A DNA stretch of 64,000 nucleotides from a virus, in IMG/VR virus record IMGVR_UViG_3300025874_000006, positions 1-64,000 of that record. One strand, written 5' to 3'. This document shows positions 1 to 64,000 of the stretch, piece after piece. How positions within the stretch are numbered: position 1 is the stretch's first letter; each line of letters opens with the position of its first letter. The position numbers were made by a program, and so were the translations under genes. The notes under the pieces are model-generated. The model was not told the DNA's origin. It saw only the letters and a program-made list of their open reading frames with translations, and did no database searches.

Positions 1-27
1 GAAGTTTTCTTTAACAAATGCAGTCAT
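1..27 (-). CDS. 5' end of a gene cut by the left edge
   Basis: An ATG at 27-25 opens a frame of nine codons (MTAFVKENF) that runs off the window. A GAGAGA purine run upstream can serve as ribosome binding site. A sigma70 promoter and a 26-bp dyad lie just upstream. Too little is visible to name the product. Confidence 0.6.
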
Positions 28-59
28 AATCTATCTCTCTATCAGTCAATTAGGTGTAC

Positions 60-88
60 ATTATCTCACACTTATTTCCAAAACGCAA
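60..88 (-). promoter_or_regulatory. sigma70-type promoter
   Basis: On the minus strand it reads TTGCGT, 17 bp, GATAAT. It points at the gene cut by the left edge. The 26-bp dyad begins exactly 9 bp upstream of the -35 box. Confidence 0.65.
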
Positions 89-97
89 GTAGTAAAC

Positions 98-123
98 GTG
101 ACCAATCAGCGATAGTTGGTCAC
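98..123. promoter_or_regulatory. 26-bp dyad operator-like element, copy 1
   Basis: An inverted repeat GTGACCAA, 10 bp, TTGGTCAC. It overlaps the stop codon of the membrane-protein gene ending at 120 and sits 9 bp upstream of the -35 box. The same 8-10-8 layout and 9-bp spacing recur at 17962, 35772 and 36149. No T-run follows it, so a terminator is less likely than a protein-binding site. Confidence 0.65.
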
Positions 124-545
124 GATGTTACTAGAGTGTCAACTAAATTCATTAGTACCGCAGTGCCTGATATAGAACTTCCTATCATAATTGCTTTGTC
201 ATTCCAACAGTGACCGACATATACCCATGCAGTAGCGGCTGACGCATAACATATCTGTCCGGTGATACCAAACCCTGCGCTCATAGCGAATACTCCAACC
301 ACACCAAGTACAGTCGCTCCCCACTTAACATAACTGTCAATCGTACCCGTAGGTGTTGCAGGCTTTAAGTCTTCGACTTCTAATTGTAGTTCTTCCATCT
401 CTTGCTTGAGACGTTTGCGTTCGACATTAAGTTCCATAGCAAGTCTCCCTGCCTTGGACATCGTACTTCCGGAAAACTCCGATTGAATTTCGGGACTAAG
501 TTGACCCTCGACTCTTGCAACTCGTTCGTCTTCGTTCATAGTCAT
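120..545 (-). CDS. small membrane protein with coiled-coil N-half
   Basis: A 141-aa protein of unknown function. The first 60 residues are charged and helical, with a K/E/L-rich coiled-coil stretch near 40-60. The C-half has about three hydrophobic segments. The stretch SYVKWGATV and the later W-x-DKAIMI resemble the protein at 41730-41987 (WYVKWAATV, WEDRALII), so the two look like paralogues. The start at 545 overlaps the upstream stop as ATGA. It is the last gene of a five-gene minus-strand run. Confidence 0.75.
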   Translation of the reverse strand: MTMNEDERVARVEGQLSPEIQSEFSGSTMSKAGRLAMELNVERKRLKQEMEELQLEVEDLKPATPTGTIDSYVKWGATVLGVVGVFAMSAGFGITGQICYASAATAWVYVGHCWNDKAIMIGSSISGTAVLMNLVDTLVTS

Positions 546-718
546 TGGTCATCCCGAGCAACACTTCCGCTCATATCAATAAAGATTTTGAGTGTTCGAT
601 TATCGTCTTGTAGACTGTACCGCACACTTTCATTTTCACGTAAGTAACGAACGTAGGTACGGCCTTCGCAGTCTATCACTTCAAATCTATTGATGTTATT
701 CATTTCAGTAGTCATCAT
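542..718 (-). CDS. hypothetical protein, 58 aa
   Basis: A small soluble protein not recognised from sequence. The ATG at 718 is chosen because it forms an ATGA overlap with the upstream stop and follows AAGGAGAT. An extended upstream reading would run into the neighbour. It sits within a tightly overlapping run of small genes typical of phage early regions. Confidence 0.7.
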   Translation of the reverse strand: MMTTEMNNINRFEVIDCEGRTYVRYLRENESVRYSLQDDNRTLKIFIDMSGSVARDDQ

Positions 719-1098
719 CTTAGTATCTCCTTCCAATCCTTACGAGTGGTTTCGTTATCAGGTTCCATTAGTTCGACTTTAACATCCCCTCCCGAAGCTT
801 CGGCAGCATCCTGTATTTGTTTCCATATACCGGCAGTATTCATTCTCAGACATTCCTGAGTCTTGTCGCATATGTATCGACTACCACTATGACCAATAAA
901 GATGAAAGAATCCATAGTCTCTTCAACGTCAACGATACCAGAGTTCATACGCCAACTATCACTACCCAGATATCCACCACTCCACCCCGCTAGGACTTTG
1001 TACAACACTTCTTCTGTTCGACCATACCCAGTATTACCACTTTTTTTAATGTCAGTAATTTTAAGAACGACCCAGTTGTCTGGCGTGTAGTCACTCAT
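715..1098 (-). CDS. hypothetical protein, 127 aa
   Basis: Not recognised. Soluble, mixed composition, with a W-rich N-half. The ATG at 1098 is preceded by GGAGAGAACA, a good ribosome binding site, and overlaps the end of the upstream gene by 8 bp. The longer in-frame start at 1128 lacks this support. Confidence 0.72.
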   Translation of the reverse strand: MSDYTPDNWVVLKITDIKKSGNTGYGRTEEVLYKVLAGWSGGYLGSDSWRMNSGIVDVEETMDSFIFIGHSGSRYICDKTQECLRMNTAGIWKQIQDAAEASGGDVKVELMEPDNETTRKDWKEILR

Positions 1099-1315
1099 TG
1101 TTCTCTCCGAACCCACTATCCCATTCACCGAATACTTCTGGTGATTGTTCTGCTGCCTGTTCCATATAGTACTCGCCTGGATAATGTCTAAGACATCGGT
1201 ATGCTTCTTTGCGTACAGCTGATGGTACTCTTGGAGTCTTCTTGGGGTCTAGTAGGTCTACTAGAAACTGACGTGTATTGTTCACCGCCCACCGGCGTTC
1301 GTTCGGCATTGTCAT
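1091..1315 (-). CDS. hypothetical protein, 74 aa
   Basis: A small basic N-half and acidic C-end. Phrases such as RKEAYRCLRHYPGEY recur in phage small proteins of unknown role. The start at 1315 overlaps the preceding stop as ATGA. Confidence 0.72.
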   Translation of the reverse strand: MTMPNERRWAVNNTRQFLVDLLDPKKTPRVPSAVRKEAYRCLRHYPGEYYMEQAAEQSPEVFGEWDSGFGENNE

Positions 1316-1608
1316 CTTCGCATACTCGCTAAATCTTTCATCTGTTGTACATCAATCACAGGGATTGCATTGGACTTGTGCATTGTACCGATACCCTTGA
1401 CTAGGGTGCCGGTGTAGTTTAACTTTTCCTTGATTTGGGTATTGAGAGTACCCGAATCGCAAGATTTGTAAACCGGAGTCTCCCTTCGATAGGGTTCACT
1501 CTGTACTTCCATAGGTTGGAATTTGGGTGCGGGTTTCTTCTTGGTAGACCAAGCGTTGTAACTCTTCTTGCGACCAGTGGTAGTGTGGCGCATGGAACCG
1601 TGCATCAT
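1312..1608 (-). CDS. hypothetical basic protein, 98 aa
   Basis: A lysine- and arginine-rich soluble protein with no recognised domain. It is first in the operon driven by the promoter at 1638-1667. Two adjacent ATG codons (1608 and 1605) are possible starts, with GAGG upstream. Confidence 0.7.
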   Translation of the reverse strand: MMHGSMRHTTTGRKKSYNAWSTKKKPAPKFQPMEVQSEPYRRETPVYKSCDSGTLNTQIKEKLNYTGTLVKGIGTMHKSNAIPVIDVQQMKDLASMRR

Positions 1609-1637
1609 AATAAAACCTCAATATACATTATGTGTAC

Positions 1638-1667
1638 ATTATACGACACATTCTAGGGTGTTGTCAA
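1638..1667 (-). promoter_or_regulatory. sigma70-type promoter
   Basis: Minus strand TTGACA, 18 bp, TATAAT, about 30 bp upstream of the gene starting at 1608. Likely drives the five overlapping genes down to 120. Confidence 0.7.
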
Positions 1668-1769
1668 GTGTACAATCTTCTTGCATTCGTTAAATCTTCG
1701 GATACTGGTGAGTACTCCGAACAGGTCATCGTCTGCCTTCTGGGAGAAACTCAACCAGATGATTAACAT
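1653..1769 (-). CDS. possible 38-aa peptide
   Basis: A short frame starting at ATG 1769 with a hydrophobic N-terminus (MLIIWLSFSQ) and ending at 1653. No convincing ribosome binding site was seen, and its 3' end runs through the -35 box of the next promoter. It fills most of the gap 1609-1789, which otherwise holds only that promoter. Low confidence. Confidence 0.25.
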   Translation of the reverse strand: MLIIWLSFSQKADDDLFGVLTSIRRFNECKKIVHLTTP

Positions 1770-1789
1770 GACCCGTAGTGTCCAGAGTC

Positions 1790-2338
1790 CTACCTCTCTA
1801 GGAACCACTCCGGTACCTCACGGTTAGTCCACTTAGCAAAGGATTTCTTCTCTTCACGGTAGTACTTGCGATAACTCTCAGGTACACTATCTGTCTTACA
1901 GTGGTCAGGCATACACTCAGGCATCTTAGTTTCTTTCAATCGTATGTCGATATTCTTTGGTGAAAACCACAACATACCACCTAACTTATCATAGGTCATA
2001 TGGACACGGCCATAACGTTTGGTGTACTCCTTTGCAGTTGCCTGAAAGTGTTTGTACAACCATCGGTAGTTCTTGTCGTTCTCACGACACCAGATTGCTG
2101 ATGGGTGGTTCTTGTGGGCGACCTTATATAGTATGTTTTCACGAGCTTGTTCGGCGACTAAATAATGGTCTACCATGCGTTTTCCGGACTTGGAAGGTCG
2201 TCTCTCAACAGTGCCGTCAAGAACGCGATGCGCAGTAGAAAGTAACTGGCCGTATTCTGTGACCATCTTAACCACATGTTTGTCACACATCATCTGTGCT
2301 GATATGACTGGATCATCGTGTAATCTAAAAATATTCAT
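1790..2338 (-). CDS. conserved phage protein with CDKHVVKM motif
   Basis: A 182-aa soluble protein. The N-terminus (NIF-x4-DP, then CDKHVVKM and a QLLSTAHRVL helix) is a pattern I associate with a conserved protein of marine T4-like phages, function unknown. Many H, W and C residues could suggest a metal or nucleic-acid site, but this is inference. It is expressed from its own promoter at 2368-2396. Confidence 0.75.
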   Translation of the reverse strand: MNIFRLHDDPVISAQMMCDKHVVKMVTEYGQLLSTAHRVLDGTVERRPSKSGKRMVDHYLVAEQARENILYKVAHKNHPSAIWCRENDKNYRWLYKHFQATAKEYTKRYGRVHMTYDKLGGMLWFSPKNIDIRLKETKMPECMPDHCKTDSVPESYRKYYREEKKSFAKWTNREVPEWFLER

Positions 2339-2367
2339 GTATTATCCCCTCTCGGTAACAGAACTAT

Positions 2368-2396
2368 ATTGTAACAGAAAAATATGGCTTTGTCAA
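2368..2396 (-). promoter_or_regulatory. sigma70-type promoter
   Basis: Minus strand TTGACA, 17 bp, TACAAT. Drives the CDKHVVKM gene. It is back-to-back with the plus-strand late promoter at 2416, so this is a divergent control region. Confidence 0.7.
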
Positions 2397-2415
2397 TGGC
2401 TAACCATAAAAAAAG

Positions 2416-2423
2416 TATAAATA
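2416..2423 (+). promoter_or_regulatory. T4-type late promoter
   Basis: A perfect TATAAATA box on the plus strand, the T4 late consensus. It lies only 5 bp before the ATG at 2429, so the transcript would be leaderless or nearly so, or the promoter belongs to the pair of genes with a different start. Confidence 0.6.
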
Positions 2424-2428
2424 AACCT

Positions 2429-2683
2429 ATGAATACAGAATTATTTGACTTTGGTTTCACCGTAGTAGATGAATCGGAACTCGAAGCTGTCCAACAGTTA
2501 GAATCCGTATCTGATAGTGCAGATGATTACCAGACTCGACTTGAAAACTTGTACAACGCGATTCAACCGTTGTTAACCAACCTGAAGGTGAACCCTGAGA
2601 AAGAGTACATCCTCTGGCCGAATCGACTCGACAAGATAGAACAATTCGAAACACACATACAAAACATCTATAAGGGATCCTAA
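2429..2683 (+). CDS. hypothetical protein, 84 aa
   Basis: An acidic helical protein, not recognised. The ATG at 2429 gives MNTELFDFGF; the longer frame from 2384 would start upstream of the late promoter. It is followed after 3 bp by the next plus-strand gene. With it, it forms an isolated two-gene unit among minus-strand genes. Confidence 0.72.
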   Translation: MNTELFDFGFTVVDESELEAVQQLESVSDSADDYQTRLENLYNAIQPLLTNLKVNPEKEYILWPNRLDKIEQFETHIQNIYKGS

Positions 2684-2686
2684 CCA

Positions 2687-3532
2687 ATGTTTTATAACAG
2701 TAAAGACGAAGTTATCTTAACCGATGGCACCAAACAAGAATTCGTGAGTGGCGAGTATAAAGAAGTATATGCCCGTTTCTTTAATAACGCACTAAAGGTA
2801 ACTACCACTAAATCTGGTAAGTATCTTCGTTATAAAAATGATGAAGTGAATATGGTAGAAGAATCTCTATCACGTGCACCTATGTTCTGTAACGCACTAA
2901 AGACCCGTGGATATAAAAATATCCTATTCGTTGGTCATTTCAATGATGCTCAGACACATTGGATGTTAGACCAGTTCGCTGGTCGTATGATTGACCTTCT
3001 ACCACCAGAACGTTCAGCAATGCAAACCTTTCCGGATATGAACATCGTAGCGCAGTTCATTCCATTGGTAATGAAGACCTTTAAATATGAAGGTGACTTC
3101 ACAATCGTACGTCCACCAGAAAATAAGTATCAGGGTGTCATGCACGAACTCTATATTATTAATGAAATGATGCCACAGACACAAACTTGTTCACAACAGT
3201 ACAAGCACGGTCAAGACGCTTGGACTCTAGAAGGTGAACACGAAAAATTTGATGCAGTAGTCTTCCTAGGTGTTCCTATGACAGACAAACAAGTTGGTTT
3301 CGAAGAGTCTCAAGTACGAGAAATCTTCGCTCCATACTGCACCCCAGAATTTGAAATGGTTGACATTTATTACGGAGCACCGTCTTCGGTTAAATGGTAC
3401 AATGGTGAAAAGAAAGAAAGTGACTCTATGGTCGACACAGCATTCTCGATTCGTTCCCAGTGGGACGAAGATACCGCTAAAGGCCGCCCGGAAGAATCAG
3501 ACATCATGAAAAGAATGATTTCTGTATTCTAA
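2687..3532 (+). CDS. conserved hypothetical protein, 281 aa
   Basis: A soluble globular protein with no domain I can name. The segment ILFVGHFNDAQTHWMLD and later DAVVFLGVPM look like beta-strand/turn cores of a Rossmann-like fold, but this is weak. It ends just before a strong plus-strand terminator. Promoter type suggests late expression. Confidence 0.75.
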   Translation: MFYNSKDEVILTDGTKQEFVSGEYKEVYARFFNNALKVTTTKSGKYLRYKNDEVNMVEESLSRAPMFCNALKTRGYKNILFVGHFNDAQTHWMLDQFAGRMIDLLPPERSAMQTFPDMNIVAQFIPLVMKTFKYEGDFTIVRPPENKYQGVMHELYIINEMMPQTQTCSQQYKHGQDAWTLEGEHEKFDAVVFLGVPMTDKQVGFEESQVREIFAPYCTPEFEMVDIYYGAPSSVKWYNGEKKESDSMVDTAFSIRSQWDEDTAKGRPEESDIMKRMISVF

Positions 3533-3560
3533 GGAACTTACCCGACAGTAAGAATGAAGA

Positions 3561-3586
3561 AGGGACTCGAAAGAGTCCCTTTTTTT
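3561..3586 (+). terminator. intrinsic terminator, probably bidirectional
   Basis: A perfect 8-bp stem AGGGACTC/GAGTCCCT with a GAAA loop and a T-run on the plus strand. It ends the plus-strand pair. The 43-aa minus-strand gene stops at its other flank, so it separates convergent transcription units. Confidence 0.85.
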
Positions 3587-3716
3587 ATATCCAGAATAGT
3601 ACTACGCCAAAGATGAAGCACCAGATTAATACGTTGGGTCTAAAGTCCCATACGGACATGAAGTCATGTGCAGTATCTAATACAAAATCTTTTGTTACTT
3701 TAAGAAGCTTCTCCAT
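3585..3716 (-). CDS. small single-pass membrane protein, 43 aa
   Basis: Starts MEKLLKVTKDF and ends with a hydrophobic segment (WCFIFGVVLFWI) just before the stop. It overlaps the end of the upstream gene by 17 bp and has GGAAATGG-type purines before the ATG. Function unknown; a small inner-membrane protein is likely. Confidence 0.6.
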   Translation of the reverse strand: MEKLLKVTKDFVLDTAHDFMSVWDFRPNVLIWCFIFGVVLFWI

Positions 3717-4356
3717 TTCCATCTTCTAACTCTCCTACCTCTATAGTTGCATTTTCAGGCAGACTTAATTTAATATTAGAATGCCCATGATGAATAACAA
3801 ATTTAACCTTACTGAACTCTCTGAAGAAACCAGACCATATAGGTCTCCAGTTACTTGCCATACGATGCACGTTTAGTGCAGTTCGGTTGGACTCTAAGAA
3901 GTTATCTGTATAACTGTCAATGGTCATATCGAACATAGAGTCGAACCCATACAGATGAACCTCAGTCGCCTTCATAATGCGACACGCATAGTCCACAGCC
4001 ATATGACCGCACGAATAGTTACTCGCTGCTTCGGACAGTTTGTGTCCCGGCAACTGCGCATATGGGGGTACGTATGTGTGGAACCCCTTAATGTTCTGTG
4101 AGTACTTTAAGTAGAACGCTGCGTTGACCTCCATCCATTTGCGAGGTCGTGTACCCAGAATCCAGTCGTACTCATCGAGGTGCACTTTACTTTCACTGAG
4201 CGCTTGCATCATCTTAAAGTCGACCATACAAGACGCGAATACATCTTCCTTGCTTAGTTCGATAGGAGGCATGTTACATACGACAAGTTCTCCCTCTGTA
4301 CCTTTCTTGTATAGGGTAGCATGGTCTCCGTTACCCATTACATTAACACGTCTCAT
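3700..4356 (-). CDS. DUF115/sialyltransferase-like protein
   Basis: A 218-aa protein. It opens with a Rossmann-like VMGNGDHATLY and has a central SCGHMAVDYACRIM followed by VHLYGFDSMF. The last motif resembles the conserved 'YGxD' core of DUF115 and CST-type sialyltransferases. A sugar-transfer or sugar-modifying role fits its neighbours, but the assignment is by pattern only. The 5' end overlaps the lipoprotein gene as ATGA. Confidence 0.55.
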   Translation of the reverse strand: MRRVNVMGNGDHATLYKKGTEGELVVCNMPPIELSKEDVFASCMVDFKMMQALSESKVHLDEYDWILGTRPRKWMEVNAAFYLKYSQNIKGFHTYVPPYAQLPGHKLSEAASNYSCGHMAVDYACRIMKATEVHLYGFDSMFDMTIDSYTDNFLESNRTALNVHRMASNWRPIWSGFFREFSKVKFVIHHGHSNIKLSLPENATIEVGELEDGNGEAS

Positions 4357-4715
4357 TTTGGTTCCTTGTGGTATGTACCGTATATGCAGTGTGCTAGTTC
4401 ATGCCCCCAAGTCAGTGTATGTTCATCATCAACTTTACTTGGAGATACAACATGAATCTCACACCTTATCATTTCTCTGTTTTCTTTTTTCAGGAACCAC
4501 AGAGCTAGTCCTTCGACTCTTTGTCCTTTGGGCTTCTTACCTTCTACCGCCTTATTCAACTCTTCCCTACTATCATATGTATAGACGGTTATCGGGAACT
4601 GAACGCCAGTGTAATCTTGTGTCCCTGATAGTTTTTTATCTGGGGAAGGGTCACATGATACCAAAAACAACACCATGATGGCAAGTGTTATTTTAGATAG
4701 GATACTTTGTAGCAT
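4353..4715 (-). CDS. lipoprotein with HELAH metalloprotease-like motif
   Basis: A 120-aa protein. It has a lipoprotein signal peptide ending in LVSC (Cys about residue 21) and a C-terminal TWGHELAHCIYGTYH that fits the HExxH zinc-binding site of metallopeptidases. No third ligand can be assigned with confidence. Its placement with lysis and surface-modification genes suggests action at the outer membrane or periplasm. The late promoter at 4737 lies 22 bp upstream. Confidence 0.7.
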   Translation of the reverse strand: MLQSILSKITLAIMVLFLVSCDPSPDKKLSGTQDYTGVQFPITVYTYDSREELNKAVEGKKPKGQRVEGLALWFLKKENREMIRCEIHVVSPSKVDDEHTLTWGHELAHCIYGTYHKEPK

Positions 4716-5043
4716 GACCTTCCTCTATTAGTAGATTATTTATACATGTCCACTCGTTGTAGTCGGTCTCGACAAATACCTCTGCGAGTATTCTACCGTA
4801 CTTACCTGTCTTGTGAGTAATTATGCTTACGGTTGTCCCTTCGGGGGCCATCTGGTTAACATACTCTTTCGCTTCTAGACCTTTCTTCTTTTCGTCAAGG
4901 TTTCTAGTACGAGACTCGTATGCATCAATACCGTAAAGACGGAGACGTTGGTTAGCGTAAACAAGACCAAATCCTAGATCAATGTCAACATCGACTGTGT
5001 CTCCGTCCACCCATCTGCGAACTATTGCTTGATAGTTATACAT
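4693..5043 (-). CDS. staphylococcal-nuclease-like thermonuclease
   Basis: A 116-aa single SNase domain. VDGDTVDVDIDLGF, RLRLYGIDAYE and a later GKYGRILAEVF with LIEEGHA match the conserved strands and Asp/Arg/Glu active-site regions of the family. No signal peptide is seen, so it probably acts in the cytoplasm, perhaps on host DNA or RNA. Overlaps the HELAH lipoprotein gene by 23 bp. Confidence 0.85.
   Translation of the reverse strand: MYNYQAIVRRWVDGDTVDVDIDLGFGLVYANQRLRLYGIDAYESRTRNLDEKKKGLEAKEYVNQMAPEGTTVSIITHKTGKYGRILAEVFVETDYNEWTCINNLLIEEGHATKYPI
4737..4744 (-). promoter_or_regulatory. T4-type late promoter
   Basis: TATAAATA on the minus strand inside the thermonuclease gene, 22 bp upstream of the lipoprotein start at 4715. 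Being inside a coding region makes a chance match possible. Confidence 0.45.
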
Positions 5044-5046
5044 ATA

Positions 5047-5529
5047 TTACTTTACTCTGGTGCTGTATGGGGTTTCTCTTGCCTTCTCGACCGCACGTGA
5101 ACCAAACCAGAAAGAGATAATCGCAGCGAATATCGCCTTAGTATCTTCGTCCCATAGGGTATCTAATGCACCTGAAAGGTCTGCTCCACTTGCAAGTGCT
5201 TGTTGCAACAAGTTTACTTCTATCACTGCGAATAGAATAAAGAAACAGTATGTGATTACAGGGCGTACCGACTTCTGTAGTCCGGCAATGAACCCTGTGC
5301 CTTTGTTGATTGAGATATCGTGTTCGATAAGTCGAGCATGTTCATCGTCTGCTGCCTTGGTCTCGAACATCTTCATATCATGGTCGAATCCAGCTGCCCG
5401 TAGTTCAGCCATCTTCTCCATCTTTTTTAATTCAAATTCGTTGTTTCGCTTTGACGCGAAATGATCTGTCACTGCTGGGACAAGGGAACCCCCGAATCCT
5501 AGTAGTGAACCTATTAATCCACTCAACAT
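5047..5529 (-). CDS. 3TM-type holin candidate
   Basis: A 160-aa protein. It has a glycine-rich hydrophobic N-terminus (LSGLIGSLLGFGGSLVP), then a charged coiled-coil middle, then two hydrophobic segments (TYCFFILFAVIEV and KAIFAAIISFWFGS). This matches the layout of the GTA/3TM holin family. It would open the inner membrane for an endolysin such as the one at 13289. Family assignment from pattern only. Confidence 0.6.
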   Translation of the reverse strand: MLSGLIGSLLGFGGSLVPAVTDHFASKRNNEFELKKMEKMAELRAAGFDHDMKMFETKAADDEHARLIEHDISINKGTGFIAGLQKSVRPVITYCFFILFAVIEVNLLQQALASGADLSGALDTLWDEDTKAIFAAIISFWFGSRAVEKARETPYSTRVK

Positions 5530-5546
5530 ATTATATTCTCCAGTAA

Positions 5547-6206
5547 CTAAAAGTTCATCTGTTGTCTAATCACATCATTACCTTTCTTACCTGTATGGTG
5601 TATAATGATAGGATTATCTACAGCTACATTATCTATGTAGTCCAAACGTAACGTATTATATTCGTGAGGGATAGGATATATCTTACTGAGTCTTTCTATG
5701 GGAGTGTGCATATGGTATAGGATGTACTGGTCAGACTCCGTCTGATCTTCCTCACATGAGCGCATCCAAGTCGTTAGGGTATGGTTGCGGTCACTTAGAA
5801 CGACCCCAGAGTTGTACCATTCCCCGTTGTCCGGTCTTCTCTTAGTCCAAGGGCGATCCACTACCATACCTAGTCTACCGCTCTCGAAGTGTTCCCATAT
5901 AGAATCTAGGTCTCCATCTATCTGACAGTCGGTATCTAACCAGCATACACTGAACCCATCATTGGTCGCATTGTATATCGCCCGAGGCTTCTTGAACCAA
6001 CCAGACAGTTTGTTTTCAAAACTAAGGATATAAATTTGTTTACCGAACCTAGGGTGATGCTCGATGAAGTCTATCATATCATCTGTCATACCAAAGTCTG
6101 CGACCTGTAGAATCCCTGTCGAGTGTTCGATGAAGTTCTCTATAAACCACGGCAGCTGCCATTCGGTATTATAGTCACATCCTGTCAAAAAACTTTTCTT
6201 AACCAT
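5547..6206 (-). CDS. glycosyltransferase-like protein (GT-A)
   Basis: A 219-aa protein. WLDTDCQIDGD is a DxD nucleotide-sugar/metal motif in the usual mid-domain position, and WYNSGVVL resembles the acceptor-side NSG motif of GT8-type enzymes. The start MVKKSF at 6206 is taken because the longer frame begins inside the terminator at 6220-6252. Probably adds sugar to phage DNA, capsid or host surface; the target is unknown. Confidence 0.65.
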   Translation of the reverse strand: MVKKSFLTGCDYNTEWQLPWFIENFIEHSTGILQVADFGMTDDMIDFIEHHPRFGKQIYILSFENKLSGWFKKPRAIYNATNDGFSVCWLDTDCQIDGDLDSIWEHFESGRLGMVVDRPWTKRRPDNGEWYNSGVVLSDRNHTLTTWMRSCEEDQTESDQYILYHMHTPIERLSKIYPIPHEYNTLRLDYIDNVAVDNPIIIHHTGKKGNDVIRQQMNF

Positions 6207-6219
6207 TATATTTCCAAAA

Positions 6220-6252
6220 CAAAAAAAAGACGGGAAAGTTTCCAATCCCGTC
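6220..6252 (-). terminator. intrinsic terminator
   Basis: Minus-strand stem GACGGGA/TCCCGTC followed by a run of eight or nine T. It ends the sulfotransferase-like gene and lies 14 bp upstream of the next start. Confidence 0.85.
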
Positions 6253-6279
6253 TTTATCTATCTTAAACTTAACTGAAGA

Positions 6280-6993
6280 TTATAGAGTTGATAGGAACTC
6301 ATCAACTTCTTCTGCTTGGGTTTTAGATATGAATTGTTTCCAAACACCAACACTTTCTAGTAGACCTTGTGACATTCCTTCGCGACATTCGCGGATCTTA
6401 GAATCTTGAACCACAGTGTCGATAACCAAAAGGTCGATATTCCTTTTCGCCTTACCAAAAGTGGCCAGTTCAGGATTGTCCTGACGTGGTAGTAGATGGT
6501 TTACTATAGAAGTGAGCTGACGATGTGGGTCGTTAACTAAATCTTCATAGGAGAGGACTAGACTATAGGTAAATTTCGCAGCATCCTTTTCAAAGGCTTC
6601 TACTGATGAGAACCCTTGAGGACTCGCGATGAATTCTTCCCAAGACATTTCTGGTTGCCAAAGCTGCCAAGTAGAAACAAGTACATCCTTATAGTCTCTA
6701 TTGATCTTTAACATCTGGTTAGTAGCAAGAGAACCCTCTTCTATAGAGATCATTAACCCTTCAACAGACACAGGGTCGTGTGTTGAAGTCCAACCTAACG
6801 ATGTCCATATCAAAGGTTTATATACCTTGTCGTGTGCTAGAACAGAGATTTCTAAATTAGTCTTTGAAGTCTGTAACTGTTGTTCATAACGGAGGTACAT
6901 ACCGTACATGTTTTGTACCATGTCATGACCCGATGTAGCACTACCAACCATAAAATGGTCGTTTAATGTTACAATACTGTATTGCGTTTCCAT
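6280..6993 (-). CDS. sulfotransferase-like protein
   Basis: A 237-aa protein. SYEDLVNDPHRQL and a C-terminal VGVWKQFISKTQAEEVDEF match the YEDL and GDWK-FT features of PAPS-dependent sulfotransferases. The N-terminal P-loop-like region is SATSGHDMVQNMY, a divergent 5'-phosphosulfate motif. It would move sulfate from PAPS to an unknown acceptor. It has its own late promoter (7092) and terminator, so it is a single-gene unit. Confidence 0.6.
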   Translation of the reverse strand: METQYSIVTLNDHFMVGSATSGHDMVQNMYGMYLRYEQQLQTSKTNLEISVLAHDKVYKPLIWTSLGWTSTHDPVSVEGLMISIEEGSLATNQMLKINRDYKDVLVSTWQLWQPEMSWEEFIASPQGFSSVEAFEKDAAKFTYSLVLSYEDLVNDPHRQLTSIVNHLLPRQDNPELATFGKAKRNIDLLVIDTVVQDSKIRECREGMSQGLLESVGVWKQFISKTQAEEVDEFLSTL

Positions 6994-7091
6994 TTTTATT
7001 ATTCCTCATTGGATTCTTTAAAGAGTTTCTTAACCCGCACGTGCGAAATGGAACTCGCTGGACTGGCCAGTCAAATACGGATAAGTGTTAT

Positions 7092-7099
7092 TATTTATA
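7092..7099 (-). promoter_or_regulatory. T4-type late promoter
   Basis: TATAAATA on the minus strand in the 140-bp gap upstream of the sulfotransferase-like gene. Besides this box I saw no gene in 6994-7133. Confidence 0.65.
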
Positions 7100-7133
7100 A
7101 TAATCGAACTCTTCCAAGTCCGTTGGTCGACAT

Positions 7134-7337
7134 TTATTTTTGTTGTTGCCACATAGTCCATAGACCATATAGAATACCAGCGTATGCAGCTAGAGTAATA
7201 ATACCATCAAAGATAATGTAACTTGCACAGAGGGCGACAATAACTACGCCGTCATAAGTTGTGCGTTCGCCTAGTCGTGATTGAACCCACGTCTTTGCAA
7301 GTGTACCATAAAAAGAAAGTTTTTCTAAATTGAACAT
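7134..7337 (-). CDS. small membrane protein, 67 aa
   Basis: Two hydrophobic segments (VVIVALCASYIIFDGII and LAAYAGILYGLW) follow a short amphipathic N-terminus. No family recognised. It follows the radical SAM gene after 1 bp, so it is co-transcribed with it. Confidence 0.72.
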   Translation of the reverse strand: MFNLEKLSFYGTLAKTWVQSRLGERTTYDGVVIVALCASYIIFDGIITLAAYAGILYGLWTMWQQQK

Positions 7338-7338
7338 G

Positions 7339-8328
7339 TTAATCCCTATAATCGTTAAGTGTGAAATTGGTGCCGTGCATCTTCATCAAGTCTCTTTCGT
7401 GATTGGTGTATACCAATACTTCGGGGTCTTCGATTAAGAAATCACAGCTCTTACAAAAGTCTGGATATTCTTCGGTGCGGTGTTGCTCACGTAGAGTCTC
7501 ATACTCTTCACCAAAAAAGATGTCAAGTATGTTATCTTCTGAACAGTGTCCTAGTACAGCTTCTTCGTCACGTCCAAGGACTTGACAACATGGATGTACT
7601 GCGCCTGTCTTCTTCTCAAGTCCTCCCGCACGTATCACTACGTCCGGAGAGAACGGTCGACCACAGGTCTTCTTCTTACCCTCACGTACACCGGACTCCG
7701 ATATGTCTTGAACACCAGACCAGTTGTGCATCTTCCAAATCTCGGTCTTAGTTCCGAGTTCTTCTACCAATGCTTTGTACTTCTCTAGTTCTGTGTCGAG
7801 GTTATCATTGTCGGTGATTAGGTGGTATGTAGATACAACACAGTCCGAACCAGACTCTTCTACGTATGCAACCATCTCTTGGATGTTACGTTTGATTTGA
7901 GCAAAGTGTCCTCCTACTGCATTGTACATCCACTTGCTGTAGTCTTGTTCATCCGCACCGATGAACGAGAATCGATAGAAGTCCAGACCAGCGTCCACGC
8001 AGTCGCGCATGTACTGACCTTCCATCTTAAATCCATTAGAGAAGATGAATGCCTTCGCACCATACTTCTTCACTACCTTGATGTATTCGGGTAGATTCTT
8101 CGCCATTGTGGCTTCACCGGAACCGTCTAGGTTCACAACATTGAGACCATACTGTGCACAGTCCGCAACATACTTCTCGAACTCATCGAGTTTCATGATG
8201 CGGCGGAACCCTTTATGTCGTCCACCCTCACGTAAGTCTTGTGGACACATAGAACATGAGTAGTTACATCCACCCGCGACTTCAATTACTGCGCGGTCAA
8301 TCTGAAATGTTTCTCTAGTCATTTCCAT
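7339..8328 (-). CDS. radical SAM protein with SPASM-like C-terminus
   Basis: A 329-aa protein. The CxxxCxxC cluster motif (CNYSCSMC) is near residue 21 and GSGEAT follows as in the SAM-binding region. The C-terminal part has HPCCQVLG and FCKSCDF, cysteines typical of a SPASM/auxiliary cluster. Such enzymes modify peptides or sugars by radical chemistry; the substrate is unknown. It lies between glycosyltransferase-like and carbamoyltransferase genes, so a role in making an unusual sugar or surface group is a fair inference. Confidence 0.82.
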   Translation of the reverse strand: MEMTRETFQIDRAVIEVAGGCNYSCSMCPQDLREGGRHKGFRRIMKLDEFEKYVADCAQYGLNVVNLDGSGEATMAKNLPEYIKVVKKYGAKAFIFSNGFKMEGQYMRDCVDAGLDFYRFSFIGADEQDYSKWMYNAVGGHFAQIKRNIQEMVAYVEESGSDCVVSTYHLITDNDNLDTELEKYKALVEELGTKTEIWKMHNWSGVQDISESGVREGKKKTCGRPFSPDVVIRAGGLEKKTGAVHPCCQVLGRDEEAVLGHCSEDNILDIFFGEEYETLREQHRTEEYPDFCKSCDFLIEDPEVLVYTNHERDLMKMHGTNFTLNDYRD

Positions 8329-9193
8329 AATAAATCTTCATCCTCTCTTCATATTCTACTGATTTTCTTTTAGTTTGTTGCAACAAGTCTTCGATATGTT
8401 CTATCCACCACCAGACACCTTGGTCTTCTTTTGACAACTCAGGATTTAACCTAAGCGCATTCGGTGTATGGTATTTAGTCACTCCTTCACCGGAGATTAC
8501 CGCGAGAGGTCTAGCGAAGTTCTTTGCAACATAATGCCAGATGCCATCGTAACAGATGACCATGCGAGACGTAGAGATTAATTGCATTGCTTCGGATGCG
8601 GGTGTACGGTAAGAAAGTTCGTGCATATTGAAACCCAGACCTTCGAAATGCGCTATCAACTTGTCCCAGTCCGCATTATCGAAAAGCCGTTTCCATGTAC
8701 GAGGTTTCTCTGCATTCCATGTTGGCCTCCAGAAGACTATACGGTTTGGGTCATAGTCTCTGAAAGCATCTTGTCGGAATATCCAGTCGTTGTCCGGAAT
8801 AACATTGCCAGGTGTATCGTCATATGCACCTGACTCGAAATAGAATCTGGATTTGTCTTTGTGTATTGCAGCTATCCTACGTTCACCGTTTGTTTCCAAA
8901 ACTACATCATCGTCAAACTTCCAGTCTCTATATCTACCATGCGCATTAAAGATATGGTGTATCTCCACACGTTCTTGTTGGTGATAGAAGTTGTGGATGT
9001 AGTTACACCGCTCGATGATAGTCTCAGGGTCTTCGAAATGATGGTAGTAGTCCTCACCGTGTTCCCAGTGAAGCTCTAGATTTATCTTTCGAATATTATG
9101 ATCCGCGGCATACTTGTGGCACGAATTCAACGCCCACATGAAATCACCAACGCCTGGCGTTCCTCGCCAAGTAACTAACTCAGATGGTTTCAT
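8315..9193 (-). CDS. GT-B glycosyltransferase-like protein (GT9-like)
   Basis: A 292-aa protein. TPGVGDFMWALNSCHKY at the N-terminus resembles the GDxL-type loop of GT9/heptosyltransferases. IVFWRPTWNAEKPRTWKRL and CYDGIWHYVAKNFARP match the second Rossmann domain, where a nucleotide-sugar is bound. Probably a glycosyltransferase acting with the neighbours at 5547 and 12448. Overlaps the radical SAM gene by 14 bp. Confidence 0.6.
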   Translation of the reverse strand: MKPSELVTWRGTPGVGDFMWALNSCHKYAADHNIRKINLELHWEHGEDYYHHFEDPETIIERCNYIHNFYHQQERVEIHHIFNAHGRYRDWKFDDDVVLETNGERRIAAIHKDKSRFYFESGAYDDTPGNVIPDNDWIFRQDAFRDYDPNRIVFWRPTWNAEKPRTWKRLFDNADWDKLIAHFEGLGFNMHELSYRTPASEAMQLISTSRMVICYDGIWHYVAKNFARPLAVISGEGVTKYHTPNALRLNPELSKEDQGVWWWIEHIEDLLQQTKRKSVEYEERMKIYYGND

Positions 9194-9540
9194 TTACTAG
9201 TCTTAATACTTTTGACCTGTCTACCAGAACCTGTAGACGTGTACAGACCGAACCACGCAGCACCAGCACCAACCACTACAGAGATGAGACCTGCTTGTGA
9301 TGCATTTGGTTCAGATATCGTCATGAACCATTGAGTGACTTCGATCAACAGGAACAAATACGTACCTATGAATGCTCGTGGGAAAATTCGAAACGCATCG
9401 ATTACATCCGCGAACTGTAACAAGGTACTGAACTTAGTTGGGGTAACTTCTTTCTGTGTTGTATCGAACTCTACTTCAAGTTCAATCTTTTGTTTGAGTG
9501 GTTTTGCTTCTGGGGTGTTTATTGATTGTTCTGAAAACAT
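9190..9540 (-). CDS. membrane protein, 116 aa
   Basis: A charged N-half is followed by two hydrophobic segments (FIGTYLFLLIEVTQWF and LISVVVGAGAAWFGLYTS). No family recognised. The layout of cytoplasmic N-half plus hairpin resembles holin-like or anchoring proteins. ATGA overlap with the downstream gene. Confidence 0.7.
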   Translation of the reverse strand: MFSEQSINTPEAKPLKQKIELEVEFDTTQKEVTPTKFSTLLQFADVIDAFRIFPRAFIGTYLFLLIEVTQWFMTISEPNASQAGLISVVVGAGAAWFGLYTSTGSGRQVKSIKTSK

Positions 9541-9545
9541 GTTAA

Positions 9546-9869
9546 TTAACTAAACCTCTTTTGTATATATTTAAAAAGAGCGTATATGCTCAATCCATAA
9601 AATGCTAACACGCCCATAGGTAGAGCTATGTATGCTAACTCCCAAGGGGTTAAGAATAATACGTGCCATGTAAATTCAGCAATTGCTTCTGCGTCACCTT
9701 TGGGTTCAACTGTGTTGTTAATAGAATCCCATGCTAGTTGGTTTTCTTCTAATAGGGTATCCCATGTTTCTCTAGGAATACACATAAGGTCTGGTGGACA
9801 GATATCTTCTCTATATTCTGTCCCAATAGGATTGCCAAACATATCTAAGTTTGCGGACTCACTCGACAT
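9546..9869 (-). CDS. membrane-anchored protein, 107 aa
   Basis: A mainly polar N-half with two cysteines (DICPPDLMCIP) is followed by one or two hydrophobic segments near 75-98. Not recognised. It overlaps the next gene upstream by 11 bp. Confidence 0.7.
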   Translation of the reverse strand: MSSESANLDMFGNPIGTEYREDICPPDLMCIPRETWDTLLEENQLAWDSINNTVEPKGDAEAIAEFTWHVLFLTPWELAYIALPMGVLAFYGLSIYALFKYIQKRFS

Positions 9870-10032
9870 CTTTCATCACCTTATAATCTTTTGGGTCACC
9901 GTTAATTATATCTTTCGCCTTATGTTCCCATATAGTAGGAAACAGACCATGCACTATACAAACAAATGCGAGTGACCACGCCCTGTACAGATGTTCGAAA
10001 TAGTTCAGTCCTATATCCCGTAGGTGTCCCAT
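9859..10032 (-). CDS. DUF6356-like small membrane protein
   Basis: A 57-aa protein. HLRDIGLNYFEHLYRAW followed by a hydrophobic AFVCIVHGLFPTIW matches the HL-x-GxxYxxH and H-xx-P pattern that I associate with DUF6356. Function unknown. The ATG at 10032 is chosen from its ATGA overlap with the carbamoyltransferase stop. Confidence 0.65.
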   Translation of the reverse strand: MGHLRDIGLNYFEHLYRAWSLAFVCIVHGLFPTIWEHKAKDIINGDPKDYKVMKDVE

Positions 10033-11537
10033 CAGAATACCTTTACACCGTATTTCTGTTCCCATAACTCAGCATCATGTTCGTCATTGACCATAGGTCT
10101 ACCGCGAATGTTGAGAGATGTGTTGAGTAACATCGGAACACCAGTTCTATCATGGTACTCTTCAATAACCTTACGGAAGATAGACTCACAGTCCTTCTTC
10201 ACGATTTGTACCCGTGCAGTCCCATCTACGTGGGTCACAGGTGCGTAGTCATGTAGTGCCTTAGAGGTGAACTGCATATGGTCATTCATAGGGCCACTGA
10301 AGTATTCTTCTGCGTACTCTTCCAGTACAGCAGGAGCAAACGGACGGTACTTCTGTCTACGTTTGATTCCGTTCACTGTATCCTGTACGTCATAACGCAC
10401 ATCTGCAATCAGGGATCTGTTACCTAATGCACGTGGCCCGAACTCTGCCTTACCGTTCGCGATACCACACACCTTGTGACTCAGTAGATGATCTACGATC
10501 TCACTAGGGTTAACCGGACGTTCGATATCGTACCCGCAGTATGGAGACCATACTAGTTTGTCTTTACCTGTTGCCTTTGCCCAAGACCTTGCAGCTGTAC
10601 CCAGACCGGAACCAGCATCCGTAGGTGAACATGCGATATGTACCTCATCGAACAGTTCGAACAGTCGTGAGTTGATTACTACATTTTGTGCACAACCACC
10701 GGAGTAACATAGTTTCTTACCATACTGCCGTGCAGTACCCATGATACCCATGATTGCATAGTCTGCAAAGTCTTGGGTCGCACGTGCGGCAACCTTATCT
10801 TCTACGGATAGAATTCTTTTCTTAAACTCTTTCCGGAACCTTAAACGATCCTGTTCTCTTTCAGACTCTGCACCCCCAATCGCAATACCCATTTCAACTT
10901 CAGGTGCGATATCTTCTAGGTCATTGTACCAACTAATTAACCAGTCAGTAATTGCTTTGGACTCTGGACATGTGTCGTGATAGGCAGACAGTCCCATTAC
11001 CACGTACTCATCTTCGAGAGGCCGTAGACCAAGGAACTTAGTAGTAAGGGTATAGACTAGACCTACCGACTTAGGGTAGTGCCATTCTTTGATTAGTTTG
11101 AAGTCGGAGTCGTAGATGACTGCTGTCTGTAACTCTCCAACTCCATCGATTGATACTAGGACAGTATCTTCCTTCGAGTCCCACGGGCGCGTGTAGAACG
11201 CAGCCGCACAGTGAGATTCGTGATGTTGGTGATGCGCATCATAAGTAGATGCTTCTGGATAAGGGAACTTTTCGAATGATTCTGAAGCTTGAATATGTTC
11301 AACTGACCGTCCAGTTGCTTCAATGCCACCACGCATATCAAACTTGATGACGTGGTCTTCGTAGAAAGACACATGGTCATCATCCCTTATCATGTCCCAT
11401 AATACATCAGGGATATTGGGGTCGTTCTTTTTCTTGGAGTATCGTTCTCCGTGCGTGGCAAAGTCTACAACACCGTCTTCGTTAATAATAGCAAGACCAG
11501 AGTCATGATAAAATTCACTGTATCCAACGTATCTCAT
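10032..11537 (-). CDS. carbamoyltransferase (TobZ/NodU type)
   Basis: A 501-aa protein. The N-terminal part (MRYVGYSEFYHDSGLAI, then HHESHCAAAFYTRPW) is the Kae1-like ATP/carbamoyl-adenylate domain with its His pair. LCYSGGCAQNVVINSR and EFGPRALGNRSLIAD are hallmark family motifs. It transfers a carbamoyl group from carbamoyl phosphate to a hydroxyl on a small molecule, sugar or possibly a modified base. Start 11537 follows AGGTGG. The late promoter at 11566 is 29 bp upstream. Confidence 0.92.
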   Translation of the reverse strand: MRYVGYSEFYHDSGLAIINEDGVVDFATHGERYSKKKNDPNIPDVLWDMIRDDDHVSFYEDHVIKFDMRGGIEATGRSVEHIQASESFEKFPYPEASTYDAHHQHHESHCAAAFYTRPWDSKEDTVLVSIDGVGELQTAVIYDSDFKLIKEWHYPKSVGLVYTLTTKFLGLRPLEDEYVVMGLSAYHDTCPESKAITDWLISWYNDLEDIAPEVEMGIAIGGAESEREQDRLRFRKEFKKRILSVEDKVAARATQDFADYAIMGIMGTARQYGKKLCYSGGCAQNVVINSRLFELFDEVHIACSPTDAGSGLGTAARSWAKATGKDKLVWSPYCGYDIERPVNPSEIVDHLLSHKVCGIANGKAEFGPRALGNRSLIADVRYDVQDTVNGIKRRQKYRPFAPAVLEEYAEEYFSGPMNDHMQFTSKALHDYAPVTHVDGTARVQIVKKDCESIFRKVIEEYHDRTGVPMLLNTSLNIRGRPMVNDEHDAELWEQKYGVKVF

Positions 11538-11565
11538 TATCCACCTGTGTATCAGATTAAATTTA

Positions 11566-11573
11566 TATTTATA
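11566..11573 (-). promoter_or_regulatory. T4-type late promoter
   Basis: TATAAATA on the minus strand, 29 bp upstream of the carbamoyltransferase ATG and directly downstream of the terminator at 11575-11602. Confidence 0.7.
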
Positions 11574-11574
11574 C

Positions 11575-11602
11575 CAAAAAAAAGGGAGTCCTAAGACTCC
11601 CA
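11575..11602 (-). terminator. intrinsic terminator
   Basis: Minus-strand stem GGGAGTC/GACTCCC with a 4-nt loop and about nine T. Ends the unit containing the HAD gene at 11625. Confidence 0.88.
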
Positions 11603-11624
11603 AAACACCACTGAACGAAACAAA

Positions 11625-12200
11625 TCACTGTCCTTTTACATAGTCGTAAATGTCTTTCCAGTTACGCATCAAAGGGAAATCTGATGTATCTTTGTTGTAT
11701 TCGTGTTGCATGACAACTGATTCAAGTCCGACCACAGCACCGGCTATAGCGTTCTCTACTTTATCTTCTACCCACAGACACCCAGTATCTTTATACTCTG
11801 CGAGTGCCTCGTCTTTGTCAGCACCAGTATCTAGGTAAACATATTTCTCAAAGACTGTAGGGCCAAACAGTTCGCACAGGTTCTTAGTACGTAGATGTTG
11901 TGCATACTCATCGTTACTCAAAGAAGTAATTGCATGGAATATATATCCTTCTTCTTCGTGTAACTTCTTAACGTACTTGATTGCATCTCTCAGAGGTGGA
12001 ACCTTACGAATCGTTGCACTCTCGTTGAACATACGACACAACTTACGTCCTTCACTTCTTTCTATTCCGAATATCTCGTTGATTTTGTACTTATCAACAT
12101 CAATCGCTTCATACCCATGACGTTTCATCCAAGCTTGGAATGAATACATCCAATCCAACAACACACCGTCACAGTCTACTAAAATTACTTTATCTTTCAC
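11625..12200 (-). CDS. HAD-superfamily phosphatase-like protein
   Basis: A 191-aa protein. Motif I is VDCDGVLLDW with the two catalytic aspartates near residues 9 and 11. ITSLSND is a plausible motif II and WVEDKVENA a motif IV. Size and cap position fit 5'-nucleotidase-type or sugar-phosphate phosphatases. Substrate unknown. Co-transcribed with the 58-aa gene upstream (ATGA overlap). Confidence 0.75.
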   Translation of the reverse strand: MKDKVILVDCDGVLLDWMYSFQAWMKRHGYEAIDVDKYKINEIFGIERSEGRKLCRMFNESATIRKVPPLRDAIKYVKKLHEEEGYIFHAITSLSNDEYAQHLRTKNLCELFGPTVFEKYVYLDTGADKDEALAEYKDTGCLWVEDKVENAIAGAVVGLESVVMQHEYNKDTSDFPLMRNWKDIYDYVKGQ

Positions 12201-12373
12201 GCAACCCCCTCTTCTCTAACTTTGTTCATTATAACATAAACTTCCTTGGAAGTAAACCCTTCATTTATCAGGGAGATCATTAATTCGCCCCAGTCGGGAT
12301 TCTCTAGTTGATAGATGTAGTGGTTAACTAGGTCGGTGGCCAACTCTATCTTGGTGGCATTTGAATCCTTCAT
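12197..12373 (-). CDS. hypothetical protein, 58 aa
   Basis: A small helical acidic protein, not recognised. The ATG at 12373 is the only start downstream of the promoter at 12401-12429, and the ribosome binding site GAGAGG forms the 3' arm of an inverted repeat. Read-through RNA could fold over this site, while RNA from the local promoter could not. Confidence 0.7.
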   Translation of the reverse strand: MKDSNATKIELATDLVNHYIYQLENPDWGELMISLINEGFTSKEVYVIMNKVREEGVA

Positions 12374-12378
12374 AAAAA

Positions 12379-12429
12379 AACCTCTCACATTTGAAGTATC
12401 ATTATACTACTATATGAGAGGTTTGTCAA
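12379..12429 (-). promoter_or_regulatory. sigma70 promoter threaded through an inverted repeat
   Basis: Minus strand TTGACA (12429-12424), 17 bp, TATAAT (12406-12401). The repeat arms AACCTCTCA (12423-12415) and TGAGAGGTT (12387-12379) bracket the -10 box, and T7 follows the 3' arm. Read-through transcripts can form a terminator-like hairpin. Transcripts starting here lack the 5' arm. Confidence 0.75.
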
Positions 12430-12447
12430 GACTTATTTTGAAAATAT

Positions 12448-13299
12448 TTACGGTGGGCCCATACTTCTTTGCCAAGGGGTCGTCTTGAACCGGCGATCAC
12501 GCCAGTGACGTACCATATCAACCTTCCATTCACCACCCGTGTAGTGACAGAACCTTGCGTTCTCGAAGAACTCATGTTCGGCCGCATAGTGGGGGGAGTC
12601 GTTCCAAGTCGTATCGATAGTCTCTACATCGAAATCATGTTTCATCAACTGCGCAGAGATATAGGGTTGGTCATTCATGATAGACATGTGGAAGTCACCA
12701 GTATAACACCAGTCTTCCCAATTCATGAACTCATTACGTGCACGTAGACGTGCTTCCTTAGTCCAGAGAACAACTCCGGTATTCATTATCATTAGTTTGG
12801 ACTTTCGGTTAGGTGGCATTACAGGGACGATAGGACAGTCATGCAGTTCGAACTTTCGACAGAAGTTCATGTAATTCTCTTCGTTGCTGTCCCAAGAGTT
12901 GTACCCACCCCCATCAGCAGTAACGAAGTCCGACTCTAATACACCGTAGACTTCGGCACCCGATTCCATCACGTCAAAGATATTCTCTTCGGTATTGACC
13001 ACGATGTCTGTGTCTACGAATAGTAGGTTATCGTACTGGTCAAACATAGGGTCTAACCAGACACGTGCGCACTCGTGCAACAGTGAGGTTGAACATCCGT
13101 GACCTTTGGTAGCCACTCGTTCATCCGAGTAGATGTGAGTTGCACCAATCTTCTTTGCGTACTCTTCGAATGATGTGCGGGATATGTCCGCAACATCTTT
13201 GTACAAGGAAGAACGTGTACCGTCCCAACCTTTGATACCACCGCGAGCGTCTACTGCGTCACTCACAATCATATATTGGAATATTACATTATTCGACAT
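12448..13299 (-). CDS. glycosyltransferase-like protein (GT-A)
   Basis: A 283-aa protein. LLFVDTDIVVNT carries the DxD motif, and MIMNTGVVLWTKEA is the usual acceptor-side strand. Family close to GT8/GT34-type proteins by pattern. It overlaps the lysozyme gene by 11 bp. Target unknown; likely works with the other sugar-transfer proteins in 3.7-13.3 kb. Confidence 0.7.
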   Translation of the reverse strand: MSNNVIFQYMIVSDAVDARGGIKGWDGTRSSLYKDVADISRTSFEEYAKKIGATHIYSDERVATKGHGCSTSLLHECARVWLDPMFDQYDNLLFVDTDIVVNTEENIFDVMESGAEVYGVLESDFVTADGGGYNSWDSNEENYMNFCRKFELHDCPIVPVMPPNRKSKLMIMNTGVVLWTKEARLRARNEFMNWEDWCYTGDFHMSIMNDQPYISAQLMKHDFDVETIDTTWNDSPHYAAEHEFFENARFCHYTGGEWKVDMVRHWRDRRFKTTPWQRSMGPP

Positions 13300-13786
13300 T
13301 CTCTAACCTTCTCATTAGTCGTTCAGACCTAAGTCCTACTTGATGGTACCATCGCGAATCGCGTCCCTCAATAGCAGCTGTCTTCCAGTCACCTTCGAGT
13401 ACCGCAGCATACATGTTCTTGAACTTACTTAGTCTTGGTCTACCTAGGTTAAACATCATATTAACCAAGACTTGCTGTACCTCATCTGGGAAACAATCGA
13501 ACCGTTCTCCGTATAGTACACGACATTCGTTGATTGCGATGTCGAGGTCTTGTTGGAATGCCTCGCTAACTCTTTCGGGGGATATTTTCGTTCCGACTTT
13601 AGCGCCGAACTCTCCGTCACTTTCTTTAACGAGGTGTCCAACACCAAACGTTGGGTAGTTGAGGTGGTCGAGGTAAATCTCATAGACGACTCCTTCGTCA
13701 ATCTTGAGTTGGTCATATACTGCTTGTCTATTCATGGTTTGGTTCACTTTAGGTTTACACCATAGTTTACGAATTAGTTCTATCAT
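13289..13786 (-). CDS. T4-type lysozyme (GH24 endolysin)
   Basis: A 165-aa protein. Glu31, Asp40 and Thr46 in IDEGVVYEIYLDHLNYPTF sit at the same spacing as T4 lysozyme Glu11, Asp20 and Thr26. FGVGHLV follows as expected. It cuts peptidoglycan at the end of infection and would need a holin. An extra 17-residue N-terminus (or a start at the internal Met18) distinguishes it from T4 gpe. ATGA overlap with the small membrane gene upstream. Confidence 0.92.
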   Translation of the reverse strand: MIELIRKLWCKPKVNQTMNRQAVYDQLKIDEGVVYEIYLDHLNYPTFGVGHLVKESDGEFGAKVGTKISPERVSEAFQQDLDIAINECRVLYGERFDCFPDEVQQVLVNMMFNLGRPRLSKFKNMYAAVLEGDWKTAAIEGRDSRWYHQVGLRSERLMRRLENVE

Positions 13787-13986
13787 AACTTGATGGCAAG
13801 TACCACCAAGATAGACGCCAACAAAATGTTGGTCGTTAAAATTTCAAGAGCGAGTATAGTATGATACCACACCCACCTAGTCTTGTAAGCATTTTCTACT
13901 GTGATGTCATCGGGGTCTGGCCCTGAACTATCAACAATATTTTTCCCACCTGTAGGCCCTGACTTCAACCAATGTAAAAATTTCAT
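13783..13986 (-). CDS. small membrane protein next to lysozyme, 67 aa
   Basis: A polar N-half (G/D/P-rich) and a single C-terminal hydrophobic segment (LALEILTTNILLASILVVLAI). Directly upstream of and overlapping the lysozyme start, so a lysis-related role (holin or antiholin) is a reasonable inference. No family recognised. Confidence 0.65.
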   Translation of the reverse strand: MKFLHWLKSGPTGGKNIVDSSGPDPDDITVENAYKTRWVWYHTILALEILTTNILLASILVVLAIKL

Positions 13987-13991
13987 ACAAC

Positions 13992-14234
13992 TTAAACCTT
14001 TATAGTATTGTCCTTACCAGAACCTTTTTTGATATTGCTAAGATGGTCTTGCCAATCCCTTCCGGCAAGTCTCATCGTAGACTTAACACCAGATACTATC
14101 TTAGGTGCTGAAGATGCAGGGAAATATCGTACCCATTCAGGGTTATCGACAATCCACTGGTCGTATTCGGAAATCCGGAGAAGCACTTCCGTGACCTCTC
14201 CGGTTTCTTTGTTTTTAAAATCATACTGTGGCAT
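13992..14234 (-). CDS. conserved phage protein starting MPQYDF, 80 aa
   Basis: The N-terminus MPQYDFKNKETGEVTE resembles FmdB-like zinc-ribbon openings but lacks the cysteines. The rest (KIVSGV, WQDHLSNIKKG) matches a small conserved phage protein of unknown role. The longer frame begins with TTG, so the ATG at 14234 is preferred. Confidence 0.7.
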   Translation of the reverse strand: MPQYDFKNKETGEVTEVLLRISEYDQWIVDNPEWVRYFPASSAPKIVSGVKSTMRLAGRDWQDHLSNIKKGSGKDNTIKV

Positions 14235-14310
14235 TATAAGTCCATTCCAAATTATTTTCAATCACTACGACAGAAGTCTCACACACGCTTCTGAAGAGAT
14301 AATCACCTCC

Positions 14311-14481
14311 TTATCGAGAAAGTTGTTGAGTAGACGAATTCAGTATATTGTAATACTGGGCAATGGTTTCCGGTCGATAATTTCGATTACCTTGGGAATA
14401 TATTGCTTGGCGTCTGGTATCATGCACGAACTGTTGTAGTTCGGTAATATTTTGGTTCAACTGCTGTTCTTGACTCGACAT
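14311..14481 (-). CDS. hypothetical Q/N-rich protein, 56 aa
   Basis: Starts MSSQEQQLNQNITELQQF with a very good ribosome binding site (AAGGAGAATCCT before the ATG). Rich in Gln and Asn, probably helical. Function unknown. A second strong AAGGAGGTGATT sequence follows its stop, yet no ATG frame begins there. The rest of the gap to 14234 holds nothing else I can see. Confidence 0.65.
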   Translation of the reverse strand: MSSQEQQLNQNITELQQFVHDTRRQAIYSQGNRNYRPETIAQYYNILNSSTQQLSR

Positions 14482-14517
14482 AGGATTCTCCTTAGAAGTT
14501 AGTTAGTGTCGAAAAGA

Positions 14518-14949
14518 TTACTCGCGTATCAAATTTGGAAATGCCTCCTGTACTATTTTCTTGGTTATGTAACGACATGGTGGTTTCTTTGCCACCATTT
14601 TCAGAACGTACTCAGCATCCTCCGGATGAACGGATTCTAGAAGCTGGACGAATTGATTCTCTCTTTTGAATGATGGTGTTTGGTCACCTTGGCCACCCTT
14701 GATAAACTTACCGAACTGTTTATGTTGTTTGAGTAGAGTGGAAGGGGAAGACTCCGCTTTATTCGGAGTGAAAGGTGGGCGCCCTGCCGGAAGGTTGAAT
14801 TCCAGAGAATCATCGAAGGAACCTCGAAGGATATCCTTGAACGCCCAGTTGTCTTCATATTTTTTCAAAACATCTATCCGACTTTCTCTGGAACTTGCTT
14901 CTTTATATTCCTCGAAAACTTCAAAGACTTCTTTACGAAATGTTATCAT
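14518..14949 (-). CDS. DUF6433-like conserved T4-like phage protein
   Basis: A 143-aa protein. MITFRKEVFEVFEEYKEA at the N-terminus, LPAGRPPFTPN in the middle and LLESVHPEDAEYVLKM at the end match a family widespread in T4-like phages (DUF6433). Function not known. Soluble, no signals. Confidence 0.78.
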   Translation of the reverse strand: MITFRKEVFEVFEEYKEASSRESRIDVLKKYEDNWAFKDILRGSFDDSLEFNLPAGRPPFTPNKAESSPSTLLKQHKQFGKFIKGGQGDQTPSFKRENQFVQLLESVHPEDAEYVLKMVAKKPPCRYITKKIVQEAFPNLIRE

Positions 14950-14951
14950 TA

Positions 14952-15221
14952 CTACACCTTATCAACTTTATGACACATGAAGGATTTATTGGATATGCGG
15001 ATCTCATACTTATCCACACATTTCCAAATAAACATTTTCAAGGTATCATCATATAAAATATTTAATTGTTTACTGCTATTAAGTTCTGACTTCAACATCA
15101 TAATATTAAAGTCTTTTGTTTGTACTACCTTTATATATTCATTAATTAAAAGTGCTGTGCAGCCAATCCAAAGTAAAGAGCACAGCAAGGCAGTTATTGC
15201 CACTGTGTTATACGTTTTCAT
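14952..15221 (-). CDS. signal-anchored small protein, 89 aa
   Basis: A basic start (MKTYNTVAI) and hydrophobic segment (TALLCSLLWIGCTALLI) then a polar domain with two cysteines. Likely anchored in the inner membrane with the domain outside. The ATG at 15221 follows GGGGGAAGTCTA and is preferred to a start 36 bp upstream. Confidence 0.65.
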   Translation of the reverse strand: MKTYNTVAITALLCSLLWIGCTALLINEYIKVVQTKDFNIMMLKSELNSSKQLNILYDDTLKMFIWKCVDKYEIRISNKSFMCHKVDKV

Positions 15222-15276
15222 TAGACTTCCCCCTTGTCTATTTTTATTTATAACCAAGGGGGTGTCTAGGGAGAAA

Positions 15277-15624
15277 TTATCTTAGACTATCCCAGTCCGA
15301 GGGGGTAGTATCATTTAAACGCAAACCAACTTGAGGAGAGTCATCGACATCCCAAGGCGGAGACAAATCTTCTTCGTCCTGTGCCCACACTGGACTTTCA
15401 AGATCAGGAATACAATCCTCTAAAGTTCTGAACAACTTGGCAAACTTAATCTCATATAGACTACGTATTCCAAGAAGCAGATTCGATATTTCGTCTGAAT
15501 GAGTAGAAGACATACCCCTAAAGAATACATCGTCCCCAACATATTCCATAATAGTATCTATGTCAGTGGTCACATTCCAACAGTTCATTATTTCTTGTTC
15601 TAAATCAAATCGGTCTTTTTTCAT
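15277..15624 (-). CDS. hypothetical acidic protein, 115 aa
   Basis: A soluble acidic protein with a W- and P-rich C-terminus. Not recognised. Overlaps the upstream gene as ATGA. Confidence 0.7.
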   Translation of the reverse strand: MKKDRFDLEQEIMNCWNVTTDIDTIMEYVGDDVFFRGMSSTHSDEISNLLLGIRSLYEIKFAKLFRTLEDCIPDLESPVWAQDEEDLSPPWDVDDSPQVGLRLNDTTPSDWDSLR

Positions 15625-15893
15625 TTCTCTGTCTCCAACATAATTACTTCTGAGTAAACTGAAATCTTGGTTATACTCTTATTATTAATTTTGGTTCCTA
15701 GCTCTACATAGGGGCCACCACTGGGGTCTACCATACCTAAATTTAGTAGGTCAACTCCCTCTACACCTTCCCTACCACCATACCTAAAGTGATTTAGGTC
15801 ACCTTCCAGAATGAACCTAGTGGGAGAGTCGGTGGAGACAAACTCGAATCTGTCCCCGTACCGATTTTTATATTCAGAGTTACTTTTATACAT
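15621..15893 (-). CDS. hypothetical protein, 90 aa
   Basis: A soluble protein with predicted beta-strands (NNKSITKISVYSEVIML). Not recognised. Located directly after the DUF932 gene with a 1-bp overlap, so it is co-expressed with it. Confidence 0.7.
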   Translation of the reverse strand: MYKSNSEYKNRYGDRFEFVSTDSPTRFILEGDLNHFRYGGREGVEGVDLLNLGMVDPSGGPYVELGTKINNKSITKISVYSEVIMLETEK

Positions 15894-16849
15894 TATGCTA
15901 CCGCCATTTCAACTGCAAGTTCAGCTGCGCGCTTCTTCTTGACTTGGTTTGCGCCGTACCATGCAGAAGTCATTCGACCATCCGCAGTACGTCCTAATCG
16001 GTGGTCAGTTAGATACGTAACTGAGTTAAACGCCTGCCACCATGAACCACGACCATACTCAGCACCCGGCTGTGTCTCTAACAACTCATATGCCTTCTTG
16101 GCATTTGGTGCGAGGTCGTTGTATACCTTAACTTCTTCTTTCGGTGCCTGTGAAGGGAAAAGTGAGTTGTAGTATTGAATAAGAGTGTCAGCAGTGAACT
16201 GTCGTTTGGACAACAACTGAGCCATCTCTTTGTATTGGTCAAACTTCTCATGAGCAAGACCCATAGTAATCTTAACTTGGTCAGCATCAAACGCACGGCG
16301 ATGGTTAATCTTGGTTGAGTTAACCGAAGTTCCCTTTAGTGCAAGTGACAGACTGTTCATACAAGTTACACGAACCGGAGTGAATCGAACGTCAATTGAC
16401 TTACCATACTCGTGTGGATTAGAGAACAACAAGTATGAATCGACTTGGTCTCCACCAAGGATATCGAACGACTCCTTGATTTTTGCCATCGCGTAGACCA
16501 TCTTACCATCTTTCAGAGAACCCGCAGAACTCATCTCCATGTCACCGGCAGAGCAGTAATCATTGAAGAACTCGAAGGCTTGTTCGTTTTGAACGGGGTT
16601 CCAGTTACCACCGACCTGAGTCAGTACTTTGGAGTCAGTTGAACGGACGAGCGCTTCCATACCCGTAGCCACCTCTTCACCGTTGTGGTGTACGTAAGAT
16701 GGGATTTTATCTACAGTCCAATCGACACCCGCTTTCTGCATCATCTGGACAGGAGTTAGGTCATTGGACACTTCGGTACCAATACCCCAAGGACATCCAC
16801 CAACAACAGCGGAAGTTTCAATTTGCAAAATGTTATTTGATACAGTCAT
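15893..16849 (-). CDS. DUF932 phage/plasmid-like protein
   Basis: A 318-aa protein. GVDWTVDKIPSYVHHNGE near the start, SFDILGGDQVDSYLLFSN in the middle and RVTCMNSLSLAL are signature segments of the DUF932 / TIGR03299 family found in phages and plasmids. The biochemical role is not established. It is the first gene after a strong early-type promoter, so it is probably made early. Confidence 0.85.
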   Translation of the reverse strand: MTVSNNILQIETSAVVGGCPWGIGTEVSNDLTPVQMMQKAGVDWTVDKIPSYVHHNGEEVATGMEALVRSTDSKVLTQVGGNWNPVQNEQAFEFFNDYCSAGDMEMSSAGSLKDGKMVYAMAKIKESFDILGGDQVDSYLLFSNPHEYGKSIDVRFTPVRVTCMNSLSLALKGTSVNSTKINHRRAFDADQVKITMGLAHEKFDQYKEMAQLLSKRQFTADTLIQYYNSLFPSQAPKEEVKVYNDLAPNAKKAYELLETQPGAEYGRGSWWQAFNSVTYLTDHRLGRTADGRMTSAWYGANQVKKKRAAELAVEMAVA

Positions 16850-16878
16850 AATATAGTTTCCTCATTGATTAAGTAGAC

Positions 16879-16907
16879 ATTATACACTTGTTTTCATTAC
16901 TTGTCAA
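16879..16907 (-). promoter_or_regulatory. sigma70-type promoter
   Basis: Minus strand perfect TTGACA, 17 bp, TATAAT, 30 bp upstream of the DUF932 gene. Confidence 0.85.
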
Positions 16908-16932
16908 TACTTATTTCAAAAATAAATGAAAT

Positions 16933-17160
16933 TTATTCGGGGTGTACGTCACCACCACACCAATCCAACACCAACTCGAATGCTTCTATCTGTTTGATGA
17001 TGTACATAACATCCTGTTCAGGGTCTGAGTCAAAGATACCTATACCCTTACCCTGCCTACGTTCTTCCAAGTCGCGTTCGAAACATTCAATCATAAATCG
17101 CATTTCCGTTCGAATTATCTCATCGGTCTGGTCACTATCTAGCTCTATCGTCATAGACAT
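16933..17160 (-). CDS. hypothetical acidic protein, 75 aa
   Basis: An acidic helical protein ending in a WCGGDVHPE tail. Not recognised. Soluble. Confidence 0.65.
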   Translation of the reverse strand: MSMTIELDSDQTDEIIRTEMRFMIECFERDLEERRQGKGIGIFDSDPEQDVMYIIKQIEAFELVLDWCGGDVHPE

Positions 17161-17186
17161 ATTTTATTCTCCATTAGAATATTAAA

Positions 17187-17342
17187 TTAAGAAACATCTT
17201 TCTCGTATATTTCAATATTCTCTTCCGGAACATTGAGGGCAATGAGGTCACGCTTCATTTTTTCGGGGTTATCGACATTCCATACAATGTGTCTCTCCCC
17301 TAAACTGTCAATCCATTCTAGATTCATCACAGTCATGTTCAT
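17187..17342 (-). CDS. hypothetical protein, 51 aa
   Basis: Begins MNMTVMNLEWIDSLG and has a PEKMKRDLIALN helix. The ATG at 17342 overlaps the upstream stop as ATGA. Not recognised, but the coupling and frame make it likely to be real. Confidence 0.6.
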   Translation of the reverse strand: MNMTVMNLEWIDSLGERHIVWNVDNPEKMKRDLIALNVPEENIEIYEKDVS

Positions 17343-17617
17343 GCCGCAAACTCCGACTTAGGTGAGAACCGTGGGTACAATCGGAACCGTCCCTGACTAT
17401 TAATGGATTTCGTGTAGATAGTTGGTTCAGGAAGCCCTCTCTCATCTAACGCATCAAAGAACAACTGTGCATCACAGTCGCACTCTAACCATACGCTCTT
17501 GTCATTGAAGAAAGAATACTCCGAGATCTTGTTCATGAACCCTAGGTTCTCTACAGTGCGTACATCAACCTTCAGGTACGAATGGCTTGGATCAGAAATA
17601 TAAGTGATTGCTTTCAT
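17339..17617 (-). CDS. hypothetical protein, 92 aa
   Basis: A soluble mixed alpha/beta protein, not recognised. It is flanked by start/stop overlaps on both sides, within the operon led by the promoter at 17924. Confidence 0.68.
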   Translation of the reverse strand: MKAITYISDPSHSYLKVDVRTVENLGFMNKISEYSFFNDKSVWLECDCDAQLFFDALDERGLPEPTIYTKSINSQGRFRLYPRFSPKSEFAA

Positions 17618-17889
17618 TACACTGACTCCTTTACTTTCATTTTAGAAGAACTATGGTCGATTATAAGGTCGCGAACACGTTCACGGTCAAGAGAGTCGCC
17701 GTGACCCCAAGACTCGTGACGAGTAGGACTAGAACAGATTTCTACATACTTAACGATAGCACGTTCAACGACTTCAACGTTCAGACCCTCAATTGGGTAT
17801 AGACCGTCATACGCATAGAACGACAGAACATAGTTGCGGAAGTTAGTGAACTCAGGGTTTTTTCTCAAACCGAAGTAATTACTAGACAT
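17617..17889 (-). CDS. hypothetical protein, 90 aa
   Basis: Begins MSSNYFGLRKNPEFTNFRNY; the aromatic-rich N-half is followed by a helical C-half. Not recognised. The ATG at 17889 is preferred to an upstream TTG; AGAGAGA lies before it. It is the first gene of a unit controlled by the dyad-linked promoter. Confidence 0.7.
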   Translation of the reverse strand: MSSNYFGLRKNPEFTNFRNYVLSFYAYDGLYPIEGLNVEVVERAIVKYVEICSSPTRHESWGHGDSLDRERVRDLIIDHSSSKMKVKESV

Positions 17890-17923
17890 AGTCAAATCTC
17901 TCTATTCATTAATTTATGTACCC

Positions 17924-17952
17924 ATTATACTAGTTTTGATAACATGATGCAA
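17924..17952 (-). promoter_or_regulatory. sigma70-type promoter with upstream dyad
   Basis: Minus strand TTGCAT, 17 bp, TATAAT. The dyad copy 2 starts 9 bp upstream of the -35 box, with the same AGTAAAC linker core as at the left end. Confidence 0.78.
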
Positions 17953-17961
17953 GCAGTAAAC

Positions 17962-17987
17962 GTGACCCAAACAAAGAAAATGGTCAC
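17962..17987. promoter_or_regulatory. 26-bp dyad operator-like element, copy 2
   Basis: GTGACCAT, 10 bp, TGGGTCAC on the minus strand, immediately after the stop codon of the gene ending at 17988. Same length and same 9-bp distance to the -35 box as the other copies. Confidence 0.65.
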
Positions 17988-18215
17988 TTAGTCTACTTCT
18001 TCGATGGTGATACGGTACTTCTTACCGTTCATATCTACCACGTCCAGTCTCTTGGTAGTGGATATCATATAACCTTCTCTAGGGTCTAAGTCCATTTTCA
18101 CGTGACCTACTTCGCGGACAACACCCCCACATTCACTGTAACCATCTTCCAACATGGCTGGTCTAATAATTGTGTGTGCGATGTAATCGCAGTATGCCAT
18201 ACCATTCTTATTCAT
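17988..18215 (-). CDS. hypothetical protein, 75 aa
   Basis: A soluble protein with several beta-strand-like stretches. Not recognised. Its start overlaps the stop of the next gene upstream by 1 bp. Confidence 0.68.
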   Translation of the reverse strand: MNKNGMAYCDYIAHTIIRPAMLEDGYSECGGVVREVGHVKMDLDPREGYMISTTKRLDVVDMNGKKYRITIEEVD

Positions 18216-18718
18216 TATGCTACCTCTTTCATTTGGGAGTAATATTTAAGTGATTCTTGATAGTCCATCCAGTCGCCCTTACAGGTCTCTACCTGAGTTG
18301 AATAGTTTGACTGTTCACCGTCAAGGTGTTGTATCCAAGAAGATACCTTTCGTTTGAGAATGCCGTAAGCAGGCATGTACTCGGAATACTCGGTGGAGGA
18401 TTGTGCAACCCACTCACCTTCGGGGGTTCTCTCCATATAGATTGGAGTTTCCCAATGTTCGTGGTGGTTTGATGCATCGAAGTCGATGGCATCGATGAGG
18501 TCTTGGCTGATGATGTACTCGCCATAGTATTCATTGCTTTGGTTGATGAGTGTGGCCAACTCACTCCAGTAGGCATCATCTTGTGCCTCTGCTAGAGTAC
18601 AGTCGAAGAAGTAGGTGTTACCACCCTTCATCTTCCAATGTTGAGGGCACTGGCCCTGACCGTCCCACGCATGGGCACCATAGTTTTCACTACACTGTGT
18701 TTGAACAACAATCTTCAT
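18215..18718 (-). CDS. conserved hypothetical protein, 167 aa
   Basis: Begins MKIVVQTQCSENYGAHAWDG, a pattern seen in conserved phage proteins of unknown role. Rich in W, Y, H and Q. Soluble. Overlaps the small membrane gene as TAATG. Confidence 0.7.
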   Translation of the reverse strand: MKIVVQTQCSENYGAHAWDGQGQCPQHWKMKGGNTYFFDCTLAEAQDDAYWSELATLINQSNEYYGEYIISQDLIDAIDFDASNHHEHWETPIYMERTPEGEWVAQSSTEYSEYMPAYGILKRKVSSWIQHLDGEQSNYSTQVETCKGDWMDYQESLKYYSQMKEVA

Positions 18719-18873
18719 TATACAATCTCCAAGTCAGATAAAGAGTAACCACATAGGGCAAAACCAGATACGCTATAGATAAGTGTCTCGGTAACAGTCA
18801 TAACGTTGGTTTCCAAAGAACCCACAGAAGCCATCACGAAGAAACCACCCAACAAACCTAACATCAATTTCAT
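18718..18873 (-). CDS. small membrane protein, 51 aa
   Basis: Begins MKLMLGLLGGFFVMA with a second weaker hydrophobic segment near the end. The ATG at 18873 is the correct start: an upstream in-frame ATG lies at the -10 box itself. Its 39-bp leader is repeated, inverted, ahead of the plus-strand gene at 19079. Confidence 0.68.
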   Translation of the reverse strand: MKLMLGLLGGFFVMASVGSLETNVMTVTETLIYSVSGFALCGYSLSDLEIV

Positions 18874-18909
18874 AATTTTCTCTCTCAACTCAATTTGTAC
18901 AGACATTAT
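18871..18909 (-). repeat. promoter-leader repeat, minus copy
   Basis: 39 bp from the -10 region to the start codon, identical to 19043-19081 in the opposite orientation. It carries the ribosome binding site GAGAGAG. Confidence 0.85.
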
Positions 18910-18933
18910 ACTTGTTTGTGAAACGAAAGTCAA
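18905..18933 (-). promoter_or_regulatory. sigma70-type promoter
   Basis: Minus strand TTGACT, 17 bp, TATAAT. Drives the small membrane gene and its downstream neighbours. Confidence 0.78.
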
Positions 18934-19018
18934 GGTGTTTGATAGATTATTTGGTTATATAAAGCGGATAACTATGACATATTGATATAAAAACGGGGAT
19001 AATAATGCTATAAATGGC

Positions 19019-19047
19019 TTGTGTTTTCAAAAGAAGTATGAGATAAT
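19019..19047 (+). promoter_or_regulatory. sigma70-like promoter, plus strand
   Basis: TTGTGT, 17 bp, GATAAT, leading straight into the duplicated 39-bp leader. Weaker than its minus-strand counterpart. Confidence 0.55.
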
Positions 19048-19081
19048 GTCTGTACAAATTGAGTTGAGAGAGAAAATTATG
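19043..19081 (+). repeat. promoter-leader repeat, plus copy
   Basis: Identical in 39 bp to 18871-18909 in inverted orientation. Ends in the start codon at 19079. Confidence 0.85.
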
Positions 19082-19222
19082 TATATAGTCCGAAACATGA
19101 TCAATGACCAAAGAGTTAACAACATGACCTTTGAGACAATCACTGCCGCATTGCAGTGGAGAATGAGTATGGGACGCACCTTCATGGGTGAGACTTGGAT
19201 TGACTTTGCGGAGGCAAAATAA
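19079..19222 (+). CDS. hypothetical protein, 47 aa
   Basis: Begins MYIVRNMINDQRVNNM and has a FETITAALQWRMSMG helix. Not recognised. The start at 19079 follows the duplicated leader with its GAGAGAG; the longer frame from 19046 begins at the -10 box and is unlikely. First of three plus-strand genes with overlapping ends. Confidence 0.65.
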   Translation: MYIVRNMINDQRVNNMTFETITAALQWRMSMGRTFMGETWIDFAEAK

Positions 19223-19359
19223 TGAACCACGAAATTGCTGATCTAATGAATGACCTTGTAATGCTAATCGAAGCACAAGAGTGTTACAATGAGACGTACT
19301 ACAACAGTGAGTACAATCGAATCACCAATCGTATTGCTGAGTTAGGAGGTATCAAATGA
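19222..19359 (+). CDS. hypothetical protein, 45 aa
   Basis: Begins MNHEIADLMNDLVMLIEA, acidic and helical. Overlaps the preceding gene as TAATG and the next as ATGA, which supports it as a real gene despite its length. Not recognised. Confidence 0.62.
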   Translation: MNHEIADLMNDLVMLIEAQECYNETYYNSEYNRITNRIAELGGIK

Positions 19360-19670
19360 ATAAAGTTACCGTGATACACCAAGCGTTCGAGAAGACCCCT
19401 GAGATGATTGCTTACGTTAATGTGGGTGACCGTACGGGTGACATCGCCCTTGAGTATGCATACTTTCGCACACAGAACATCCAAGGTTCGTGGAGTCGTG
19501 ACGACATTGAGAACAATCCGGACTACTCAGAAGATGTGACTGTGTTAGTTTCGTTACCTGTTTTCGACGGTCAAACGTATGGATTACGTTCAACGTCTAT
19601 GGGAGACCAGATGTTGTTTAGTGGTAAGACTTACGAGGTCGCGATGTGCGGCTTCAAGGAAGTGTCTTAG
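19356..19670 (+). CDS. hypothetical protein, 104 aa
   Basis: A soluble, mostly beta protein (VTVIHQAFEK, MIAYVNVGDRTG). Not recognised. Preceded by TTAGGAGGT, a strong ribosome binding site. It ends 4 bp inside the convergent GIY-YIG gene. Confidence 0.7.
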   Translation: MNKVTVIHQAFEKTPEMIAYVNVGDRTGDIALEYAYFRTQNIQGSWSRDDIENNPDYSEDVTVLVSLPVFDGQTYGLRSTSMGDQMLFSGKTYEVAMCGFKEVS

Positions 19671-20083
19671 TCTTTAGGTAGATGCTTCGCGTGGATTTTG
19701 CAACCGATGAATGCGTTGTAGAATTCCTCGCGAAGTAGTACGTCATGTTCGAACTGCAACTTTGCTTCGTAGTATGAACATTCCCCTTTGGTGCGGCAGA
19801 GTTTCAGGATCTCTCTCTTGAAACTCTCTGCACCTTTCTCTTCAACTAGGGATTTCACTTGTTCGCTTGAACCAAAGTACTTCTTCCAGTCAGACACTAC
19901 TCGCGTCTTTACCTTACGCTTTCGTGTCTTCGTCACTGGCAGTGTTTTAGGTTTCCAAAAGAATTTCTTACCGATATACTTCTTGCCCGTGTCGAGCTCA
20001 GTAACCATGTAAACGAAACCCTGATAGTCTTCGAGAAAAGACTCATCAGGGTCAAAGGGGGTATTTTCGAATGTCCATTCCAT
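19667..20083 (-). CDS. GIY-YIG-superfamily nuclease-like protein
   Basis: A 138-aa protein. GFVYMVTELDTGKKYIGKK carries the two strand motifs (here VYM and YIG), followed by WKKYFGSS, an Arg in SFKREILKLC, and EA in YYEAKLQFEH for the catalytic Glu. This is a recognisable phage GIY-YIG subtype. It could be a mobile or recombination nuclease. Stands alone downstream of the ribonucleotide reductase block. Confidence 0.75.
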   Translation of the reverse strand: MEWTFENTPFDPDESFLEDYQGFVYMVTELDTGKKYIGKKFFWKPKTLPVTKTRKRKVKTRVVSDWKKYFGSSEQVKSLVEEKGAESFKREILKLCRTKGECSYYEAKLQFEHDVLLREEFYNAFIGCKIHAKHLPKD

Positions 20084-20107
20084 ACACTTACTTATATGGT
20101 GGTTAAC

Positions 20108-20248
20108 TCACTCTTCTTCGTATGTAGGTTCCGCATCCGCATCTGCACTACACATTGGGCAGTGTCGCGGTATCTCATCTTCGTAGGGTACCCTTACTAT
20201 TGATAGAATGTCGCATATAGGACACTCAATCAGATATTCGTTTTCCAT
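20108..20248 (-). CDS. small zinc-ribbon protein, 46 aa
   Basis: Two CPxC knuckles (ECPICD and HCPMCS) spaced by 17-18 residues, with an acidic tail. The ATG at 20248 overlaps the NrdB stop as TAATG, so it is translated with NrdB. Role unknown. Confidence 0.7.
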   Translation of the reverse strand: MENEYLIECPICDILSIVRVPYEDEIPRHCPMCSADADAEPTYEEE

Positions 20249-21222
20249 TAGGCCACCTCTTGTTCCAACTCGTCCCAACCGTAGTCTTCGCCTTCCATAC
20301 CGACCACTGAATATTCGGTCACACGTTTCTCAAAGAAGTTGTCGTGTGATGCTCCGTTCAGTACCCAGTCCAACCACGGTAGTGGGTTATTCTTTTGTTT
20401 GAACAGTGGTTTCATACCCAACTGAAGTAGACGGCGGTCAGCAATGTGACGGATGTAGTCGCGAACTTCTTTCTTGGTTAGGCCCTGTACACTGTTACCT
20501 TTAAACGCAAGTTGGATGAACTTGTCTTCTAGTTTGACAGCGTTCTCTGCCATCTGGTAGATTTTAGACTTTAACTCATCATTAACAATACGTGGATGTT
20601 CATCTGTGAACTCACGGAACAACTTTGCGTTGCCCTGTACGTGAATGGTCTCATCTCGGATAGACCACTCAACAATCGTTGCCATACCCTTCATCTTTCC
20701 AAAACGTTGGAAGTTAAGTAACATGACGAATGATGCGAATACTGACATACCTTCGTTGAACACCGACTGTGCCAACGCAAGGGCAAGACCCATATGACTA
20801 GAGACGTTACCGTCCTTCATAAAGTCAATCTTATCTGCCATCTCAGAGTATTCCAAGAACGCGTGGTAGTCTTCGTCAGGTAGACCTAGAGTGTCATTTA
20901 ACAGGGCGTACGCACGTTGGTGCACCCCTTCACGGTTCGCAAACGATGCTAACATATTGCGGACTTCGTTATTCTTGAACTTCGGTATTAGAAGTTCGTG
21001 GTAGTTCTCTCCTACCTGTACGTCCGACTGTGTGAATAGTCGCAGTACGTGTGTGATGAATAATTTTTCATCTTCTGACAATTTAGTCTTCCAGTCTTGA
21101 ACATCTTCAGAGAGTTCTGCCTCATCTTCAATCCAGTGGATTTCTTCGTGCTTCTTTGTCAGTTCAACCGCCCAAGGGTACATGAACGGTTTGTAAGTTT
21201 CTGAAAGCTTTAGTAACGACAT
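20248..21222 (-). CDS. nrdB: ribonucleotide reductase small subunit NrdB
   Basis: A 324-aa class I beta subunit. The ferritin-like iron ligands are visible in EEIHWIEDEAEL, ANREGVHQRAYALL and SIRDETIHVQGN. It holds the di-iron/tyrosyl radical cofactor that starts ribonucleotide reduction in NrdA, feeding dNTPs to phage replication. It lies 41 bp downstream of nrdA. Confidence 0.93.
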   Translation of the reverse strand: MSLLKLSETYKPFMYPWAVELTKKHEEIHWIEDEAELSEDVQDWKTKLSEDEKLFITHVLRLFTQSDVQVGENYHELLIPKFKNNEVRNMLASFANREGVHQRAYALLNDTLGLPDEDYHAFLEYSEMADKIDFMKDGNVSSHMGLALALAQSVFNEGMSVFASFVMLLNFQRFGKMKGMATIVEWSIRDETIHVQGNAKLFREFTDEHPRIVNDELKSKIYQMAENAVKLEDKFIQLAFKGNSVQGLTKKEVRDYIRHIADRRLLQLGMKPLFKQKNNPLPWLDWVLNGASHDNFFEKRVTEYSVVGMEGEDYGWDELEQEVA

Positions 21223-21263
21223 AATAGACCTTTTATAATAATTTGTATGTAGGCAATCTGCCC

Positions 21264-23264
21264 CTATCCTTCACAAGCTCGACACTCATCTCCATCATTT
21301 CCAACAGCATTTAAACTGATATCTGTCTTCAACTGAATCATAAGGTCTTCATAACCACCAATATATCTACCTTCTATGTAAATCTGTGGAACTGTCTTAA
21401 CATCCTTTCGTCCAGTTACTTCTGCGGCAGTCTTCTTTATCACATCAAGGTCGATGTAATCAAAAACAACTCCCTGCAACTCTAACTCTTCGATTGCCTT
21501 GACACACCACGGGCAGTTAGATTTACCATAGATTATCGTCCGGTTGTCGTCTGCCAATGCAACTCGTTCGACTTTGTCGGATACCGTCTCCGCACGAGAA
21601 CTCGCCTCGGTACGCAAATAGTATAGACCTTTCAATCCGTTCTTCCACGCGCTGAAGTGCACCTTATTGACATATGCCTTAGGTGTGCCCGATGGGAAGA
21701 ATAGATTGACTGACTGACCTTGACAAATAAATGGTTGTCGTTCGGCCGCATGAGTCACCACCCAATTCTGGTCTAGTTCTTGCGCGGTCTTGTATATCGC
21801 CTTCTCCCCTTCGTTGAGGAAGGGTAGGTGTTGCACCGACCCCTTTTTGGTGATAATACTAGTCCACGTAGATTCGTTATCTTGACCCTTCTCTTTGAGG
21901 AGTTGGGTCAGATAAACGTTCTTCACTAGGAACGAACCAGCACGAGTTCTATGCGTATAAGCACATGCCTTCAGTGGTTCGATAGATGGTGATGTAGATA
22001 AAATGACTCCCGACGACGCGTTAGGTGCTATTGCTATTAAATGCGCATTACGCATTTCTGAACCTAAACCGTCTGAGTATTCACCTCGCTCTTTCGCAAG
22101 GAGCCGTGACTCTTCTACAGCTTGTCTATTGATGTTCTCAAAGACAACCTTATTTATCTCTCGGGCTTTATCAGATTCCCAAGCGACAGAGTGCTTTTGT
22201 AAGAGTGAATGGAATCCCATTGCACCCAAACCAATTGATCTTTCACGTTCCGCAGAGTATCTTGCTCTGGAGATGCTGTCCGGTGCGTTCTCAATAAAGT
22301 ACTCAAGAACGTTGTCCAACATGCGAATCAAGTCTCGCACAATGTTGGTATCCTTCCACTCATCGTAGTATTCTAGATTGAGTGAGGAGAGACAACATAC
22401 CGCAGTTCTATCTGGCCCTGTCGGTAAGTGAATTTCATTACATAAGTTTGACCCGTGAATCTTTAGTCCCTTATCCTTCAGAGGTTGGGGGAGCCCTCGA
22501 TTCGCGGCATCAATAAAGTTTAAGTACGGTTCACCCGTACGGAACCGAACCTCAAGGATTCGTTCCCATAACTTACGTGCATCTACAGAATCTTTAACTG
22601 CACCGTCCTTCGGGTCACGTAAGTCGAATTTTTTGTTGTTTATAACCGCAGTCATAAACTCATCGGATATATTTATAGCATTGTGAATGTTCAGAGCTTT
22701 CCGTTGAACATCACCTGTCGGTATACGGATATTTAGGAATTCTATAATGTCTGGATGGCTTATGTCTAGGTATGCTGCATATGACCCCTTACGCGTCTTA
22801 CCCTGACGATAAGCAATCATGTCGGCATCTACAGTGTGTAAGAACGGAATCGGGCCAGGCGCAATGTCAGAGACCGTACGAACGTCCGACCAATGGCCAC
22901 CTACACCACCACCCATAACGGACAACCATCGCAGTTCCGAAGAGTGCTCGATAAGTCCCTCTAGAGTATCTGGTACATAAGTAAGGAAACATGAAATGGG
23001 CAATCCCTTCCCCTTGCCTTCAGCTGAAGGTGCGTTTGACAGTACTGGTGATGCAAACATGAACCATTTCTTGGAAACATATTCGTACAGTCTTCGTGCT
23101 AGGACTTCATCCAGTTGTCCTTTGTACATCGACCATGCGGTTGATGCTCTTGCATATGCGTCTTGTGGCGAATCTTCACCTTCTACCATATAGAAGTCTT
23201 TTAACATACCTACTGCATAATCAGTAAGTAAGTCATCTCTATCATATTTCACTTCGACTGTCAT
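21264..23264 (-). CDS. nrdA: ribonucleotide reductase large subunit NrdA with internal glutaredoxin
   Basis: A 666-aa protein. The catalytic core shows LPISCFLTY, SNLCNEIHLPTG and AVCCLSSLNLE for the redox and radical cysteines, and GLKGLYYLRTEA for the Tyr pair. No N-terminal ATP-cone is evident. From about residue 575 a glutaredoxin domain follows: CPWC at 584-587, TVPQIYI and GGYED. The very end (ECRACEG, Cys661 and Cys664) looks like the normal NrdA redox tail, so the glutaredoxin sits between core and tail. It reduces ribonucleotides to deoxyribonucleotides. Confidence 0.93.
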   Translation of the reverse strand: MTVEVKYDRDDLLTDYAVGMLKDFYMVEGEDSPQDAYARASTAWSMYKGQLDEVLARRLYEYVSKKWFMFASPVLSNAPSAEGKGKGLPISCFLTYVPDTLEGLIEHSSELRWLSVMGGGVGGHWSDVRTVSDIAPGPIPFLHTVDADMIAYRQGKTRKGSYAAYLDISHPDIIEFLNIRIPTGDVQRKALNIHNAINISDEFMTAVINNKKFDLRDPKDGAVKDSVDARKLWERILEVRFRTGEPYLNFIDAANRGLPQPLKDKGLKIHGSNLCNEIHLPTGPDRTAVCCLSSLNLEYYDEWKDTNIVRDLIRMLDNVLEYFIENAPDSISRARYSAERERSIGLGAMGFHSLLQKHSVAWESDKAREINKVVFENINRQAVEESRLLAKERGEYSDGLGSEMRNAHLIAIAPNASSGVILSTSPSIEPLKACAYTHRTRAGSFLVKNVYLTQLLKEKGQDNESTWTSIITKKGSVQHLPFLNEGEKAIYKTAQELDQNWVVTHAAERQPFICQGQSVNLFFPSGTPKAYVNKVHFSAWKNGLKGLYYLRTEASSRAETVSDKVERVALADDNRTIIYGKSNCPWCVKAIEELELQGVVFDYIDLDVIKKTAAEVTGRKDVKTVPQIYIEGRYIGGYEDLMIQLKTDISLNAVGNDGDECRACEG

Positions 23265-23283
23265 TAGTATTCCAAAATTTGGA

Positions 23284-23601
23284 TTATCTTCCGTTTATAG
23301 AGAGATAACCACTTTCAAGTAATTTATAAGGGAACTTACCACGAACCCCTTTATTATATTCTTCATCAGTAACGATGATGTACTCTAACAGAACCTCCCT
23401 GTCTAAGCACCGAGATTTGATATCACTCCAGTACTTATCAATATGTTTGTCCGTACCATCTGACACCACCACCACGAAAATTTCTTTCTCTTCATATGTG
23501 CAATATCGTACATTATACGCAATAAATACCTTTCTGTCAATGTCTGAGAGAACTTTATACAAAAAAGTATTGTCCTTCATATGGTTGGATAGTCCTGACA
23601 T
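23284..23601 (-). CDS. hypothetical protein, 105 aa
   Basis: A soluble alpha/beta protein, not recognised. Start 23601 is preceded by AATAGGTAACC. Lies between nrdA and the promoter unit at 23985. Confidence 0.68.
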   Translation of the reverse strand: MSGLSNHMKDNTFLYKVLSDIDRKVFIAYNVRYCTYEEKEIFVVVVSDGTDKHIDKYWSDIKSRCLDREVLLEYIIVTDEEYNKGVRGKFPYKLLESGYLSINGR

Positions 23602-23607
23602 GGTTAC

Positions 23608-23958
23608 CTATTTGCTGTAGTCATAAAAGGGTTCATCTTCTTCGTACTCATAGTCTTCGATGAGCATCTGTTTACCTGTCTCCCAGAACTTCTTACAACA
23701 CTTCTCTATGTATTCTTCCTGTTTTTCGGAGTCAAAGAGGCCTTCCCACATCAGATGATTATCGAATGGGTTCTCTGGATTTTTTACTAGGAATCTTTCT
23801 TTGGACATTCTGTCAAAAACGGAGTAACCTTGCATAGCAACATAGATTACATTACTCTCACAGAATTGGTGTGGAACGAGTTCTTCGACAACTTCTTCGA
23901 CATCATTCATCTTTTCGAGAATGACTATCGTGTAGTCAGCATGGTGCAGTAATTTCAT
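23608..23958 (-). CDS. hypothetical acidic protein, 116 aa
   Basis: Acidic, with a Glu- and Tyr-rich C-terminus. Not recognised. The ribosome binding site AAGGATT falls in the 3' arm of a short leader repeat AATCCT/AGGATT. Confidence 0.7.
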   Translation of the reverse strand: MKLLHHADYTIVILEKMNDVEEVVEELVPHQFCESNVIYVAMQGYSVFDRMSKERFLVKNPENPFDNHLMWEGLFDSEKQEEYIEKCCKKFWETGKQMLIEDYEYEEDEPFYDYSK

Positions 23959-23984
23959 AACATAATCCTTATCTAAGGTGTAGG

Positions 23985-24013
23985 ATTATATAGTATTTAA
24001 ACTACTTTGTAAA
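23985..24013 (-). promoter_or_regulatory. sigma70-type promoter
   Basis: Minus strand TTTACA, 17 bp, TATAAT, 26 bp upstream of the gene starting at 23958. Likely also feeds nrdA and nrdB. Confidence 0.7.
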
Positions 24014-24021
24014 GGGCTTAA

Positions 24022-24204
24022 TTAAAATTTATCTGGAAATATTCTTTTGAGTACTGCCGCAGCATCTTTGCGTTTCTTCTTGCGGTCATGTTTTTTACGT
24101 ACTATGACAGTCTGGTCTGGATTATCACCGGCACCAGCAACACCTTTGGTAGTATTGGCAATTTCTTCGTCAAACTGTTTCATGAATTCTTCGTATGTTT
24201 TCAT
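24022..24204 (-). CDS. small protein with capsid-targeting-like N-terminus, 60 aa
   Basis: Starts MKTYEEFMKQFDEE, very close to the T4 internal-protein start MKTYQEFIAEA. The rest is basic (KKHDRKKKRKDAAAVLKR), which would suit DNA contact in the head. The FDE could be a cleavage site for the gp21-type protease, although T4 prefers L/I at the first position. ATGA overlap with the gene upstream. Confidence 0.7.
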   Translation of the reverse strand: MKTYEEFMKQFDEEIANTTKGVAGAGDNPDQTVIVRKKHDRKKKRKDAAAVLKRIFPDKF

Positions 24205-24794
24205 TTCATTATCTCGTTGGCAGAGAATAGAACACGTCTGCCTGTTCGTAAGTGGGTTCCTTCGAAAATTGAGATGCCCAAGATGTCATGGGATAGACTG
24301 TCCTCTGCGATGCGGATTTGGTCACCCTTACGTACTAGTTCGTCCGCAGAGTCCGTCATAGAGTCATTACGCATACGATAGACCCCTTGACCAACAGACC
24401 CGTTCTCCAATACGTACCATTGGGAACTCTCCATGAGAACATCCAAGATGTCAATACCTGACGCCTCATGAATCTTCTGGATATTAGAATCGGAAAGGTC
24501 TCCGTGTTCCTTAATCAATGCAAGTGCGGCACCATATCGTGCGACTACCGAAGAACCACCAGGCGCCTTAGCCATAATCTTCTTGAGGTTAAATACTAGA
24601 CGATGGAACGATGTATAGTGGTCACGGTATGCTTCTCGGTCATCCATTTTGTCCATAGAGAAGTCTGGATTTTTCTTACCGTCCTTATCAATGATACCAG
24701 CTTTGAACGCACCTGTATCCTCGAACTTAGTAACGAGTAGTTTTAAAAATCTAATTGTGTAGACTACGTCTGCAGCTGACTTTAGGATGCCCAT
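24201..24794 (-). CDS. conserved hypothetical protein, 197 aa
   Basis: Begins MGILKSAADVVYTIRFLKLL, an amphipathic helix, and is otherwise soluble. The DTGAFKAGIIDKDGK segment recurs in phage structural-region proteins of unknown role. Overlaps both neighbours, so it is in the late-type unit. Confidence 0.7.
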   Translation of the reverse strand: MGILKSAADVVYTIRFLKLLVTKFEDTGAFKAGIIDKDGKKNPDFSMDKMDDREAYRDHYTSFHRLVFNLKKIMAKAPGGSSVVARYGAALALIKEHGDLSDSNIQKIHEASGIDILDVLMESSQWYVLENGSVGQGVYRMRNDSMTDSADELVRKGDQIRIAEDSLSHDILGISIFEGTHLRTGRRVLFSANEIMK

Positions 24795-25150
24795 CTTATT
24801 TCTCTCAATTTCTCTACTACGTATTTATCCATTTCGATACCTGTAATGTCATCATTTTTTATCGCTTGAAGAAAAACAAGGAATGGTTTGATTGTTGGCC
24901 ACTGGTCTAGTGGTACTTTTAACGCTAACATCTCCACCCCCGCCTCATATCCGAACACATTGAATATCACAATTAGGTGGTTTAGGATGAGACGCTCAGC
25001 GAGGTCACCGCTTTGGTGGTACCTATTAATAAGTCTCTTCACATACTTGAATCGTTTGAGGTCGTCAAAAAACTCTTCCCCATCAATATGCGTAGGGTTG
25101 TAATAATGTTTTGCAGCGTACACAATAAGGTTATTTTTGTTCAACTTCAT
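24782..25150 (-). CDS. conserved hypothetical protein, 122 aa
   Basis: MKLNKNNLIVYAAKHYYNP followed by FFDDLKRFKYVKRLINRY is a conserved start in T4-like phage proteins of unknown role. The ATG at 25150 matches this pattern better than that at 25171. Helical, soluble. Overlaps the glycosyltransferase-like gene end. Confidence 0.7.
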   Translation of the reverse strand: MKLNKNNLIVYAAKHYYNPTHIDGEEFFDDLKRFKYVKRLINRYHQSGDLAERLILNHLIVIFNVFGYEAGVEMLALKVPLDQWPTIKPFLVFLQAIKNDDITGIEMDKYVVEKLREIRWAS

Positions 25151-26099
25151 AGTATGGGTCTTTAAACTCATTTAATGTAAAGTCCGGCAGTTCCGGTTCC
25201 ATCTTATTTAGTTCTTTGATAAGAGGTTCCATCCATTCCCAATCCGGCATTTCTTTTCGTGTAACACTATATTCGTTTGAGATGTATATGTAACTGTACT
25301 TAGGATTTTCATTACGTATCTGCATATCTAGTTTGCCTTCGTGGGCAAGCTTCTTTAATAGATGGAACTGTACGATATCTTCCCCGACAACAAGGTTTGG
25401 GTTGTAGTTCATCATAGTAGCAGCTTTACGAGAGAAGAACACTAAACGATTTAGAGTATTGCGTCGGTCACCATGACGTATCGCAAAGTCATGAAGATAT
25501 ACCTTGTTCTCTAACCAGCGCCGAGCATCCTCTTTAGATAATGTCCCCTCACAATATCTGACCAAACTATTAACCCCATCTTCCGTCACTCTGGATTTAT
25601 ATTTACGGACACCCTGTGCGTCTATCGCATGAGAAAACCCTGGCCGATAACTAGGAGGAATAAACATATGTTTCCTAACGACAGTTTGAGAATCTACTTG
25701 TTTTCTAAACAGGTCTAAGAAACCCTCTTGATAATTTTGGACGCATAACTGATTGTACAGACACACAACATCTGGAGGAGTTTCTTGATAGGCAGTGGTT
25801 CGGTAGAGGTTTCTACCATAGGGAGTGATGAGGTCATCTCCGTCGACATGTACCATATACTCGTTGTCACTCTCTAGAAAGAGTTTCAGTACAGAGTTCT
25901 TACCTGTAGCGGGAGTACCATCGGATTCGGTGATATGATATTCAATATCGTTAGACGCACAAAACCCCGCAGCCTCATCAGAGTACCCTTTATTCAAGGT
26001 ATTGATTACGACTACGGTTTCGTTAGATTTTAGAGTTTCAAATTGTCGAGCGAGAGCATTAAGAGACCCGCTCGTCAAGACATAATATTTAAAGGACAT
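25131..26099 (-). CDS. GT2-like glycosyltransferase
   Basis: A 322-aa protein. YMVHVDGDDLITPYGRNLY contains the DxD-like DGDD motif, after a Rossmann-type N-terminus (TVVVINTLNKG). The C-half has NLVVGEDIVQFHLL, a GED acceptor motif. Likely transfers sugar to a virion or surface target. It lies within the structural-looking region rather than the 3.7-13 kb sugar cluster. Confidence 0.72.
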   Translation of the reverse strand: MSFKYYVLTSGSLNALARQFETLKSNETVVVINTLNKGYSDEAAGFCASNDIEYHITESDGTPATGKNSVLKLFLESDNEYMVHVDGDDLITPYGRNLYRTTAYQETPPDVVCLYNQLCVQNYQEGFLDLFRKQVDSQTVVRKHMFIPPSYRPGFSHAIDAQGVRKYKSRVTEDGVNSLVRYCEGTLSKEDARRWLENKVYLHDFAIRHGDRRNTLNRLVFFSRKAATMMNYNPNLVVGEDIVQFHLLKKLAHEGKLDMQIRNENPKYSYIYISNEYSVTRKEMPDWEWMEPLIKELNKMEPELPDFTLNEFKDPYYEVEQK

Positions 26100-26102
26100 G
26101 GG

Positions 26103-26324
26103 TTATCCGTGGTGGATTCCAGCTTCCTTCAGTTTCGCAACCAGTACGGACTTTCTGCGGCGGCGGTCTAATCGTACACCGTTCGCTGCACCTAGTTCAT
26201 CTAGTTCACGTTTAGTCATATCTTCTATCATCTGAAGTGGCGTTACTGCCGGAGACCTAACAACTTCGTTTGGAGGGTCTTGACGGAACAGGTTCATTAC
26301 GTAGTGAAAGATAGTAGACATCAT
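26103..26324 (-). CDS. SAP/HeH-like small protein, 73 aa
   Basis: A hydrophobic-aromatic N-terminus followed by EDMTKRELDELGAANG and RKSVLVAKLKEAG. This matches the helix-extension-helix of SAP/HeH DNA-binding domains. The domain also appears at the end of the 89-aa protein at 46717. Possibly binds DNA in or near the virion. Confidence 0.62.
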   Translation of the reverse strand: MMSTIFHYVMNLFRQDPPNEVVRSPAVTPLQMIEDMTKRELDELGAANGVRLDRRRRKSVLVAKLKEAGIHHG

Positions 26325-26338
26325 AATTTAATCCTCAA

Positions 26339-27082
26339 TCATTTATTTTTTGGTGGAGTCTTATCACCGTTCTTTAGATTGTCAGCGCCACTTCGAGCAG
26401 GAGATTGTTTCATATCCTTACCGCCCGCTTTAAAAGTAACATCGTGACCTTCTTCTTCTTGGTCTTCGATCTTCTTATCAGACTTCTTGTGCATATCAAT
26501 GACTTTCTTATCGTGTTCAGAAGAATGGTCATCATACTTCTCACCATCTGCTGCGATTTTCTTAGGGTCATTTTTTGCTTCAACAATCTCAGTCCACATC
26601 TTTTCAAACGCAGAACGAGTGTCCACACTTTCAATCTTAGAGATCTCTGCTTTCTTATCAGCAGTCTTAGGATTCTTTTTGATATCAGAGTCACCATCAG
26701 CTTCTGGTTCTACTTCTGGTTCTTCTTCATCTTTTTTCTTAGGTGGGAAAGGTTTCTTCTTAGACTTCTCTTCGTCTTCGTCTTCGTCTTCTTCTTTCTC
26801 TTCCTTAACAGCAGGTTTCTTACCACCGTCAATAGCGTCATCAGTCGCCTTACGCTTCTTGTGAAGGTATTCATCCGAAGAATCTACGTCACCATCGTTG
26901 TCGATGTCCTTGTCCTTACGGTCTTTGAACTTCTTATCGTTCTCTGCATCGTTGACAGGGTCGAGTTTCTTCTCTTCAACTTCTTTTTTCTTCTTGTCAG
27001 TACCGCAAGATTCTGCGATTTGTTCCTGCTCGGAGACCTTCATCGACAAGTAAGCCTCCATGATTTTATTAATGTTTGACAT
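26339..27082 (-). CDS. acidic/lysine-rich protein with EF-hand-like loop
   Basis: A 247-aa, very low-complexity protein with alternating acidic and lysine blocks. DIDNDGDVDSSDEYLHKK (about residue 60) fits a calcium-binding EF-hand/dockerin-like loop. The start MSNINKIMEAYLSMKVSE may be a divergent capsid-targeting sequence. Composition is that of a disordered prohead core or scaffold-like protein; no homologue can be named. Confidence 0.68.
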   Translation of the reverse strand: MSNINKIMEAYLSMKVSEQEQIAESCGTDKKKKEVEEKKLDPVNDAENDKKFKDRKDKDIDNDGDVDSSDEYLHKKRKATDDAIDGGKKPAVKEEKEEDEDEDEEKSKKKPFPPKKKDEEEPEVEPEADGDSDIKKNPKTADKKAEISKIESVDTRSAFEKMWTEIVEAKNDPKKIAADGEKYDDHSSEHDKKVIDMHKKSDKKIEDQEEEGHDVTFKAGGKDMKQSPARSGADNLKNGDKTPPKNK

Positions 27083-27103
27083 TATCAGTCTCCGTTAAAT
27101 AAT

Positions 27104-27412
27104 TTATGCGTCAAAGAAAATTTTGACGACTACACCAGCAAAGACGGTTGCGGACAATGTAATAATATATTGCATCACCTTAACTGTTTTACCTTGTTCT
27201 TGAAGAGAATCTTCCATATCATCCATTCGCATGGAGAAACGATTCATTCTCTCGAAATGTTGAGAATTTGCCTTCTCTATATTGATAAGTTTTTCTTCTG
27301 CCCGTGCAAGGTCAATCATTGCATCAGAAAGTTTATCGATCTTATCTTCGATTCTTGCGAGTCTTTGCTCTTCACGTTGCACATGGTCTATTAATGTTGA
27401 GTTATCTGCCAT
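27104..27412 (-). CDS. coiled-coil protein with C-terminal membrane anchor
   Basis: A 102-aa protein. A long coiled coil (residues 10-75, heptads of I/L/M) precedes a single C-terminal hydrophobic segment (YIITLSATVFAGVVVKIFF). This is the layout of XhlA-like holin accessory proteins and of tail-anchored phage proteins. Preceded by a late promoter at 27502. Confidence 0.68.
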   Translation of the reverse strand: MADNSTLIDHVQREEQRLARIEDKIDKLSDAMIDLARAEEKLINIEKANSQHFERMNRFSMRMDDMEDSLQEQGKTVKVMQYIITLSATVFAGVVVKIFFDA

Positions 27413-27501
27413 TTTCGATCATCCCATTAATGTGTATTATATAAGTCTTGTTTGATATAGTTATTATATACTGTTGACTTATTAGTTAGAAGTTACGGGT
27501 G

Positions 27502-27509
27502 TATTTATA
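27502..27509 (-). promoter_or_regulatory. T4-type late promoter
   Basis: TATAAATA on the minus strand, 90 bp upstream of the coiled-coil/anchor gene, in a gap that otherwise holds no gene (27413-27517). Confidence 0.65.
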
Positions 27510-27517
27510 CGAATTAA

Positions 27518-27835
27518 TTACCATGCACGGCACGACCAATAACGCGCCTTCCACTTCGGGCCAGGGTCTGCACAATTGTGCCTCGCCCTGAAACTTTTTC
27601 TACGAGCAGGGTTGTCTTTCTTAATGGTCATATTCGGATCTCCGAATGAAACCTTGACGACATTACCTGACTCGTTCTTGGTATATACGTAGAACTTCTT
27701 AGAACCACCACGTACGGGTTTATTCAGAGTAACAGTATTACCCTGATATTCTGTTTCAGTTAGTTCGAGTTCTTCGTCAAGAGACGCACATGACTCGCAA
27801 CAACCTTCATCTATATACTTTTTAAATTTTTTCAT
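27518..27835 (-). CDS. capsid-targeted-type protein, 105 aa
   Basis: MKKFKKYIDEGCC opens the protein when started at 27835, where the ATG overlaps the upstream stop as ATGA. IDE followed by G fits the L/I-x-E cleavage rule of the T4 prohead protease. The remainder is basic and beta-rich with a Cys- and Arg-rich C-terminus (FRARHNCADPGP). Probably enters the head; function there unknown. Confidence 0.78.
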   Translation of the reverse strand: MKKFKKYIDEGCCESCASLDEELELTETEYQGNTVTLNKPVRGGSKKFYVYTKNESGNVVKVSFGDPNMTIKKDNPARRKSFRARHNCADPGPKWKARYWSCRAW

Positions 27836-28122
27836 CAGTGTTCCTTTATCCAACGTTCGACTTCTGCCTTAGCAGTAGCAACATTCCTATATCCAGTTAC
27901 GGGATATCTCGGAGTGTCTCCACTCTTATCGAAGACAGTGGGCAACACTTTCTGACTGCCATCTTTATTAAATTTCATAGAATCAGCACCAGATAAACGT
28001 ATTTCATACATACCATCAGAAGTAACGTGTTTGAACACTTTCTTTTTACCATCCCAACCGTCAGGAACTTTCTTCCATTTGATCTTGGTAGACTCTTCTA
28101 GATGTGTCTTAAAGGATTTCAT
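27835..28122 (-). CDS. capsid-targeted-type protein, 95 aa
   Basis: MKSFKTHLEES opens the protein, with LEE followed by S as a likely protease site. Then a basic beta-rich domain (YEIRLSGADSMKFNKDG). Not recognised beyond the leader. Directly coupled to the 105-aa gene. Confidence 0.76.
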   Translation of the reverse strand: MKSFKTHLEESTKIKWKKVPDGWDGKKKVFKHVTSDGMYEIRLSGADSMKFNKDGSQKVLPTVFDKSGDTPRYPVTGYRNVATAKAEVERWIKEH

Positions 28123-28135
28123 TTTTGTACTCAGT

Positions 28136-29206
28136 TCAGTAAGAATCTTTCTTTGCTCTCATGCGTTCTTGATGTTTTTCAATCGCTTTACGTCTAGCAA
28201 CTGCTTTCAAGTCTGTCTTGGCAGGCTGGGAAGCCATAGCGACTTTATCACGTCTGTGCTTAGGAGTAGTCTTAATTGCATGTGTAAGACGGCGATAATC
28301 ATCGTCCTTTGCTTCCGACAAGTCTGTAGATTCTTTTATATCGTCCATTAAAGCCTTTACGGTCTTCATGTCCAGACCCATCTTCTTAGCAATCCACTGT
28401 GCAGATTTACCTTGGTCAATATAGCCATGGAACTCTTTCATCCTACCTTCTTCAAGGTCTACAGACTCGTTACGCTTAGACTTCTGAAAAGCATTGTAAT
28501 CTTTACGTCTCTTAGCATCTGCTGCTTTCTCAGCAGGAGTCATCTGTGATACTGGTTTCTTACCTTCCTCAACAGACTCTTTCATCGAACCAAAGCCTGG
28601 GTCGAACCCAGTAATGTCACGAAGGTTGGCAGTTGCCGCAAGACGTAGGTAACGTAACTTAATACCCTTACTCTCGAACTCTGCATAATCGACTTCACCG
28701 TCACTTGACTTCTGTGACAGGTTATATAGAAGACCTTTCTTAACATCAATCTTAACTAAAGGAAAGATGTCACCTGCCATACTGTTGCGAGTAGCATAAC
28801 GGAATACTGTTTGACCAGTCTTAACCTTTGCTTCCTTGCCAACATATGACTTATCACCAGCATCAAGACCGAACAGTACGATACCGTCTACCCTACCGTG
28901 GCCACATACACCAATCACTTTGTAACCTTTCTTGGTTCCGTAAGCAACTACCTTTTCTTCACCCCAGTTACTAGGTGACTTATCTAAGAATTGTTGGTAT
29001 GCTTCGTCAAGTTCAACAGATTCTTTCATAAGATAAGCATCAACACCGCCAGTAGACTTTAGTTTCCATTTCTTAGCCGCTTTCTGTGCCGCATCATATG
29101 AAGTAGGTGCAGTAACTACTACCTTACCTTTCTTAGCATGAACTACAGTGTAGGTCAATTCCTTTGCTTCTACAAGACTTTCTCTTAACTCACTAAACTG
29201 TTTCAC
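28136..29206 (-). CDS. capsid-targeted multi-site protein, 356 aa
   Basis: Begins MKQFSELRESLVEAKE. LVE followed by A, LDE by A, LEE by G and LSE by A occur at roughly residues 13, 68, 258 and 300. Each of the last three is embedded in a similar ES-hydrophobic-x-L-x-E context, so the protein could be cut into several pieces like a polyprotein. The central part (YGTKKGYKVIGVCGHGRVDG) is a globular domain I cannot name. The C-terminus is a basic, helix-rich tail (RRKAIEKHQERMRAKK). Confidence 0.78.
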   Translation of the reverse strand: MKQFSELRESLVEAKELTYTVVHAKKGKVVVTAPTSYDAAQKAAKKWKLKSTGGVDAYLMKESVELDEAYQQFLDKSPSNWGEEKVVAYGTKKGYKVIGVCGHGRVDGIVLFGLDAGDKSYVGKEAKVKTGQTVFRYATRNSMAGDIFPLVKIDVKKGLLYNLSQKSSDGEVDYAEFESKGIKLRYLRLAATANLRDITGFDPGFGSMKESVEEGKKPVSQMTPAEKAADAKRRKDYNAFQKSKRNESVDLEEGRMKEFHGYIDQGKSAQWIAKKMGLDMKTVKALMDDIKESTDLSEAKDDDYRRLTHAIKTTPKHRRDKVAMASQPAKTDLKAVARRKAIEKHQERMRAKKDSY

Positions 29207-29208
29207 GT

Positions 29209-29391
29209 TTAACTTCCTCTTGATGCGCCACGAATCATTTTCGTTGCTGCTCGGTTTGTATTATTTATTTTTAAATTGGGGCCTTGCGTCCCCATTGTAC
29301 TAAATTGGTTGTTTTCAAAACTAGTAGACTGTAACTTTTCCTTCTTGGCTTGTGACATCTTTTTGTTACGTGGTTTCTTAGTCTTGCTCAT
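29209..29391 (-). CDS. small basic protein, 60 aa
   Basis: Lys/Arg/Asn/Ser-rich and probably disordered (MSKTKKPRNKKMSQAKKEK). Lacks the capsid-targeting start of its neighbours. May bind nucleic acid, but nothing specific is visible. Lies between two targeted genes. Confidence 0.6.
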   Translation of the reverse strand: MSKTKKPRNKKMSQAKKEKLQSTSFENNQFSTMGTQGPNLKINNTNRAATKMIRGASRGS

Positions 29392-29400
29392 AACTAATCC

Positions 29401-29673
29401 TTATGCTAAATCTTTGTCGTGGTTAAGACCACCCTTCTTCTTTTTAACTATGAAGGCGTTTACTCGTGCGTGGCCCCATTGTTGTGGTGTCGTGCCTGGA
29501 CGGTGACCCGTCTTCCATGCTGCGACTCCACGGTTATAAACCTTTTTTAGAGTCTCTGGAGATATACCTGACTTCTTTGCCTTAGAAGCGATACCGTCTG
29601 GGCCTTCTTCCAGATCTAATGTATCATACACTGAATAACGACCTTCGTCAAGGTATTTCTTAAAATTAATCAT
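29401..29673 (-). CDS. capsid-targeted DUF5824 protein, 90 aa
   Basis: MINFKKYLDEG at the start, with LDE-G and a second LEE-G about 13 residues later. The body (SPETLKKVYNRGVAAWKTG, RPGTTPQQWGHARVNAFI) matches the DUF5824 phage family. The ATG at 29673 overlaps the upstream stop as ATGA and follows AGGAGA. Function of DUF5824 unknown. Confidence 0.82.
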   Translation of the reverse strand: MINFKKYLDEGRYSVYDTLDLEEGPDGIASKAKKSGISPETLKKVYNRGVAAWKTGHRPGTTPQQWGHARVNAFIVKKKKGGLNHDKDLA

Positions 29674-31376
29674 GGTTTCCAATCTCCTAACATATCGTGA
29701 AGTACTTTATCGTCCATACCCGCATATGTCTTGGCGACCTTCTGTGCATAATACTGTGTACCATGACTCAGTTTACCTTGAGAGCCGTTGCTCTTACGGG
29801 TCAGAAGTTTCTTCAAGGTCATCAACGCATGTTGGTATTGTTTTTTGTTCAGGGTCTTAGACTTTATTTTATCCATGAACCCTTCATTAACACCTACGAT
29901 ATTCTCTTCTGCAACACAATCAGGAACTGTCTTATCACCTTTCTTTTTCATACCGACTTGCTTGTAACCGTCCCAACAATCTTCGTCATACATGTCTTTG
30001 AATGACTTGGTATACTTTGATGGTTTGGTCTTAGCGGCCGCATCGCCAGGTGCTGGTTTGTATGCAGAGGAATCGTCATCTGCTTTCTTACCATGCTTTT
30101 TGAAGTGTGCGTCACGTTTAGCTTTCGTGGACTTTGCAAGGCCTTTGTGATAACGAGCCGGTTGAGTACCTTCTCGGTCTTTTATATCGGGGTCTTGTCC
30201 TTCATACTGGATGACTGGACTAGTTGTCTTAAACCCTTTCTTACGCATTATAGTCTTGTTAACCATTTCGAACTCACCGTTCTTATAGTTTACAACGACA
30301 GGTAAATTTAGGTCTGACTGCATATCTTTCAATACCGCCTCAGCATCCCCATGCTGTTTTACACCTTTGCCCTTGTTCTTTGCAATCTTCTTGAACAACC
30401 GTTGAAGTTCCGTTACCTTAATAGCGGGTTTGTTACGGGTATCATTCATACGGTCTGCGAAGTGTCGCGTAAACTCGATGTCGATATTGAACTTCTTCAA
30501 TAGACGGTCACCGAACTTTTCTAAATCGTTAAGTTGCCCTTGGGTCACATCTTCGGAGATTAACTCCACAGATTCTAACCACTTGCGCATCTTCTTGCCT
30601 TCGTTAGTCTCAACGATGACATAGTTTGCACCTAGGATAGATATGGTAGCAATCTCATCACTTTCTTTGATTACTACCACATCCCCTACCTCGAACAATT
30701 CTCCTTGCACGAACTTCTCTCGTGCTTCGGATACTGTCTCAAGTTCTAGGTGATTACGGAATTCACTGGCTTCCTTTAGTCCCATACCCTTACGCACATC
30801 GTTAAACAACTTGCGTGTGTCTGGATTTGACATGGACTTAGGAACACCTTGCGAGAAAGAAACAAAATCATTATTCGTTGCGTTCTCTCTTTGTTTAGAA
30901 GCAGACATGCCTTCAACACCAGTAGCGTCTGGATCTCTCTTACCGGCAGATACCACCTTGATGTTCTTGAAGTTATAAAAACCATGTCTTGCTTTCTGTC
31001 CGTTGTACTTATTCAACAGGACATCAAATTCTGTAATTCTGTCGTCACCAACAACCATAGTTACTGACTTGTAACCTTGATCATATAGTGCGACCATGGC
31101 GTTGATAGCTGTTTTAACAGACTTATCCACCATGATATTCCGTGCATGTTTCGGAAACATTTTTCTTGTGTGTTTGATTTTATCAGAGTACGATAGCGGA
31201 TTCTTCTTTGCGTCTTGTGATTGTGACACAAATACTTTATAGTCCGTTTTACCGGACTTCTTCGCTAAAGTATCCATTACCTTGCCGTGACCAATCGTAG
31301 GAGGATTCATACGACCAAACGTGAAGTATACTTCGCGTTCTTCTTCGACAAGATATTGACTAAAATTCTTGATCAC
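29670..31376 (-). CDS. capsid-targeted nucleotidylyltransferase-like protein
   Basis: A 568-aa protein. MIKNFSQYLVEEE is the targeting start. GRMNPPTIGH at 21-30 is the HxGH-type nucleotide-binding motif (here TIGH), with SASKQREN as the later SxxxR motif, typical of cytidylyl- and NMN adenylyl-transferases. A second domain (about residues 285-385) contains FTRHFADRMNDTRN and a final TIMRKKGFKTTSP strand, a layout similar to BECR-type RNase folds; this is tentative. Further L/I-x-E sites lie between domains. If packaged, it would enter the host with the DNA. Confidence 0.82.
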   Translation of the reverse strand: MIKNFSQYLVEEEREVYFTFGRMNPPTIGHGKVMDTLAKKSGKTDYKVFVSQSQDAKKNPLSYSDKIKHTRKMFPKHARNIMVDKSVKTAINAMVALYDQGYKSVTMVVGDDRITEFDVLLNKYNGQKARHGFYNFKNIKVVSAGKRDPDATGVEGMSASKQRENATNNDFVSFSQGVPKSMSNPDTRKLFNDVRKGMGLKEASEFRNHLELETVSEAREKFVQGELFEVGDVVVIKESDEIATISILGANYVIVETNEGKKMRKWLESVELISEDVTQGQLNDLEKFGDRLLKKFNIDIEFTRHFADRMNDTRNKPAIKVTELQRLFKKIAKNKGKGVKQHGDAEAVLKDMQSDLNLPVVVNYKNGEFEMVNKTIMRKKGFKTTSPVIQYEGQDPDIKDREGTQPARYHKGLAKSTKAKRDAHFKKHGKKADDDSSAYKPAPGDAAAKTKPSKYTKSFKDMYDEDCWDGYKQVGMKKKGDKTVPDCVAEENIVGVNEGFMDKIKSKTLNKKQYQHALMTLKKLLTRKSNGSQGKLSHGTQYYAQKVAKTYAGMDDKVLHDMLGDWKP

Positions 31377-31741
31377 TTGTTATCGCCTTTAGACCTGTTT
31401 CTTTTGCGTTCGATTTCTTGCTTACGAACAACCTTTACAAGTTTCTTAGCTTGGCGATCTATACGTGCTTGTACCGCAGGTTTTTCGAGTCTCTTCTCTA
31501 TACCCTTCTTACGAGCAACAGACATCTCACCTTTATCCTGACCCTTAGTGATCTTAGAGACCATAGCCTTACGCGCCTGTCGGCGAGCACGCTTCTTTAG
31601 GGTGTCCATAGAGGCGAACTTTCTCTCGGCACGCTTACGTGCCATTGCGATACGAGCTTTATTCTTTTTCATTCGCATCGCCATTTTGCGGCGTTGCTGC
31701 ATATCTAAAACTTCAGATATGAGATCTTTAAATGACAACAT
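31373..31741 (-). CDS. capsid-targeted highly basic protein, 122 aa
   Basis: MLSFKDLISEV starts the protein (ISE-V site). The rest is one long Arg/Lys/Ala/Met helix (e.g. RMKKNKARIAMARKRAERK), strongly positively charged. This fits an internal head protein bound to packaged DNA, like T4 IP proteins in role though not in sequence. ATGA overlap with the nucleotidylyltransferase-like gene. Confidence 0.78.
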   Translation of the reverse strand: MLSFKDLISEVLDMQQRRKMAMRMKKNKARIAMARKRAERKFASMDTLKKRARRQARKAMVSKITKGQDKGEMSVARKKGIEKRLEKPAVQARIDRQAKKLVKVVRKQEIERKRNRSKGDNK

Positions 31742-31774
31742 GTCATATAATCCTTCTGTTGGTTTATCCCATTA

Positions 31775-32995
31775 TTATCTTCGGGCTGAGTCCCAGCCCT
31801 TTAATATATTAGATGAAAAGTTGTTGTATGAAAATTCCATACGGTCAACCAGTTTCACCGCATCACCACCAAGTGTGTCAATTGCTACATAACCTTCTTC
31901 ACCAGTCACTTTGTAACCATCAGAAGTTTTCACGAAAGTATCAATCGATTTAAGTTTGTCTAAACTATTTATAAGTTTTAATTTGACTAAAACTATTAAT
32001 TTTTGCAATTCGAACATTTTAACTAAGTTTGCACGATTTGAAGCAGAAAAGAACTCCATTTCGTCCGCATACTTCTGTCTCCACGTCTCTTTACCACGTT
32101 CAGACTTCTTACTGTCAATCTCTTTTTTGTAGTAAGCTTGTCTATTACTTATCAATCCGTTAACATGCTTTTTTGAGTCGGGCAGTAATGCACCGGCACG
32201 AACGAAAGAGTTGTTGTATGTCTCAATCGACTGTGCGAGTTTAGGATTATTCTCTAATGCACGTAGAGTTGTTGCAGAGGTTTGTTTGAATAACTTACCA
32301 ATTTGAGTGAGAGTCTTATTAATGTCTTTGGTTTCTTTCTCTGACATGGTGGCTTTGGTCACATCTTTCAACATTGCGTCCTGAGACCATACGTTCCTAG
32401 ATTTTTTTAATTTAGAAACGTCCACTCCATAAGAGGCCTTCATCGATTCAAAGTCGCTCCCAGTATAGGTAGTGTGCCATACTATACCAATCTTTGCATC
32501 ACGAACTTCTTTCCCTTGGTCATACGGTACTGCATATGCAATAGTGTTCGGGTGGAACACACTATACTTTTGTCCATCGATAGTCTTAGTAGACACATCA
32601 CCTTTACCGAACAGGAAGTCTCCCTGAATAACACCCTTGATTCCCAACTCAGGAAGATACCGCAGAGCGTCCTTCAACTTAGCGTTCAGGTCTCCCGAAG
32701 TATCATCATCGATGTCGGCATCTGTCTTGTAGACCTTTGGGTTCTTATTGAAGATACCTTTCTTAGCAACAAAGAACTTACCGTCACTTGGATCAGTACC
32801 GCAGAAGACAGCAGGAGCGCCATCCCACTTTACGGACACACTCCCTTTAGAAGTACCAGCCAACATATCTCGCAGACCCCGAAGAGCAAAGATTGCCTCA
32901 CGGGTTCCTTGGACACCACCATAAAGGACTTTGTCCTCAATGTGAGTCATGTGAGTATTTTTACTCTCCGTTATGAAGTCTGCGAAGTTTTCCAT
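31775..32995 (-). CDS. capsid-targeted ligase-like KxDG protein
   Basis: A 406-aa protein. MENFADFITES is the targeting start. VSVKWDGAPAVF carries KxDG at 56-59, the nucleotidyl-lysine motif of DNA/RNA ligases and capping enzymes. GVIQGDFLF (about 121-129) fits motif III with Asp for Glu, and KIGIVWHTTY (168-177) fits motif IIIa. A motif V lysine pair could not be placed with certainty. The C-half is helical. A covalent nucleotidyltransferase acting on RNA or DNA is the best guess. Confidence 0.75.
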   Translation of the reverse strand: MENFADFITESKNTHMTHIEDKVLYGGVQGTREAIFALRGLRDMLAGTSKGSVSVKWDGAPAVFCGTDPSDGKFFVAKKGIFNKNPKVYKTDADIDDDTSGDLNAKLKDALRYLPELGIKGVIQGDFLFGKGDVSTKTIDGQKYSVFHPNTIAYAVPYDQGKEVRDAKIGIVWHTTYTGSDFESMKASYGVDVSKLKKSRNVWSQDAMLKDVTKATMSEKETKDINKTLTQIGKLFKQTSATTLRALENNPKLAQSIETYNNSFVRAGALLPDSKKHVNGLISNRQAYYKKEIDSKKSERGKETWRQKYADEMEFFSASNRANLVKMFELQKLIVLVKLKLINSLDKLKSIDTFVKTSDGYKVTGEEGYVAIDTLGGDAVKLVDRMEFSYNNFSSNILKGWDSARR

Positions 32996-33777
32996 TATAC
33001 GTTGTCTACCAAAATTATATCGAATGTTGCGGATACCTGAGTTGCTTGACCAGCAAGCACATCAATCTGGATGTCATGTTTTTCAGGGATTACTAAAGGT
33101 ACTGGATACGAGATATCCAAACTTTGTCCGCCTGCTGCGTTTAGATTCGCCTTGATTCTAAACACACCACCATTAAGAATTTCTCGGCAGAACAAACGAT
33201 ATGTCATTCGTGAGTTGGTCGATGCTTTGTCAGAACCCAAGTGAATACCTAACAAGTACGCGGTCTTTCCAGCCGGTACTGTGTAGATTGCCATCAATGT
33301 CTGACCAAGTCCAGCAATAATCTTTGCTGCGAGTACTGCACCTAAGTTAATCTCAATATCACTTTGGTTTGTGACGGTAGACATTTTAACACGGAACACA
33401 CGAGAGAATATGAGTGTGCCCGTAGCACCAATCTCAATCGTTTCGCTCTGTAGATTATAGTTCTCATCCAGACCGTCTACTATTACTTCTTCTCCGACTT
33501 CAGTTGCAGATGAAACTGAAACTAAACCGTTAGCTGGATATGGATATGCGATAGACCCATCATTACCGTCCCAGATAGTTCCGGCCGTTACGTCTCCATC
33601 GGTCGCACCAAACTTATTGATATGATTGTATCCTGTAAGAGCACCAGCTGCAAGTGGAATGTTACTTGCCGCACCAGAGGTGTTTAGGATGTTACCGTCT
33701 TTGTCCGCAAGCATCACCACTTCGTGGAGGTCTGCGTTGAATAAATTTTGTTGTCTTACTACACTAAATTGTGCCAT
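32995..33777 (-). CDS. structural-type beta-rich protein, 260 aa
   Basis: Starts MAQFSVVRQQNLFNADLHEV at 33777, after AGGGGAACAATT. Composition is Gly/Ala/Thr/Ile-rich with repeated short beta-strands, typical of virion surface or tail proteins. Not recognised. The longer frame from 33831 would overlap the upstream gene and lacks a ribosome binding site. Confidence 0.7.
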   Translation of the reverse strand: MAQFSVVRQQNLFNADLHEVVMLADKDGNILNTSGAASNIPLAAGALTGYNHINKFGATDGDVTAGTIWDGNDGSIAYPYPANGLVSVSSATEVGEEVIVDGLDENYNLQSETIEIGATGTLIFSRVFRVKMSTVTNQSDIEINLGAVLAAKIIAGLGQTLMAIYTVPAGKTAYLLGIHLGSDKASTNSRMTYRLFCREILNGGVFRIKANLNAAGGQSLDISYPVPLVIPEKHDIQIDVLAGQATQVSATFDIILVDNV

Positions 33778-33787
33778 AATTGTTCCC

Positions 33788-34939
33788 CTATAATAGTTTT
33801 TTACCAGTTGCCGGTTTACTCTTATAATCACACATTATGTGCGATGGATAGATTCCACCCTGTTTGTTTCGTATATTTACCTTAAAGTCGAAGTATCGAT
33901 TACTGAATACAATGTCTATTCGCTTACCGTTGCCTTGTTTACCACCGTATTGTATCTCGACATCTCCAGTGATAGTGGCATACTGCGGGTTCTTAGAGTC
34001 AGACATTTCCCAGAAGTACACCTTACCGCCTTCCATGCCGTGAACCATCCAATAATTAGAACCAATACAAGTCTGTAAGAATTTCTTTAACTTTTGTTTA
34101 TCTAATTTTGCCTTGACGTTAGGGAATTTTTTTCTTCCGTAATTGTTAAATACATCACAGAATATATCATCCTCTATACCGAAGGTATCTAATATAGCCT
34201 TGCCCATAGTAGTCTGTATTGACCCAGACTTTATGTCAGACGGAGTAAATATCTGAACAACACCAGCGTTCATGAAAGTCAAAGTACTTGAGAACTTCAA
34301 TGAAAGGTAACTGAACTTTCCGTTAGCGTGTTTTAATGTAATGTCAGTTAACTTTTTACCGTGTTCTGCGTGATTATATGGAGCAATAATCAACTGGTTA
34401 CCTTGCATTTTAATGGGCCGACTTTGGTTCATACCACCTTCCGCAATAACTTCAGTTACCGGAGATCTCATCTCCTCAGCACATCTAACAAGTACCTTCT
34501 CGACTTCTTTTGAATACGTCTTATTACTTTTTAAACCAGACAGTTGTTCGTTCAATACTTCAACGAAGTCTTTCTCAAACTTAATCCCTTTGTTTACTCT
34601 GGTACCGCCAGCAGGTTGACCACCAAACTCTTCGGTCTTCTCCAATTTACCGAGAGACAGTTCGACTCTGGAACTCTGGCCTTGCATCTTACCACCAACT
34701 ATTACCTTCCGTTGATTGGTAGGTAATAGTTTCAGAGCAAGAATCTTGCCAGCAATGTCTACTGGTTCCCCACTAGAGTACTTCGTGTTGTTGATAACAA
34801 CATACTCAGCAACGAGAATGCCGTCATCCGTGACAAAGTTATTAGACTTACCATCCATCTGAAAAACTTTTTGCACGAGAACTTCGGAACGATATTCTCT
34901 ATTTTCTCTCGTTATCTCATTGTATGATAAATTTGCCAT
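33788..34939 (-). CDS. conserved hypothetical protein, 383 aa
   Basis: A soluble protein. LTDITLKHANGKFSYLSLKF might be the D...xxK part of a PD-(D/E)XK nuclease fold, but no clear acidic partner is seen. YNHAEHGKKL and NNYGRKKFPNVKAK are other conserved-looking parts. Late promoter at 34980. Confidence 0.65.
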   Translation of the reverse strand: MANLSYNEITRENREYRSEVLVQKVFQMDGKSNNFVTDDGILVAEYVVINNTKYSSGEPVDIAGKILALKLLPTNQRKVIVGGKMQGQSSRVELSLGKLEKTEEFGGQPAGGTRVNKGIKFEKDFVEVLNEQLSGLKSNKTYSKEVEKVLVRCAEEMRSPVTEVIAEGGMNQSRPIKMQGNQLIIAPYNHAEHGKKLTDITLKHANGKFSYLSLKFSSTLTFMNAGVVQIFTPSDIKSGSIQTTMGKAILDTFGIEDDIFCDVFNNYGRKKFPNVKAKLDKQKLKKFLQTCIGSNYWMVHGMEGGKVYFWEMSDSKNPQYATITGDVEIQYGGKQGNGKRIDIVFSNRYFDFKVNIRNKQGGIYPSHIMCDYKSKPATGKKLL

Positions 34940-34979
34940 TAACCAGTCCTCTTTACTCTCTATAGAGTATAACAGATAC

Positions 34980-34987
34980 TATTTATA
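34980..34987 (-). promoter_or_regulatory. T4-type late promoter
   Basis: TATAAATA on the minus strand overlapping the stop of the exonuclease gene and 41 bp upstream of the 383-aa gene. It separates an early unit from a late one. Confidence 0.7.
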
Positions 34988-35702
34988 TGTCAAGAACATT
35001 TGCACTATTTTCTTCATTATATTGGGCAATAGTGTCGCGAAGTGGACGTACCCAGTTGTCACGATGTTCAATAAACACTTGAGGTTCGTGATTATCAACG
35101 GAGATAATTGTAACGAGTTGAGTGATGGGCATTCCAGTGCGTTCTTCCCACATGATGGAATATGCAGACTCTTGCATGAAGTAGTTCTTAATCCAGTCAA
35201 GACGTTTGGGTTTCATAGAAGTCTTGTAGTCGATGATAGACAATTTACCATCGAAGACGCCTACGCAATCCACACGGCCGGCAACACCCAGATGGGTAGA
35301 GTACAGTGGTGCTTCTTGAGCATGAACGACAGAAAGACGTTCGTCAAGGATTGGTTTAATCTTTAGGAAGGAATCTATTAGGTCAGGAGTACGTTTGGTC
35401 AACTTCTGTTCACCAGTGTCGATATCCATAGCCATGTACTTGTCATAGTCTGGATCGTTGTTGACATACTGTTCACAGATTTCGTGAACCGCAGTACCAC
35501 GCGTAGATGCGCGATAGGAGACACGGTTCGCTTCTTTCTCACCAACACGAGCACGCCATTTAGCAATGGAGTCGCGAGAGAGAATAGAAAGAACAGTAGT
35601 GATAGAAGGTAAGGTGATACCTTCGGGGGTTTCGTATTGACGACCAGTGTCCGTAGTTACGGCAGTCATCTCAGTCAGTTCCACGGGAACATGTTTAAAC
35701 AT
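34983..35702 (-). CDS. PD-(D/E)XK exonuclease (Cas4/RecB/MGME1-like)
   Basis: A 239-aa protein. TRGTAVHEICEQYV is the helical His region, GVAGRVDCVGVFDGKLSIIDYKTSMK holds the catalytic D...DxK core, and YFMQESAYSIMWEE has the QxxxY motif typical of RecB/Cas4-like exonucleases. Role in DNA resection during recombination is likely. Start 35702 (MFKHVPVEL) follows promoter copy 1. The first codons are duplicated in a truncated copy at 36017. Confidence 0.85.
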   Translation of the reverse strand: MFKHVPVELTEMTAVTTDTGRQYETPEGITLPSITTVLSILSRDSIAKWRARVGEKEANRVSYRASTRGTAVHEICEQYVNNDPDYDKYMAMDIDTGEQKLTKRTPDLIDSFLKIKPILDERLSVVHAQEAPLYSTHLGVAGRVDCVGVFDGKLSIIDYKTSMKPKRLDWIKNYFMQESAYSIMWEERTGMPITQLVTIISVDNHEPQVFIEHRDNWVRPLRDTIAQYNEENSANVLDI

Positions 35703-35733
35703 AATATAATCCAATTCAATTTAATATACCCCT

Positions 35734-35762
35734 ATTATAAAGGATTTGAATGGATTTGTCAA
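35734..35762 (-). promoter_or_regulatory. perfect sigma70 promoter, copy 1
   Basis: Minus strand TTGACA, 17 bp, TATAAT. Drives the exonuclease gene. Sequence identical to copy 2 through the whole promoter. Confidence 0.88.
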
Positions 35763-35771
35763 TAGGTAAAT

Positions 35772-35797
35772 GTGACTAATTTTACTATATTGGTCAA
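35772..35797. promoter_or_regulatory. 26-bp dyad element, degenerate copy
   Basis: TTGACCAA, 10 bp, TTAGTCAC on the minus strand, 9 bp upstream of the -35 box. Two arm positions differ from the perfect copies, so this site may be weakened. Confidence 0.55.
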
Positions 35798-35887
35798 ATA
35801 AGAATCCCCACGAATACGGGGGCTCTTGTAGGGTACTTTATGTCTTGGAGAACCTTAACTTACTGCTCTGGCATTTTTCTCATGCAC

Positions 35888-35911
35888 AAAAAAACCGCCC
35901 AAAAGCGGTTT
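35888..35911 (-). terminator. intrinsic terminator
   Basis: Minus-strand stem AACCGC/GCGGTT followed by T7. It stops transcription coming from the tRNA-Ala side and from promoter copy 2. The stretch 35912-36016 holds no gene that I can see. Confidence 0.85.
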
Positions 35912-36016
35912 CTTCGATGTTACTTGTCGGCTAAGCTTTCTACAGCGTCGTGAGACTGGAGGCCGTCCCAGAACTCTCACCAGATGCCCTAATTATAGGC
36001 TTTGATAGCAGACGAG

Positions 36017-36079
36017 TCAATCACCGCTGAGAATAGCGGCAGTCATTTCAGTCAAAGGTATAGGGTCGTGTGTAAACAT
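36017..36079 (-). pseudogene. truncated exonuclease gene start
   Basis: MFTHDPIPLTEMTA (36079 down) aligns with MFKHVPVELTEMTA of the exonuclease, then a new short tail runs to a stop after 20 codons. It sits behind promoter copy 2 exactly as the intact gene sits behind copy 1. It is either the remnant of a duplicated gene or a short expressed leader. Confidence 0.7.
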
Positions 36080-36110
36080 AATATAATCCAATTCAATTTA
36101 ATATACCCCT

Positions 36111-36139
36111 ATTATAAAGGATTTGAATGGATTTGTCAA
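36111..36139 (-). promoter_or_regulatory. perfect sigma70 promoter, copy 2
   Basis: Minus strand TTGACA, 17 bp, TATAAT. Now drives only the 20-codon remnant and then meets the terminator at 35888, so its RNA would be about 200 nt. Confidence 0.85.
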
Positions 36140-36148
36140 GGGTGATAG

Positions 36149-36174
36149 GTGACCAATTTAGGACTGTTGGTCAC
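36149..36174. promoter_or_regulatory. 26-bp dyad operator-like element, copy 3
   Basis: Perfect arms GTGACCAA and TTGGTCAC with 10 bp between, 9 bp upstream of the -35 box of promoter copy 2. Confidence 0.7.
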
Positions 36175-36180
36175 GTAAGA

Positions 36181-36201
36181 ATCCCCACGAGTACGGGGCT
36201 C
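36181..36201 (-). repeat. CCCC/GGGG hairpin, inverted partner of 36350
   Basis: Minus strand GAGCCCCGTACTCGTGGGGAT. Nearly the same hairpin appears on the plus strand at 36350-36369, so the two form an inverted pair flanking about 150 bp without genes. A version also lies at 35804-35824 in copy 1. Confidence 0.55.
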
Positions 36202-36349
36202 TTTATGGTACTCTTATGGTTTGGTGAACCTTAACTTGCGAGAGGTTTAATTCTCTGCTGCTTGGCATTTTTAACATGCACGTTTTGAGAGATCGCAGTT
36301 ATCAAGTTAGTGCGCAATGTTAGGCGCAATGTTCATCTCTTTTAGTACC

Positions 36350-36369
36350 GAGCCCCGTACAGTGGGGAA
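36350..36369 (+). repeat. CCCC/GGGG hairpin next to tRNA-Ala
   Basis: Plus strand GAGCCCCGTACAGTGGGGAA, 2 bp from the tRNA-Ala 3' end. May serve as a processing or stop signal for the tRNA transcript. In 36202-36349 I see only a direct repeat of GCGCAATGTT. Confidence 0.5.
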
Positions 36370-36371
36370 AT

Positions 36372-36445
36372 TGGTGGAGGAACGGGGAATCGAACCCCGA
36401 TCGACGCCGTGCAAGGGCGCAGTAATCCCGTTATACTATTCCCCC
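36372..36445 (-). tRNA. tRNA-Ala (TGC)
   Basis: Full cloverleaf with a GGGGGAA/TTCCTCC acceptor, GGGGTTCGATTCCCC T-arm, anticodon loop CTTGCAC and encoded CCA. Its 5' end overlaps the 3' end of the HNH gene by 10 bp. Confidence 0.92.
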
Positions 36446-36855
36446 AATAATGCTATTACTTCTTCCTTGTATTTACTATGAAACATTTCATGATGATTTG
36501 GACATAATGGTATAAGGTTATTTATATCATTGTTATGATGGTTCTCATCCATATGATGAACCACCACAATCTTATCAAAACCACATATCCTACATTCTTT
36601 AGGATTATGTCGAAAACATAGAGTTCTATAGTTAGTAGCGTTTTTATTCCAATAGTCTTGTCTATTATTGGCACAACTTCTACTACAGAATTTAGATTCT
36701 GTCACTTTCTTGGTGAGTGCTCTACCGAATACGGTATATGATTCTCCGCACCTAACACAGTCTTTACTATGTTCTTTTTCTTCACCAAATCTTTTATTGT
36801 AAGCAGCTGTTTGTTTTTGTTTATACTCTTCAGTATGATAACGACCATTATTCAT
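36436..36855 (-). CDS. HNH homing-type endonuclease, 139 aa
   Basis: The N-half has paired Cys (CVRCGESY and FCSRSCANN) that probably bind zinc. ECRICGFDKIVVVHHMDEN then NNLIPLCPNHHEMFH is a classic HNH/ββα-metal site. Nicking or cutting specificity unknown. The gene ends inside tRNA-Ala and has a late-type box at 36883. Confidence 0.88.
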   Translation of the reverse strand: MNNGRYHTEEYKQKQTAAYNKRFGEEKEHSKDCVRCGESYTVFGRALTKKVTESKFCSRSCANNRQDYWNKNATNYRTLCFRHNPKECRICGFDKIVVVHHMDENHHNNDINNLIPLCPNHHEMFHSKYKEEVIALLGE

Positions 36856-36882
36856 AATGCTCTCCTTTGTTAATCACACTAA

Positions 36883-36890
36883 TATTTATA
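36883..36890 (-). promoter_or_regulatory. T4-type late promoter
   Basis: TATAAATA on the minus strand, 28 bp upstream of the HNH gene. The HNH gene therefore carries its own late promoter. Confidence 0.68.
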
Positions 36891-36919
36891 ATAAATGCGA
36901 TTTACAAACACTCCTACCT

Positions 36920-37075
36920 CTATACTTTCTTATCTCTATTTATAACCTTCTCTTTCTTAACCGATTCCTCGGTCTTTTTCTTCTTACCAAAGATGTTGTC
37001 CCAGTTATCTCTTCCTTGTTTTGATAACGTCTTAGACTGTATGGCGTCTCCGGTTATATCGTTTCTGCTTACCAT
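36920..37075 (-). CDS. small basic protein with NDITGD / DNWDNIFG motifs, 51 aa
   Basis: Starts MVSRNDITGDAIQSKTLSKQ and continues RDNWDNIFGKKKK. This pattern is shared by many small phage proteins of unknown role. ATG 37075 follows AAAGGTG. It lies just after tRNA-Gly. Confidence 0.7.
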   Translation of the reverse strand: MVSRNDITGDAIQSKTLSKQGRDNWDNIFGKKKKTEESVKKEKVINRDKKV

Positions 37076-37092
37076 TCATACACCTTTAGATT

Positions 37093-37168
37093 TGGAGCGG
37101 GTAGTCGGGTTTGAACCGACCGCCTCAACCTTGGCAAGGTTGCGCTCTACCAAATGAGCTATACCCGC
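37093..37168 (-). tRNA. tRNA-Gly (GCC)
   Basis: Normal cloverleaf with a 7-bp acceptor GCGGGTA/TACCCGC, GTCGGTTCAAACCCGAC T-arm, anticodon loop TTGCCAA and encoded TCCA end. Confidence 0.93.
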
Positions 37169-37173
37169 AATAT

Positions 37174-37243
37174 TGGAGCGGAGTGTAGGAGTTTCACCTA
37201 CCTTCAATGGGGGGCACCCATAGACCCAATAACTGGCCTCCGC
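37174..37243 (-). tRNA. degenerate tRNA-like element, possibly Gly (GCC)
   Basis: GCGGAG/CTCCGC acceptor with TCCA end and a T-stem GTAGG/CCTAC, but the T-loop is TGAAACT in place of TTCxAxx, and the D-arm does not fold normally. The anticodon loop could read GTGCCCC. Only 70 nt long. Either a decayed second tRNA-Gly or a specialised tRNA-like RNA. Confidence 0.45.
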
Positions 37244-37250
37244 AAATTCT

Positions 37251-37466
37251 TTACTCTACAGTCAACTGGTCGGCCCATTTCAATTCCTGAATGATTCTAT
37301 TATACCAATTAGAATCTTCTTCTGAATTGTTCGGATTATCCCTTTCTACAGTCAATTGTTCTATACGCACAGTTATATAGTCTGTTCGTCTAGACGCCTT
37401 ACGTGATATCCTATCTAATAACTTTTTCTTCGAACCTGTCAACACTTCTATATTATTATAATCCAT
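37251..37466 (-). CDS. hypothetical protein, 71 aa
   Basis: MDYNNIEVLTGSKKKLLDRI opens a basic/acidic mixed helical protein. ATG 37466 gives 8-bp spacing to GGGGTG; it overlaps the cytochrome peroxidase gene end by 11 bp, which suggests coupling. Not recognised. Confidence 0.6.
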   Translation of the reverse strand: MDYNNIEVLTGSKKKLLDRISRKASRRTDYITVRIEQLTVERDNPNNSEEDSNWYNRIIQELKWADQLTVE

Positions 37467-38880
37467 TGTCATTACACCCCAAATCTCTACGCGAGTCTTC
37501 ATCATTGTTAGTTACACAATTACCACTTGGTAATTCTTCTGGTACATATCTCATCAAGTCTGAGTCGTATAGACCCTCTTCTAAGAAAGAAATTAAGTTG
37601 TCTGTCTCTTCATCAGTCAGACTGAGAGGAACAAACCGATAATCCAAATCAGTTATCTCTACCTGTGGATGTTCAGGAATACCTGCTACTTTATATCGTA
37701 CAACATCTGCTATAGATGACATAGAACCACCGTGACCGAATACAGTAGTATCTTTAAGATTGTATAGGGGTGGTACCTTAAAGGCAAAATCAGACATCTG
37801 GTCACCAGTAAATCCACCACGACCTTTTCGGTCGGCTTCTTTCACTTCACCAACAGTCTCTTCCCAGATATCCAAGTCATGGAAACCTAGAGTCATAAAC
37901 ACTTCACTCGCCAAAGAACCGACAGGTGAGGATAACGCGGGCCCATTATGACACCCTGCACAATTACCTTTACCGAAGAACACCTTCGCACCTTCGACTT
38001 GTTCTAGGGTCATAGCATTTTCATCACCTCGCAACAACCTCTGGAAGGGTGCGCGGTTTGCAAGTACAGTACGTTCATATGCTGCAATCGCAAGTGCAGC
38101 TGCTTCCAACATGTCGTCTGGTTGAGATGTACCGTATGCCGCTTCAAACATCATCTGATACTTCTCATTAGTGGTAAGGATAGAACCCTCTTCGCCAGGA
38201 TTAAGTCTATGCACTCCTAGTCCAGCAACCGCCTGAGTCTCCAGACCAGAGAAGTTACGTAAGTTAGCTTCCTTCGGAGTACCCTCGGTGAAGTGTCGTT
38301 CAGGATCTATACCAATATTGACAATACCACCAATCACATTACCGAATTGGCCATTCCATAACATAACTTCTTGGTATGCGGTATTCAATATAGTAGGCGA
38401 TGTTAAAGGTTGTACATCAGCAAACTCTTCCATACCTTCCGCGAAATTACGATGGTCAAATCCAATACCACCTTCACCAATACCTTGACGAATACCGGAC
38501 TTAAATCCGTTCTGACCATTATGACAAGATGCACAAGACCATGTGTTGTTCATATCGGTTTCATTGGTCTCGGTCGAAGTCATACCAGTTTCATGGAAAA
38601 GCAACTTGCCGAGTTCCACCTTATCCGAGGTAATAGGATTACTAGGGTCTTGTGGGATGTTTAAGAAGTCATCGCTCTCTGGTAGGATATAACCTTCATA
38701 GGAACCGGTCGGTGAGGTTACACTCAATATATCACGAAGTTCACCAATAGAAACTTCTAGAGCTGTGGGTTGTGGGGGCGGAGTAACCGTTATAGGTTCT
38801 ACCGGAGTAGTCTCAGAACCACCGGAACCACAGGCAGTTAGGAATATAGACGATGACAACAACGCAATTTTACTATTCAT
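37456..38880 (-). CDS. di-haem cytochrome c peroxidase family lipoprotein
   Basis: A 474-aa protein. The lipoprotein signal ends in FLTAC (Cys at 17). Two c-type haem sites are CASCH (116-120) and CAGCH (307-311), with VELGKLLFHETGMTS before the first as in CcpA/MauG-type peroxidases. It would be exported, lipidated and haem-loaded by host systems, then reduce peroxide or oxidise a partner in the periplasm. Found between tRNA-Ser and the tRNA-Gly pair; a cytochrome of this class is very unusual for a phage. ATG 38880 gives a clean signal peptide. Confidence 0.88.
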   Translation of the reverse strand: MNSKIALLSSSIFLTACGSGGSETTPVEPITVTPPPQPTALEVSIGELRDILSVTSPTGSYEGYILPESDDFLNIPQDPSNPITSDKVELGKLLFHETGMTSTETNETDMNNTWSCASCHNGQNGFKSGIRQGIGEGGIGFDHRNFAEGMEEFADVQPLTSPTILNTAYQEVMLWNGQFGNVIGGIVNIGIDPERHFTEGTPKEANLRNFSGLETQAVAGLGVHRLNPGEEGSILTTNEKYQMMFEAAYGTSQPDDMLEAAALAIAAYERTVLANRAPFQRLLRGDENAMTLEQVEGAKVFFGKGNCAGCHNGPALSSPVGSLASEVFMTLGFHDLDIWEETVGEVKEADRKGRGGFTGDQMSDFAFKVPPLYNLKDTTVFGHGGSMSSIADVVRYKVAGIPEHPQVEITDLDYRFVPLSLTDEETDNLISFLEEGLYDSDLMRYVPEELPSGNCVTNNDEDSRRDLGCNDNGL

Positions 38881-38916
38881 AATATAAGAGCCTCTCATAA
38901 CTCTTTTCAATTGTAG

Positions 38917-39007
38917 TGGCGGAGAGGGTGGGATTTGAACCCACGATACGCTATTAACGTATGCCAGTTTTCAAGACTGGTGCATTCAACCGCTCTGCCA
39001 CCTCTCC
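38917..39007 (-). tRNA. tRNA-Ser (TGA)
   Basis: Class II tRNA with a long variable arm, GGAGAGG/CCTCTCC acceptor, anticodon loop CTTGAAA and encoded GCCA. The cytochrome peroxidase gene starts 37 bp downstream. Confidence 0.92.
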
Positions 39008-39018
39008 ATTTACTACGT

Positions 39019-39047
39019 ATGATACACTAATAATTACTGCTTGTCAA
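39019..39047 (-). promoter_or_regulatory. sigma70-type promoter
   Basis: Minus strand TTGACA, 17 bp, TATCAT, just upstream of tRNA-Ser. Could also express the cytochrome peroxidase gene early. Confidence 0.68.
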
Positions 39048-39066
39048 CCCTTTTTATAAAAAAGTT

Positions 39067-39141
39067 TGGCTGGGGTGGGAGGATTCGAACCTCCGATATC
39101 GGGATCAAAACCCGAGGCCTTAACCGCTTGGCGACACCCCA
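39067..39141 (-). tRNA. tRNA-Gln (TTG)
   Basis: Cloverleaf with TGGGGTG/CACCCCA acceptor, GGAGGTTCGAATCCTCC T-arm, anticodon loop TTTTGAT and encoded GCCA. Confidence 0.92.
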
Positions 39142-39212
39142 AACCTGTTTGCTCTACTGGGCACCACTGATTCAGTTATTTTAAAAGGGGAATCAGACCC
39201 TTTATAATTAAG

Positions 39213-39289
39213 TGGTCGGAGATAAAGGATTCGAACCTTTGGCCCCTGCGTCCCAAACGCAGTGCTCTGCCAGACTGAGCTAATCTCCG
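39213..39289 (-). tRNA. tRNA-Pro (TGG)
   Basis: Cloverleaf with CGGAGAT/ATCTCCG acceptor, AAAGGTTCGAATCCTTT T-arm, anticodon loop TTTGGGA and encoded ACCA. Confidence 0.92.
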
Positions 39290-39370
39290 TATATGGAGAG
39301 CAGTTTACCTCTTACTCAGGAGACGGGCGTAACGACCAGCACAAGTTTAGAGTCATTTCGGGACTATAAA

Positions 39371-39448
39371 TTAATCTTCTCGAAAAAAAGCAAAGTAGAT
39401 GACTATGCAAGTCACTATACTTATTATTAAAATATCTATAAAACACAT
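39371..39448 (-). CDS. possible 25-aa membrane peptide
   Basis: MCFIDILIISIVTCIVIYFAFF is almost one hydrophobic helix. AAGGT lies 12 bp before the ATG. Very short; accepted with low confidence. Nothing else seen in 39290-39454. Confidence 0.35.
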   Translation of the reverse strand: MCFIDILIISIVTCIVIYFAFFRED

Positions 39449-39454
39449 ACGTTA

Positions 39455-39847
39455 TTAAAATACCTTATTAATTTGTATTTGGTTGTTGATTATTACTAAT
39501 GTAGTCGCAGTATTCATAATATTAAGAGATGTTTCGCGAGACATTAAGGTTGTATCGCCCCTAAGCGCGGCATATATTAACAGATTCGACAATAGTTTAA
39601 CCCCTACAAGTGTTTGAGGTGAGGGGTTATTTCCATATACAGGATTTCCTTCCTCTAGACACTCGTTAAGGGGCATATCACTGGTACATACATACTTTAA
39701 TGCTTTATAAGTTTGCAGTGTGTCCACTGTTTGCAACGCTAGAAAGTATTTGTATTTGGTCTGTTCCTTTTCTGTCCAATCATTATATCCAGTACCGGAA
39801 CAGCCGGTAAGAAAAACTAATAAAAGTATAGTTAAGATATTTTTCAT
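39455..39847 (-). CDS. lipoprotein, 130 aa
   Basis: MKNILTILLLVFLTGC is a clear lipoprotein signal with Cys at 16. The mature part is helical with two more cysteines (VCTSDMPLNEC) that could form a disulfide. Function unknown; a surface or exclusion role is possible. Stands between tRNA-Pro and tRNA-Asp. Confidence 0.72.
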   Translation of the reverse strand: MKNILTILLLVFLTGCSGTGYNDWTEKEQTKYKYFLALQTVDTLQTYKALKYVCTSDMPLNECLEEGNPVYGNNPSPQTLVGVKLLSNLLIYAALRGDTTLMSRETSLNIMNTATTLVIINNQIQINKVF

Positions 39848-39867
39848 TATTGTACCTACAATATAGT

Positions 39868-39944
39868 TGGCGGACTGGACGGGACTCGAACCCGCGACCT
39901 CAGCAGTGACAGTGCTGTATTCTAACCAACTGAACTACCAGTCC
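39868..39944 (-). tRNA. tRNA-Asp (GTC)
   Basis: Cloverleaf with GGACTGG/CCAGTCC acceptor, GCGGGTTCGAGTCCCGT T-arm, anticodon loop CTGTCAC and encoded GCCA. Its 5' 23 bp are shared with the end of the HNH gene. Confidence 0.93.
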
Positions 39945-40281
39945 TTTTATTAGGGTTTCCCCATGTTTCCGTTTGAGAATGACAATTAGGACATAACAGC
40001 CGCAGATTTTCTATGCGATTGTCTCTATTGTTACCGTTGATGTGGTCAACCTGTAATATTAGAGTCTTTCCGTTGTATTCTCTTCCCACTCCACATTCGG
40101 AGCATGAGTCATATAGTTCGTTGATATATCTCCTGATACCTTCTCTGTAGTTAGAATCTTCTACCAACTTCTTTTTGACTACGTCCTGTCCTTGACATTT
40201 ATTACTACAGTAGATGCCCTTAGATTGACTTGGGTAATACTGAAATTCAGTATCACAATTTTTACAGATACCTTGTGCCAT
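39922..40281 (-). CDS. HNH homing-type endonuclease, 119 aa
   Basis: Zinc-knuckle N-half (ICKNCDTEF, YCSNKCQGQ, SCSECGV) then LQVDHINGNNRDNRIENLRL and LCPNCHSQT, a clear HNH site. The last codons lie inside tRNA-Asp. Late box at 40311. Different from the other HNH protein in length and detail but equal in layout. Confidence 0.9.
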   Translation of the reverse strand: MAQGICKNCDTEFQYYPSQSKGIYCSNKCQGQDVVKKKLVEDSNYREGIRRYINELYDSCSECGVGREYNGKTLILQVDHINGNNRDNRIENLRLLCPNCHSQTETWGNPNKRTGSSVG

Positions 40282-40310
40282 TATACTTCTCTTTATTAGA
40301 ATGATGTATT

Positions 40311-40318
40311 TATTTATA
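40311..40318 (-). promoter_or_regulatory. T4-type late promoter
   Basis: TATAAATA on the minus strand 30 bp upstream of the HNH gene, set within an imperfect palindrome TAGAATG...CATTCTA. Confidence 0.65.
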
Positions 40319-40330
40319 CCATTCTAACTT

Positions 40331-40513
40331 TTAAGAAGCACTACCAGTCCAAATTCTTTTTAAATAAGTGTGGTCGTCTTCAGTCTTTGTCAGAACAAAC
40401 ACATCACCTTCTTTAAAGGGTAAGTTAGACAAATCCAAAGCCTCGTCATCGTGTTCACTCAACAACTCAAATCCGTTAGTATCTATCTTAAATTTATATC
40501 CGAGATATAGCAT
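40331..40513 (-). CDS. hypothetical protein, 60 aa
   Basis: A small soluble beta-rich acidic protein (KEGDVFVLTKTEDD). Not recognised. It starts directly after the Ala/Gly-rich gene. Confidence 0.66.
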   Translation of the reverse strand: MLYLGYKFKIDTNGFELLSEHDDEALDLSNLPFKEGDVFVLTKTEDDHTYLKRIWTGSAS

Positions 40514-41353
40514 TTAGAACCACTTTTTTCCTTTCTTCTTCTTGAAAGGATTTGTAGGTGTAGGAATCTTGTCGACGATAGTCTGTACCGGAGCAACAAC
40601 TTCTTTTACTGGAGCGACGACTGGAGCAACAATCTTATCTACAGTGTCCTTTACTGGTTGCACAACATCTTGCACTGGGGCGATACTGTCTTCTACAACA
40701 TCATATGCGGGGTCAACATCTACAGTGACAGTTCCTTCGGTCTTCACACCAACAATAAACGCGAGGTTTACTGACCCGCCAATCGTAATGGGTTTGCTGT
40801 CCTTGTTCCAATCTGGGACTTGATAACCACCACCGATAGTTCCACCTACCTGTGCACCAACTGATACAGAAGTGTCGTTCACTACAGCAAGACCTAGACT
40901 TTCATTAGTATAGTAAGTGCGGTTACCTACACCAGCCTTCGCTCCTGCGATTGCACCACCCTCAAACCAACAACCATCTGACCCTGCGTTTGCATCAACT
41001 CCTGCCCATGCGTAGAGTTCTGCATATGCATATAACTCTACACCTACTGCATGGTCACCATTCTGGTACTCTGCCTTCAATGCAGCTTCTGCACGGAGTT
41101 TCGCTTCCGCAACTGCTTCGAGATATAAGTTATCGTCTCGATAACCAACACCATATTTCGCAGACGCATTAGCCTCTGCATTCATTAATGCCTCACCTCT
41201 TAGGGTGTTGCCATCTGGATCTGTCCACTGACCACTTGCATTTACATAAATGCCAGCACCTGCTCGGTACTCTCCGTTTAAACTAGTGTCTGTGTTATCA
41301 GTTCCACCTTCTGCACCGGCATTAGCGCCTGCGCCTGCTGTTGTGTCGACCAT
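40514..41353 (-). CDS. Ala/Gly-rich low-complexity protein, 279 aa
   Basis: The N-two-thirds is Ala/Gly/Glu/Tyr-rich with repeated AEA, YAYAELYAWAG and GAxAG stretches. The C-part has Val/Pro-rich repeats (VAPVKEVVAPVQ) and a lysine-rich end. No known domain. Could be a fibrous virion or surface protein. ATG 41353 overlaps the upstream stop as TGATG. Confidence 0.62.
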   Translation of the reverse strand: MVDTTAGAGANAGAEGGTDNTDTSLNGEYRAGAGIYVNASGQWTDPDGNTLRGEALMNAEANASAKYGVGYRDDNLYLEAVAEAKLRAEAALKAEYQNGDHAVGVELYAYAELYAWAGVDANAGSDGCWFEGGAIAGAKAGVGNRTYYTNESLGLAVVNDTSVSVGAQVGGTIGGGYQVPDWNKDSKPITIGGSVNLAFIVGVKTEGTVTVDVDPAYDVVEDSIAPVQDVVQPVKDTVDKIVAPVVAPVKEVVAPVQTIVDKIPTPTNPFKKKKGKKWF

Positions 41354-41733
41354 CAATTATTCTCCAAATCATGTGTGTGTAATGCTAATAAAGCATAATG
41401 TAATACCTTTACAAGGTCTTTTCGGTGATCTGATACATCACCCTTGTTTCCATAACGTGCATTATACTTATCCACATTACCTAGAAAGAAACCCATACCA
41501 TGGCCGCGATCAATAATGACTTCACTGGATTGAATACCAGAAGTGCAATAGTGTGCATTGTAAGTAGAGTCAATGTAACTCTTAAACTCTTCTATAAGTT
41601 TACCTTCGTTAAATTTGTAATCAATGACACCTATGTCACCGGCTTCTCTCATTGATGTACCATTAGTATATTTTTCGAACTCCACCGTCTCATTGGTGTA
41701 AGGTGGAGTGTGTGCGTACATTAACTGACTCAT
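41353..41733 (-). CDS. DUF3310-containing protein, 126 aa
   Basis: The C-half GFFLGNVDKYNARYGNKG followed by HRKDLVKVLHYALLAL is the DUF3310 signature (GN-x-xKY-x-R then DL-K). Often called a nucleotide-kinase-like phage protein, but its activity is unproven. Overlaps its neighbours on both sides. Confidence 0.78.
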   Translation of the reverse strand: MSQLMYAHTPPYTNETVEFEKYTNGTSMREAGDIGVIDYKFNEGKLIEEFKSYIDSTYNAHYCTSGIQSSEVIIDRGHGMGFFLGNVDKYNARYGNKGDVSDHRKDLVKVLHYALLALHTHDLENN

Positions 41734-41987
41734 ATAAATTCCCTCAAAAGTGCTGATCCCAGCATTACCATCATAACTGCGTTAAGTATAATCAGTGCAC
41801 GGTCTTCCCACATCACTGATACCCACGCCCAAAGACCCGTGCCGACTACTCCTACGGCAAGATCGTATAACCTATACTCAGGGCCTGCTTGTCTAAACAT
41901 TACCGATATTATGATACAAACAGTCGCAGCCCATTTCACATACCAGTCAAGATTATCAGGATACCATTTAGTATCAGGTTTACTCAT
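41730..41987 (-). CDS. small membrane protein, 85 aa
   Basis: Three hydrophobic segments. WYVKWAATVCIIISV and WEDRALIILNA resemble segments of the protein at 120-545, so the pair may be paralogues. Role unknown. Confidence 0.68.
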   Translation of the reverse strand: MSKPDTKWYPDNLDWYVKWAATVCIIISVMFRQAGPEYRLYDLAVGVVGTGLWAWVSVMWEDRALIILNAVMMVMLGSALLREFI

Positions 41988-42340
41988 TAGGACTTACTAC
42001 CAATAGTTCTTCTAACGATATCGTTGTGATTGAACTCTGCCCAATACAACTCAAACGCGACTCCGTCTTTGAGACCTTCGAACTGGTGGATCTTGCCTGG
42101 TTTGACTTGGGTGAACTCGCCCGCACGTAGTATGGTTTCGTCAACAAGACCATCTTGGTCATCTTGCCAAACACGCACAATCATCTCACCGGATTCTACG
42201 AAGAACCCGTTCCATTTGTGTTCGTGCAGATGTTCGGAACACTTGAAACCTTTTTTAAACTCGATACGATGAAACTCAAGAACACCGTTCGCGTGAACTA
42301 GTTCTGTCTGTCCCCAGATCTTTCCTGATTTCATTGTCAT
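41987..42340 (-). CDS. cupin-fold protein, 117 aa
   Basis: SEHLHEHKWNGFFVESGEMIV gives the HxH...E cupin motif 1, and KPGKIHQFEGLKDG motif 2. Metal binding is likely. Resembles sugar-binding or isomerase cupins; substrate unknown. Co-transcribed with the membrane protein. Confidence 0.8.
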   Translation of the reverse strand: MTMKSGKIWGQTELVHANGVLEFHRIEFKKGFKCSEHLHEHKWNGFFVESGEMIVRVWQDDQDGLVDETILRAGEFTQVKPGKIHQFEGLKDGVAFELYWAEFNHNDIVRRTIGSKS

Positions 42341-42366
42341 ACTAGTCTCACTGGTTCATAATAATT

Positions 42367-42451
42367 TGGTACGAGTGAGAGGACTTGAACCTCCACTGAT
42401 TTCTCAACAAGAACCTAAATCTTGCGCGTCTACCAATTTCGCCACACTCGC
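42367..42451 (-). tRNA. tRNA-Leu (TAG)
   Basis: Class II tRNA with long variable arm, GCGAGTG/CACTCGT acceptor, anticodon loop TTTAGGT and encoded ACCA. Confidence 0.92.
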
Positions 42452-42455
42452 ATTT

Positions 42456-42530
42456 TGGCTCCAAAGGTTGGGGTCGAACCAACGACCAATTGATTAACAG
42501 TCAACTGCTCTACCACTGAGCTACTTTGGA
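42456..42530 (-). tRNA. tRNA-Asn (GTT)
   Basis: Cloverleaf with TCCAAAG/CTTTGGA acceptor, GTTGGTTCGACCCCAAC T-arm, anticodon loop CTGTTAA and encoded GCCA. Only 4 bp from tRNA-Leu. Confidence 0.93.
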
Positions 42531-42558
42531 ATAATTTCTTCTTTACTACTAAGACGAT

Positions 42559-42594
42559 ATTATACTACAAAACCCTCTATGTGTCAAGAGGGTT
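42559..42594 (-). promoter_or_regulatory. sigma70 promoter inside a terminator hairpin
   Basis: Minus strand TTGACA (42587-42582), 17 bp, TATAAT (42564-42559). The arms AACCCTCT and AGAGGGTT (42594-42587, 42578-42571) form a hairpin followed by TTTTG, and the -35 box lies in its loop. The stop TGA of the upstream gene is also the TGA of TTGACA. It drives tRNA-Asn and tRNA-Leu. Confidence 0.8.
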
Positions 42595-42796
42595 GGTGTT
42601 CTAATATGTCTTGATTTGAAAACCCACGTTTCACTAGTTCATTACGAAATTTAACTTTTACTTTCGGGGTTCTGCACTTATCGAACTCTTCCCACAGAGA
42701 TTCGGTGGAAAGGGATTTTACAAAAAACCGTTGAGTTGTAATCTTTCCGGTCATGCGGTCTTTTACAATAGTATCTTCTTTGTACTTAGTTGGCAT
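42584..42796 (-). CDS. conserved small phage protein, 70 aa
   Basis: MPTKYKEDTIVKDRMTGK and FRNELVKRGFSNQDI match a small protein common in marine T4-like phages, function unknown. Basic and soluble. Its stop is fused to the next promoter. Confidence 0.75.
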   Translation of the reverse strand: MPTKYKEDTIVKDRMTGKITTQRFFVKSLSTESLWEEFDKCRTPKVKVKFRNELVKRGFSNQDILEHQPS

Positions 42797-42838
42797 AATA
42801 TAGTTCCTTATTAAAGGGTTTAAGAGTTGTCGATTTTT

Positions 42839-43084
42839 TTAATCTTCGCTTAGTGATGCGTTGTATGCATCAACTACTTCGTCAGTATGCACAACAGCAC
42901 AGATAGCCTGCACCTCTGCTGACTCGTTGCTGTAGTCTTGACCAGCCGTGATGACGTGTCTGTGGTAGCCTGAAGATAGCTCTACGCCGTCTTCTAAGAC
43001 TTTGGTGCAGGTTCGTACTTGTACTGCTTTGAACTCACCTACGATTTCAATCTTGTCTTCTGATATTACTTTTTCTAAAGCCAT
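42839..43084 (-). CDS. tail-fibre-adjacent protein, 81 aa
   Basis: MALEKVISEDKIEIVGEFKAVQVRT then YHRHVITAGQDYSNE is a pattern often found beside tail-fibre genes of marine phages. Possibly a small tail-associated protein. 45 bp downstream of the fibre gene. Confidence 0.68.
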   Translation of the reverse strand: MALEKVISEDKIEIVGEFKAVQVRTCTKVLEDGVELSSGYHRHVITAGQDYSNESAEVQAICAVVHTDEVVDAYNASLSED

Positions 43085-43129
43085 TGTGTTGCTCCTGTCT
43101 GTGCCTACCGTCCGATAGGCGTATGGTTG

Positions 43130-44890
43130 TTATGCTGTTTGATATGATGCGGTTACATGGACGTATCTTGAGCTGCCTGCTGTCAAGTTTGCAACGACCC
43201 AATTACCGCCCTGTATCATACCCAGAAACTCTAGTTGTGAGGTGCTTCCCTGTACAATTCCGCCTACAGTTTCACAAGCAACATTAAATGTGTTTAAATA
43301 TGTTACAGGAAAAGAAGACCTTTTAGGCCCATTTGCAAAAGGTAAGCCTGTAATAATATGATTAGGAGCGCCCGTTATAGTTGAGGCCTCCAAAGCAAGA
43401 GTGACGGTAACTAAACGTCCAACTTTAGTGTATATACCAGTCATGTCTGTAGCTGTAGCTCCACCGCCTAAAGTAGGAGTCCAAGTACCCTCTTCATAAT
43501 CATCCAGCTTATTAGCAGCACCTGTGCCGCCTAAGTAGACACCGCCTCCTAAATATAAGTTCTTAAAGCCGTTGTTGTCATCGCCCAAAGATATCACGCC
43601 GTCAACTTGGGTTCCGTCTCCGTTTGTCGGTTGTATCTCTTGAGATGCGCCTGTCAGTCCTGCTCCGTTGGTTCTTGGGTCTAAGATAATTGTGGATACA
43701 AGCCCAGCGCGAGATTGAATACTACCTACGGTTGTGCCGTCTTTGCGGAGCAGCATAATGTCGCCATCAGTTGTTCTGCGGTTAAACACGGCAGAAACGT
43801 CTGGTCTACTCGCTGAAATAAAACCTGCACTAGAAAGCTGAATTCCCGTGGTTGTTAGGTCTGCAACAGTCTTACCCACAAGCAAATTACCTGCGCCATT
43901 TAGAGTCATCTTAGGCGTAGTGTTAGCGTTGGCATAGAAGTTTAAGTTGTTACTTGCGCCGCCAGTTGAGCCTATGTCCCAGTAGGACGAAGCGCCAGTG
44001 TTCTCAATGACTCGCAATGCTGAAGGCAGGTTAGTAGATACAGTCTTAGAGTAAGCGTTAAGAGTGGCAGCGTTGGTTGTTCCAGTGCCTGCTACAACTG
44101 AGCCAGTAAGTGAAACACTACCAGTAACGTCTATGCCTGTGTCGTCTGTTCTTATTTTTTCAGACCCATTATGGAAAAGTTTAACGAATCCGTCAGGCTC
44201 AGCAGTTATCATATTCTCATCATCAGCAACATTATTAACTGCAAAGTTTTGTGCTTGTATTTTTAAGTTTCCAGTACCTGCGTCAACAATTCTACTCTGA
44301 GTTCCATCATGATAAATCTGTAGGTCATCACCAGCACCAAACGTAGCCTTGTCATTGTCGCCAAAGTTAATGTCAGCAGAGGTAGTCAAAGGGCCGGTTA
44401 ACGTACCACCCGATACTGGTAAATATCCAGCAAACGAAGGTGGAGTATATGTGAAAACACCTGTCGTGTTATCGTATTCTAAATTTGCAACACCGACCGC
44501 ATTAACCGATACCGAAAGGTCTGTCAGCGATATACCTACTAAGTCAGGAATACCAATTAAAGTTGCACCAGTAAAGTCTACAGTACCGTCTGCTGTAATG
44601 TTAGCGATGTTTAGGTAACCGTCAGTACCATCAGTACCAGCATCCATTACCAGAGAAGCAACATCCAATGGATCATTAGGATTAAATCCTACTTGCGTAG
44701 CATAAGTACCACCAGCTGCTCCGCGACCAATAAAGTTGTCTGCATACACGTCACCTAAGACGAGCATATCAGTCTCTACTTTAAATACTTTTGTACTTGA
44801 CATATTAGGTAATCCACTCTGTTCTGCTAAATTTTCAGGAACGTTCTGTTCTCCAATATTGACGTTAGGTGTCTGGGTATCGTTAGACAT
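43130..44890 (-). CDS. tail fibre / tail spike-like protein, 586 aa
   Basis: A beta-rich, Gly/Thr/Asn-rich protein. ISLTDLSVSVNAVG, LPVSGGTLTGPLTTSADINFGD and ATLNAYSKTV are repetitive fibre-type segments. NKLDDYEEGTWTPTLGG near residue 460 is a motif common in receptor-binding ends of marine phage fibres. It probably recognises the host surface. No chaperone domain is seen. Late promoter 39 bp upstream. Confidence 0.82.
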   Translation of the reverse strand: MSNDTQTPNVNIGEQNVPENLAEQSGLPNMSSTKVFKVETDMLVLGDVYADNFIGRGAAGGTYATQVGFNPNDPLDVASLVMDAGTDGTDGYLNIANITADGTVDFTGATLIGIPDLVGISLTDLSVSVNAVGVANLEYDNTTGVFTYTPPSFAGYLPVSGGTLTGPLTTSADINFGDNDKATFGAGDDLQIYHDGTQSRIVDAGTGNLKIQAQNFAVNNVADDENMITAEPDGFVKLFHNGSEKIRTDDTGIDVTGSVSLTGSVVAGTGTTNAATLNAYSKTVSTNLPSALRVIENTGASSYWDIGSTGGASNNLNFYANANTTPKMTLNGAGNLLVGKTVADLTTTGIQLSSAGFISASRPDVSAVFNRRTTDGDIMLLRKDGTTVGSIQSRAGLVSTIILDPRTNGAGLTGASQEIQPTNGDGTQVDGVISLGDDNNGFKNLYLGGGVYLGGTGAANKLDDYEEGTWTPTLGGGATATDMTGIYTKVGRLVTVTLALEASTITGAPNHIITGLPFANGPKRSSFPVTYLNTFNVACETVGGIVQGSTSQLEFLGMIQGGNWVVANLTAGSSRYVHVTASYQTA

Positions 44891-44928
44891 AATATCATCT
44901 CACTATAAATTTGTAAATGTGTTTGTAC

Positions 44929-44936
44929 TATTTATA
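44929..44936 (-). promoter_or_regulatory. T4-type late promoter
   Basis: TATAAATA on the minus strand, 39 bp upstream of the tail fibre gene, between it and tRNA-Glu. Confidence 0.72.
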
Positions 44937-44959
44937 CAAAAAAAACATTTCATTCAATA

Positions 44960-45035
44960 TGGCGTCCCGTAGGGGAGTCGAACCCCTGTTACCGCCGTGA
45001 AAGGGCGGTGTCCTAGGCCTCTAGACGAACGGGAC
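44960..45035 (-). tRNA. tRNA-Glu (TTC)
   Basis: Cloverleaf with GTCCCGT/ACGGGAC acceptor, AGGGGTTCGACTCCCCT T-arm, anticodon loop CTTTCAC and encoded GCCA. It begins 1 bp after the stop of the 85-aa gene. Confidence 0.93.
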
Positions 45036-45036
45036 A

Positions 45037-45294
45037 TTAATAAATTTTTTCTACTAAGATTGTGACTTCACCGATTTCACTGGAAACCATGATTGCCCAA
45101 TCAAAGACATCAACATGTACTGTGTCATACTGATAGTCTTTAGTGACCTCTTGGACTGCTCTTTCAATTGCACCGTCCGCATCACCATGAACGCATATCA
45201 GTCCACCCATGTGGTCGTATAGTATATATGCGTTATTTACCTCCGAATCTTCTGGAAATAGACCTGTTGGCATAGACTCGTAATCTATCGGCAT
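45037..45294 (-). CDS. hypothetical protein, 85 aa
   Basis: Acidic soluble protein (ICVHGDADGAIERAVQEV). Not recognised. Starts at the stop of the hydrolase gene. Confidence 0.68.
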   Translation of the reverse strand: MPIDYESMPTGLFPEDSEVNNAYILYDHMGGLICVHGDADGAIERAVQEVTKDYQYDTVHVDVFDWAIMVSSEIGEVTILVEKIY

Positions 45295-45818
45295 TAGTAC
45301 TCCTCTTTATAGAAGATATGGTCACCAATCCTACCAATCAATCTCATACTTGAGTGAGAACTCCATTTAGGACTGACATAGTTTGCATGGTAGTGAGTAG
45401 ACCCTTCAGTTAGTCCTCGGTGTTTCTTAGTGAAAATCATGTCTCGTGCTATATCTTGTGCACGTAACCAAGAATATGTCTCTACTGGTTCATCTGCAAG
45501 ACCATCGCAGTACCAACTGAACTGACACATGTTCTTTCTCGGTATGGACATTCCTCGGTCTAATCCCCACTGACTCAGTACGGCTTGTTTAACAACTCCA
45601 CAAATGGTGGACGGGAATCTTCCGTGTTGTACACGGTTAAGAGTAACATCCGCAACTGCATACTGACCGGCGAGACTTTCACTTCTTGCCTCATGATATA
45701 TATTCAATGCAAGACAGTTGATTTCTTCGTTATCGCGCATATTTGGAGTTTCTGCATGGACTAGGCTAATGTAACCTAGAAAACCAAGCATAACAATCCC
45801 TATCGATAAGCGTACCAT
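45294..45818 (-). CDS. SleB/CwlJ-type cell-wall hydrolase, 174 aa
   Basis: N-terminal signal peptide (MVRLSIGIVMLGFLGYISLVHAE). CLALNIYHEARSESLAGQ, VADVTLNRV and CQFSWYCDG are the Hydrolase_2 motifs, with Glu in YHEARSE as the likely catalytic residue. An exported murein hydrolase; may aid lysis together with the T4-type lysozyme, or act at entry. Confidence 0.88.
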   Translation of the reverse strand: MVRLSIGIVMLGFLGYISLVHAETPNMRDNEEINCLALNIYHEARSESLAGQYAVADVTLNRVQHGRFPSTICGVVKQAVLSQWGLDRGMSIPRKNMCQFSWYCDGLADEPVETYSWLRAQDIARDMIFTKKHRGLTEGSTHYHANYVSPKWSSHSSMRLIGRIGDHIFYKEEY

Positions 45819-45844
45819 AAAATTCTCCTAATGAATAAAGAGTT

Positions 45845-45873
45845 ATTATACAGGGTTTATAGAGGAATGTCAA
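45845..45873 (-). promoter_or_regulatory. sigma70-type promoter
   Basis: Minus strand TTGACA, 17 bp, TATAAT, upstream of the hydrolase. The stop TGA of the 41-aa gene overlaps the -35 box. Confidence 0.8.
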
Positions 45874-45995
45874 ACAGTTTTTCGTAAAAGTTTTAGAAGT
45901 TTATCTAATTTCTTTTGTTGTTTGGGGGTGGGACTGTCCCCTACCTTAGATAGTAGGAGAGCATATTCTTTAGCGAGATTTGACTGATAGTTCAT
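45870..45995 (-). CDS. small basic protein, 41 aa
   Basis: MNYQSNLAKEYALLLSKVGD then PKQQKKLDKLLKLLRK, a lysine/leucine-rich helix. The ATG at 45995 follows TGAGGAA, and a promoter lies just upstream. Role unknown. Confidence 0.62.
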   Translation of the reverse strand: MNYQSNLAKEYALLLSKVGDSPTPKQQKKLDKLLKLLRKTV

Positions 45996-46019
45996 TATAG
46001 TTCCTCAAGTTGTTGAGTT

Positions 46020-46048
46020 ATTATACTATAATGAACTATTCTTGTCAA
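46020..46048 (-). promoter_or_regulatory. sigma70-type promoter
   Basis: Minus strand TTGACA, 17 bp, TATAAT, starting 1 bp after the end of the kinase gene. Drives the 41-aa gene. Confidence 0.8.
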
Positions 46049-46738
46049 TCATTTCTTTTTCTTTTCTCCGGCAATCCACTTCTTCGCTTTAGCATTTTCT
46101 ACTGGAGCTTGAGTGAACTTAGTAGCATCACGGTATGCGCGGACTGTCTCTTTCTGGTAGTCCTTACCTTCAGAGTTATCCACAACTAGAAAGTTCTTCT
46201 TACCGAACATCTGTTGGAACTTACCAATATTTTTTTGTACCGCTTTCCAGTACTCAGTAACACCTTTGGCACCTAGTGTACGTGCGCGTTGTGCATCACG
46301 AGAGATTGCAGTATCAAGGTCAGTATTCACGAAAATCATTGCGACATCGTAACCTAGTTTCTTGAGTTCTTTTGCTTGGTCTGCAATCTTACTTGGGTCT
46401 TTACCAGTACCATCGATGACAAGACCTAGACGACCTCTGATGTACATCGATTGTTTGATGTCAGTAAGGCTCTTTGCTTTACCGCGAAGTTCTTGACCCT
46501 TTACGGAGAAGATGTTATCTGGATTCATTTCCATAGATGCTTTCTTCATGGCGTTCTCAAACGCATCATCAGAGTTAACAACTTTATAACCCATAGAAGT
46601 CAGACCTGTCTTACCGACAATGAATGACTTACCAGAGCCTGGGCCGCCAGCGAGAAAGATTGCCTTGAAGATTGCTGGGTCGTTGACACCTTCGTTTAAG
46701 AAGGACTTAAATGATTTTACCACGGTTGTGCTCGCCAT
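46049..46738 (-). CDS. capsid-targeted zeta-toxin-like P-loop kinase
   Basis: A 229-aa protein. VVKSFKSFLNEGVND is the same type of targeting start as at 27.5-33 kb (LNE-G site). IFLAGGPGSGKSFI is a Walker A at 31-38, LVIDGTGKDPSK a Walker B/acceptor region, and SRDAQRARTLGAKGV an Arg-rich lid. Zeta-type and polynucleotide-kinase-like enzymes share this fold. Substrate unknown. Start at 46738 (ATG) or a GTG five codons later. Confidence 0.76.
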   Translation of the reverse strand: MASTTVVKSFKSFLNEGVNDPAIFKAIFLAGGPGSGKSFIVGKTGLTSMGYKVVNSDDAFENAMKKASMEMNPDNIFSVKGQELRGKAKSLTDIKQSMYIRGRLGLVIDGTGKDPSKIADQAKELKKLGYDVAMIFVNTDLDTAISRDAQRARTLGAKGVTEYWKAVQKNIGKFQQMFGKKNFLVVDNSEGKDYQKETVRAYRDATKFTQAPVENAKAKKWIAGEKKKK

Positions 46739-46986
46739 AGTTGGAGGGCAACTTCAACGATTTCCGCTTTACGAGAAGGAAGACGACCTGTTCTGCCTTT
46801 AGATGCGATATAAGTCTTCAGTTCCGCAATTGTCATAGCAAGGAACCTTTCGCGTTGTTCGTCAACGTCCATCTTCGCAGGGCCTGTAATAACAGTTCTA
46901 GTATTTTCGCCTCTCTTACTTAACCATATGCCAACAGCAATAGCAAGGACTAGAAAAAGACCAAGGGTAAATTGAGTATCATTCAT
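46717..46986 (-). CDS. membrane-anchored protein with SAP-like end, 89 aa
   Basis: A single N-terminal hydrophobic segment (FTLGLFLVLAIAVGIWL) then AMTIAELKTYIASKG and LPSRKAEIVEVALQL, a SAP-like helix pair. The ATG at 46986 follows GGAGAACGTT; a GTG start 12 bp upstream is less likely. It may tether DNA or a phage complex to the membrane. Confidence 0.66.
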   Translation of the reverse strand: MNDTQFTLGLFLVLAIAVGIWLSKRGENTRTVITGPAKMDVDEQRERFLAMTIAELKTYIASKGRTGRLPSRKAEIVEVALQLWRAQPW

Positions 46987-47021
46987 AACGTTCTCCACAA
47001 GTTAATGTTAGTTAGTGTGTT

Positions 47022-47029
47022 TATTTATA
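47022..47029 (-). promoter_or_regulatory. T4-type late promoter
   Basis: TATAAATA on the minus strand, overlapping the stop of the SGNH gene and 36 bp upstream of the membrane-anchored gene. It makes that gene and the kinase late genes. Confidence 0.7.
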
Positions 47030-47822
47030 CTTCTTTTTGATTTGACTTTTCAAAAGTTTCAATCAAAAACTCTGCAAAGACCTCTTGGGTACGTTCGCCA
47101 GGATGTCCAAACTCTTTCATGTCTTTTAACTCCCTACAGAGAGTGTAAAGGTCTTTGCCCTTTCCTAGTCCGACTCTACTGTCAACGTCAAGAGATTCTA
47201 TAGAAGAAATTAACCATTTCTTGTAATCCGGTATAGAGTCTATTCTGAACGGTTTCTCCAAAATCTTCTTAGAAGAATCATCAGCAGGCATGTCCGTCAA
47301 TACCGACATAACATTAGACCAGTTTCTTTTATGAAACACACCTTGTATCAGTTTGATTCCAGCTGCATCACAATAAGACTCCATCATCTTCATCTTACTT
47401 AGGGTGTGCATAATATCGGTCTTAGAGTCATAAGCAGTATCAAACCAATCTTTCATCACACGTCTCTTGTCTCTATCCCATATCAATTCAGTGCGTAACT
47501 GAGAGAACTGCGTAGTGTCAGTTTGACGGCCAATCTTCACATCGCGGGCATCGGGCATATACTCTACAACTTCCGAACGTTGCCACGCAGACCACATCAC
47601 AACCATGTGCGTTACTTTGTTAGGGTTTTCATGAAGGTAGTCTGTGATCTCGCGGAATATCTTTTCATTACATGCACCACACACACCACGGTTCTCATAG
47701 TCCAATCCCAGTTTCCTAGCGACTATAGAAGTAAACGTGAATCCCCAATGTGTGGGTGGGTCTTGGTCAAACCCTTCTAGTTCATCACCCCAGACGAAAC
47801 TACAACCGGCAGTTAACAACAT
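47025..47822 (-). CDS. SGNH/GDSL-type hydrolase-like protein, 265 aa
   Basis: LLTAGCSFVWGDEL at the start is a GDSL/SGNH block-I (GxSF) motif, NRGVCGACNEKIF a block-II-like Gly/Asn, and VVMWSAWQRSE the block-III strand. A terminal Asp/His pair may be in GHPGERTQEV, but it is not certain. Possibly an esterase on a polysaccharide or lipid. No signal peptide is seen. Confidence 0.65.
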   Translation of the reverse strand: MLLTAGCSFVWGDELEGFDQDPPTHWGFTFTSIVARKLGLDYENRGVCGACNEKIFREITDYLHENPNKVTHMVVMWSAWQRSEVVEYMPDARDVKIGRQTDTTQFSQLRTELIWDRDKRRVMKDWFDTAYDSKTDIMHTLSKMKMMESYCDAAGIKLIQGVFHKRNWSNVMSVLTDMPADDSSKKILEKPFRIDSIPDYKKWLISSIESLDVDSRVGLGKGKDLYTLCRELKDMKEFGHPGERTQEVFAEFLIETFEKSNQKEV

Positions 47823-48061
47823 TACTTAAACAGTTCCTCGTAAAGTTCATAAACTTCATTAGTTTCTGTTCGAGATTCTTCGAGGTTTCTCTTATGGAAG
47901 ATGTTAGCAATCTTTCGGAAGTGTTTCTTGTCCACACCGTATTTCTCGTTCGTGACATCAACGATGTCTTTCATCAACTCTTTCTCTGCATCAATACGTA
48001 ACATGCTGTCTGACATCTCTCGGATTGCCGCTGCAACCTTTTCTTTATCTGGGCCTATCAT
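47822..48061 (-). CDS. dsbA: DsbA-like late-transcription DNA-binding protein
   Basis: A 79-aa protein. IDAEKELMKDIVDVTNEKYG then VDKKHFRKIANIFHKRN matches T4 DsbA (LIKDIRIRAKDELGVDG, MFNRLLALYHKDN). T4 DsbA binds double-stranded DNA and helps late transcription. Its presence fits the TATAAATA late promoters here. Confidence 0.8.
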   Translation of the reverse strand: MIGPDKEKVAAAIREMSDSMLRIDAEKELMKDIVDVTNEKYGVDKKHFRKIANIFHKRNLEESRTETNEVYELYEELFK

Positions 48062-48333
48062 AATACTATTTTCACTCCACTAGTCGCTTCAGTCCATGCT
48101 GATGAGAAATCATCGTTAGTTTCGGTACATAGTACATACTGTTGAAACGTAATCTCTTCAGGGTTCTCTTTACTTGTCATGCAAACACCACGGGCGAAAC
48201 CAATACCTTGTTCACCATGAATCAACATGCGAGGGTCTTTAATAGTAATTGCACCATTGCTATTGGTATTCTTTAACCGGCCAACATACTCACCACTTAC
48301 TGTAACTACCGTAACTACTTCATTATTTTTCAT
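48058..48333 (-). CDS. conserved phage protein, possibly Sm-like fold, 91 aa
   Basis: VVTVVTVSGEYVGRL and ITIKDPRMLIHGEQGIGFA are recurrent in marine T4-like phage proteins of unknown function. The short beta-strand pattern resembles Sm/Lsm folds (inference). ATGA overlaps on both sides. Confidence 0.66.
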   Translation of the reverse strand: MKNNEVVTVVTVSGEYVGRLKNTNSNGAITIKDPRMLIHGEQGIGFARGVCMTSKENPEEITFQQYVLCTETNDDFSSAWTEATSGVKIVL

Positions 48334-49010
48334 TCTTCACTCTCAATTTCATCAATTAACATATCACGCATTGCTCTCGCTTGCGCATCTTCAGGGTTGT
48401 TCACACTACCATTATTAACAAACTTATACGCTAGTGTAATTCGTTGACATCCCGCGTAAGCAGCGTGCCAACAGTGTAAATCTTCTTCGTGTCCCGCACC
48501 AAAGTAATAGTGTCTACATTGCCAGCCAGGCACATCTTGGATACGAGTAATCTTATCAGTCTTCTTATCATAGTACTCAAAGAAACCATCTCCGGTCTCT
48601 GACCATGTAAATAAGACTTGATACGCGTTCGCATCATAGTTAGTGTGCCATCCGACAAAACCGCCTGGCGGGTAATAGGAGAGTAATGCGGACGTGTGCG
48701 CACCAATCTCCGCAGCGAAGTCATACTTGACCTTCTGCATAAAGTCTCCCCACATTTCCTTATCTTCACGAACCATCTTAGAGATAGGTTGAGCGAAGTA
48801 ACGGTCAGGCGGCCCTACTAACTCAGGATATCTAGACAAACATTCATCAAGATACTCGCGAGAGGTGTAGTACTCTCCCTTGTGGATATCATCATACTCA
48901 TGATATGTCCAATACTTCTCATCGTTATAAGAAGGTTTTGATAACATCTCATCAGAGAAACTGTCGAGCACTCCCAACAGTTCCTTATTACGAATAACAA
49001 CTTCACTCAT
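48330..49010 (-). CDS. 2OG-Fe(II) oxygenase-like protein, 226 aa
   Basis: LLSYYPPGGFVGWHTNYDAN supplies a likely first ligand set (H-x-N/D), and DLHCWHAAYAGCQRITLAYKF the distal His and Arg of the double-stranded beta-helix. It would hydroxylate a protein, sugar or nucleic acid with 2-oxoglutarate. Target unknown. Confidence 0.72.
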   Translation of the reverse strand: MSEVVIRNKELLGVLDSFSDEMLSKPSYNDEKYWTYHEYDDIHKGEYYTSREYLDECLSRYPELVGPPDRYFAQPISKMVREDKEMWGDFMQKVKYDFAAEIGAHTSALLSYYPPGGFVGWHTNYDANAYQVLFTWSETGDGFFEYYDKKTDKITRIQDVPGWQCRHYYFGAGHEEDLHCWHAAYAGCQRITLAYKFVNNGSVNNPEDAQARAMRDMLIDEIESEE

Positions 49011-49012
49011 TA

Positions 49013-49201
49013 CTAAACATCGTCCTCTTCTTCAGCAAATTTCTCATTCGCTCGTTGCAAATCTTCTTCTGTACAAGCACCCATTTCTATCATATAAGTT
49101 ACTGCCGCGCTTATTCCTTCCTGTCTTCCTATCTTCTTTCCCAAGAAATGTGAGGTAAAAAGTAACGCCAACGCAATAAAAGTATGCGCGTATGGATCCA
49201 T
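49013..49201 (-). CDS. small membrane protein, 62 aa
   Basis: N-terminal hydrophobic segment (TFIALALLFTSHFLG) then KKIGRQEGISAAVTYMIEMG and an acidic tail. Signal-anchor layout, common beside the helicase gene in T4-like phages. Function unknown. Confidence 0.68.
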   Translation of the reverse strand: MDPYAHTFIALALLFTSHFLGKKIGRQEGISAAVTYMIEMGACTEEDLQRANEKFAEEEDDV

Positions 49202-49211
49202 AATGGACTCC

Positions 49212-50612
49212 TTATAGTGTGAAGCCTTCGAAGTTCATCTTCTCAGAAGAAATTCGTTGGCCTGAGTTAGAGTTATCAAAAACTGGGCCATGGTCTACTT
49301 CTTTATTTAGTGGAGAATCATTTTGGTCGACATCAAACAAACGCATTTTACTTCGGTCAATACCTACAACGAATCGTTGATTTTGGCCAGGGTCATTATA
49401 TCGGTTCTTTAACTGTTTCACCAATATCTGTCCCTGTGCATTCAGTTCATCATTACTAATCAGGGCAAACATCAAATCTGCCGTGGCGGGAAGACCGAAC
49501 GATTCGGACGTATCCTCAAGACCCACATCATCATTACTATAACCGGAACGGGTAGTCTGGGTTGCAGATACTACCGGAACATCAAACTCAACAGCAAGAC
49601 CACGCAACTCTTCTGCGATAGATTTGATATATGTATAGGAGTTGATAGCACCCCCCATAGACTTCATCCTAGAGGACGAACAGATGTTCAGGTAGTCGAT
49701 AAATATTATATCTGGGGTGAACTTCTTCTTTAGTTTCAACTCGTTCAGGAGCGCACGGAAGTGGTTTGAGTGCGCACTACCTGTCGGATATTCTTTGATA
49801 ATTAGTTTACCCGTGGTCTTATCTGCCACCTTCTTCACTCGGTCTGAGAACATATCCTTACTAAGATGTTCTAACTGGTCAATAGGGACGTTCAGTAAGT
49901 TAGCATCGATTCTTTCTGCGATACGTTCTTCGGACATCTCTAGAGTAATATACAGAACATTCTTATTCTGACTCATCGCAGCTGCCGCAGCGTGACACAT
50001 GAACAACGACTTACCGACACCAGTACCCGCAAGAGCGATATTCAAAGTCTTGTTAGGTAACCCACCTTTGGTGATACGGTTGAAGTAATCCAAGTCCCAA
50101 GGCATTCTCTCCTCGTCCATGTTGTAGAAGTCCCACCGAGAATCTACATTTTCTAGATAGTCGTGACCGATGTTAGTGTCAAAGGACACGGACAGTGCCT
50201 TGGACAATACATCAGGGATTGCATTCTTGGATAGTTCTTGGTGTTTACCATCGATGATAGAGATAGACTCCATCACTGCATTGAATACTGCACGGTCTTG
50301 ACACCACTTCTCAGTGCGTTCTACTAACCATGACAGGTCTTCTTCAGCATACTTGAAGATGTCGGGAAGAATGTCTATTGTGTGACGATAGTGTTCGTCT
50401 GACATTCTATCTTCCGAATCAATCTCAATCTTGAGAGCTTCTTTAGAGGGGAGGTTGTTATACTTGGCGATATACGCAGTGAACTCTTGGAAGATACTTT
50501 TGTAAGTACCTTCGAAGTATTCGGGGGAGAGGAAGGGGGCAACCTTCCTCATGTACGAATCGTTAGTCAGTAGATTCCGTAGAATCGTCTGTTGTAGATT
50601 GATGTCCGTCAT
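49212..50612 (-). CDS. 41: replicative helicase gp41 (DnaB-type)
   Basis: A 466-aa protein. Walker A in NIALAGTGVGKSLFMC, Walker B in PDIIFIDYLNICSS, a glutamine sensor in VPVVSATQTTR, and an arginine finger in VVGIDRSKMRLF are in RecA-core order. The N-domain has the typical helical hairpin. Unwinds DNA 5'-3' at the fork with gp43 and primase. Near uvsX as in T4. Confidence 0.93.
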   Translation of the reverse strand: MTDINLQQTILRNLLTNDSYMRKVAPFLSPEYFEGTYKSIFQEFTAYIAKYNNLPSKEALKIEIDSEDRMSDEHYRHTIDILPDIFKYAEEDLSWLVERTEKWCQDRAVFNAVMESISIIDGKHQELSKNAIPDVLSKALSVSFDTNIGHDYLENVDSRWDFYNMDEERMPWDLDYFNRITKGGLPNKTLNIALAGTGVGKSLFMCHAAAAAMSQNKNVLYITLEMSEERIAERIDANLLNVPIDQLEHLSKDMFSDRVKKVADKTTGKLIIKEYPTGSAHSNHFRALLNELKLKKKFTPDIIFIDYLNICSSSRMKSMGGAINSYTYIKSIAEELRGLAVEFDVPVVSATQTTRSGYSNDDVGLEDTSESFGLPATADLMFALISNDELNAQGQILVKQLKNRYNDPGQNQRFVVGIDRSKMRLFDVDQNDSPLNKEVDHGPVFDNSNSGQRISSEKMNFEGFTL

Positions 50613-50925
50613 TTGAATCCTTTTTCTTTATTGAACCAGTCTCGATGGCTGCTTCTAAAATATCACCTAGTACTTCACCTACAAACCCTTGTAGGTCAAC
50701 ATTGTCTACATTATACACGGTTGGGTCTTCTGTGTCAACAACATCGAAGTCGAAAGTTATATTTTGTTCATCACCATTAATACGAACATTATTATAACGG
50801 ATGGTTACATCATTGTAGGGTGCGCGTAGTAAATCTACGTTCCACCCATCAACGCCCTCCGCAACTACAGGGACTAATTTATAATCTAGATTTTCTGACG
50901 GTTTATCTAAATCTAATTCTTTCAT
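50563..50925 (-). CDS. conserved hypothetical protein, 120 aa
   Basis: An acidic beta-rich protein with a Ser/Thr/Asp-rich tail. It lies between uvsX and the helicase gene, and overlaps helicase by 50 bp. A replication-linked role is possible; not recognised. Confidence 0.7.
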   Translation of the reverse strand: MKELDLDKPSENLDYKLVPVVAEGVDGWNVDLLRAPYNDVTIRYNNVRINGDEQNITFDFDVVDTEDPTVYNVDNVDLQGFVGEVLGDILEAAIETGSIKKKDSNDGHQSTTDDSTESTD

Positions 50926-51971
50926 GCTACGGTTTCCTCAACGAAGGTTTCGGGATTGATATCGCTCTTGTATCCGATCTGATAAGTCTGTTGAAGGAAT
51001 GTAGCGAAATCACTTGTTTCGAAAATAGGTGCCCAGAACTCATTGGACAGAGTATCCTTGGTACGGAACTTCTTATCTTCTGCTTCGGTTCCATGACAAC
51101 GAGAGTACCAACCATTACTTGGTTTGATAACATATCCACCAGCCAATGCAACTTCGAGGAGACCAGAGTTCTTCTCAACACCACCGTCCCAAGAGACTGA
51201 GATTGGAATCTTAGATTGTTCTTTCACGAATCGAGACTTCTCAACCTTGATGACAAAGTCGTAACCAGTAACTTCAGTACCAGTCTTGTTTTGTCTACGA
51301 CCGATAATCCAGATATTGTCGGCAGAGTAATAGATACCAGTACCACCACTAACTACATCTTTTGGAAACAGACCAATCTCTTTATAAGTGTGATTGATTG
51401 CAAGCATCGGAATGTTCTTCATCGCAAGATATGGAGTCGACATACGGAACAGACCTTTCAGTGCCTTCGCACGTGACATGTCCGCAACACCTTTCTCGTT
51501 CAACGCATCGTCTAGTTCTTTCTTAGACGCAAGATTACCGATAGAGTCGATAACGATAATAACCTCATCATCACGAGTCAGGTTCTCTAGTTGGCTGATA
51601 AGGTCAAACTTCAACTCTTCGACATTTGCAATAGGTGTGTGCAATACACGACTAGTGTCAATACCGAATTGTTCAAAGTATGATTGAGGAGAACCGAACT
51701 CGGAATCATAAAACAACATGACCGCATCAGGTTTCGCATTAAGATATGCGCCTGCCATGAGCAATGCGAATGATGTCTTAAAGTGTTTAGATGGCCCTGC
51801 AAGGACAGTAAGTCCTGGCGCAATACCACCATCTACGGAACCAGACAATGCAACATTCACCATCGGAACATCGGTTGGTACCATATCTTTCTCTGTGAAG
51901 AATTTACTCGTTGATAGGGTCGCTGTCTCCTTTATCTTCGAGTTCTTCTTTAGTTTGTCCATTATCGACAT
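50922..51971 (-). CDS. uvsX: UvsX recombinase (RecA-like)
   Basis: A 349-aa protein. Walker A is LAGPSKHFKTSF, Walker B in DEVIIVIDSIGN, and the ssDNA-binding loops around MSTPYLAMKNIPMLAINHTYK follow. The C-terminal half matches T4 UvsX organisation (SVSWDGGVEKNSG). Catalyses strand invasion for recombination-dependent replication. Start 51971 follows GGAGGAAAAA. Confidence 0.93.
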   Translation of the reverse strand: MSIMDKLKKNSKIKETATLSTSKFFTEKDMVPTDVPMVNVALSGSVDGGIAPGLTVLAGPSKHFKTSFALLMAGAYLNAKPDAVMLFYDSEFGSPQSYFEQFGIDTSRVLHTPIANVEELKFDLISQLENLTRDDEVIIVIDSIGNLASKKELDDALNEKGVADMSRAKALKGLFRMSTPYLAMKNIPMLAINHTYKEIGLFPKDVVSGGTGIYYSADNIWIIGRRQNKTGTEVTGYDFVIKVEKSRFVKEQSKIPISVSWDGGVEKNSGLLEVALAGGYVIKPSNGWYSRCHGTEAEDKKFRTKDTLSNEFWAPIFETSDFATFLQQTYQIGYKSDINPETFVEETVA

Positions 51972-52890
51972 TTTTTCCTCCAAAATCTACAAATGTAATG
52001 TTATTAACTTTTTCACGTTCATCAAGGTCATATTGTACACGATAAGCACTATTGATGTCAAGTACTTTATGCAATAAATCGAAACTAGTTGTAGTCCCGT
52101 CAGCAAACTCATGTGTTGAGAAGTCTAAGAATGCTCTCGTGTCTTTTGGAAGACATGCGCCACCGAATCCACGTTTACCATCAAAGCCTGGCACACGGGT
52201 GTGACCCATACCTACTCTATCATCTTTACCTGCTGCTCGGACAATAGTATTATAGTTGCAACCATAAAGGTTGACTAGATCATATAGTTGATTAAAGAAT
52301 GTAATCTTCGTAGATAGGAATGAATTGATTGTGTACTTCACAAACGATGCTTCATACGCAGTCATACGATGATAGTCGTTAGACTCACACGCACCAAAGA
52401 TCTCATACACGTCAATGAGTTCTCGTGCGGCTACTGGCATACCGCCAATGACGTGGAACTTAGCACCAACGAAGTCTGCCTTAGCATTCTTCTCTGTCAA
52501 GAACTCAGGGTTATAAACGAAACGATCGACCTGTTCCCTACTCATAGTAGAGTAAAGACGGTCAATAGATTCGGGGGTGATTGTAGATTTAACTACGACA
52601 AGAGCGTCAGTATAGTTAAGACACTTAATCACTGACTCTTCTACTATAGAAGAATCTACCGAACCATCATCAGCAGATGGTGTAGGTGCACATATAAAGA
52701 AACACTTAGGATGACGGTCTGCTGAGAAATCTGTTAGGTCATCAAGGTCAGTTTCATATTTGGGGTCATAGTAGTTGAAGTCGACAAGCGGATGCATAAA
52801 CGCATACTCGACTGCCTGGCCAACAAATCCATGTCCAACGATTCCTATTCGAAATCGTGTGTTAACATCGTCTGCTGTTGCTCTAGTCAT
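51904..52890 (-). CDS. UDP-glucose/GDP-mannose dehydrogenase family
   Basis: A 328-aa protein. GIVGHGFVGQAVEYAF is the NAD-binding Rossmann motif. FGGACLPKDTRAFL carries the catalytic Cys of the UDP-glucose dehydrogenase family. Shorter than the usual 400+ aa, with the third domain reduced. It would oxidise a UDP-sugar to a uronate. It overlaps uvsX by 68 bp and abuts the epimerase gene, which is an odd insertion into the replication block. Confidence 0.88.
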   Translation of the reverse strand: MTRATADDVNTRFRIGIVGHGFVGQAVEYAFMHPLVDFNYYDPKYETDLDDLTDFSADRHPKCFFICAPTPSADDGSVDSSIVEESVIKCLNYTDALVVVKSTITPESIDRLYSTMSREQVDRFVYNPEFLTEKNAKADFVGAKFHVIGGMPVAARELIDVYEIFGACESNDYHRMTAYEASFVKYTINSFLSTKITFFNQLYDLVNLYGCNYNTIVRAAGKDDRVGMGHTRVPGFDGKRGFGGACLPKDTRAFLDFSTHEFADGTTTSFDLLHKVLDINSAYRVQYDLDEREKVNNITFVDFGGKNVDNGQTKEELEDKGDSDPINE

Positions 52891-53831
52891 TATTTAATCC
52901 CATTATAAGTTTTATACCATTCGTAAAATTTTTCAACGCCCTCTGTAATACTAACCTTCGGTTCATAACCAAGTGCTTGTAGTTTGGAGGTGTTTGACCA
53001 AGTCTCTAGAGTATCAGCAGGGTGTTTAGGAGCAAGATTCTTAATTGCTTCCTTACCTGTGTTCTTCTCAATCTCGGAGATGAAGTCCATCAATCCGACT
53101 TGTTCACCACGACCTATATTGAAAATTTCTCCCGATGGGATATCATTGTTGCCTAGGACAACCTCAATACCATCAAGGATATCTTCCACATACGTAAAGT
53201 CACGTTTCATATCACCGTAATTATACACTGTTATTTCTTTTCCGTCAAGTATATTCTTAGTGAAGTCAAACAATGCCATATCAGGTCTACCCCAAGGCCC
53301 ATATACTGTGAAAAATCGTAGACCTGTAGTGTTCAGTCCAGATGACTGGAACTGACATTCATTTGCCCACTTGGTATAACCATATGCGTTCAACTGTTTA
53401 CCAGACTCTTGACCTTCAGTCCACGGAACCGGAGAACCCGCATACACGCACGAGGTTGATGCATAGACGATACGGGTATCAGGAAGATGTTGCTTACAGA
53501 TATCAATCAAGTTCTGTGTAGCATCTATGTTATTCTGGTGGTACGACTTCTCCTTTCCCATAGAATCCCGAACGCCCGCCATTGCAGCAAGGTGAATAAT
53601 AGTATCGGGTCGGAAGTCTCGCAATAGTGCTTCTAGTTTAATCTCGTCTTTTAGGTCACATCCCCAGATATCTAGATTGAAGTGTTTCATCCGATCTACT
53701 TTAAGCTTAGGTGTGTAAAGGTGGTCGTTGAAGTTGTCAACTCCCTTTACAGTAAGTCCGCGATCCATTAAACGTTTTGCGAGTTGGGAACCGATAAAAC
53801 CTGCGGCTCCTGTTACTAATACTTTATTCAT
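52890..53831 (-). CDS. NAD-dependent sugar epimerase (UDP-glucuronate epimerase-like)
   Basis: A 313-aa extended SDR. VTGAAGFIGSQLAKRL is the GxxGxxG motif, and YGYTKWANE the catalytic YxxxK. Likely interconverts UDP-glucuronate and UDP-galacturonate, supplied by the dehydrogenase next to it. Both would feed the glycosyltransferases elsewhere in the window. Confidence 0.9.
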   Translation of the reverse strand: MNKVLVTGAAGFIGSQLAKRLMDRGLTVKGVDNFNDHLYTPKLKVDRMKHFNLDIWGCDLKDEIKLEALLRDFRPDTIIHLAAMAGVRDSMGKEKSYHQNNIDATQNLIDICKQHLPDTRIVYASTSCVYAGSPVPWTEGQESGKQLNAYGYTKWANECQFQSSGLNTTGLRFFTVYGPWGRPDMALFDFTKNILDGKEITVYNYGDMKRDFTYVEDILDGIEVVLGNNDIPSGEIFNIGRGEQVGLMDFISEIEKNTGKEAIKNLAPKHPADTLETWSNTSKLQALGYEPKVSITEGVEKFYEWYKTYNGIK

Positions 53832-54773
53832 TTAACTATTCCTGTAAATATATTCTAATGCCCTGTCTGCTTCTACAGTCAGGGGTCTGTTCTCATACCA
53901 ACTACCAGTCTCACGGTCAAACTCTCTACACATATCTGCAATCTGAGTTGCAGTGATGGGATATCCTTTCGCATAAGCATTACCCGCAATCGCAAGCATT
54001 ATCTTATACATCCCAGAATACCAACCAGTTTCGTTGATTGTTTGGTACTCGATGCCTAATCGTTTAGGCCAGAAAGGACAGTCGCGGTATGACGACCATC
54101 TGAAGTCGGTATTATTTAGACTGTCCTTACGGTGTTGAATTACCGCCTGTTGCATCTCTACTGGAAGCCTGTCTAGGAAGGTATTACCAGTCTTTTCATG
54201 GTATGGGTGTTTAGCAATCAGTTCAGAGGTGTTTAGAGAACCCCCTTGGTTAGTAATAAAGAAAGACTCAGCATCCGGATACTGTGCGGGGACATAATAC
54301 ATGCGAGCGAGGTCTTTGGTCTGTGGGTCACCCAGTTCACCCAACTCAGTATTCAGTGCATACCAGAATGCTTTGATGCGGTCATTATCAATATGTTCGT
54401 CTAATCGAAATACGATTCTAAACTTGAGATGGTCGTCTCTGCTTGATGCAGTGTTGTACACAACGTAGTCGTACTGCCCAAAGAGTTCGTGCAGCTGTTG
54501 GTTAAGGACTCGTACATTACTAGAGAAATCGTGATCATCAACATCAACGCAACACCAACCACCCCAATAGCGAGTAGATTTATTACTACGCGTAGTATCC
54601 ACTTCGAAAACAGCAGGACTAATAAGAGGACTAGAATTATTTCCACCTTTCTCTCCTTTCTCTCTATACATTTTTAGTAGGACATTTACGAACTTGTCCC
54701 AATCATCAAGAACCATATGGCGATGGGTCTTGTTATCGAACTGATTTTTAAATATAGTTAATTCGTAATTCAT
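53832..54773 (-). CDS. archaeo-eukaryotic-type primase-like protein
   Basis: A 313-aa protein. WCCVDVDDHDF (residues 73-83) gives the hhhDxD motif, SSRDDHLKFRIVFRL the His strand and DPQTKDLARMYYVP a third motif, in AEP order. It is adjacent to gp43 and has its own promoter (54780). T4 itself uses a DnaG-type primase, so this may act as a second priming or repair enzyme. Assignment by motif only. Confidence 0.68.
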   Translation of the reverse strand: MNYELTIFKNQFDNKTHRHMVLDDWDKFVNVLLKMYREKGEKGGNNSSPLISPAVFEVDTTRSNKSTRYWGGWCCVDVDDHDFSSNVRVLNQQLHELFGQYDYVVYNTASSRDDHLKFRIVFRLDEHIDNDRIKAFWYALNTELGELGDPQTKDLARMYYVPAQYPDAESFFITNQGGSLNTSELIAKHPYHEKTGNTFLDRLPVEMQQAVIQHRKDSLNNTDFRWSSYRDCPFWPKRLGIEYQTINETGWYSGMYKIMLAIAGNAYAKGYPITATQIADMCREFDRETGSWYENRPLTVEADRALEYIYRNS

Positions 54774-54779
54774 GTGACC

Positions 54780-54808
54780 ATTATATCATAAAGTTTGGTG
54801 TCTGTCAA
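54780..54808 (-). promoter_or_regulatory. sigma70-type promoter fused to the gp43 stop codon
   Basis: Minus strand TTGACA, 17 bp, TATAAT. The TGA stop of gene 43 is inside the -35 box. Drives the AEP-like gene and the epimerase/dehydrogenase/uvsX run. Confidence 0.85.
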
Positions 54809-57288
54809 CCGAAGAAATCCTCAAGAGAGGCCTGAGGTTCTGCGTCCCATCCCACCGCATCCAAAATAGGAATCAGAGGGTCTAGGAAAGTCTTGTCAAA
54901 CATCAGGTCGTAATCAACATATTTGTGGAGACCAAGTTCCTCCGGCAAGTTGAGAGGATATGACACAACATTCTGACCCAGACGATTAGGCATTTTGAGA
55001 TAGACGAACTTTATCTTCTCGCCCTGTTTGACAGACTCGTATCGTCGATTGATATCATTCTCGACAATCGCATTGTTGTAACACAGGGCACCACGCACAT
55101 GGATGGGAGTTCCCTTCTTGAAGATAGTTTTGCGGTCTTTCCATTTGGCGAGATTAGAAACACCACGAGGGAAGGACACATCTTCGGGAGGAAGAGTCTT
55201 GAAGTGAGACCGGAAGTCACGAATATATCCTTGAGTGTCTATCTCAGTACCTTCTACTATAACACGGAAGATTTCCTTGAACTTATCACGGACAACTTGC
55301 GGAGTCGACGACTTGATTGCCTCGATACCCATCATCTTGAGTTTGGGAGTTTTGTACTGGACACCCTCGTTATTGTGCACGTTGAGAATGTATCGTTTCT
55401 TAGCCATCCAGATACCACGGTCTGCAATCACCTCACGTCCCATCTCCATGCGATTCTCATAGGCACCAGTTGCGTCTGCCATAGTCGCATAAGAGTCTGC
55501 CAGTACTTTCTCGAAGTGGTCTGCGCATATCTTGTCTAGGAACTTGACAGGGTTCTTCGGGGCAAACTTCTCGACCAAATCGCCCATGCGAATATACACG
55601 GAGTCGGTATCGATTGCGACGACATAGTCTTCATCTGTTTTCAGAACATCTTGCATCGCACCATTGACCGCACGTTCTGCCCACTTGATTGCCAACTGAC
55701 CCGCAAGAGTAATAGACTCTGCAACACGCTGATCGAAATATCTAAACCAACGATTGCCTAGGGCCCCATAAAGTGAATTCATGAGAATTTTAATGGCCAT
55801 CTGTTGGTTGTCGAGAGAGGATATCCGGTATTCCAATTCCTTGGACGGATTAATCTGCATCTCCTGTTGGGCCTTCAACATCTCAGTCTTTATTACACGA
55901 CGTTCGGAGTAGTACCGCTTAATCACCGTAGGAATAACACCCTCACGGTCATGGGTGAATCGAATACCAGTGGGAGCAACAGAGAACCCCCGTTGACCGA
56001 TATTGACCGAACCGTCGAGGAACTTATCGACAGACACCCCATTTTGGAAACCGTCCATAACAGTCTCGGGCGACATATTATATTGTACAATGATGTTTGG
56101 ATATAGAGAGTTCAAGTCAAACGACGTGACCCAATCATGAGAACCCACCTGTGGCTCCTTCACATAACCGCCGGGGTATGATGTCTTGGGTTTCTCAACT
56201 TTCTTAGGAACCGCAATCTTCTGCTTGTTCAACAGTCGATAGATGATAGTGTCCCAGATGGCAGTAGTACCCAGAGTGTCGTTGTAGTTCACACCCGCCT
56301 TATAGGCCATAGTGAAAATCAAATCAATGAGGTCGAGTTTGACATCTAGGTTATGTACTAACTCAACGTCCTTCACGTTATAGTCAATAAACTTCTGGTA
56401 ATCCTTCTCGTATAACGTGTGGAGATTTCCATGTTCAGCATACGAGAGTTTACGTTCACCCAACACAACGTGGGAGATATGGTCGAGTCGATATGATTCC
56501 TGTTGTCCTAGAGTATTGTAGGTGAACTTCTTGAAGACTTCCAAGTAGTCGAGTTGTTCGATGCCTTCGAGAATAAACTCTTGGTTCAATTTACCATTGA
56601 TAGTGGTGTTGCGTTCACGGATGAGTCCCCACGGAGACATGCGTTTTGCTAGAGTGTCGTCACCAAACAACTTTACCATTCGGTTATGAAGATAGGGAAT
56701 ATCAAAGAATCGTGTGTTCCATCCGGTAATCACGTTAGGCGCATACTCTTCCATACGACGAACGAACTTGCGTACAAGGTCAATCTCATTGTCGCACTTG
56801 ATGTATAGAATGTCCTCACGTGTGGTTGTGTAGTCACCACAACCCCAGACCCAGTAAGTGCCTGTGTTCTCTCGCATACAGATAGCGGTAATAGGATGTG
56901 CCGCATCTTCGGGGGCAGGGAAACCATCGGCCGAGAAGACCTCAATATCGATGTTAGCGGTCTTGATTAGACTGCGGTCATATTCGATACGATCGGGCCA
57001 CTCTTCCGCAATGAATTGTGCGACATAGTTAGTATTGCCTGCGATTTCGAAGTTAGAGACGTTCTCATAACGTTTGTTGAAATCTTTGGCGTCTGACATG
57101 GATTCGAAGATAACGGGTTGCATCGGAATACCGTCTAGGGTAGTCCAACCTTCCTCGCTTTCTCCGGACATGAATAGTGTGGGCTTGAATGGAATACGAG
57201 ATTTGGTCGCGAGACCGTTTTCGTCATATCCACGGTATAGTAGTTTGTCGCCATATCGGACGACAGATGTATAGAATTTATTAGACAT
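54805..57288 (-). CDS. 43: DNA polymerase gp43 (family B)
   Basis: An 827-aa protein. [11 protein letters not shown] (about 112-122) is exonuclease motif [12 protein letters not shown] is Exo II; and [10 protein letters not shown] fits Exo [18 protein letters not shown] is Pol [17 protein letters not shown] is Pol B and IDTDSVYIR is Pol C. The main replicative and proofreading polymerase. A C-terminal SLEDFFG is a plausible clamp-binding tail. Confidence 0.96.
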
Positions 57289-57315
57289 ATGTCAATTTCC
57301 CAATAGTAAGGACGT

Positions 57316-57350
57316 ATTATAACTGAAAAGGGGGGTCTTGTCAACCCCCC
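57316..57350 (-). promoter_or_regulatory. sigma70 promoter in the loop of a terminator
   Basis: Minus strand TTGACA (57344-57339), 17 bp, TATAAT (57321-57316). The hairpin GGGGGGT/ACCCCCC (57350-57344, 57336-57330) plus TTTT ends the upstream gene and has the -35 box in its loop. Drives gene 43. Confidence 0.85.
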
Positions 57351-57367
57351 TGTTTATAGAACTTAGA

Positions 57368-58399
57368 TCAAACCGTTTCGTCAATCAAATCATCTATTAA
57401 TACGATATCTTCTCTATTCAAATTCAGAGAATCGACAAGACCATTGGTGTCTTTTAAGACCCTTTTTGCAATAAGATACGCGATACTAGCCTTTGCGTTA
57501 CCAGCCAATCTACCTCGAATCACATCCGTTTGTTTAGGGTAAGTAACGGCATAGGTCTTAAATGCATCTATAATTTCTTCGGTATCATACGAGAAATCAC
57601 AATCATCGTTATGTTTGAGAAGATGTGCTAATCCTGTGAGAAAGTATCCTGATAAAACCCCAGTTGGGTAAACCGTTCTGATTATCGCCGAAGCAGTTAT
57701 GAAAGTATCAACGTTTCTTACCCACTCATCTGACATATAACTATGGACATTCGCCTCAGAGAAATAAACATTGCGAACTTCGACAAATCCACCAAACACT
57801 CTACCGCCAGGATTTAACCCCTCAATATCAAGTGCACAGTTCTTGATGAGTTCAAGAAATTCCAAAGCCTTTGGGTCGCCAAAGACAACTTCCGCAGTGA
57901 AAATTTCTTCCGCCTTCATATTTTCGTTATCCGCATTACGAGACTTGAAGTATCGTGCTTCTTGTTTCTGACAATCCCTAAGTGTAGAACTCATTGGGTG
58001 TATAAACTGAGATGACTTCACATGAGTCAATCCGCATAGTCCAGCCATGACGCAACGCCTTAGACCATCCCACACATAACTATTACCACAAGGTCGGATT
58101 GCTACATCAATAACCCCAGCTGAGTACATATCATATCCATTCATCTTCTTTAGTTTATTAACTAACTTTTTAAGACGAAGAATGCGTTGGTAAGTCATAT
58201 CGACATAAAGTTCCCTTAGAGGAACAACACCAACTTCATTGGGGTTATATTTAGCGTTGCTTACCATATTGGCCAATGTCTTTGACTTGAAGTTGTCGAT
58301 TTGCAGGATGGTGTCGATGATTTCCTGAACGGATACAACACCAGTGAGGGTTGAAAGTGCCCCAGACACTTCACTAAATTTAGTACTTTTACTGATCAT
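57368..58399 (-). CDS. ParB/Srx-like (DUF6551-type) protein, 343 aa
   Basis: VVPLRELYVDMTYQRILRLKKL and later YVWDGLRRCVMAGLCGL match the ParB-like nuclease/Srx core (QR then DGxxR). The C-half is helical. It may bind or process DNA or act as a partner of DNA modification. It has its own promoter (58480) and a leader resembling that of hsp20. Confidence 0.76.
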   Translation of the reverse strand: MISKSTKFSEVSGALSTLTGVVSVQEIIDTILQIDNFKSKTLANMVSNAKYNPNEVGVVPLRELYVDMTYQRILRLKKLVNKLKKMNGYDMYSAGVIDVAIRPCGNSYVWDGLRRCVMAGLCGLTHVKSSQFIHPMSSTLRDCQKQEARYFKSRNADNENMKAEEIFTAEVVFGDPKALEFLELIKNCALDIEGLNPGGRVFGGFVEVRNVYFSEANVHSYMSDEWVRNVDTFITASAIIRTVYPTGVLSGYFLTGLAHLLKHNDDCDFSYDTEEIIDAFKTYAVTYPKQTDVIRGRLAGNAKASIAYLIAKRVLKDTNGLVDSLNLNREDIVLIDDLIDETV

Positions 58400-58479
58400 A
58401 ATAATCTCCTAGATTATTTTATTTTTGACATCCGGTATGAATGCCTTACAAATGTATATAAACCTTTATATACCCGTTC

Positions 58480-58508
58480 ATTATACAACAATTTTACCTT
58501 AATGGCAA
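58480..58508 (-). promoter_or_regulatory. sigma70-type promoter
   Basis: Minus strand TTGCCA, 17 bp, TATAAT. About 80 bp upstream of the ParB-like gene; the leader between has the ACATCCGGTA and CTCCTAGATTATTT segments shared with the hsp20 leader. Confidence 0.76.
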
Positions 58509-58513
58509 GCGTT

Positions 58514-59650
58514 CTATCTGATTATATCAATATCATCAGCATTTACATTCCACGTCTCAACTGTTGTGCGTAGTCTGCCTTCGGACTTGAGAGTCTCATA
58601 TCGTTTAGACGCTTTGTTGCGCCACCACTCAATAACATTCTCAACTTCGAATCTGTCAAAGTTTTCTGATGGTTTGATTTCGTCGGTCTTCAAGTTCATG
58701 TAGTCCTTGACTGACTGGGCCTCATGACCATACGTACTATAATACGAACGCTTACGTTCTGTCAATCCTTTCGCATCTACAATTGTCTGACAGAACTTAT
58801 TATATGAATTATCATCCACACCCTTCAGTGACGCTTTGATGATAGATGCCATCTTTGTCTGAGTCTTGAGTTTACGTGACGACGCGTCAGCGGGAACAAG
58901 ATAGTCACCTTCGTTGCGTTGCTTGAACCAATCATTGAGAGACCGGAACTTTTCATCATTGATAAGTGGAGCAAAGTTAGAGTCTGTCAAACCACTATGA
59001 CGTAGGAACGGACGCATACCGTCATACATGGAAGAAGACTTAGTAGACCCATAGAGACTAGTTGTTTCGAAAAGACATATGTTCGCATCATACTTTTTGT
59101 TAAGCGCACGACGAACTTGATGAGAACAACAGATGGCCGCCAATAATTTTCCTCCCAAATAATTGAAACCCGCTGGTTGTACAGGAACGATATTGAATCC
59201 CATAATAGCGGACTTATTGAAACGACGCATCACGTCTGGATTTATGGTGTCGAGAGGTGCACCCAACCACTCATTGCGAGGACGAGAGTTGATGGTAGGA
59301 GAACCGAAACGAATCATACCGAATATCTGTCCGGTGTTCTTCTCCTTGACCATGTAAAGTAGTTGTTTGCCGGGGATTGACGACTCGACTGGAGCGGAAG
59401 TTGTTATCTCCATGTAGGTCATGAACTGGTCTTGTCGACACTCGAAGATAGAGAACTCCATGTCGTTTGGGTGGATGTTGAAATCATCGAAGACATCTGT
59501 CTCAGGGCCCATGCCCGGCAAAGAAGCAGGGAAAGTTTTCATCCTATCCATCTTTATGGAACGTTGGTATTCGTCAATACGATTGAAACTTCCGAAGAAC
59601 TCATCGAAGATGTTTGCAGCATATATTGCATCAGTTTGGTTTAGAATCAT
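58514..59650 (-). CDS. DUF4338/DruA-like protein, 378 aa
   Basis: NYLGGKLLAAICCSHQVRRA and CLFETTSLYGSTKSSSMYDG resemble the conserved centre of DUF4338 proteins such as DruA of Druantia. The N-part (GMIRFGSPTINSRPRN) also fits. The ATG at 59650 lies downstream of the promoter; the upstream ATG overlaps the -10 box. In DruA proteins the biochemical role is unclear. Here it could be a defence against competitors or an anti-host factor. Confidence 0.62.
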   Translation of the reverse strand: MILNQTDAIYAANIFDEFFGSFNRIDEYQRSIKMDRMKTFPASLPGMGPETDVFDDFNIHPNDMEFSIFECRQDQFMTYMEITTSAPVESSIPGKQLLYMVKEKNTGQIFGMIRFGSPTINSRPRNEWLGAPLDTINPDVMRRFNKSAIMGFNIVPVQPAGFNYLGGKLLAAICCSHQVRRALNKKYDANICLFETTSLYGSTKSSSMYDGMRPFLRHSGLTDSNFAPLINDEKFRSLNDWFKQRNEGDYLVPADASSRKLKTQTKMASIIKASLKGVDDNSYNKFCQTIVDAKGLTERKRSYYSTYGHEAQSVKDYMNLKTDEIKPSENFDRFEVENVIEWWRNKASKRYETLKSEGRLRTTVETWNVNADDIDIIR

Positions 59651-59675
59651 AATAAATCTCTCATTCAGTTGACAC

Positions 59676-59704
59676 ATTATACACTAATATAACGCCCCTG
59701 TCAA
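59676..59704 (-). promoter_or_regulatory. sigma70-type promoter fused to a stop codon
   Basis: Minus strand TTGACA, 17 bp, TATAAT. The TGA stop of the glycosyltransferase-like gene (59701) is within the -35 box. Drives the DruA-like gene. Confidence 0.85.
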
Positions 59705-60501
59705 TCAATAACTTTAAAAAACTTGTGTCTAGTCCAAGGTTCATCTTGGTTTTTGTCACTGTATCCGTGATGCTCTTGGGTCACAGACAAACGTTTTGAA
59801 ATCAACTGAGTAGTTGGTGTCGGAATACCAGTCTTGTGTTTATCTCGTTTATTGAAGTAAACTCCAATGTCACGTCCTACGCCTATTGTATCACATTCAT
59901 TCCAAGGATGCAAGGATGTATTGCGAATTCCGTAATAATCTATTTCTGGTAGTTCTAGGTGTTTGGTGGTAAACGTTCTGAAAAGACGTTGGAGAACACA
60001 ATATGGGCCACAGTTGATAGGGAAATCCTTCTGTGTTAACATATAGTGACCCCAGTGCGCGAAACTCTTGTCCATGCAGTACATACCCATGAACAATCCT
60101 ATATTCGCGTAGAGTGTGTTCTCTGCGTACTCAGAGAGTAGTTTGAAGGACTCGTATCGTTCTTCGAGTAACCAAGTGTCATGTTCCATAATCCAGAACT
60201 TCTCGTCAGACTCTCCCTGCTGACGCATAAGTTCCCAGTGAGAACACATGCCCGCTTTCTCTGAAGGCGAGTGGTCGTCTTTGTCTTTACCTGAGTTTAG
60301 GTCTAGAGTCATAAGACTTTTAGACCATGTGTACTTATCCACATGTTCTTGAAAATCGGGAATTTCTGGTGTTATGGCATCGAAGGTTTCGATGGAGTCG
60401 ATGTAGCCATCATCGATGGCACGTTGAAAGGAACGTTGAGAGAGATAGGCATACTCTTCAGACCGTTCATTACCTTTCATAACAATTTGTATTGCTTTCA
60501 T
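59701..60501 (-). CDS. GT25-like glycosyltransferase, 266 aa
   Basis: SPSEKAGMCSHWELMRQ and KFWIMEHDTWLLEE match the GxxGCxxSH and hhEDD regions of GT25-type LPS glycosyltransferases, with HD in place of DD. AHWGHYMLTQKDFPI follows. Target unknown. Ends in the next promoter. Confidence 0.62.
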   Translation of the reverse strand: MKAIQIVMKGNERSEEYAYLSQRSFQRAIDDGYIDSIETFDAITPEIPDFQEHVDKYTWSKSLMTLDLNSGKDKDDHSPSEKAGMCSHWELMRQQGESDEKFWIMEHDTWLLEERYESFKLLSEYAENTLYANIGLFMGMYCMDKSFAHWGHYMLTQKDFPINCGPYCVLQRLFRTFTTKHLELPEIDYYGIRNTSLHPWNECDTIGVGRDIGVYFNKRDKHKTGIPTPTTQLISKRLSVTQEHHGYSDKNQDEPWTRHKFFKVID

Positions 60502-60512
60502 TTTTTACCCAT

Positions 60513-60547
60513 AAAAAAGGAGGAGACACATCGCGTGTACTCCTCCT
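60513..60547 (-). terminator. intrinsic terminator
   Basis: Minus-strand stem AGGAGGAG/CTCCTCCT with an inner ACAC/GTGT extension and T6. It ends the Hsp20/small-peptide unit just before the glycosyltransferase-like gene. Confidence 0.86.
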
Positions 60548-60553
60548 ATTTAT

Positions 60554-60676
60554 TTACATAATAGATGTTATGCAAAGTACTACAGTTACGGTACATACTA
60601 GATTGATACCCATAAAACCTAATCTTTCTAGGTCTTCGGAATCACGTCTAGCCATGTAGGCCTTTATCTGTTGCAT
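60554..60676 (-). CDS. small membrane peptide, 40 aa
   Basis: MQQIKAYMARRDSEDLERLG then a hydrophobic end (INLVCTVTVVLCITSIM). ATG 60676 follows AGGAGACAATTA, inside the end of the hsp20 gene. Stops right before the terminator. Function unknown. Confidence 0.6.
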   Translation of the reverse strand: MQQIKAYMARRDSEDLERLGFMGINLVCTVTVVLCITSIM

Positions 60677-61130
60677 TAATTGTCTCCTCGTTTAATAGTT
60701 GCGAGTCTAATGTTTGAGACCCATTGATTTCAACTTTACGAGGCCGCTGACTTTCAGGTATTATGACTTCCAAATTAATGGCAAGTAGTCCTTGACTGAA
60801 ATCAGCTCCCATTACTTCAACATACTCCGACAGCCTAAATTGCCGCTCGAACTTCTTCGTTGAAATACCCTTGTGGATATATTCTCTTCCTGTATCTTTG
60901 TGCTGCCCTCGAATGGTCAGTGTTCGGTTCTTTACTTCGATTTCTAATTCATCCTCGCTGAAACCAGCGATCGCGAGTTCGATTAGGTATTGATCCTTCC
61001 CCGTCTTTAATATGTTATGCGGGGGGAATATATCACCCGAGCGCCTTGAGATACGGTCTAATTCATCGATCATGGTATCAAAACCGACAAATGCCGAACG
61101 CGGAAATAGTTGTTTTGCTGTTAATGTCAT
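60648..61130 (-). CDS. small heat-shock protein (Hsp20/IbpA-like)
   Basis: A 160-aa protein. LIELAIAGFSEDELEIEVKNRTL and GISTKKFERQFRLSEYVE, then LLAINLEVIIPE, form the alpha-crystallin domain; the end PRKVEI is the I-x-I-like tail region. Prevents aggregation of unfolding proteins, perhaps phage structural proteins. ATG 61130 follows GGAGTTAACAAC. Confidence 0.92.
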   Translation of the reverse strand: MTLTAKQLFPRSAFVGFDTMIDELDRISRRSGDIFPPHNILKTGKDQYLIELAIAGFSEDELEIEVKNRTLTIRGQHKDTGREYIHKGISTKKFERQFRLSEYVEVMGADFSQGLLAINLEVIIPESQRPRKVEINGSQTLDSQLLNEETINATDKGLHG

Positions 61131-61319
61131 GTTGTTAACTCCTAGATTATTTAGCAAGTTTAAAAGGATGCCCGACCATCGGCACATCCGGTACTATATA
61201 TACAAATTATAAGAATGAAAAGTGAAATATTATCACTTTATTTAATTATCTTCGATATCTCTGTAAGATATCCAAGAAACAATCGTCGTGGTCTTCTTAT
61301 AATAAACCACAACGAGTGA
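61131..61319 (-). other. leader and intergenic region of hsp20
   Basis: No gene seen. It contains a possible -10 box TATAAT near 61206, an inverted repeat AAAGTGA/TCACTTT near 61218-61242, and the GGATGTGCC/GGGCATCC hairpin (61164-61189). ACATCCGGTA and CTCCTAGATTATTT here match the leader at 58406-58438. A long stem CGTTGTGGT/ACCACGACG follows the oxygenase gene. Confidence 0.5.
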
Positions 61320-61859
61320 TTAGTAATAGATTGAAGGGTCTGGGTCACCCTCTACACCAAATGAGAATGAAACACGAGACTCTCTTGGGAATACTTGGTG
61401 GTGAGTTCCACGGGGTAAGTATGCGTACATCCCTGGCTCGAAGTCGAAAGGTTCGTTATTGTCGATACCTTCCACCTTTAAACCAACCGTGCTGATAACC
61501 TGAACCAAAAACACATCCATAGAATCTTTGTGCCAAGGGTATGACCCACTTGCCCGGCCGAAACCACTGAACGCAATGTTCGTGATTTTGTTTTCGTGTA
61601 AAGCAAAGACTTCTTGCATCTCTTCATAAATTCTTCGTGCAAAGTCCGGTGCACTACCGCGACTGTGAAAAGAGTTTAGTCCAATACGCATTTTGTCCGA
61701 ATTACGGTCGTAAAGGTCGTTCGGGTGAGAATCCATCATAGTCATAAATTCATTCCAGTTATAAGTCGACCCCATATCAAATGGCAGCCGACCTATAAAT
61801 GGTGTTTTAGTTCGTATGTTTTCTTCTCTATCCTCAAATATTCCATAATTATCTGACAT
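61320..61859 (-). CDS. 2OG-Fe(II) oxygenase / cupin-like protein, 179 aa
   Basis: GSYPWHKDSMDVFLVQV gives the HxD pair and YLPRGTHHQVFP the distal His; RVSFSFG closes the beta-helix. Likely binds iron and 2-oxoglutarate. Substrate unknown. Next to regA in this genome. Confidence 0.74.
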   Translation of the reverse strand: MSDNYGIFEDREENIRTKTPFIGRLPFDMGSTYNWNEFMTMMDSHPNDLYDRNSDKMRIGLNSFHSRGSAPDFARRIYEEMQEVFALHENKITNIAFSGFGRASGSYPWHKDSMDVFLVQVISTVGLKVEGIDNNEPFDFEPGMYAYLPRGTHHQVFPRESRVSFSFGVEGDPDPSIYY

Positions 61860-61864
61860 ACTAC

Positions 61865-62275
61865 TTAGCTATTCCCAATGTTATATTTTGGTTGTAGTGT
61901 CCATTCAGACTTATCTCGAAATGAGATAATTTTAATTTGTCTCATTGGAGCACAATCACGTGCTACTTCTTTATTCACGATTCCCACTAAACCCCAGTCT
62001 GCAAGCAGAGTGGCGATAGTGTTACGTCTTTCCATATCAGACGTTTCTAAGTTTGACTTCTTACCATCCAACAAGAATAGTTCTTTGAAATGGACGATAA
62101 AGTACCTACCCTGTTTATGCAAGATATGGCACGATTGGTATAGAGTATTGTCTCTTCGAGATGCTACACCTATACGAGTTAATGTTTCTCTGACTTTTAG
62201 AAAGTCGTCTGGTTCCGACAGGCTGATTTCCAGCATCATATCAGAGTTCCATTGGACAAGATTATTCTCTTCCAC
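61865..62275 (-). CDS. regA: RegA translational repressor
   Basis: A 136-aa protein. MLEISLSEPDDFLKVRETLTRIG at the start and MERRNTIATLLADWGLVGIV match T4 RegA. RegA binds mRNA near start codons of early genes such as 44, 45 and 62 and blocks translation. Sits directly after gp62 as in T4. Confidence 0.9.
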   Translation of the reverse strand: MEENNLVQWNSDMMLEISLSEPDDFLKVRETLTRIGVASRRDNTLYQSCHILHKQGRYFIVHFKELFLLDGKKSNLETSDMERRNTIATLLADWGLVGIVNKEVARDCAPMRQIKIISFRDKSEWTLQPKYNIGNS

Positions 62276-62660
62276 CTTTTGCTACCTTTAGTTTGATAGT
62301 TTTTATTTGTGATTCCGTTAAGAGCCCTATGACTTGCTTCGCCTTTTGTTCACTGTAACCAAAATATTCCTTGATACATTCCATGTCGGCTCTTTGATCA
62401 GGTTTGTCCCATTTAGAGAATCGTTTCTTTTTCCTTACAATATTTATAAGAAAATCGTATTGCATCTTAGCATCTAAGTGATGTAATCTGTTCATTTCAT
62501 TGGACATGAATACCGTGTCCGGAAAATAAGACAGAGACCTATTAACGACAAACCCACTATAGTACTTGGTATTATCTTGGTCTTGGTCAATGAGATTGAC
62601 TTTAGTATCATTTATACTTTTCAGAAAGTCAAATGGACTTAGTCTACTATTAATATTCAT
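62262..62660 (-). CDS. 62: clamp-loader small subunit gp62
   Basis: A 132-aa protein. SPFDFLKSINDTKVNL, SGFVVNRSLSYFPDTVFMSNEMN and KKKRFSKWDK match the short gp62 of marine T4-like phages (T4 gp62 is 187 aa). Works with gp44 to load the sliding clamp gp45. Start 62660 chosen to give the usual MNINSRLSPFDF opening. Confidence 0.85.
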   Translation of the reverse strand: MNINSRLSPFDFLKSINDTKVNLIDQDQDNTKYYSGFVVNRSLSYFPDTVFMSNEMNRLHHLDAKMQYDFLINIVRKKKRFSKWDKPDQRADMECIKEYFGYSEQKAKQVIGLLTESQIKTIKLKVAKGGRE

Positions 62661-63303
62661 TTTTACACCACCCGCTTTCATAATCACGCCAGTATAGTTT
62701 CTTGATGCGGCGTATCTGCTGCTCGGTCAACACATCACCATACATTTTCAAGGAAGTCTTATTATCCCAAATATCCAACTGGTCGGGAGACAATCCAAGT
62801 CCTGAAGATTCGTTTAAGAATACCATAAGTTGAGAAAGTTCGTCAATATGAACAATCAGATTATAATCATGCGTACTGTTCATATACCAAGATTGAGTAT
62901 AAAAATGATTATTTTTAAATAATCCACCTTCAATCTTATCCAAAACAGTGTCCAACTCTTCATCTAAACTCGGTAGTTCATTCAAACGACCTGATTTAAT
63001 ATACTTCGCTTGGTTGGCCAAAATATATTCACATGCAGATTTAAAACGGTCTACAGGGTCACGTTTAACTGCTATCCGATAACTATTTTTTCTAAAGGGC
63101 ATTTCAAACTGACAACTATGGTTTTTAACGCTATCCATTCTATATTTGCGGCCTACGTACTCATTATGGCCCCGATAGATACGATAAAGTTCTTTGATAG
63201 AAGACATGCCGTTTTTAGGACACAGTCTAATATCAATGTTGTTAGGAAAATATAAAATATTATCAGCAGGAGTCATCTCATAATGACGTATGTGAGTTCC
63301 CAT
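62650..63303 (-). CDS. sulfotransferase-family protein, 217 aa
   Basis: RLCPKNGMSSIKELYR is the 5'-phosphosulfate loop, and IAVKRDPVDRFKSACEYI the 3'-phosphate motif (RDPxxRxxS), both typical of Sulfotransfer_2 proteins. It is inserted between the clamp-loader genes 44 and 62, which are normally adjacent. Acceptor unknown. With the protein at 6280 this makes two sulfotransferase-like genes in the window. Confidence 0.82.
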   Translation of the reverse strand: MGTHIRHYEMTPADNILYFPNNIDIRLCPKNGMSSIKELYRIYRGHNEYVGRKYRMDSVKNHSCQFEMPFRKNSYRIAVKRDPVDRFKSACEYILANQAKYIKSGRLNELPSLDEELDTVLDKIEGGLFKNNHFYTQSWYMNSTHDYNLIVHIDELSQLMVFLNESSGLGLSPDQLDIWDNKTSLKMYGDVLTEQQIRRIKKLYWRDYESGWCKNEY

Positions 63304-64000
63304 TTATTGTTTAATCTCCACGTTCGCCATGACTTCAGTCATACATGCGACAAGATTCAATTCGTGGTCTGCGACAAATGCATTCTTGTACTGGTAATCC
63401 GCGAGGATTAGTACCAGTTGAGGGATACTATTAGGCGCGACATAGTCGTACATCTTATCATAGACACTACGGAAGATTGACGCTGGTTCAACATCGATGT
63501 TGTTTACTACCCACGCTCGCATCTTCTTGAAGTTCTTATCACGGATTGCACCGAACAACTGAGAGTAGGTATCAGAGATATCTGCACTCGCGCTGTTAGG
63601 GACATTGAGTGTACCGGAGACAGAACCTTTCTGGCACTCATTCAGTACGCGCCTCCAATCTGGAGCATGTTTCATGATGATGTTAGCCAATACGTTTTTA
63701 TCGTACTCCACACCTTCTTGTTGCAAGATTCTTTGGAGACGCTGCATGAACCCGCCACATAGCGAGGTCATAGTTTTCTTGTTGAAGTTAAAGGCGTATT
63801 TGGAACACCTTGAATGCAGTGGTTCGATGATGCGGTTCTCGAAGTTACATGTCATAATAAAACGACAGTTGTTAGAGAACTCTTCAATAAACCCACGGAG
63901 AGCGGGTTGCGTTGACTGTGGATTCAGATAGTCTGCCTCATCAAGGATGACAACCTTATAACCACCAGATAATGACACCGATGACGCGAACTGTTTAATC
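63304..64000 (-). CDS. 44: clamp-loader large subunit gp44, 3' part
   Basis: The AAA+ domain is cut by the right edge. GYKVVILDEADYLNPQSTQ is Walker B with DEAD, RFIMTCNFENRIIEPLHSRC is sensor 1 and the SRC arginine finger, and DWRRVLNECQ is sensor 2. The reading frame continues past 63978 (FASSVSLSGG), so no start is present here. Loads gp45 clamp with gp62. Confidence 0.93.
   Translation of the reverse strand, partial: IKQFASSVSLSGGYKVVILDEADYLNPQSTQPALRGFIEEFSNNCRFIMTCNFENRIIEPLHSRCSKYAFNFNKKTMTSLCGGFMQRLQRILQQEGVEYDKNVLANIIMKHAPDWRRVLNECQKGSVSGTLNVPNSASADISDTYSQLFGAIRDKNFKKMRAWVVNNIDVEPASIFRSVYDKMYDYVAPNSIPQLVLILADYQYKNAFVADHELNLVACMTEVMANVEIKQ

Follow-up and report, generated by a model that had tools for sequence, protein, structure and literature searches.

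Four promoters in the window, the stretch of 64,000 bp of viral DNA analysed here, are preceded by a 26-bp dyad, and the question is why the dyad should stand at one and the same distance from all of them and what, if anything, would recognise it. It was found at all four places named in the preliminary description, each time separated by 9 bp from a -35 box belonging to a sigma-70-type promoter. The four dyads, their promoters, and the genes and hairpins described next to them are on the minus strand.

The dyad and its promoters in the genome

The leftmost dyad (98–123; GTGACCAA-N10-TTGGTCAC, no mismatches) belongs to the left-edge gene, with its ATG at 27, and is joined by the linker GTTTACTAC (89–97) to a promoter (60–88) comprising the -35 box TTGCGT (88–83), a 17-bp spacer, and the -10 box GATAAT (65–60). 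Upstream of it lies an ORF of 141 aa (120–545; PF20189, DUF6552), whose TGA stop is situated inside the dyad arm. The second dyad (17962–17987; GTGACCAT-N10-TGGGTCAC, two mismatches, one per arm) is followed by the linker GTTTACTGC (17953–17961) and a promoter (17924–17952; TTGCAT, 17 bp, TATAAT) from which a unit is read whose first gene (17617–17889, 90 aa) has homologues in marine T4-like phages. The linker was said to be kept at two sites, and GTTTACT is indeed common to these two. The third dyad (35772–35797; TTGACCAA-N10-TTAGTCAC, two mismatches), with the linker ATTTACCTA (35763–35771) and a promoter (35734–35762; TTGACA, 17 bp, TATAAT), precedes a PD-(D/E)XK exonuclease gene (34983–35702; PF12705 match). 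The fourth (36149–36174, perfect arms without mismatches; linker CTATCACCC, 36140–36148; promoter 36111–36139, TTGACA, 17 bp, TATAAT) arose with the third by a local duplication. The exonuclease gene, listed earlier among the regulated genes, does lie behind the 35772 promoter, but behind the 36149 copy there is no more than a remnant of 20 codons (ATG at 36079), the leftover of an exonuclease allele. One other match with up to three mismatches occurs in the window (7546, three mismatches, within a called ORF), while 100 shuffled windows gave a mean of 0.27 such matches and none reached five.

The whole virus record (G000) comprises 151,103 bp and contains three dyads beyond the window, at 146886, 148910, and 149547, with the same 9-bp linker and 17-bp spacer. 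The four sites proposed as a small regulon therefore stand, but the set is larger. The dyad at 149547–149572 is the contig-end copy of that at 98 (the ends are 89.8% identical over 1511 aligned bases), and since the seven sites include this pair and the local duplication, about five are independent. Among the 54 TTG-N21-ATAAT sites on both strands of the record, seven bear a dyad matching at least 11 of the 12 half-site positions when linkers of 0–40 bp are allowed, all at a linker of 9 bp. The record contains 11 dyads of this quality, compared with a mean of 1.5 (largest value 4) in 30 first-order Markov copies, in none of which did a dyad adjoin a TTG-N21-ATAAT promoter. The random placement of dyads relative to promoters, named in the preliminary description as the outcome that would tell against it, is not what the full record displays. 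Look-alikes within coding sequence, at 7546, 71864, and 145815, were not accepted as operators.

Recurrence of the module in kin phages

Extension of the search to relatives, also proposed earlier, enlarged the set of sites further, with the same geometry recurring. The module is present in 67 stretches from uncultivated phage contigs, 66 of them judged kin; the remaining one (L019) was removed as a chance match. It was the 9-bp pattern that retrieved most of the kin loci, and paralogous copies with a common loop and leader account for some of the sites. These 66 loci, so picked, contain 35 unique dyads with at most one mismatch: 24 located 9 bp before TTG-N21-ATAAT, three more 9 bp before a relaxed promoter, one at 29 bp, one at 46 bp (in L072, whose tandem consists of two dyads placed back to back, each with a TTGA 9 bp away), and six elsewhere. 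A scan with consensus hexamers, covering linkers of 9 and 10 bp only, gave 28 sites (six distinct sequences) at 9 bp and none at 10 bp, the control. Spacers of 16 and 17 bp were both found with the 9-bp linker, so it is the -35 box, not the -10 box, to which the dyad keeps its distance. Linkers of 19, 19, 20, and 29 bp also occur, longer by about one or two helical turns; representing at most two independent events, they lend the previously suggested helical phasing a little independent support.

The twofold symmetric sequence is conserved beyond chance, as judged by the shuffles, the Markov copies, and the kin sites, and its consensus is TGACY-N14-RGTCA. Outside the search pattern, all of 26/26 cases have Y at position 6 and R at position 21; pair 6 varies on either side without loss of symmetry (C/G in 17 and T/A in 9 of 34 non-redundant sites, 8 departing from it). 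The orthologous exonuclease promoters of G000, L084/L018, L059, and G014 (L216) retain the dyad, the linker length, and the hexamers, while their loops diverge. A far relative, G002 (median identity of 50% over the 96 of 212 proteins found), carries a pair of 12/12 dyads, each with a 9-bp linker. In G003, on the other side, just one of five dyads matching at 11 or more positions stands at a strict promoter of the scanned type and two are inside its Lys-rich gene; dyads in this repeat gene of kin phages were put aside as coding look-alikes. The sequences can be taken to show that the module exists, that it stands at a fixed distance from the -35 box, and that core and geometry are retained despite changes of loop and linker.

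Searches for the module in C48C1, which is the nearest named phage, in five other marine relatives, and in T4, RB49, KVP40, Aeh1, and S-PM2 gave nothing (T4 has no dyad even with three mismatches allowed). Five of the six named marine records have one or two dyads each with at most one mismatch, none with a promoter at 9 bp. Exact 16-bp bare dyads occur in 17 IMG/VR stretches: L071 has a promoter at 9 bp and L119 a poor one (TTGACT-17-GACAAT) at the same distance, while the best hexamer pair of the other 15 is not at 9 bp, so a bare dyad is not diagnostic. Among the records tested, the module is restricted to this clade, and searches of the open-access literature, covered chiefly by titles and the openings of abstracts, turned up no recognised description of it.

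A putative operator and the competing explanations

The explanation favoured here, with moderate confidence, is that the dyad serves as the operator of a dimeric DNA-binding protein, most likely an activator, centred near -57.5 if transcription starts 7 bp after the -10 box. The two half-site cores, TGAC(C/T), with centres ca. 20 bp (two helical turns) apart, would face one side of the DNA, and the dimer would occupy positions -70 to -45, just above the proximal alpha-CTD position (-44 to -36, corresponding to the 9-bp linker). Once bound, it would recruit RNA polymerase via alpha-CTD and/or sigma region 4 to some of the sigma-70-type promoters, early or middle, in a clade of marine T4-like phages. 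Protein binding, the dimeric state, activation, and timing are what we infer; the dimer site of fixed geometry suggested in the preliminary description has been strengthened by the kin phages, and the choice between activator and repressor, which it mentioned together, is inferred as well.

The identity of the binder is a separate issue, on which the activator-operator explanation overlaps with another: a host transcription factor whose site was borrowed by the phages as a sensor of the host state. This is possible, though less likely than not. Immediate-early use would require a host or injected protein, and among the matches listed, family and cysteine-motif scans recognised no convincing sequence-specific DNA-binding regulator in the record; nor were MotA and AsiA found in dyad phages (0/5 marine records, with T4 as a positive control). 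On the other hand, the exact module had no match among 84,980 prokaryote species, each represented by one genome, which is weak evidence, since about two matches are expected by chance by our estimate, and it is absent from C48C1, a near relative. Kin terminase contigs occur in four MAG bins, and the conflicting taxon names of these bins also speak against a host factor; none of the bins had a match at 0–2 mismatches and three had one at three.

The Pfam and PHROG scans, several of them limited to 25 families, gave, among the matches listed, late-transcription proteins, DsbA, and two weak matches, PF05443 ROS_MUCR (E 0.06) and phrog_3855 'HTH DNA binding protein' (E 0.0036, on 28136–29206). 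Subtraction of C48C1 from the genes shared by four dyad genomes (tblastn, C48C1 without 697 bases) left six genes, 1653–1808, 46049–46723 (kinase-like), 47822–48061 (DsbA), 48058–48333, 144209–144595, and 148165–148428. The DsbA homologue (minus strand, 79 aa, PF11126), the sole annotated transcription regulator among the six, is the best candidate and still a weak one. A first comparison found it in 3/3 dyad genomes and in 0/6 dyadless marine records, and in all it is present in the dyad-bearing G000, G002, G003, G004, and G014. Its co-occurrence with the dyad proved too loose, however: it was not found in the dyad-bearing fragments G001, G021, and G023 and is present in the dyadless G015 and G016 as well as in 1023 phage records, including T2 and T6. 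Structure prediction gave a hairpin of two helices (pLDDT 88.6) with no PDB match at E ≤ 0.001. The gene 148165–148428, read behind the 148910 dyad in G000, is likewise only loosely tied to the dyad: among 58 kin loci, 10 have a dyad with a linker of 8–10 bp within ca. 1.5 kb, three more one with a linker of 19 or 20 bp, and the other 45 none of these. The fold predicted for a kin copy is rich in beta structure and has no useful PDB match.

A dimeric repressor or shut-off factor, for instance a phage protein that binds once the first minutes are over, keeps alpha-CTD off the region from -40 to -60, and thereby silences early promoters, is an unlikely occupant of the dyad. Such a role would suit the good sigma-70 boxes, several with the consensus TTGACA, and the position of the dyad over that of the UP element, and T4 early shut-off is ascribed in part, in the available text of PMC2988021, to a mechanism not yet explained. 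Yet the dyad overlaps neither the -35 box, the -10 box, nor the start; a fixed distance to the -35 box, with linkers longer by one or two turns, fits contact with the polymerase better, and the -35 boxes at dyad sites are further from the consensus, a modest difference that disappears in a looser test.

That the dyad is passive cargo, binding no protein and spread with recent copies of a promoter cassette by recombination, is improbable. The loops TTTTCTTTGTTTGG and CTATCGCTGA, leaders, and spacers do recur at several promoters of one genome and its kin, as would be expected of such copies, and 35772/36149 are duplicates, but the dyad core is kept where loop, linker, and spacer diverge (the orthologous exonuclease promoters, G002, L072), and pair 6 varies on both sides with symmetry preserved in 26/34 sites.

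The dyad could instead be a stem-loop at the 3' end of the upstream gene's mRNA, making the unit a cassette of promoter and stem-loop. Cassettes of this kind in T4-like phages, termed PeSL, were reportedly described by Arbiol in 2010 and Comeau in 2014. These cassettes, mentioned in PMC4503421 and present among the references of PMC4177764, consist of a repeated intergenic stem-loop and an early promoter before small variable genes. The dyad likewise adjoins an early-type promoter at seven places in the genome, the gene upstream has its end within the dyad or abutting it at five of the seven (98, 17962, 146886, 148910, and 149547), and the perfect dyads at 98 and 36149 fold well (z -3.92 and -2.97), that at 17962 less so (z -2.08). 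At 35772 and 36149 a separate hairpin lies upstream (35800–35827, terminator-like and adjoining the dyad, z -2.67; 36177–36203, weaker, z -1.19), so these units look PeSL-like as a whole. An RNA role of the dyad itself is nevertheless very improbable, as it seems poor both as an RNA stem and as a terminator (no run of four T after it in any of 34 non-redundant sites; pair 7 mismatched in 21/34; C-A mismatches at pair 6, five, not rarer than U-G, three), does not fold at 35772 and is unremarkable at 146886 (z -0.79) and 148910 (z -1.59), and would need no exact 9-bp spacing to a downstream -35 box.

Relation to known promoter systems

Class I activators such as CRP bind as a dimer at -61.5, above the alpha-CTD position, in a manner dependent on the face of the helix. 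The operator proposed here would resemble them in lying just upstream of that position and in such a dependence; the likeness is one of site layout alone, the half-sites being 20 bp apart and of another sequence. P2 Ogr binds sites centred near -55 and contacts RNA polymerase alpha; the centre computed here, for a start 7 bp past the -10 box, is -57.5. In both cases a spaced dyad stands at several phage operons, and PMC3931495, in the part available, describes the late promoters recognised by P2 Ogr and P4 Delta as having a TGT-N12-ACA dyad bound by a small phage zinc-finger activator. The half-site and spacing here differ (TGACY-N14-RGTCA), and the -35 and -10 boxes are near the consensus. 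The Ogr-type motif CX2CX22CX4C had no exact match in the six frames of the record, and nine matches to a looser zinc-finger motif included none judged an Ogr. The module would work like the Ogr promoters and is at most a putative member of that class.

As with T4 middle promoters, a T4-like phage appears to have added its own element to a sigma-70 -10 box. In T4, according to the available text of PMC2988021, the MotA box at -30 replaces the -35 box, whereas here the sites listed all have a -35 box, with the element further up at -57.5. To our knowledge, little is known of gene timing in marine T4-like phages lacking MotA and AsiA. As a tentative extension, these could be a third class of T4-like promoters, of the sigma-70 type, served by a putative phage-encoded dimeric activator at -57.5, its distance from the -35 box being counted in helical turns, which replaces MotA/AsiA and has a fold absent from current profile libraries. 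A portable 64-bp module of exact geometry predicts which genes are under shared control and could be a bait for fishing out the regulator.

T4 early 'uber' promoters, as characterised in the available part of PMC2988021, combine strong sigma-70 boxes with an added UP element and need no viral factor; it is the dyadless promoters of this genome that resemble them, while at a subset the palindrome would replace the A/T-rich, UP-like DNA. The A/T fraction 4–20 bp above the -35 box is 0.79 at dyadless and 0.61 at dyad promoters (19 vs. 5, p 0.009; four stretches were compared, of which this is one), a contrast partly built in because the dyad arms are G+C-rich. Two upstream modules, UP-like DNA and the dyad, appear to be interchangeable among the promoters of a single phage. 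TTGACA is commoner at dyadless promoters of G000 (12/20 vs. 1/5, p 0.16; against 8/34 non-redundant dyad sites of G000 and kin, p 0.01), so that by this strict comparison, suggestive only, dyad sites are further from the consensus; when -35 strength was compared more loosely, at every gene start of G000, no difference emerged (p 0.55). Many kin dyad promoters have the consensus TTGACA and might need no activator.

The phage genome and its dyad promoters

The full viral record is 151,103 bp long, the window being its first 64 kb, and its sequence is that of a T4-like phage; profile scans of its proteins found T4-type genes including UvsX, UvsY, a gp33-like coactivator and the prohead protease. 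The terminase is 89% identical to that of Phage C48C1, the nearest named phage, and 45–48% identical to those of 24 other records among the matches listed, namely phages of Methylophilales, Pelagibacter and cyanobacteria. The minus strand carries 193 of the 212 ORFs called by a simple rule of our own. Other features are nine tRNA genes with interspersed HNH-type endonuclease ORFs (36372–45035), a MauG-type dihaem cytochrome c peroxidase (37456–38910; PF03150, E 1.6e-22), and an Hsp20 heat-shock protein (60648–61187), also annotated in C48C1.

The 26-bp dyad (half-sites GTGACY and RGTCAC with 14 bases between them) had been placed in the preliminary description at positions 98, 17962, 35772 and 36149, each time 9 bp from the -35 box, and all four positions and the distance were borne out; the promoters lie on the minus strand with a 17-bp spacer each. 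Three further dyads of the same anatomy are found at record positions 146886, 148910 and 149547. The last duplicates site 98, because the two ends of the record (window 1–1693 and record 149450–151103) are imperfect copies, 89.8% identical over 1511 aligned bases with the first 127 identical, the explanation being either a circular genome whose closure joined two strain variants or a repeated early cassette. The pair 35772 and 36149 originated by local duplication, and the seven sites therefore amount to about five independent ones. The exonuclease gene, earlier assigned to the regulon, does follow the 35772 copy, but the intact promoter at 36149 leads only to a 20-codon remnant of a second exonuclease allele (36017–36079). 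A full-length allele of the remnant type is present in the kin stretches L018 and L084.

Within the window, the arms pattern with up to 3 mismatches was found 5 times against 0.27 expected. A search of the whole record, proposed earlier as a check, found the placement locked: the strict promoter TTG-N21-ATAAT occurs at 54 places on both strands, and 7 of them carry a dyad (at least 11/12 match to GTGACY-N14-RGTCAC, linkers to the -35 box of 0–40 bp allowed), all 7 with a 9-bp linker. These promoters host 7 of the 11 such dyads in the record, while 30 Markov copies of it contained a mean of 1.5 dyads and none near such a promoter. The palindrome is real, conserved and promoter-locked, and it marks a minority of the phage promoters (5 of the 25 lying up to 60 nt from a called gene start).

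Conservation and linker length in related loci

A scan of IMG/VR with GTGAC-N16-GTCAC-N9-TTG-N21-ATAAT yielded 67 stretches, 66 of which were judged to be of the dyad-promoter kind; the leader is short and the downstream genes small in most of them. One, L019, was dropped as a chance match. Together with the record's own and relaxed sites, the 66 gave 26 non-redundant sites, later 34, inner AC and GT being required by the script in the larger set. Conservation, with symmetry, extends to positions that the pattern did not request (C/T at position 6 and G/A at position 21, each in 26/26). The 66 loci total 574,452 bases and contain 35 unique dyads with at most one mismatch, located 9 bp from a strict (24) or relaxed (3) promoter, at 29 bp (1), at 46 bp (1) or elsewhere (6); exact arms are separated by 14 bases in 26 unique cases and by no other gap from 8 to 25. 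With consensus hexamers, the 9-bp linker occurs at 28 sites in 28 loci (6 distinct), and a scan with a 10-bp linker gave no match.

Because the 66 loci were selected by the 9-bp pattern itself, the whole-record scan, the second site of the related record G002 and loci fetched by protein similarity are cleaner tests. In the 152,753 bases of G002, where 96 of the record's 212 proteins were found at 50% median identity, two 12/12 dyads occur, each with a TTGACA box 9 bp away, and one of them has a 16-bp spacer, outside the reach of the fetching pattern. G003 is a less clean case, with five dyads of at least 11/12 (one at a strict promoter, two of the others inside its Lys-rich gene) and a 10/12 dyad at 9 bp. 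In G014, fetched by protein similarity, the dyad precedes the exonuclease gene. The exonuclease promoters compared (two window copies, L084/L018, L059, L071 and G014) have a constant dyad core, 9-bp linker and hexamers, with variable loop and linker letters; hairpin-prone sequence of a like kind stands above them, its folding computed for the window copies alone.

Across 255 sources, dyads with a strict promoter have linkers of 9 (44 sites), 19 (2), 20 (1), 29 (1), 41 (2), 46 (1) and 50 bp (1). Linkers 41 and 50 are coding repeats within a Lys-rich gene; the record itself encodes a Lys-rich protein (145793–146200) with (PVKKK)-type repeats, the codons of which mimic the dyad. Linker 46 is the outer member of the L072 tandem (11560–11720), two back-to-back dyads 11 bp apart, each with an outward-facing TTGA at 9 bp, possibly a divergent double operator. 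Linkers 19, 19 and 20 belong to a single orthologous promoter on three contigs with a CTTTTTTTCAAAATAAGTG-like stretch inserted, and linker 29 to L064; measured to the -10 box, the offsets are +10/+11 and +21 bp. The helical phasing suggested earlier agrees with these steps of about one turn, yet they represent two independent events, which are suggestive rather than proof. A UP-like AAATAAGT block stands directly above the -35 box of the dyadless promoters at 12429 and 16907, and in L153, L159 and L172 it lies between the dyad and the -35 box, the linker being about one turn longer.

No module (dyad, linker, -35 box, spacer and -10 box) was found at up to 3 mismatches in C48C1, T4, RB49, KVP40, Aeh1 or S-PM2. 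Melnitz-3, Mosig, P-SSM7 and P-SSM4 have one or two dyads each at up to one mismatch, none 9 bp from a promoter, and S-H38 has none at that threshold. The exact dyad without the promoter occurs elsewhere too; the exact module had no match in 84,980 prokaryote species, one genome each, where about two were estimated by chance. Three of the sites lie in the 143–151 kb cluster, 19 of whose 26 called genes are absent from C48C1.

Activator, repressor or RNA hairpin

Judged from its sequence and placement, the dyad most likely serves as operator for a dimeric activator in uncultivated marine T4-like phages of one clade. With transcription starting about 7 bp past the -10 box, it would occupy -70 to -45, with -44 to -36 left to the linker; the half-sites are separated by about 20 bp, near two turns. 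The alpha-CTD of RNA polymerase could bind the linker zone, and an upstream dimer contacting it would most simply account for the constant distance to the -35 box. P2 Ogr, acting from -55, and CRP, from -61.5, are activators touching alpha-CTD, and by analogy the mechanism may resemble Ogr-type or class I activation. Weak support for activation comes from the stretch 4–20 bp above the -35 box, one of four tested in the record (A/T fraction 0.79 at dyadless and 0.61 at dyad promoters, p 0.009), and from the rarer consensus TTGACA at dyad sites (8/34 in the record and kin vs 12/20 dyadless, p 0.01; 1/5 vs 12/20 in the record, p 0.16); a looser -35 comparison in the record revealed no difference. 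The main rival is a repressor that would deny alpha-CTD its site; of the two roles proposed earlier for a dimeric protein, the activator is preferred.

At 5 of the 7 sites in the record the dyad contains or adjoins the end of the upstream gene, and therefore an mRNA 3' hairpin of that gene had to be considered. Six dyads were folded as RNA: the two perfect ones gave good structures (z -3.92 and -2.97), 17962 a fair one (-2.08), and 148910 (-1.59), 146886 (-0.79) and 35772 (-0.60) unremarkable ones. TTTT follows the dyad at 0/34 sites, pair 7 is mismatched at 21/34, and pair 6 shows C-A (5) no less often than U-G (3). These features agree with recognition of two equivalent half-sites by a protein. 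A separate hairpin lies directly upstream of 35772 (z -2.67) and 36149 (z -1.19), by which these units resemble the PeSL (promoter/stem-loop) cassettes described for T4-like phages in PMC4503421.

Candidate binding proteins

Searches for MotA and AsiA, with T4 as the positive control, detected neither in the record, G002, G003, G014 or C48C1. Six genes are common to the four dyad genomes compared and were not found in C48C1, the only annotated regulator among them being DsbA (47822–48061). PMC2988020 describes T4 DsbA as a DNA-binding protein of about 10 kDa whose A/T-rich sites at two late promoters are of low affinity. In a first comparison dsbA was present in 3/3 dyad genomes and 0/6 others; it is also present in dyad-bearing G004 and G014, was not found in the dyad-bearing fragments G001, G021 and G023, and occurs in dyadless G015 and G016 and in 1023 phage records. 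With this mixed co-occurrence, and with a helical hairpin as its predicted structure, DsbA is a weak candidate binder. In G002 its ORF (17986–18261) ends 15 bp short of a dyad starting at 18277.

DNA-binding families gave two weak matches among the record's proteins. A 356-aa ORF (28136–29206) has a weak HTH-family match (phrog_3855, E 0.0036, residues 233–291); it is partly common to G002 and G003 and was not found in C48C1. The binder may instead be a host factor. The gene at record 148165–148428 belongs to a small family in which a PKKQWSVSRRKFRDL-like motif is conserved; the family occurs in 58 viral loci, in part of which it stands behind dyad promoters.

Follow-up and report, generated by a model that had tools for sequence, protein, structure and literature searches.

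Minus-strand genes and their shared leader

The window analysed is a 64,000-nt stretch of viral DNA (positions 1 to 64,000 of IMG/VR record IMGVR_UViG_3300025874_000006), within which a cluster of minus-strand genes at 27518 to 32995, together with outlying genes on the same strand, encodes proteins with similar or possibly related N-termini (a slash marks the predicted cut):

24022..24204, minus: tentative; starts MKTYEEF (Y4 and F7 as in T4 IPII/III), FDE replacing [LI]xE
26339..27082, minus: tentative additional gp21 substrate; MSNINKIME/AYL, acidic
27518..27835, minus: labelled gene 1; MKKFKKYIDE/GCC..., then SLDE and ELELTE/TEYQG; leader (codons 1-10) 27806..27835, minus, F4 Y7 I8 E10
27835..28122, minus: labelled gene 2; MKSFKTHLEE/STK..., uncharacterised body; leader 28093..28122, minus, F4 H7 L8 E10
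28136..29206, minus: loosely labelled gene; MKQFSELRESLVE/A, 342-aa body
29401..29673, minus: labelled gene; MINFKKYLDE/G..., second site LDLEE/G immediately before a DUF5824 domain; leader 29644..29673, minus, F4 Y7 L8 E10
29670..31376, minus: labelled gene, GTG start; MIKNFSQYLVE/E, NMNAT/cytidylyltransferase domain and more modules; leader 31344..31376, minus, register +1, F5 Y8 L9 E11
31373..31741, minus: labelled gene; MLSFKDLISE/VLDMQQRR..., strongly basic body; leader 31712..31741, minus, F4 L7 I8 E10
31775..32995, minus: labelled gene; MENFADFITE/SKN... and DUF6267; leader 32966..32995, minus, F4 F7 I8 E10
46049..46723, minus: labelled gene outside the cluster, GTG start at 46723; MVKSFKSFLNE/G and P-loop kinase; leader 46691..46723, minus, register +1, F5 F8 L9 E11

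Seven gene starts (27518, 27835, 29401, 29670, 31373, 31775 and 46049) have the consensus M-x2/3-F-x2-[YFHL]-[IL]-x-E in common. The 4/7/8/10 register is exact in five of these seven strict leaders (27518, 27835, 29401, 31373 and 31775), each with F4 and [YHLF]7, and is shifted by +1 in 29670 and 46049. The sequence-only reading had claimed nine leaders; all nine are true ORF starts and lie where it had placed them, but only seven are strict, those of 28136 (start MKQFSELRESLVEA) and 24022 (start MKTYEEFMKQFDEE) keeping aromatic or hydrophobic residues at positions 4 and 7 only, with a displaced LVE cut site in the former and FDE, without L/I, at the cut site in the latter.

Across 185 genes, with residue frequencies taken from the genome's own N-termini, the exact register was observed in five genes versus 0.034 expected, and in seven versus 0.07 when the +1 shift is included. 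Of the 4,914 start codons of the full-length contig (151,103 bases), 15 fit a looser pattern, M-x(0-4)-[FY]-x2-[FYLHIMV]-[LIVM]-x-E, corresponding to 27518, 27835, 29401, 29670, 31373 (twice), 31775, 46049 and seven sites outside called gene starts. The shared leader pattern is not due to chance. Codons differ from leader to leader, and the leaders are therefore not recent copies of one sequence. A start at 103882 (MINNKSFNRVLAES), in the tail region, was put down as a probable chance match.

In 27518, a small conserved domain (PHROG 7595) starts directly after the last cut site (ELELTE/TEYQG); the model is disordered over residues 1-23 and ordered from 27, and a fold search with the domain gave no match. 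The 29670 product combines several domains in one polypeptide (CTP_transf_like and further modules, with ISE/DVTQG preceding residues ~280-392), and these modules are fused or split otherwise in the cultured relatives Melnitz (from Methylophilales sp. H5P1) and HTVC008M. The kinase of 46049 is of the zeta toxin / AAA_33 / polynucleotide-kinase-like type, 28136 gave a weak LPD5-like match, and 26339 has IVE/A near residue 170 and no aromatic residue at position 4.

The DUF6267 protein (31775) was modelled at pLDDT 87 with a disordered leader (residues 1-15, pLDDT <50), and its internal cut sites show no excess. Its invariant residues (K56-x-D58-G59, E367-G368 and K381-x-V383-D-R) form a ligase-like signature. 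Ligases were among the best matches in a fold search, none with E <=0.001 (top match DNA ligase 6wbo, E 0.16), and a sequence search against solved structures gave no credible match; we take the apparent ligase-like fold of the model and the invariant KxDG only as a lead. In the leaders of DUF6267 relatives the columns F, [FY], [IL] and E are conserved and most positions between them are variable.

Head protease and distribution of [LI]xE sites

A gp21-type protease, on whose presence the sequence-only reading had staked its case beforehand, was found in the same genome (Peptidase_S77 at G000:76982-77431, E 1e-40). Residues H85, S140 and D168 of T4 gp21, its catalytic triad, are all conserved in the alignment. 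The FLTE cut site of gp23 is also kept (GFLTE/TPTN in this phage versus SFLTE/AEIG in T4). In gp22, 16 [LI]xE were observed versus 7.7 expected, and density across the cluster is gp22-like (24 observed versus 11.3 expected). The excess is weak in the bodies alone (15 versus 9.6) and stronger for [LI]xE[AGS] (7 versus 2.1), chiefly owing to 28136, whose body has four more such sites versus 0.5 expected.

Just upstream of three domains, [LI]xE occurs both behind a leader and within longer proteins, which suggests cleavable polyproteins. It lies within 8 aa of DUF5824 in 42 of 49 cases and directly before the 27518 domain in 36 of 59, counts whose significance is overstated since homologous sequences are not independent. 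Some junctions are not canonical sites, as TDEA or PDEA rather than [LI]xE precedes the 31373 domain where it is fused into longer proteins, and MYEE or VSEE precedes mod277 in some loci. No match to a peptidase domain was found in any of ten proteins.

The label in other viruses and in virions of relatives

In a scan of viral contigs, the DNA pattern of the label was found in at least 120 viral stretches, versus three for a scrambled pattern; of 125 matches, 119 lie at the start of ORFs of at least 50 aa, on at least 50 unrelated protein families including adenylate kinase, SAM lyase and RNA ligase. The same label recurs in unrelated contigs, and the earlier claim that it sits on otherwise unrelated proteins, enzymes among them, is borne out on dozens of bodies. 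Over 970 kb around DUF6267 loci, label-bearing ORFs number 285 on the coding strand versus 3 on the opposite strand. An S77 match is missing in 5 of 14 labelled contigs >50 kb, which may be fragments. One labelled contig of this size without an S77 match ends within gp23.

Two published cyanophage virion proteomes (S-CREM2 and S-SZBM1), consulted after the label had been defined, served as a held-out test. Combined, 5 of 7 labelled genes were detected by MS versus 77 of 430 others (Fisher p 0.003); enzymes with the label are much more frequent in relatives' virions than proteins lacking it, which supports the proposal that the leader is a packaging label. The four top-scoring S-CREM2 proteins (cytidylyltransferase ORF154, APH-like kinase, SAM lyase and ORF136) are all MS-detected and non-structural, and scores that high occur in 0 of 167 undetected proteins. 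Over all ranks, the score separates MS-detected non-structural proteins of S-CREM2 from undetected ones modestly (AUC 0.61, p 0.03), because many detected proteins are unlabelled tail or head structure, and only the top scores are informative; some MS-detected non-structural proteins have no clear label. The PWM was trained on F-type leaders only and misses the Y-type IPII and IPIII of T4, which match the regular expression. In S-SZBM1, the sole enzyme reported from virions bears the leader MRFRQFIIE/A, and the small labelled proteins 191 and 192 are absent from the detected virion proteins. Neither phage has a label on DUF6267, and in neither was it detected; labelled cytidylyltransferases are detected.

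Interpretation and comparison with known systems

We consider it probable (about 0.87) that the N-terminus common to these proteins acts as a T4-type capsid-targeting propeptide, cleaved by the gp21-type protease, on cargo injected by a Kyanoviridae-like phage. During head assembly, F4 and [YFHL]7 would serve to dock the protein in the core of the prohead. The protease would then cut behind the E of [LI]-x-E, freeing the mature protein within the head, to enter the host together with the DNA. The label is portable, occurring on enzymes and uncharacterised proteins with no other shared features, and extra [LI]-x-E sites before folded modules (29670, 27518, 29401) would allow several modules to be delivered as one precursor. 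Packaging of the labelled proteins is well supported by analogy with relatives; for this phage, docking, a cut behind the E and injection are inferences. The placement of [LI]xE sites at domain boundaries supports removal of the propeptide indirectly.

The labelled proteins could instead belong to the prohead core or scaffold; as with T4 gp67/gp68, they would be degraded and for the most part leave the head, and would do nothing once injection has taken place. In favour of this, the leaders look like propeptides that bind the core, several cut sites occur in each of 28136 and 26339, and site density in the cluster is gp22-like. It is nevertheless unlikely, since the bodies fold as enzymes (nucleotidyltransferase, kinase and the well-modelled DUF6267 protein without internal site excess) and labelled enzymes remain in relatives' mature virions. 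A label that targets but is left uncleaved or is cut by another protease, the E being part of a docking helix, appears marginally less likely still. Cleavage data for Kyanoviridae leaders were looked for and none found, and 24022 has Y4 and F7 without [LI]xE, but the same genome holds the S77 protease with its triad and the conserved gp23 site, and [LI]xE directly precedes the mature domain when a linker separates it from the leader or when the domain is internal.

An origin of the similar starts as a side effect of translation initiation or of recent gene duplication, with no function in the protein, is very improbable. The genes are adjacent on one strand, some overlapping by a few bases, but leader codons differ, bodies are unrelated, the label recurs in unrelated contigs, and the column conservation among DUF6267 relatives already disfavours such an origin.

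We also lean slightly towards a modular delivery system in marine T4-type phages, in which a 10-residue cleavable label and internal [LI]xE linkers would allow any module to be inserted into precursor polyproteins that the head protease separates inside the capsid. A kit comprising an NMNAT-like transferase, a P-loop kinase, ligase-like DUF6267, SAM lyase, nucleases and wall hydrolases would reach the cell along with the DNA, and the label would serve as a sequence-readable index of injected effectors across marine myoviruses. Phage proteins acting in the first minute of infection are mostly unknown because sequence gives no sign of injection. In this marine phage the label is probably a mark for loading into the head and sending into the host with the DNA, and it would allow candidate injected proteins to be recognised by their sequence in many viruses of the ocean. 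Marine T4-like phages encode many 'hypothetical proteins' that would then become candidate injected effectors, with possible roles in anti-restriction, NAD, RNA repair and wall entry, and the doubt in cyanophage proteomics as to whether virion enzymes are cargo or contaminants would be settled.

Cyanophage virions have been reported to contain cytidylyltransferase/NMNAT, APH kinase, SAM hydrolase and a Cas9-like nuclease (PMC10665884, PMC9602691, PMC9146016, PMC3037559); 29670 is homologous to the virion cytidylyltransferase, and the S-CREM2 enzymes start with the same label. In their accessible portions, the S-CREM2 and S-SCSM1 papers name no targeting signal and state that contamination could not be excluded. 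Polyvalent effector proteins of phages and conjugative elements (PMC5512222) likewise combine several effector-like modules per polypeptide and are thought to be injected and proteolytically released, but carry their own peptidase domain, whereas here a short peptide at the N-terminus serves as the label and the cuts would be the work of the head protease, in trans. An N-terminal peptide also directs P1 DarB into the head (PMC9024508), and propeptides are removed by the head protease in phiKZ/SPN3US, with cuts at S/A-x-E (PMC9026906); the label differs from these in sequence, length (30 residues in DarB) and cut motif.

The closest parallel is the T4 CTS of IPI-IPIII with gp21 processing (PMC9026906), in length, four functional positions and L/I-x-E site, in a homologous protease with identical catalytic residues and in a label on unrelated bodies. 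The T4 start MKTYQEFIAEA, previously assigned to the internal proteins generally, applies to IPII and IPIII and not to IPI, which starts MKTFKEFTSTTT. In IPIII genetics, positions 4 and 7 are attributed to capsid targeting and 8 and 10 to gp21 processing (PMC9026906), the four positions with which five of the leaders here agree in register. Ejection into the host and the sufficiency of the leader for packaging a foreign protein have been the subject of experiments in T4 only (PMC9026906, PMC9391042). In contrast to T4, the phage described here belongs with Kyanoviridae, not Straboviridae, has mostly F rather than Y at position 4, and carries seven strict labels in one genome, on bodies that are recognisable enzymes, with a second and a third site where modules meet. 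T4 already provides the principle; what appears to be new is how far it reaches, the enzymes among its cargo and its use in modular form.

Leader register and the gp21-type protease

All nine gene starts to which the sequence-only reading had assigned one T4-like leader are present, but as a single pattern this stood for seven of them, those at 28136 and 24022 (genes are named by lower coordinate) being looser. A relaxed version of the pattern, run over every start codon of the contig (n=4,914), gave 15 matches; the gene starts among them are 27518, 27835, 29401, 29670, 31373, 31775 and 46049. Inside called proteins the motif occurs at 25 per 42,530 internal positions, giving 0.6 expected in N-terminal slots. 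The exact 4/7/8/10 register was seen in 5 genes vs 0.034 expected: F4, [YHLF]7, [IL]8 and E10 are present in five window leaders, with the same residues shifted by one extra residue in two more. In the T4 internal protein IPIII (leader MKTYQEFIAEA), genetics assigned residues 4 and 7 mainly to capsid targeting, and 8 and 10 to processing (PMC9026906). No other internal argument is as strong as this agreement of the window leaders with positions that were established independently. Since the leaders differ in their codons, it is as residues that they have stayed alike.

Among 56 distinct leaders of DUF6267 relatives, the conserved positions have entropies of 0.77 (F), 1.68 ([FY]), 0.92 ([IL]) and 0.39 bits (E), against 2.6–3.1 bits at the other four, variable positions that precede them; in this family T predominates between [IL] and E. 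Some 27518 relatives retain F4 and [YH]7 with a shifted cut site, as expected if docking and cutting were separate functions.

The window belongs to a 151,103-base virus contig, with homologues of T4 gp17, gp18, gp19, gp20, gp22 and gp23 in neighbouring stretches (recognised from their position and by visual inspection). Among named records, those closest to it belong to Kyanoviridae (Phage C48C1, Methylophilales phage Melnitz, Pelagibacter phage HTVC008M and cyanophages). A gp21-type protease gene was located at 76820–77479 (Peptidase_S77), its H, S and D aligning with the T4 catalytic triad. Because the T4 maturation site is kept in the phage's gp23 (GFLTE/TPTN vs SFLTE/AEIG in T4; slashes mark predicted cuts) and gp22 is enriched in [LI]xE (16 seen vs 7.7 expected), this cut motif is probably in use. 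At the two contig ends (1–1693 and ~149450–151103) the same small genes lie in a duplicated block that has diverged (81–96% identical in pieces); an exact terminal repeat is absent between them.

Labelled proteins in virions of relatives

Leaders of the window, C48C1, Melnitz and syn9 served to train a position matrix, which was then tried on held-out S-CREM2, a phage with a published virion proteome (PMC10665884, Table 3). The four best-scoring proteins were all detected by MS and all non-structural, and 0/167 undetected proteins scored as high.

Top four matrix scores in S-CREM2, all MS-detected
Cytidylyltransferase, MKNFSSFLTE/A
APH-like kinase, MKRFDAFLTE/E
SAM lyase, MKDFDSFLEE/F
ORF136, MQTFSMFFSE/D

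ORF13, also detected, has a weaker form (MKDLHSFLTE/Q). S-SZBM1 carries the label on three genes: the cytidylyltransferase was detected, the sole enzyme reported in that virion (PMC9146016), and two small labelled proteins were not. Pooling both phages, 5/7 labelled vs 77/430 unlabelled proteins were detected (p 0.003). DUF6267 bears the label in the window phage; in these two phages it has none and was not detected. The cytidylyltransferase is also reported in S-SM1 and S-SCSM1 virions (PMC3037559, PMC9602691). The authors of the S-CREM2 and S-SCSM1 studies were unable to rule out contamination (PMC10665884, PMC9602691). S-CREM2 ORF12, a Cas9-like nuclease reported in virions (7704–10313 of record stretch L011), has a weaker label, LRFASFMAE/A, at residue 17 rather than at its start, and may therefore have a misplaced start codon or a longer propeptide.

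Portability, modules and proposed cargo

A degenerate DNA pattern for MKxFKx[FY][IL]xE[AG] matched at least 120 stretches in viral contigs, vs 3 in the whole collection (two the same sequence) for a single scrambled arrangement of its codons. Among the matches listed, 119/125 begin reading frames of ≥50 aa, whose bodies form 50 families with no relation to one another at E 1e-4, including DUF6267, adenylate kinase, SAM lyase, glucosaminidase, lytic transglycosylase, RNA ligase, cytidylyltransferase and zeta-like kinase. Run over 970 kb surrounding 80 DUF6267 loci, the matrix picked out 285 coding-strand ORFs with the label vs 3 on the opposite strand. Within the parts examined, S77 protease is present in 9/14 labelled contigs >50 kb; a tenth ends inside gp23. 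By eye, labelled ORFs beginning at L076:4378, L093:4495 and L082:7926 (record stretches) have PD-(D/E)XK nuclease-like bodies, a possible further injected activity. In T4 itself (NC_000866; stretches L096 and L097), internal-protein-type leaders start gp61.1 (MKTFKEFIKED; L097:8967–9131) and a short ORF at the uvsW 3′ end (MLLEFKQFLYEA; L096:4211–4441), which might be unrecognised head cargo.

Domains that are separate in the window (29670, 29401 and 27518) form a single 650-aa protein in Melnitz, and two of them are joined in HTVC008M. Three domains were traced through relatives for [LI]xE before the domain start; as the sequences compared are related, the counts are descriptive. For DUF5824 the motif lies ≤8 residues upstream in 42/49 loci, fused forms included (LDE in Melnitz, IDE in HTVC008M). 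It directly precedes the [ST]EYQG-like start of the 27518 domain in 36/59, at a boundary where either the leader abuts (MKSFKQYIEE/SEYQG) or a linker intervenes (ELELTE/AEYQG). For one module of 29670 (residues ~280–392) the count, by hand, is about 22/35, with stand-alone (MKTFNALSE/EVTQK) and internal (VELISE/DVTQG) forms. The 31373 domain is a counter-example, preceded by TDEA/PDEA when fused. In structure models leaders are disordered and bodies ordered; in that of 27518 order starts at the last cut site, where the N-terminal alignment is thin and confidence lower. An acidic protein at 26339–27082 (start MSNINKIME/A) has an EF-hand/dockerin-like loop, DIDNDGDVDSSD, found again beside labelled genes in HTVC008M (L009:13331–13897) and syn9 (L010:8911–10500).

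The 29670 product is a cytidylyltransferase/NMNAT-like enzyme and that of 46049 a zeta/PNK-type P-loop kinase. DUF6267 (31775–32995 and relatives) has invariant K-x-D-G and E-G ... K-x-V-D-R, a signature of covalent nucleotidyltransferases (ligases); weak fold matches include ligases, and it is possibly an ATP-dependent ligase. The idea of a packaged NAD/RNA repair kit should be taken as a lead rather than a finding. The ribonucleotide reductase large subunit (21264–23264) has an apparent glutaredoxin-like C-terminal stretch (YGKSNCPWC) within one polypeptide.

Comparison with known targeting systems

As judged from its sequence, in which all testable features were found, the shared leader probably operates like the T4 capsid targeting sequence (CTS). 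Location in the window phage's own head, cleavage and injection are predicted. No embedded peptidase was found in the labelled proteins, which therefore differ from polyvalent proteins in the strict sense. In the open literature, no paper with the phrase 'capsid targeting sequence' concerned cyanophages by title, and among those listed none pairing 'capsid targeting' with cyanophage terms was found. The principle is already known from T4 and would be shared by the window phage; what appears new relative to the T4 CTS is the far wider cargo and the modular internal sites.
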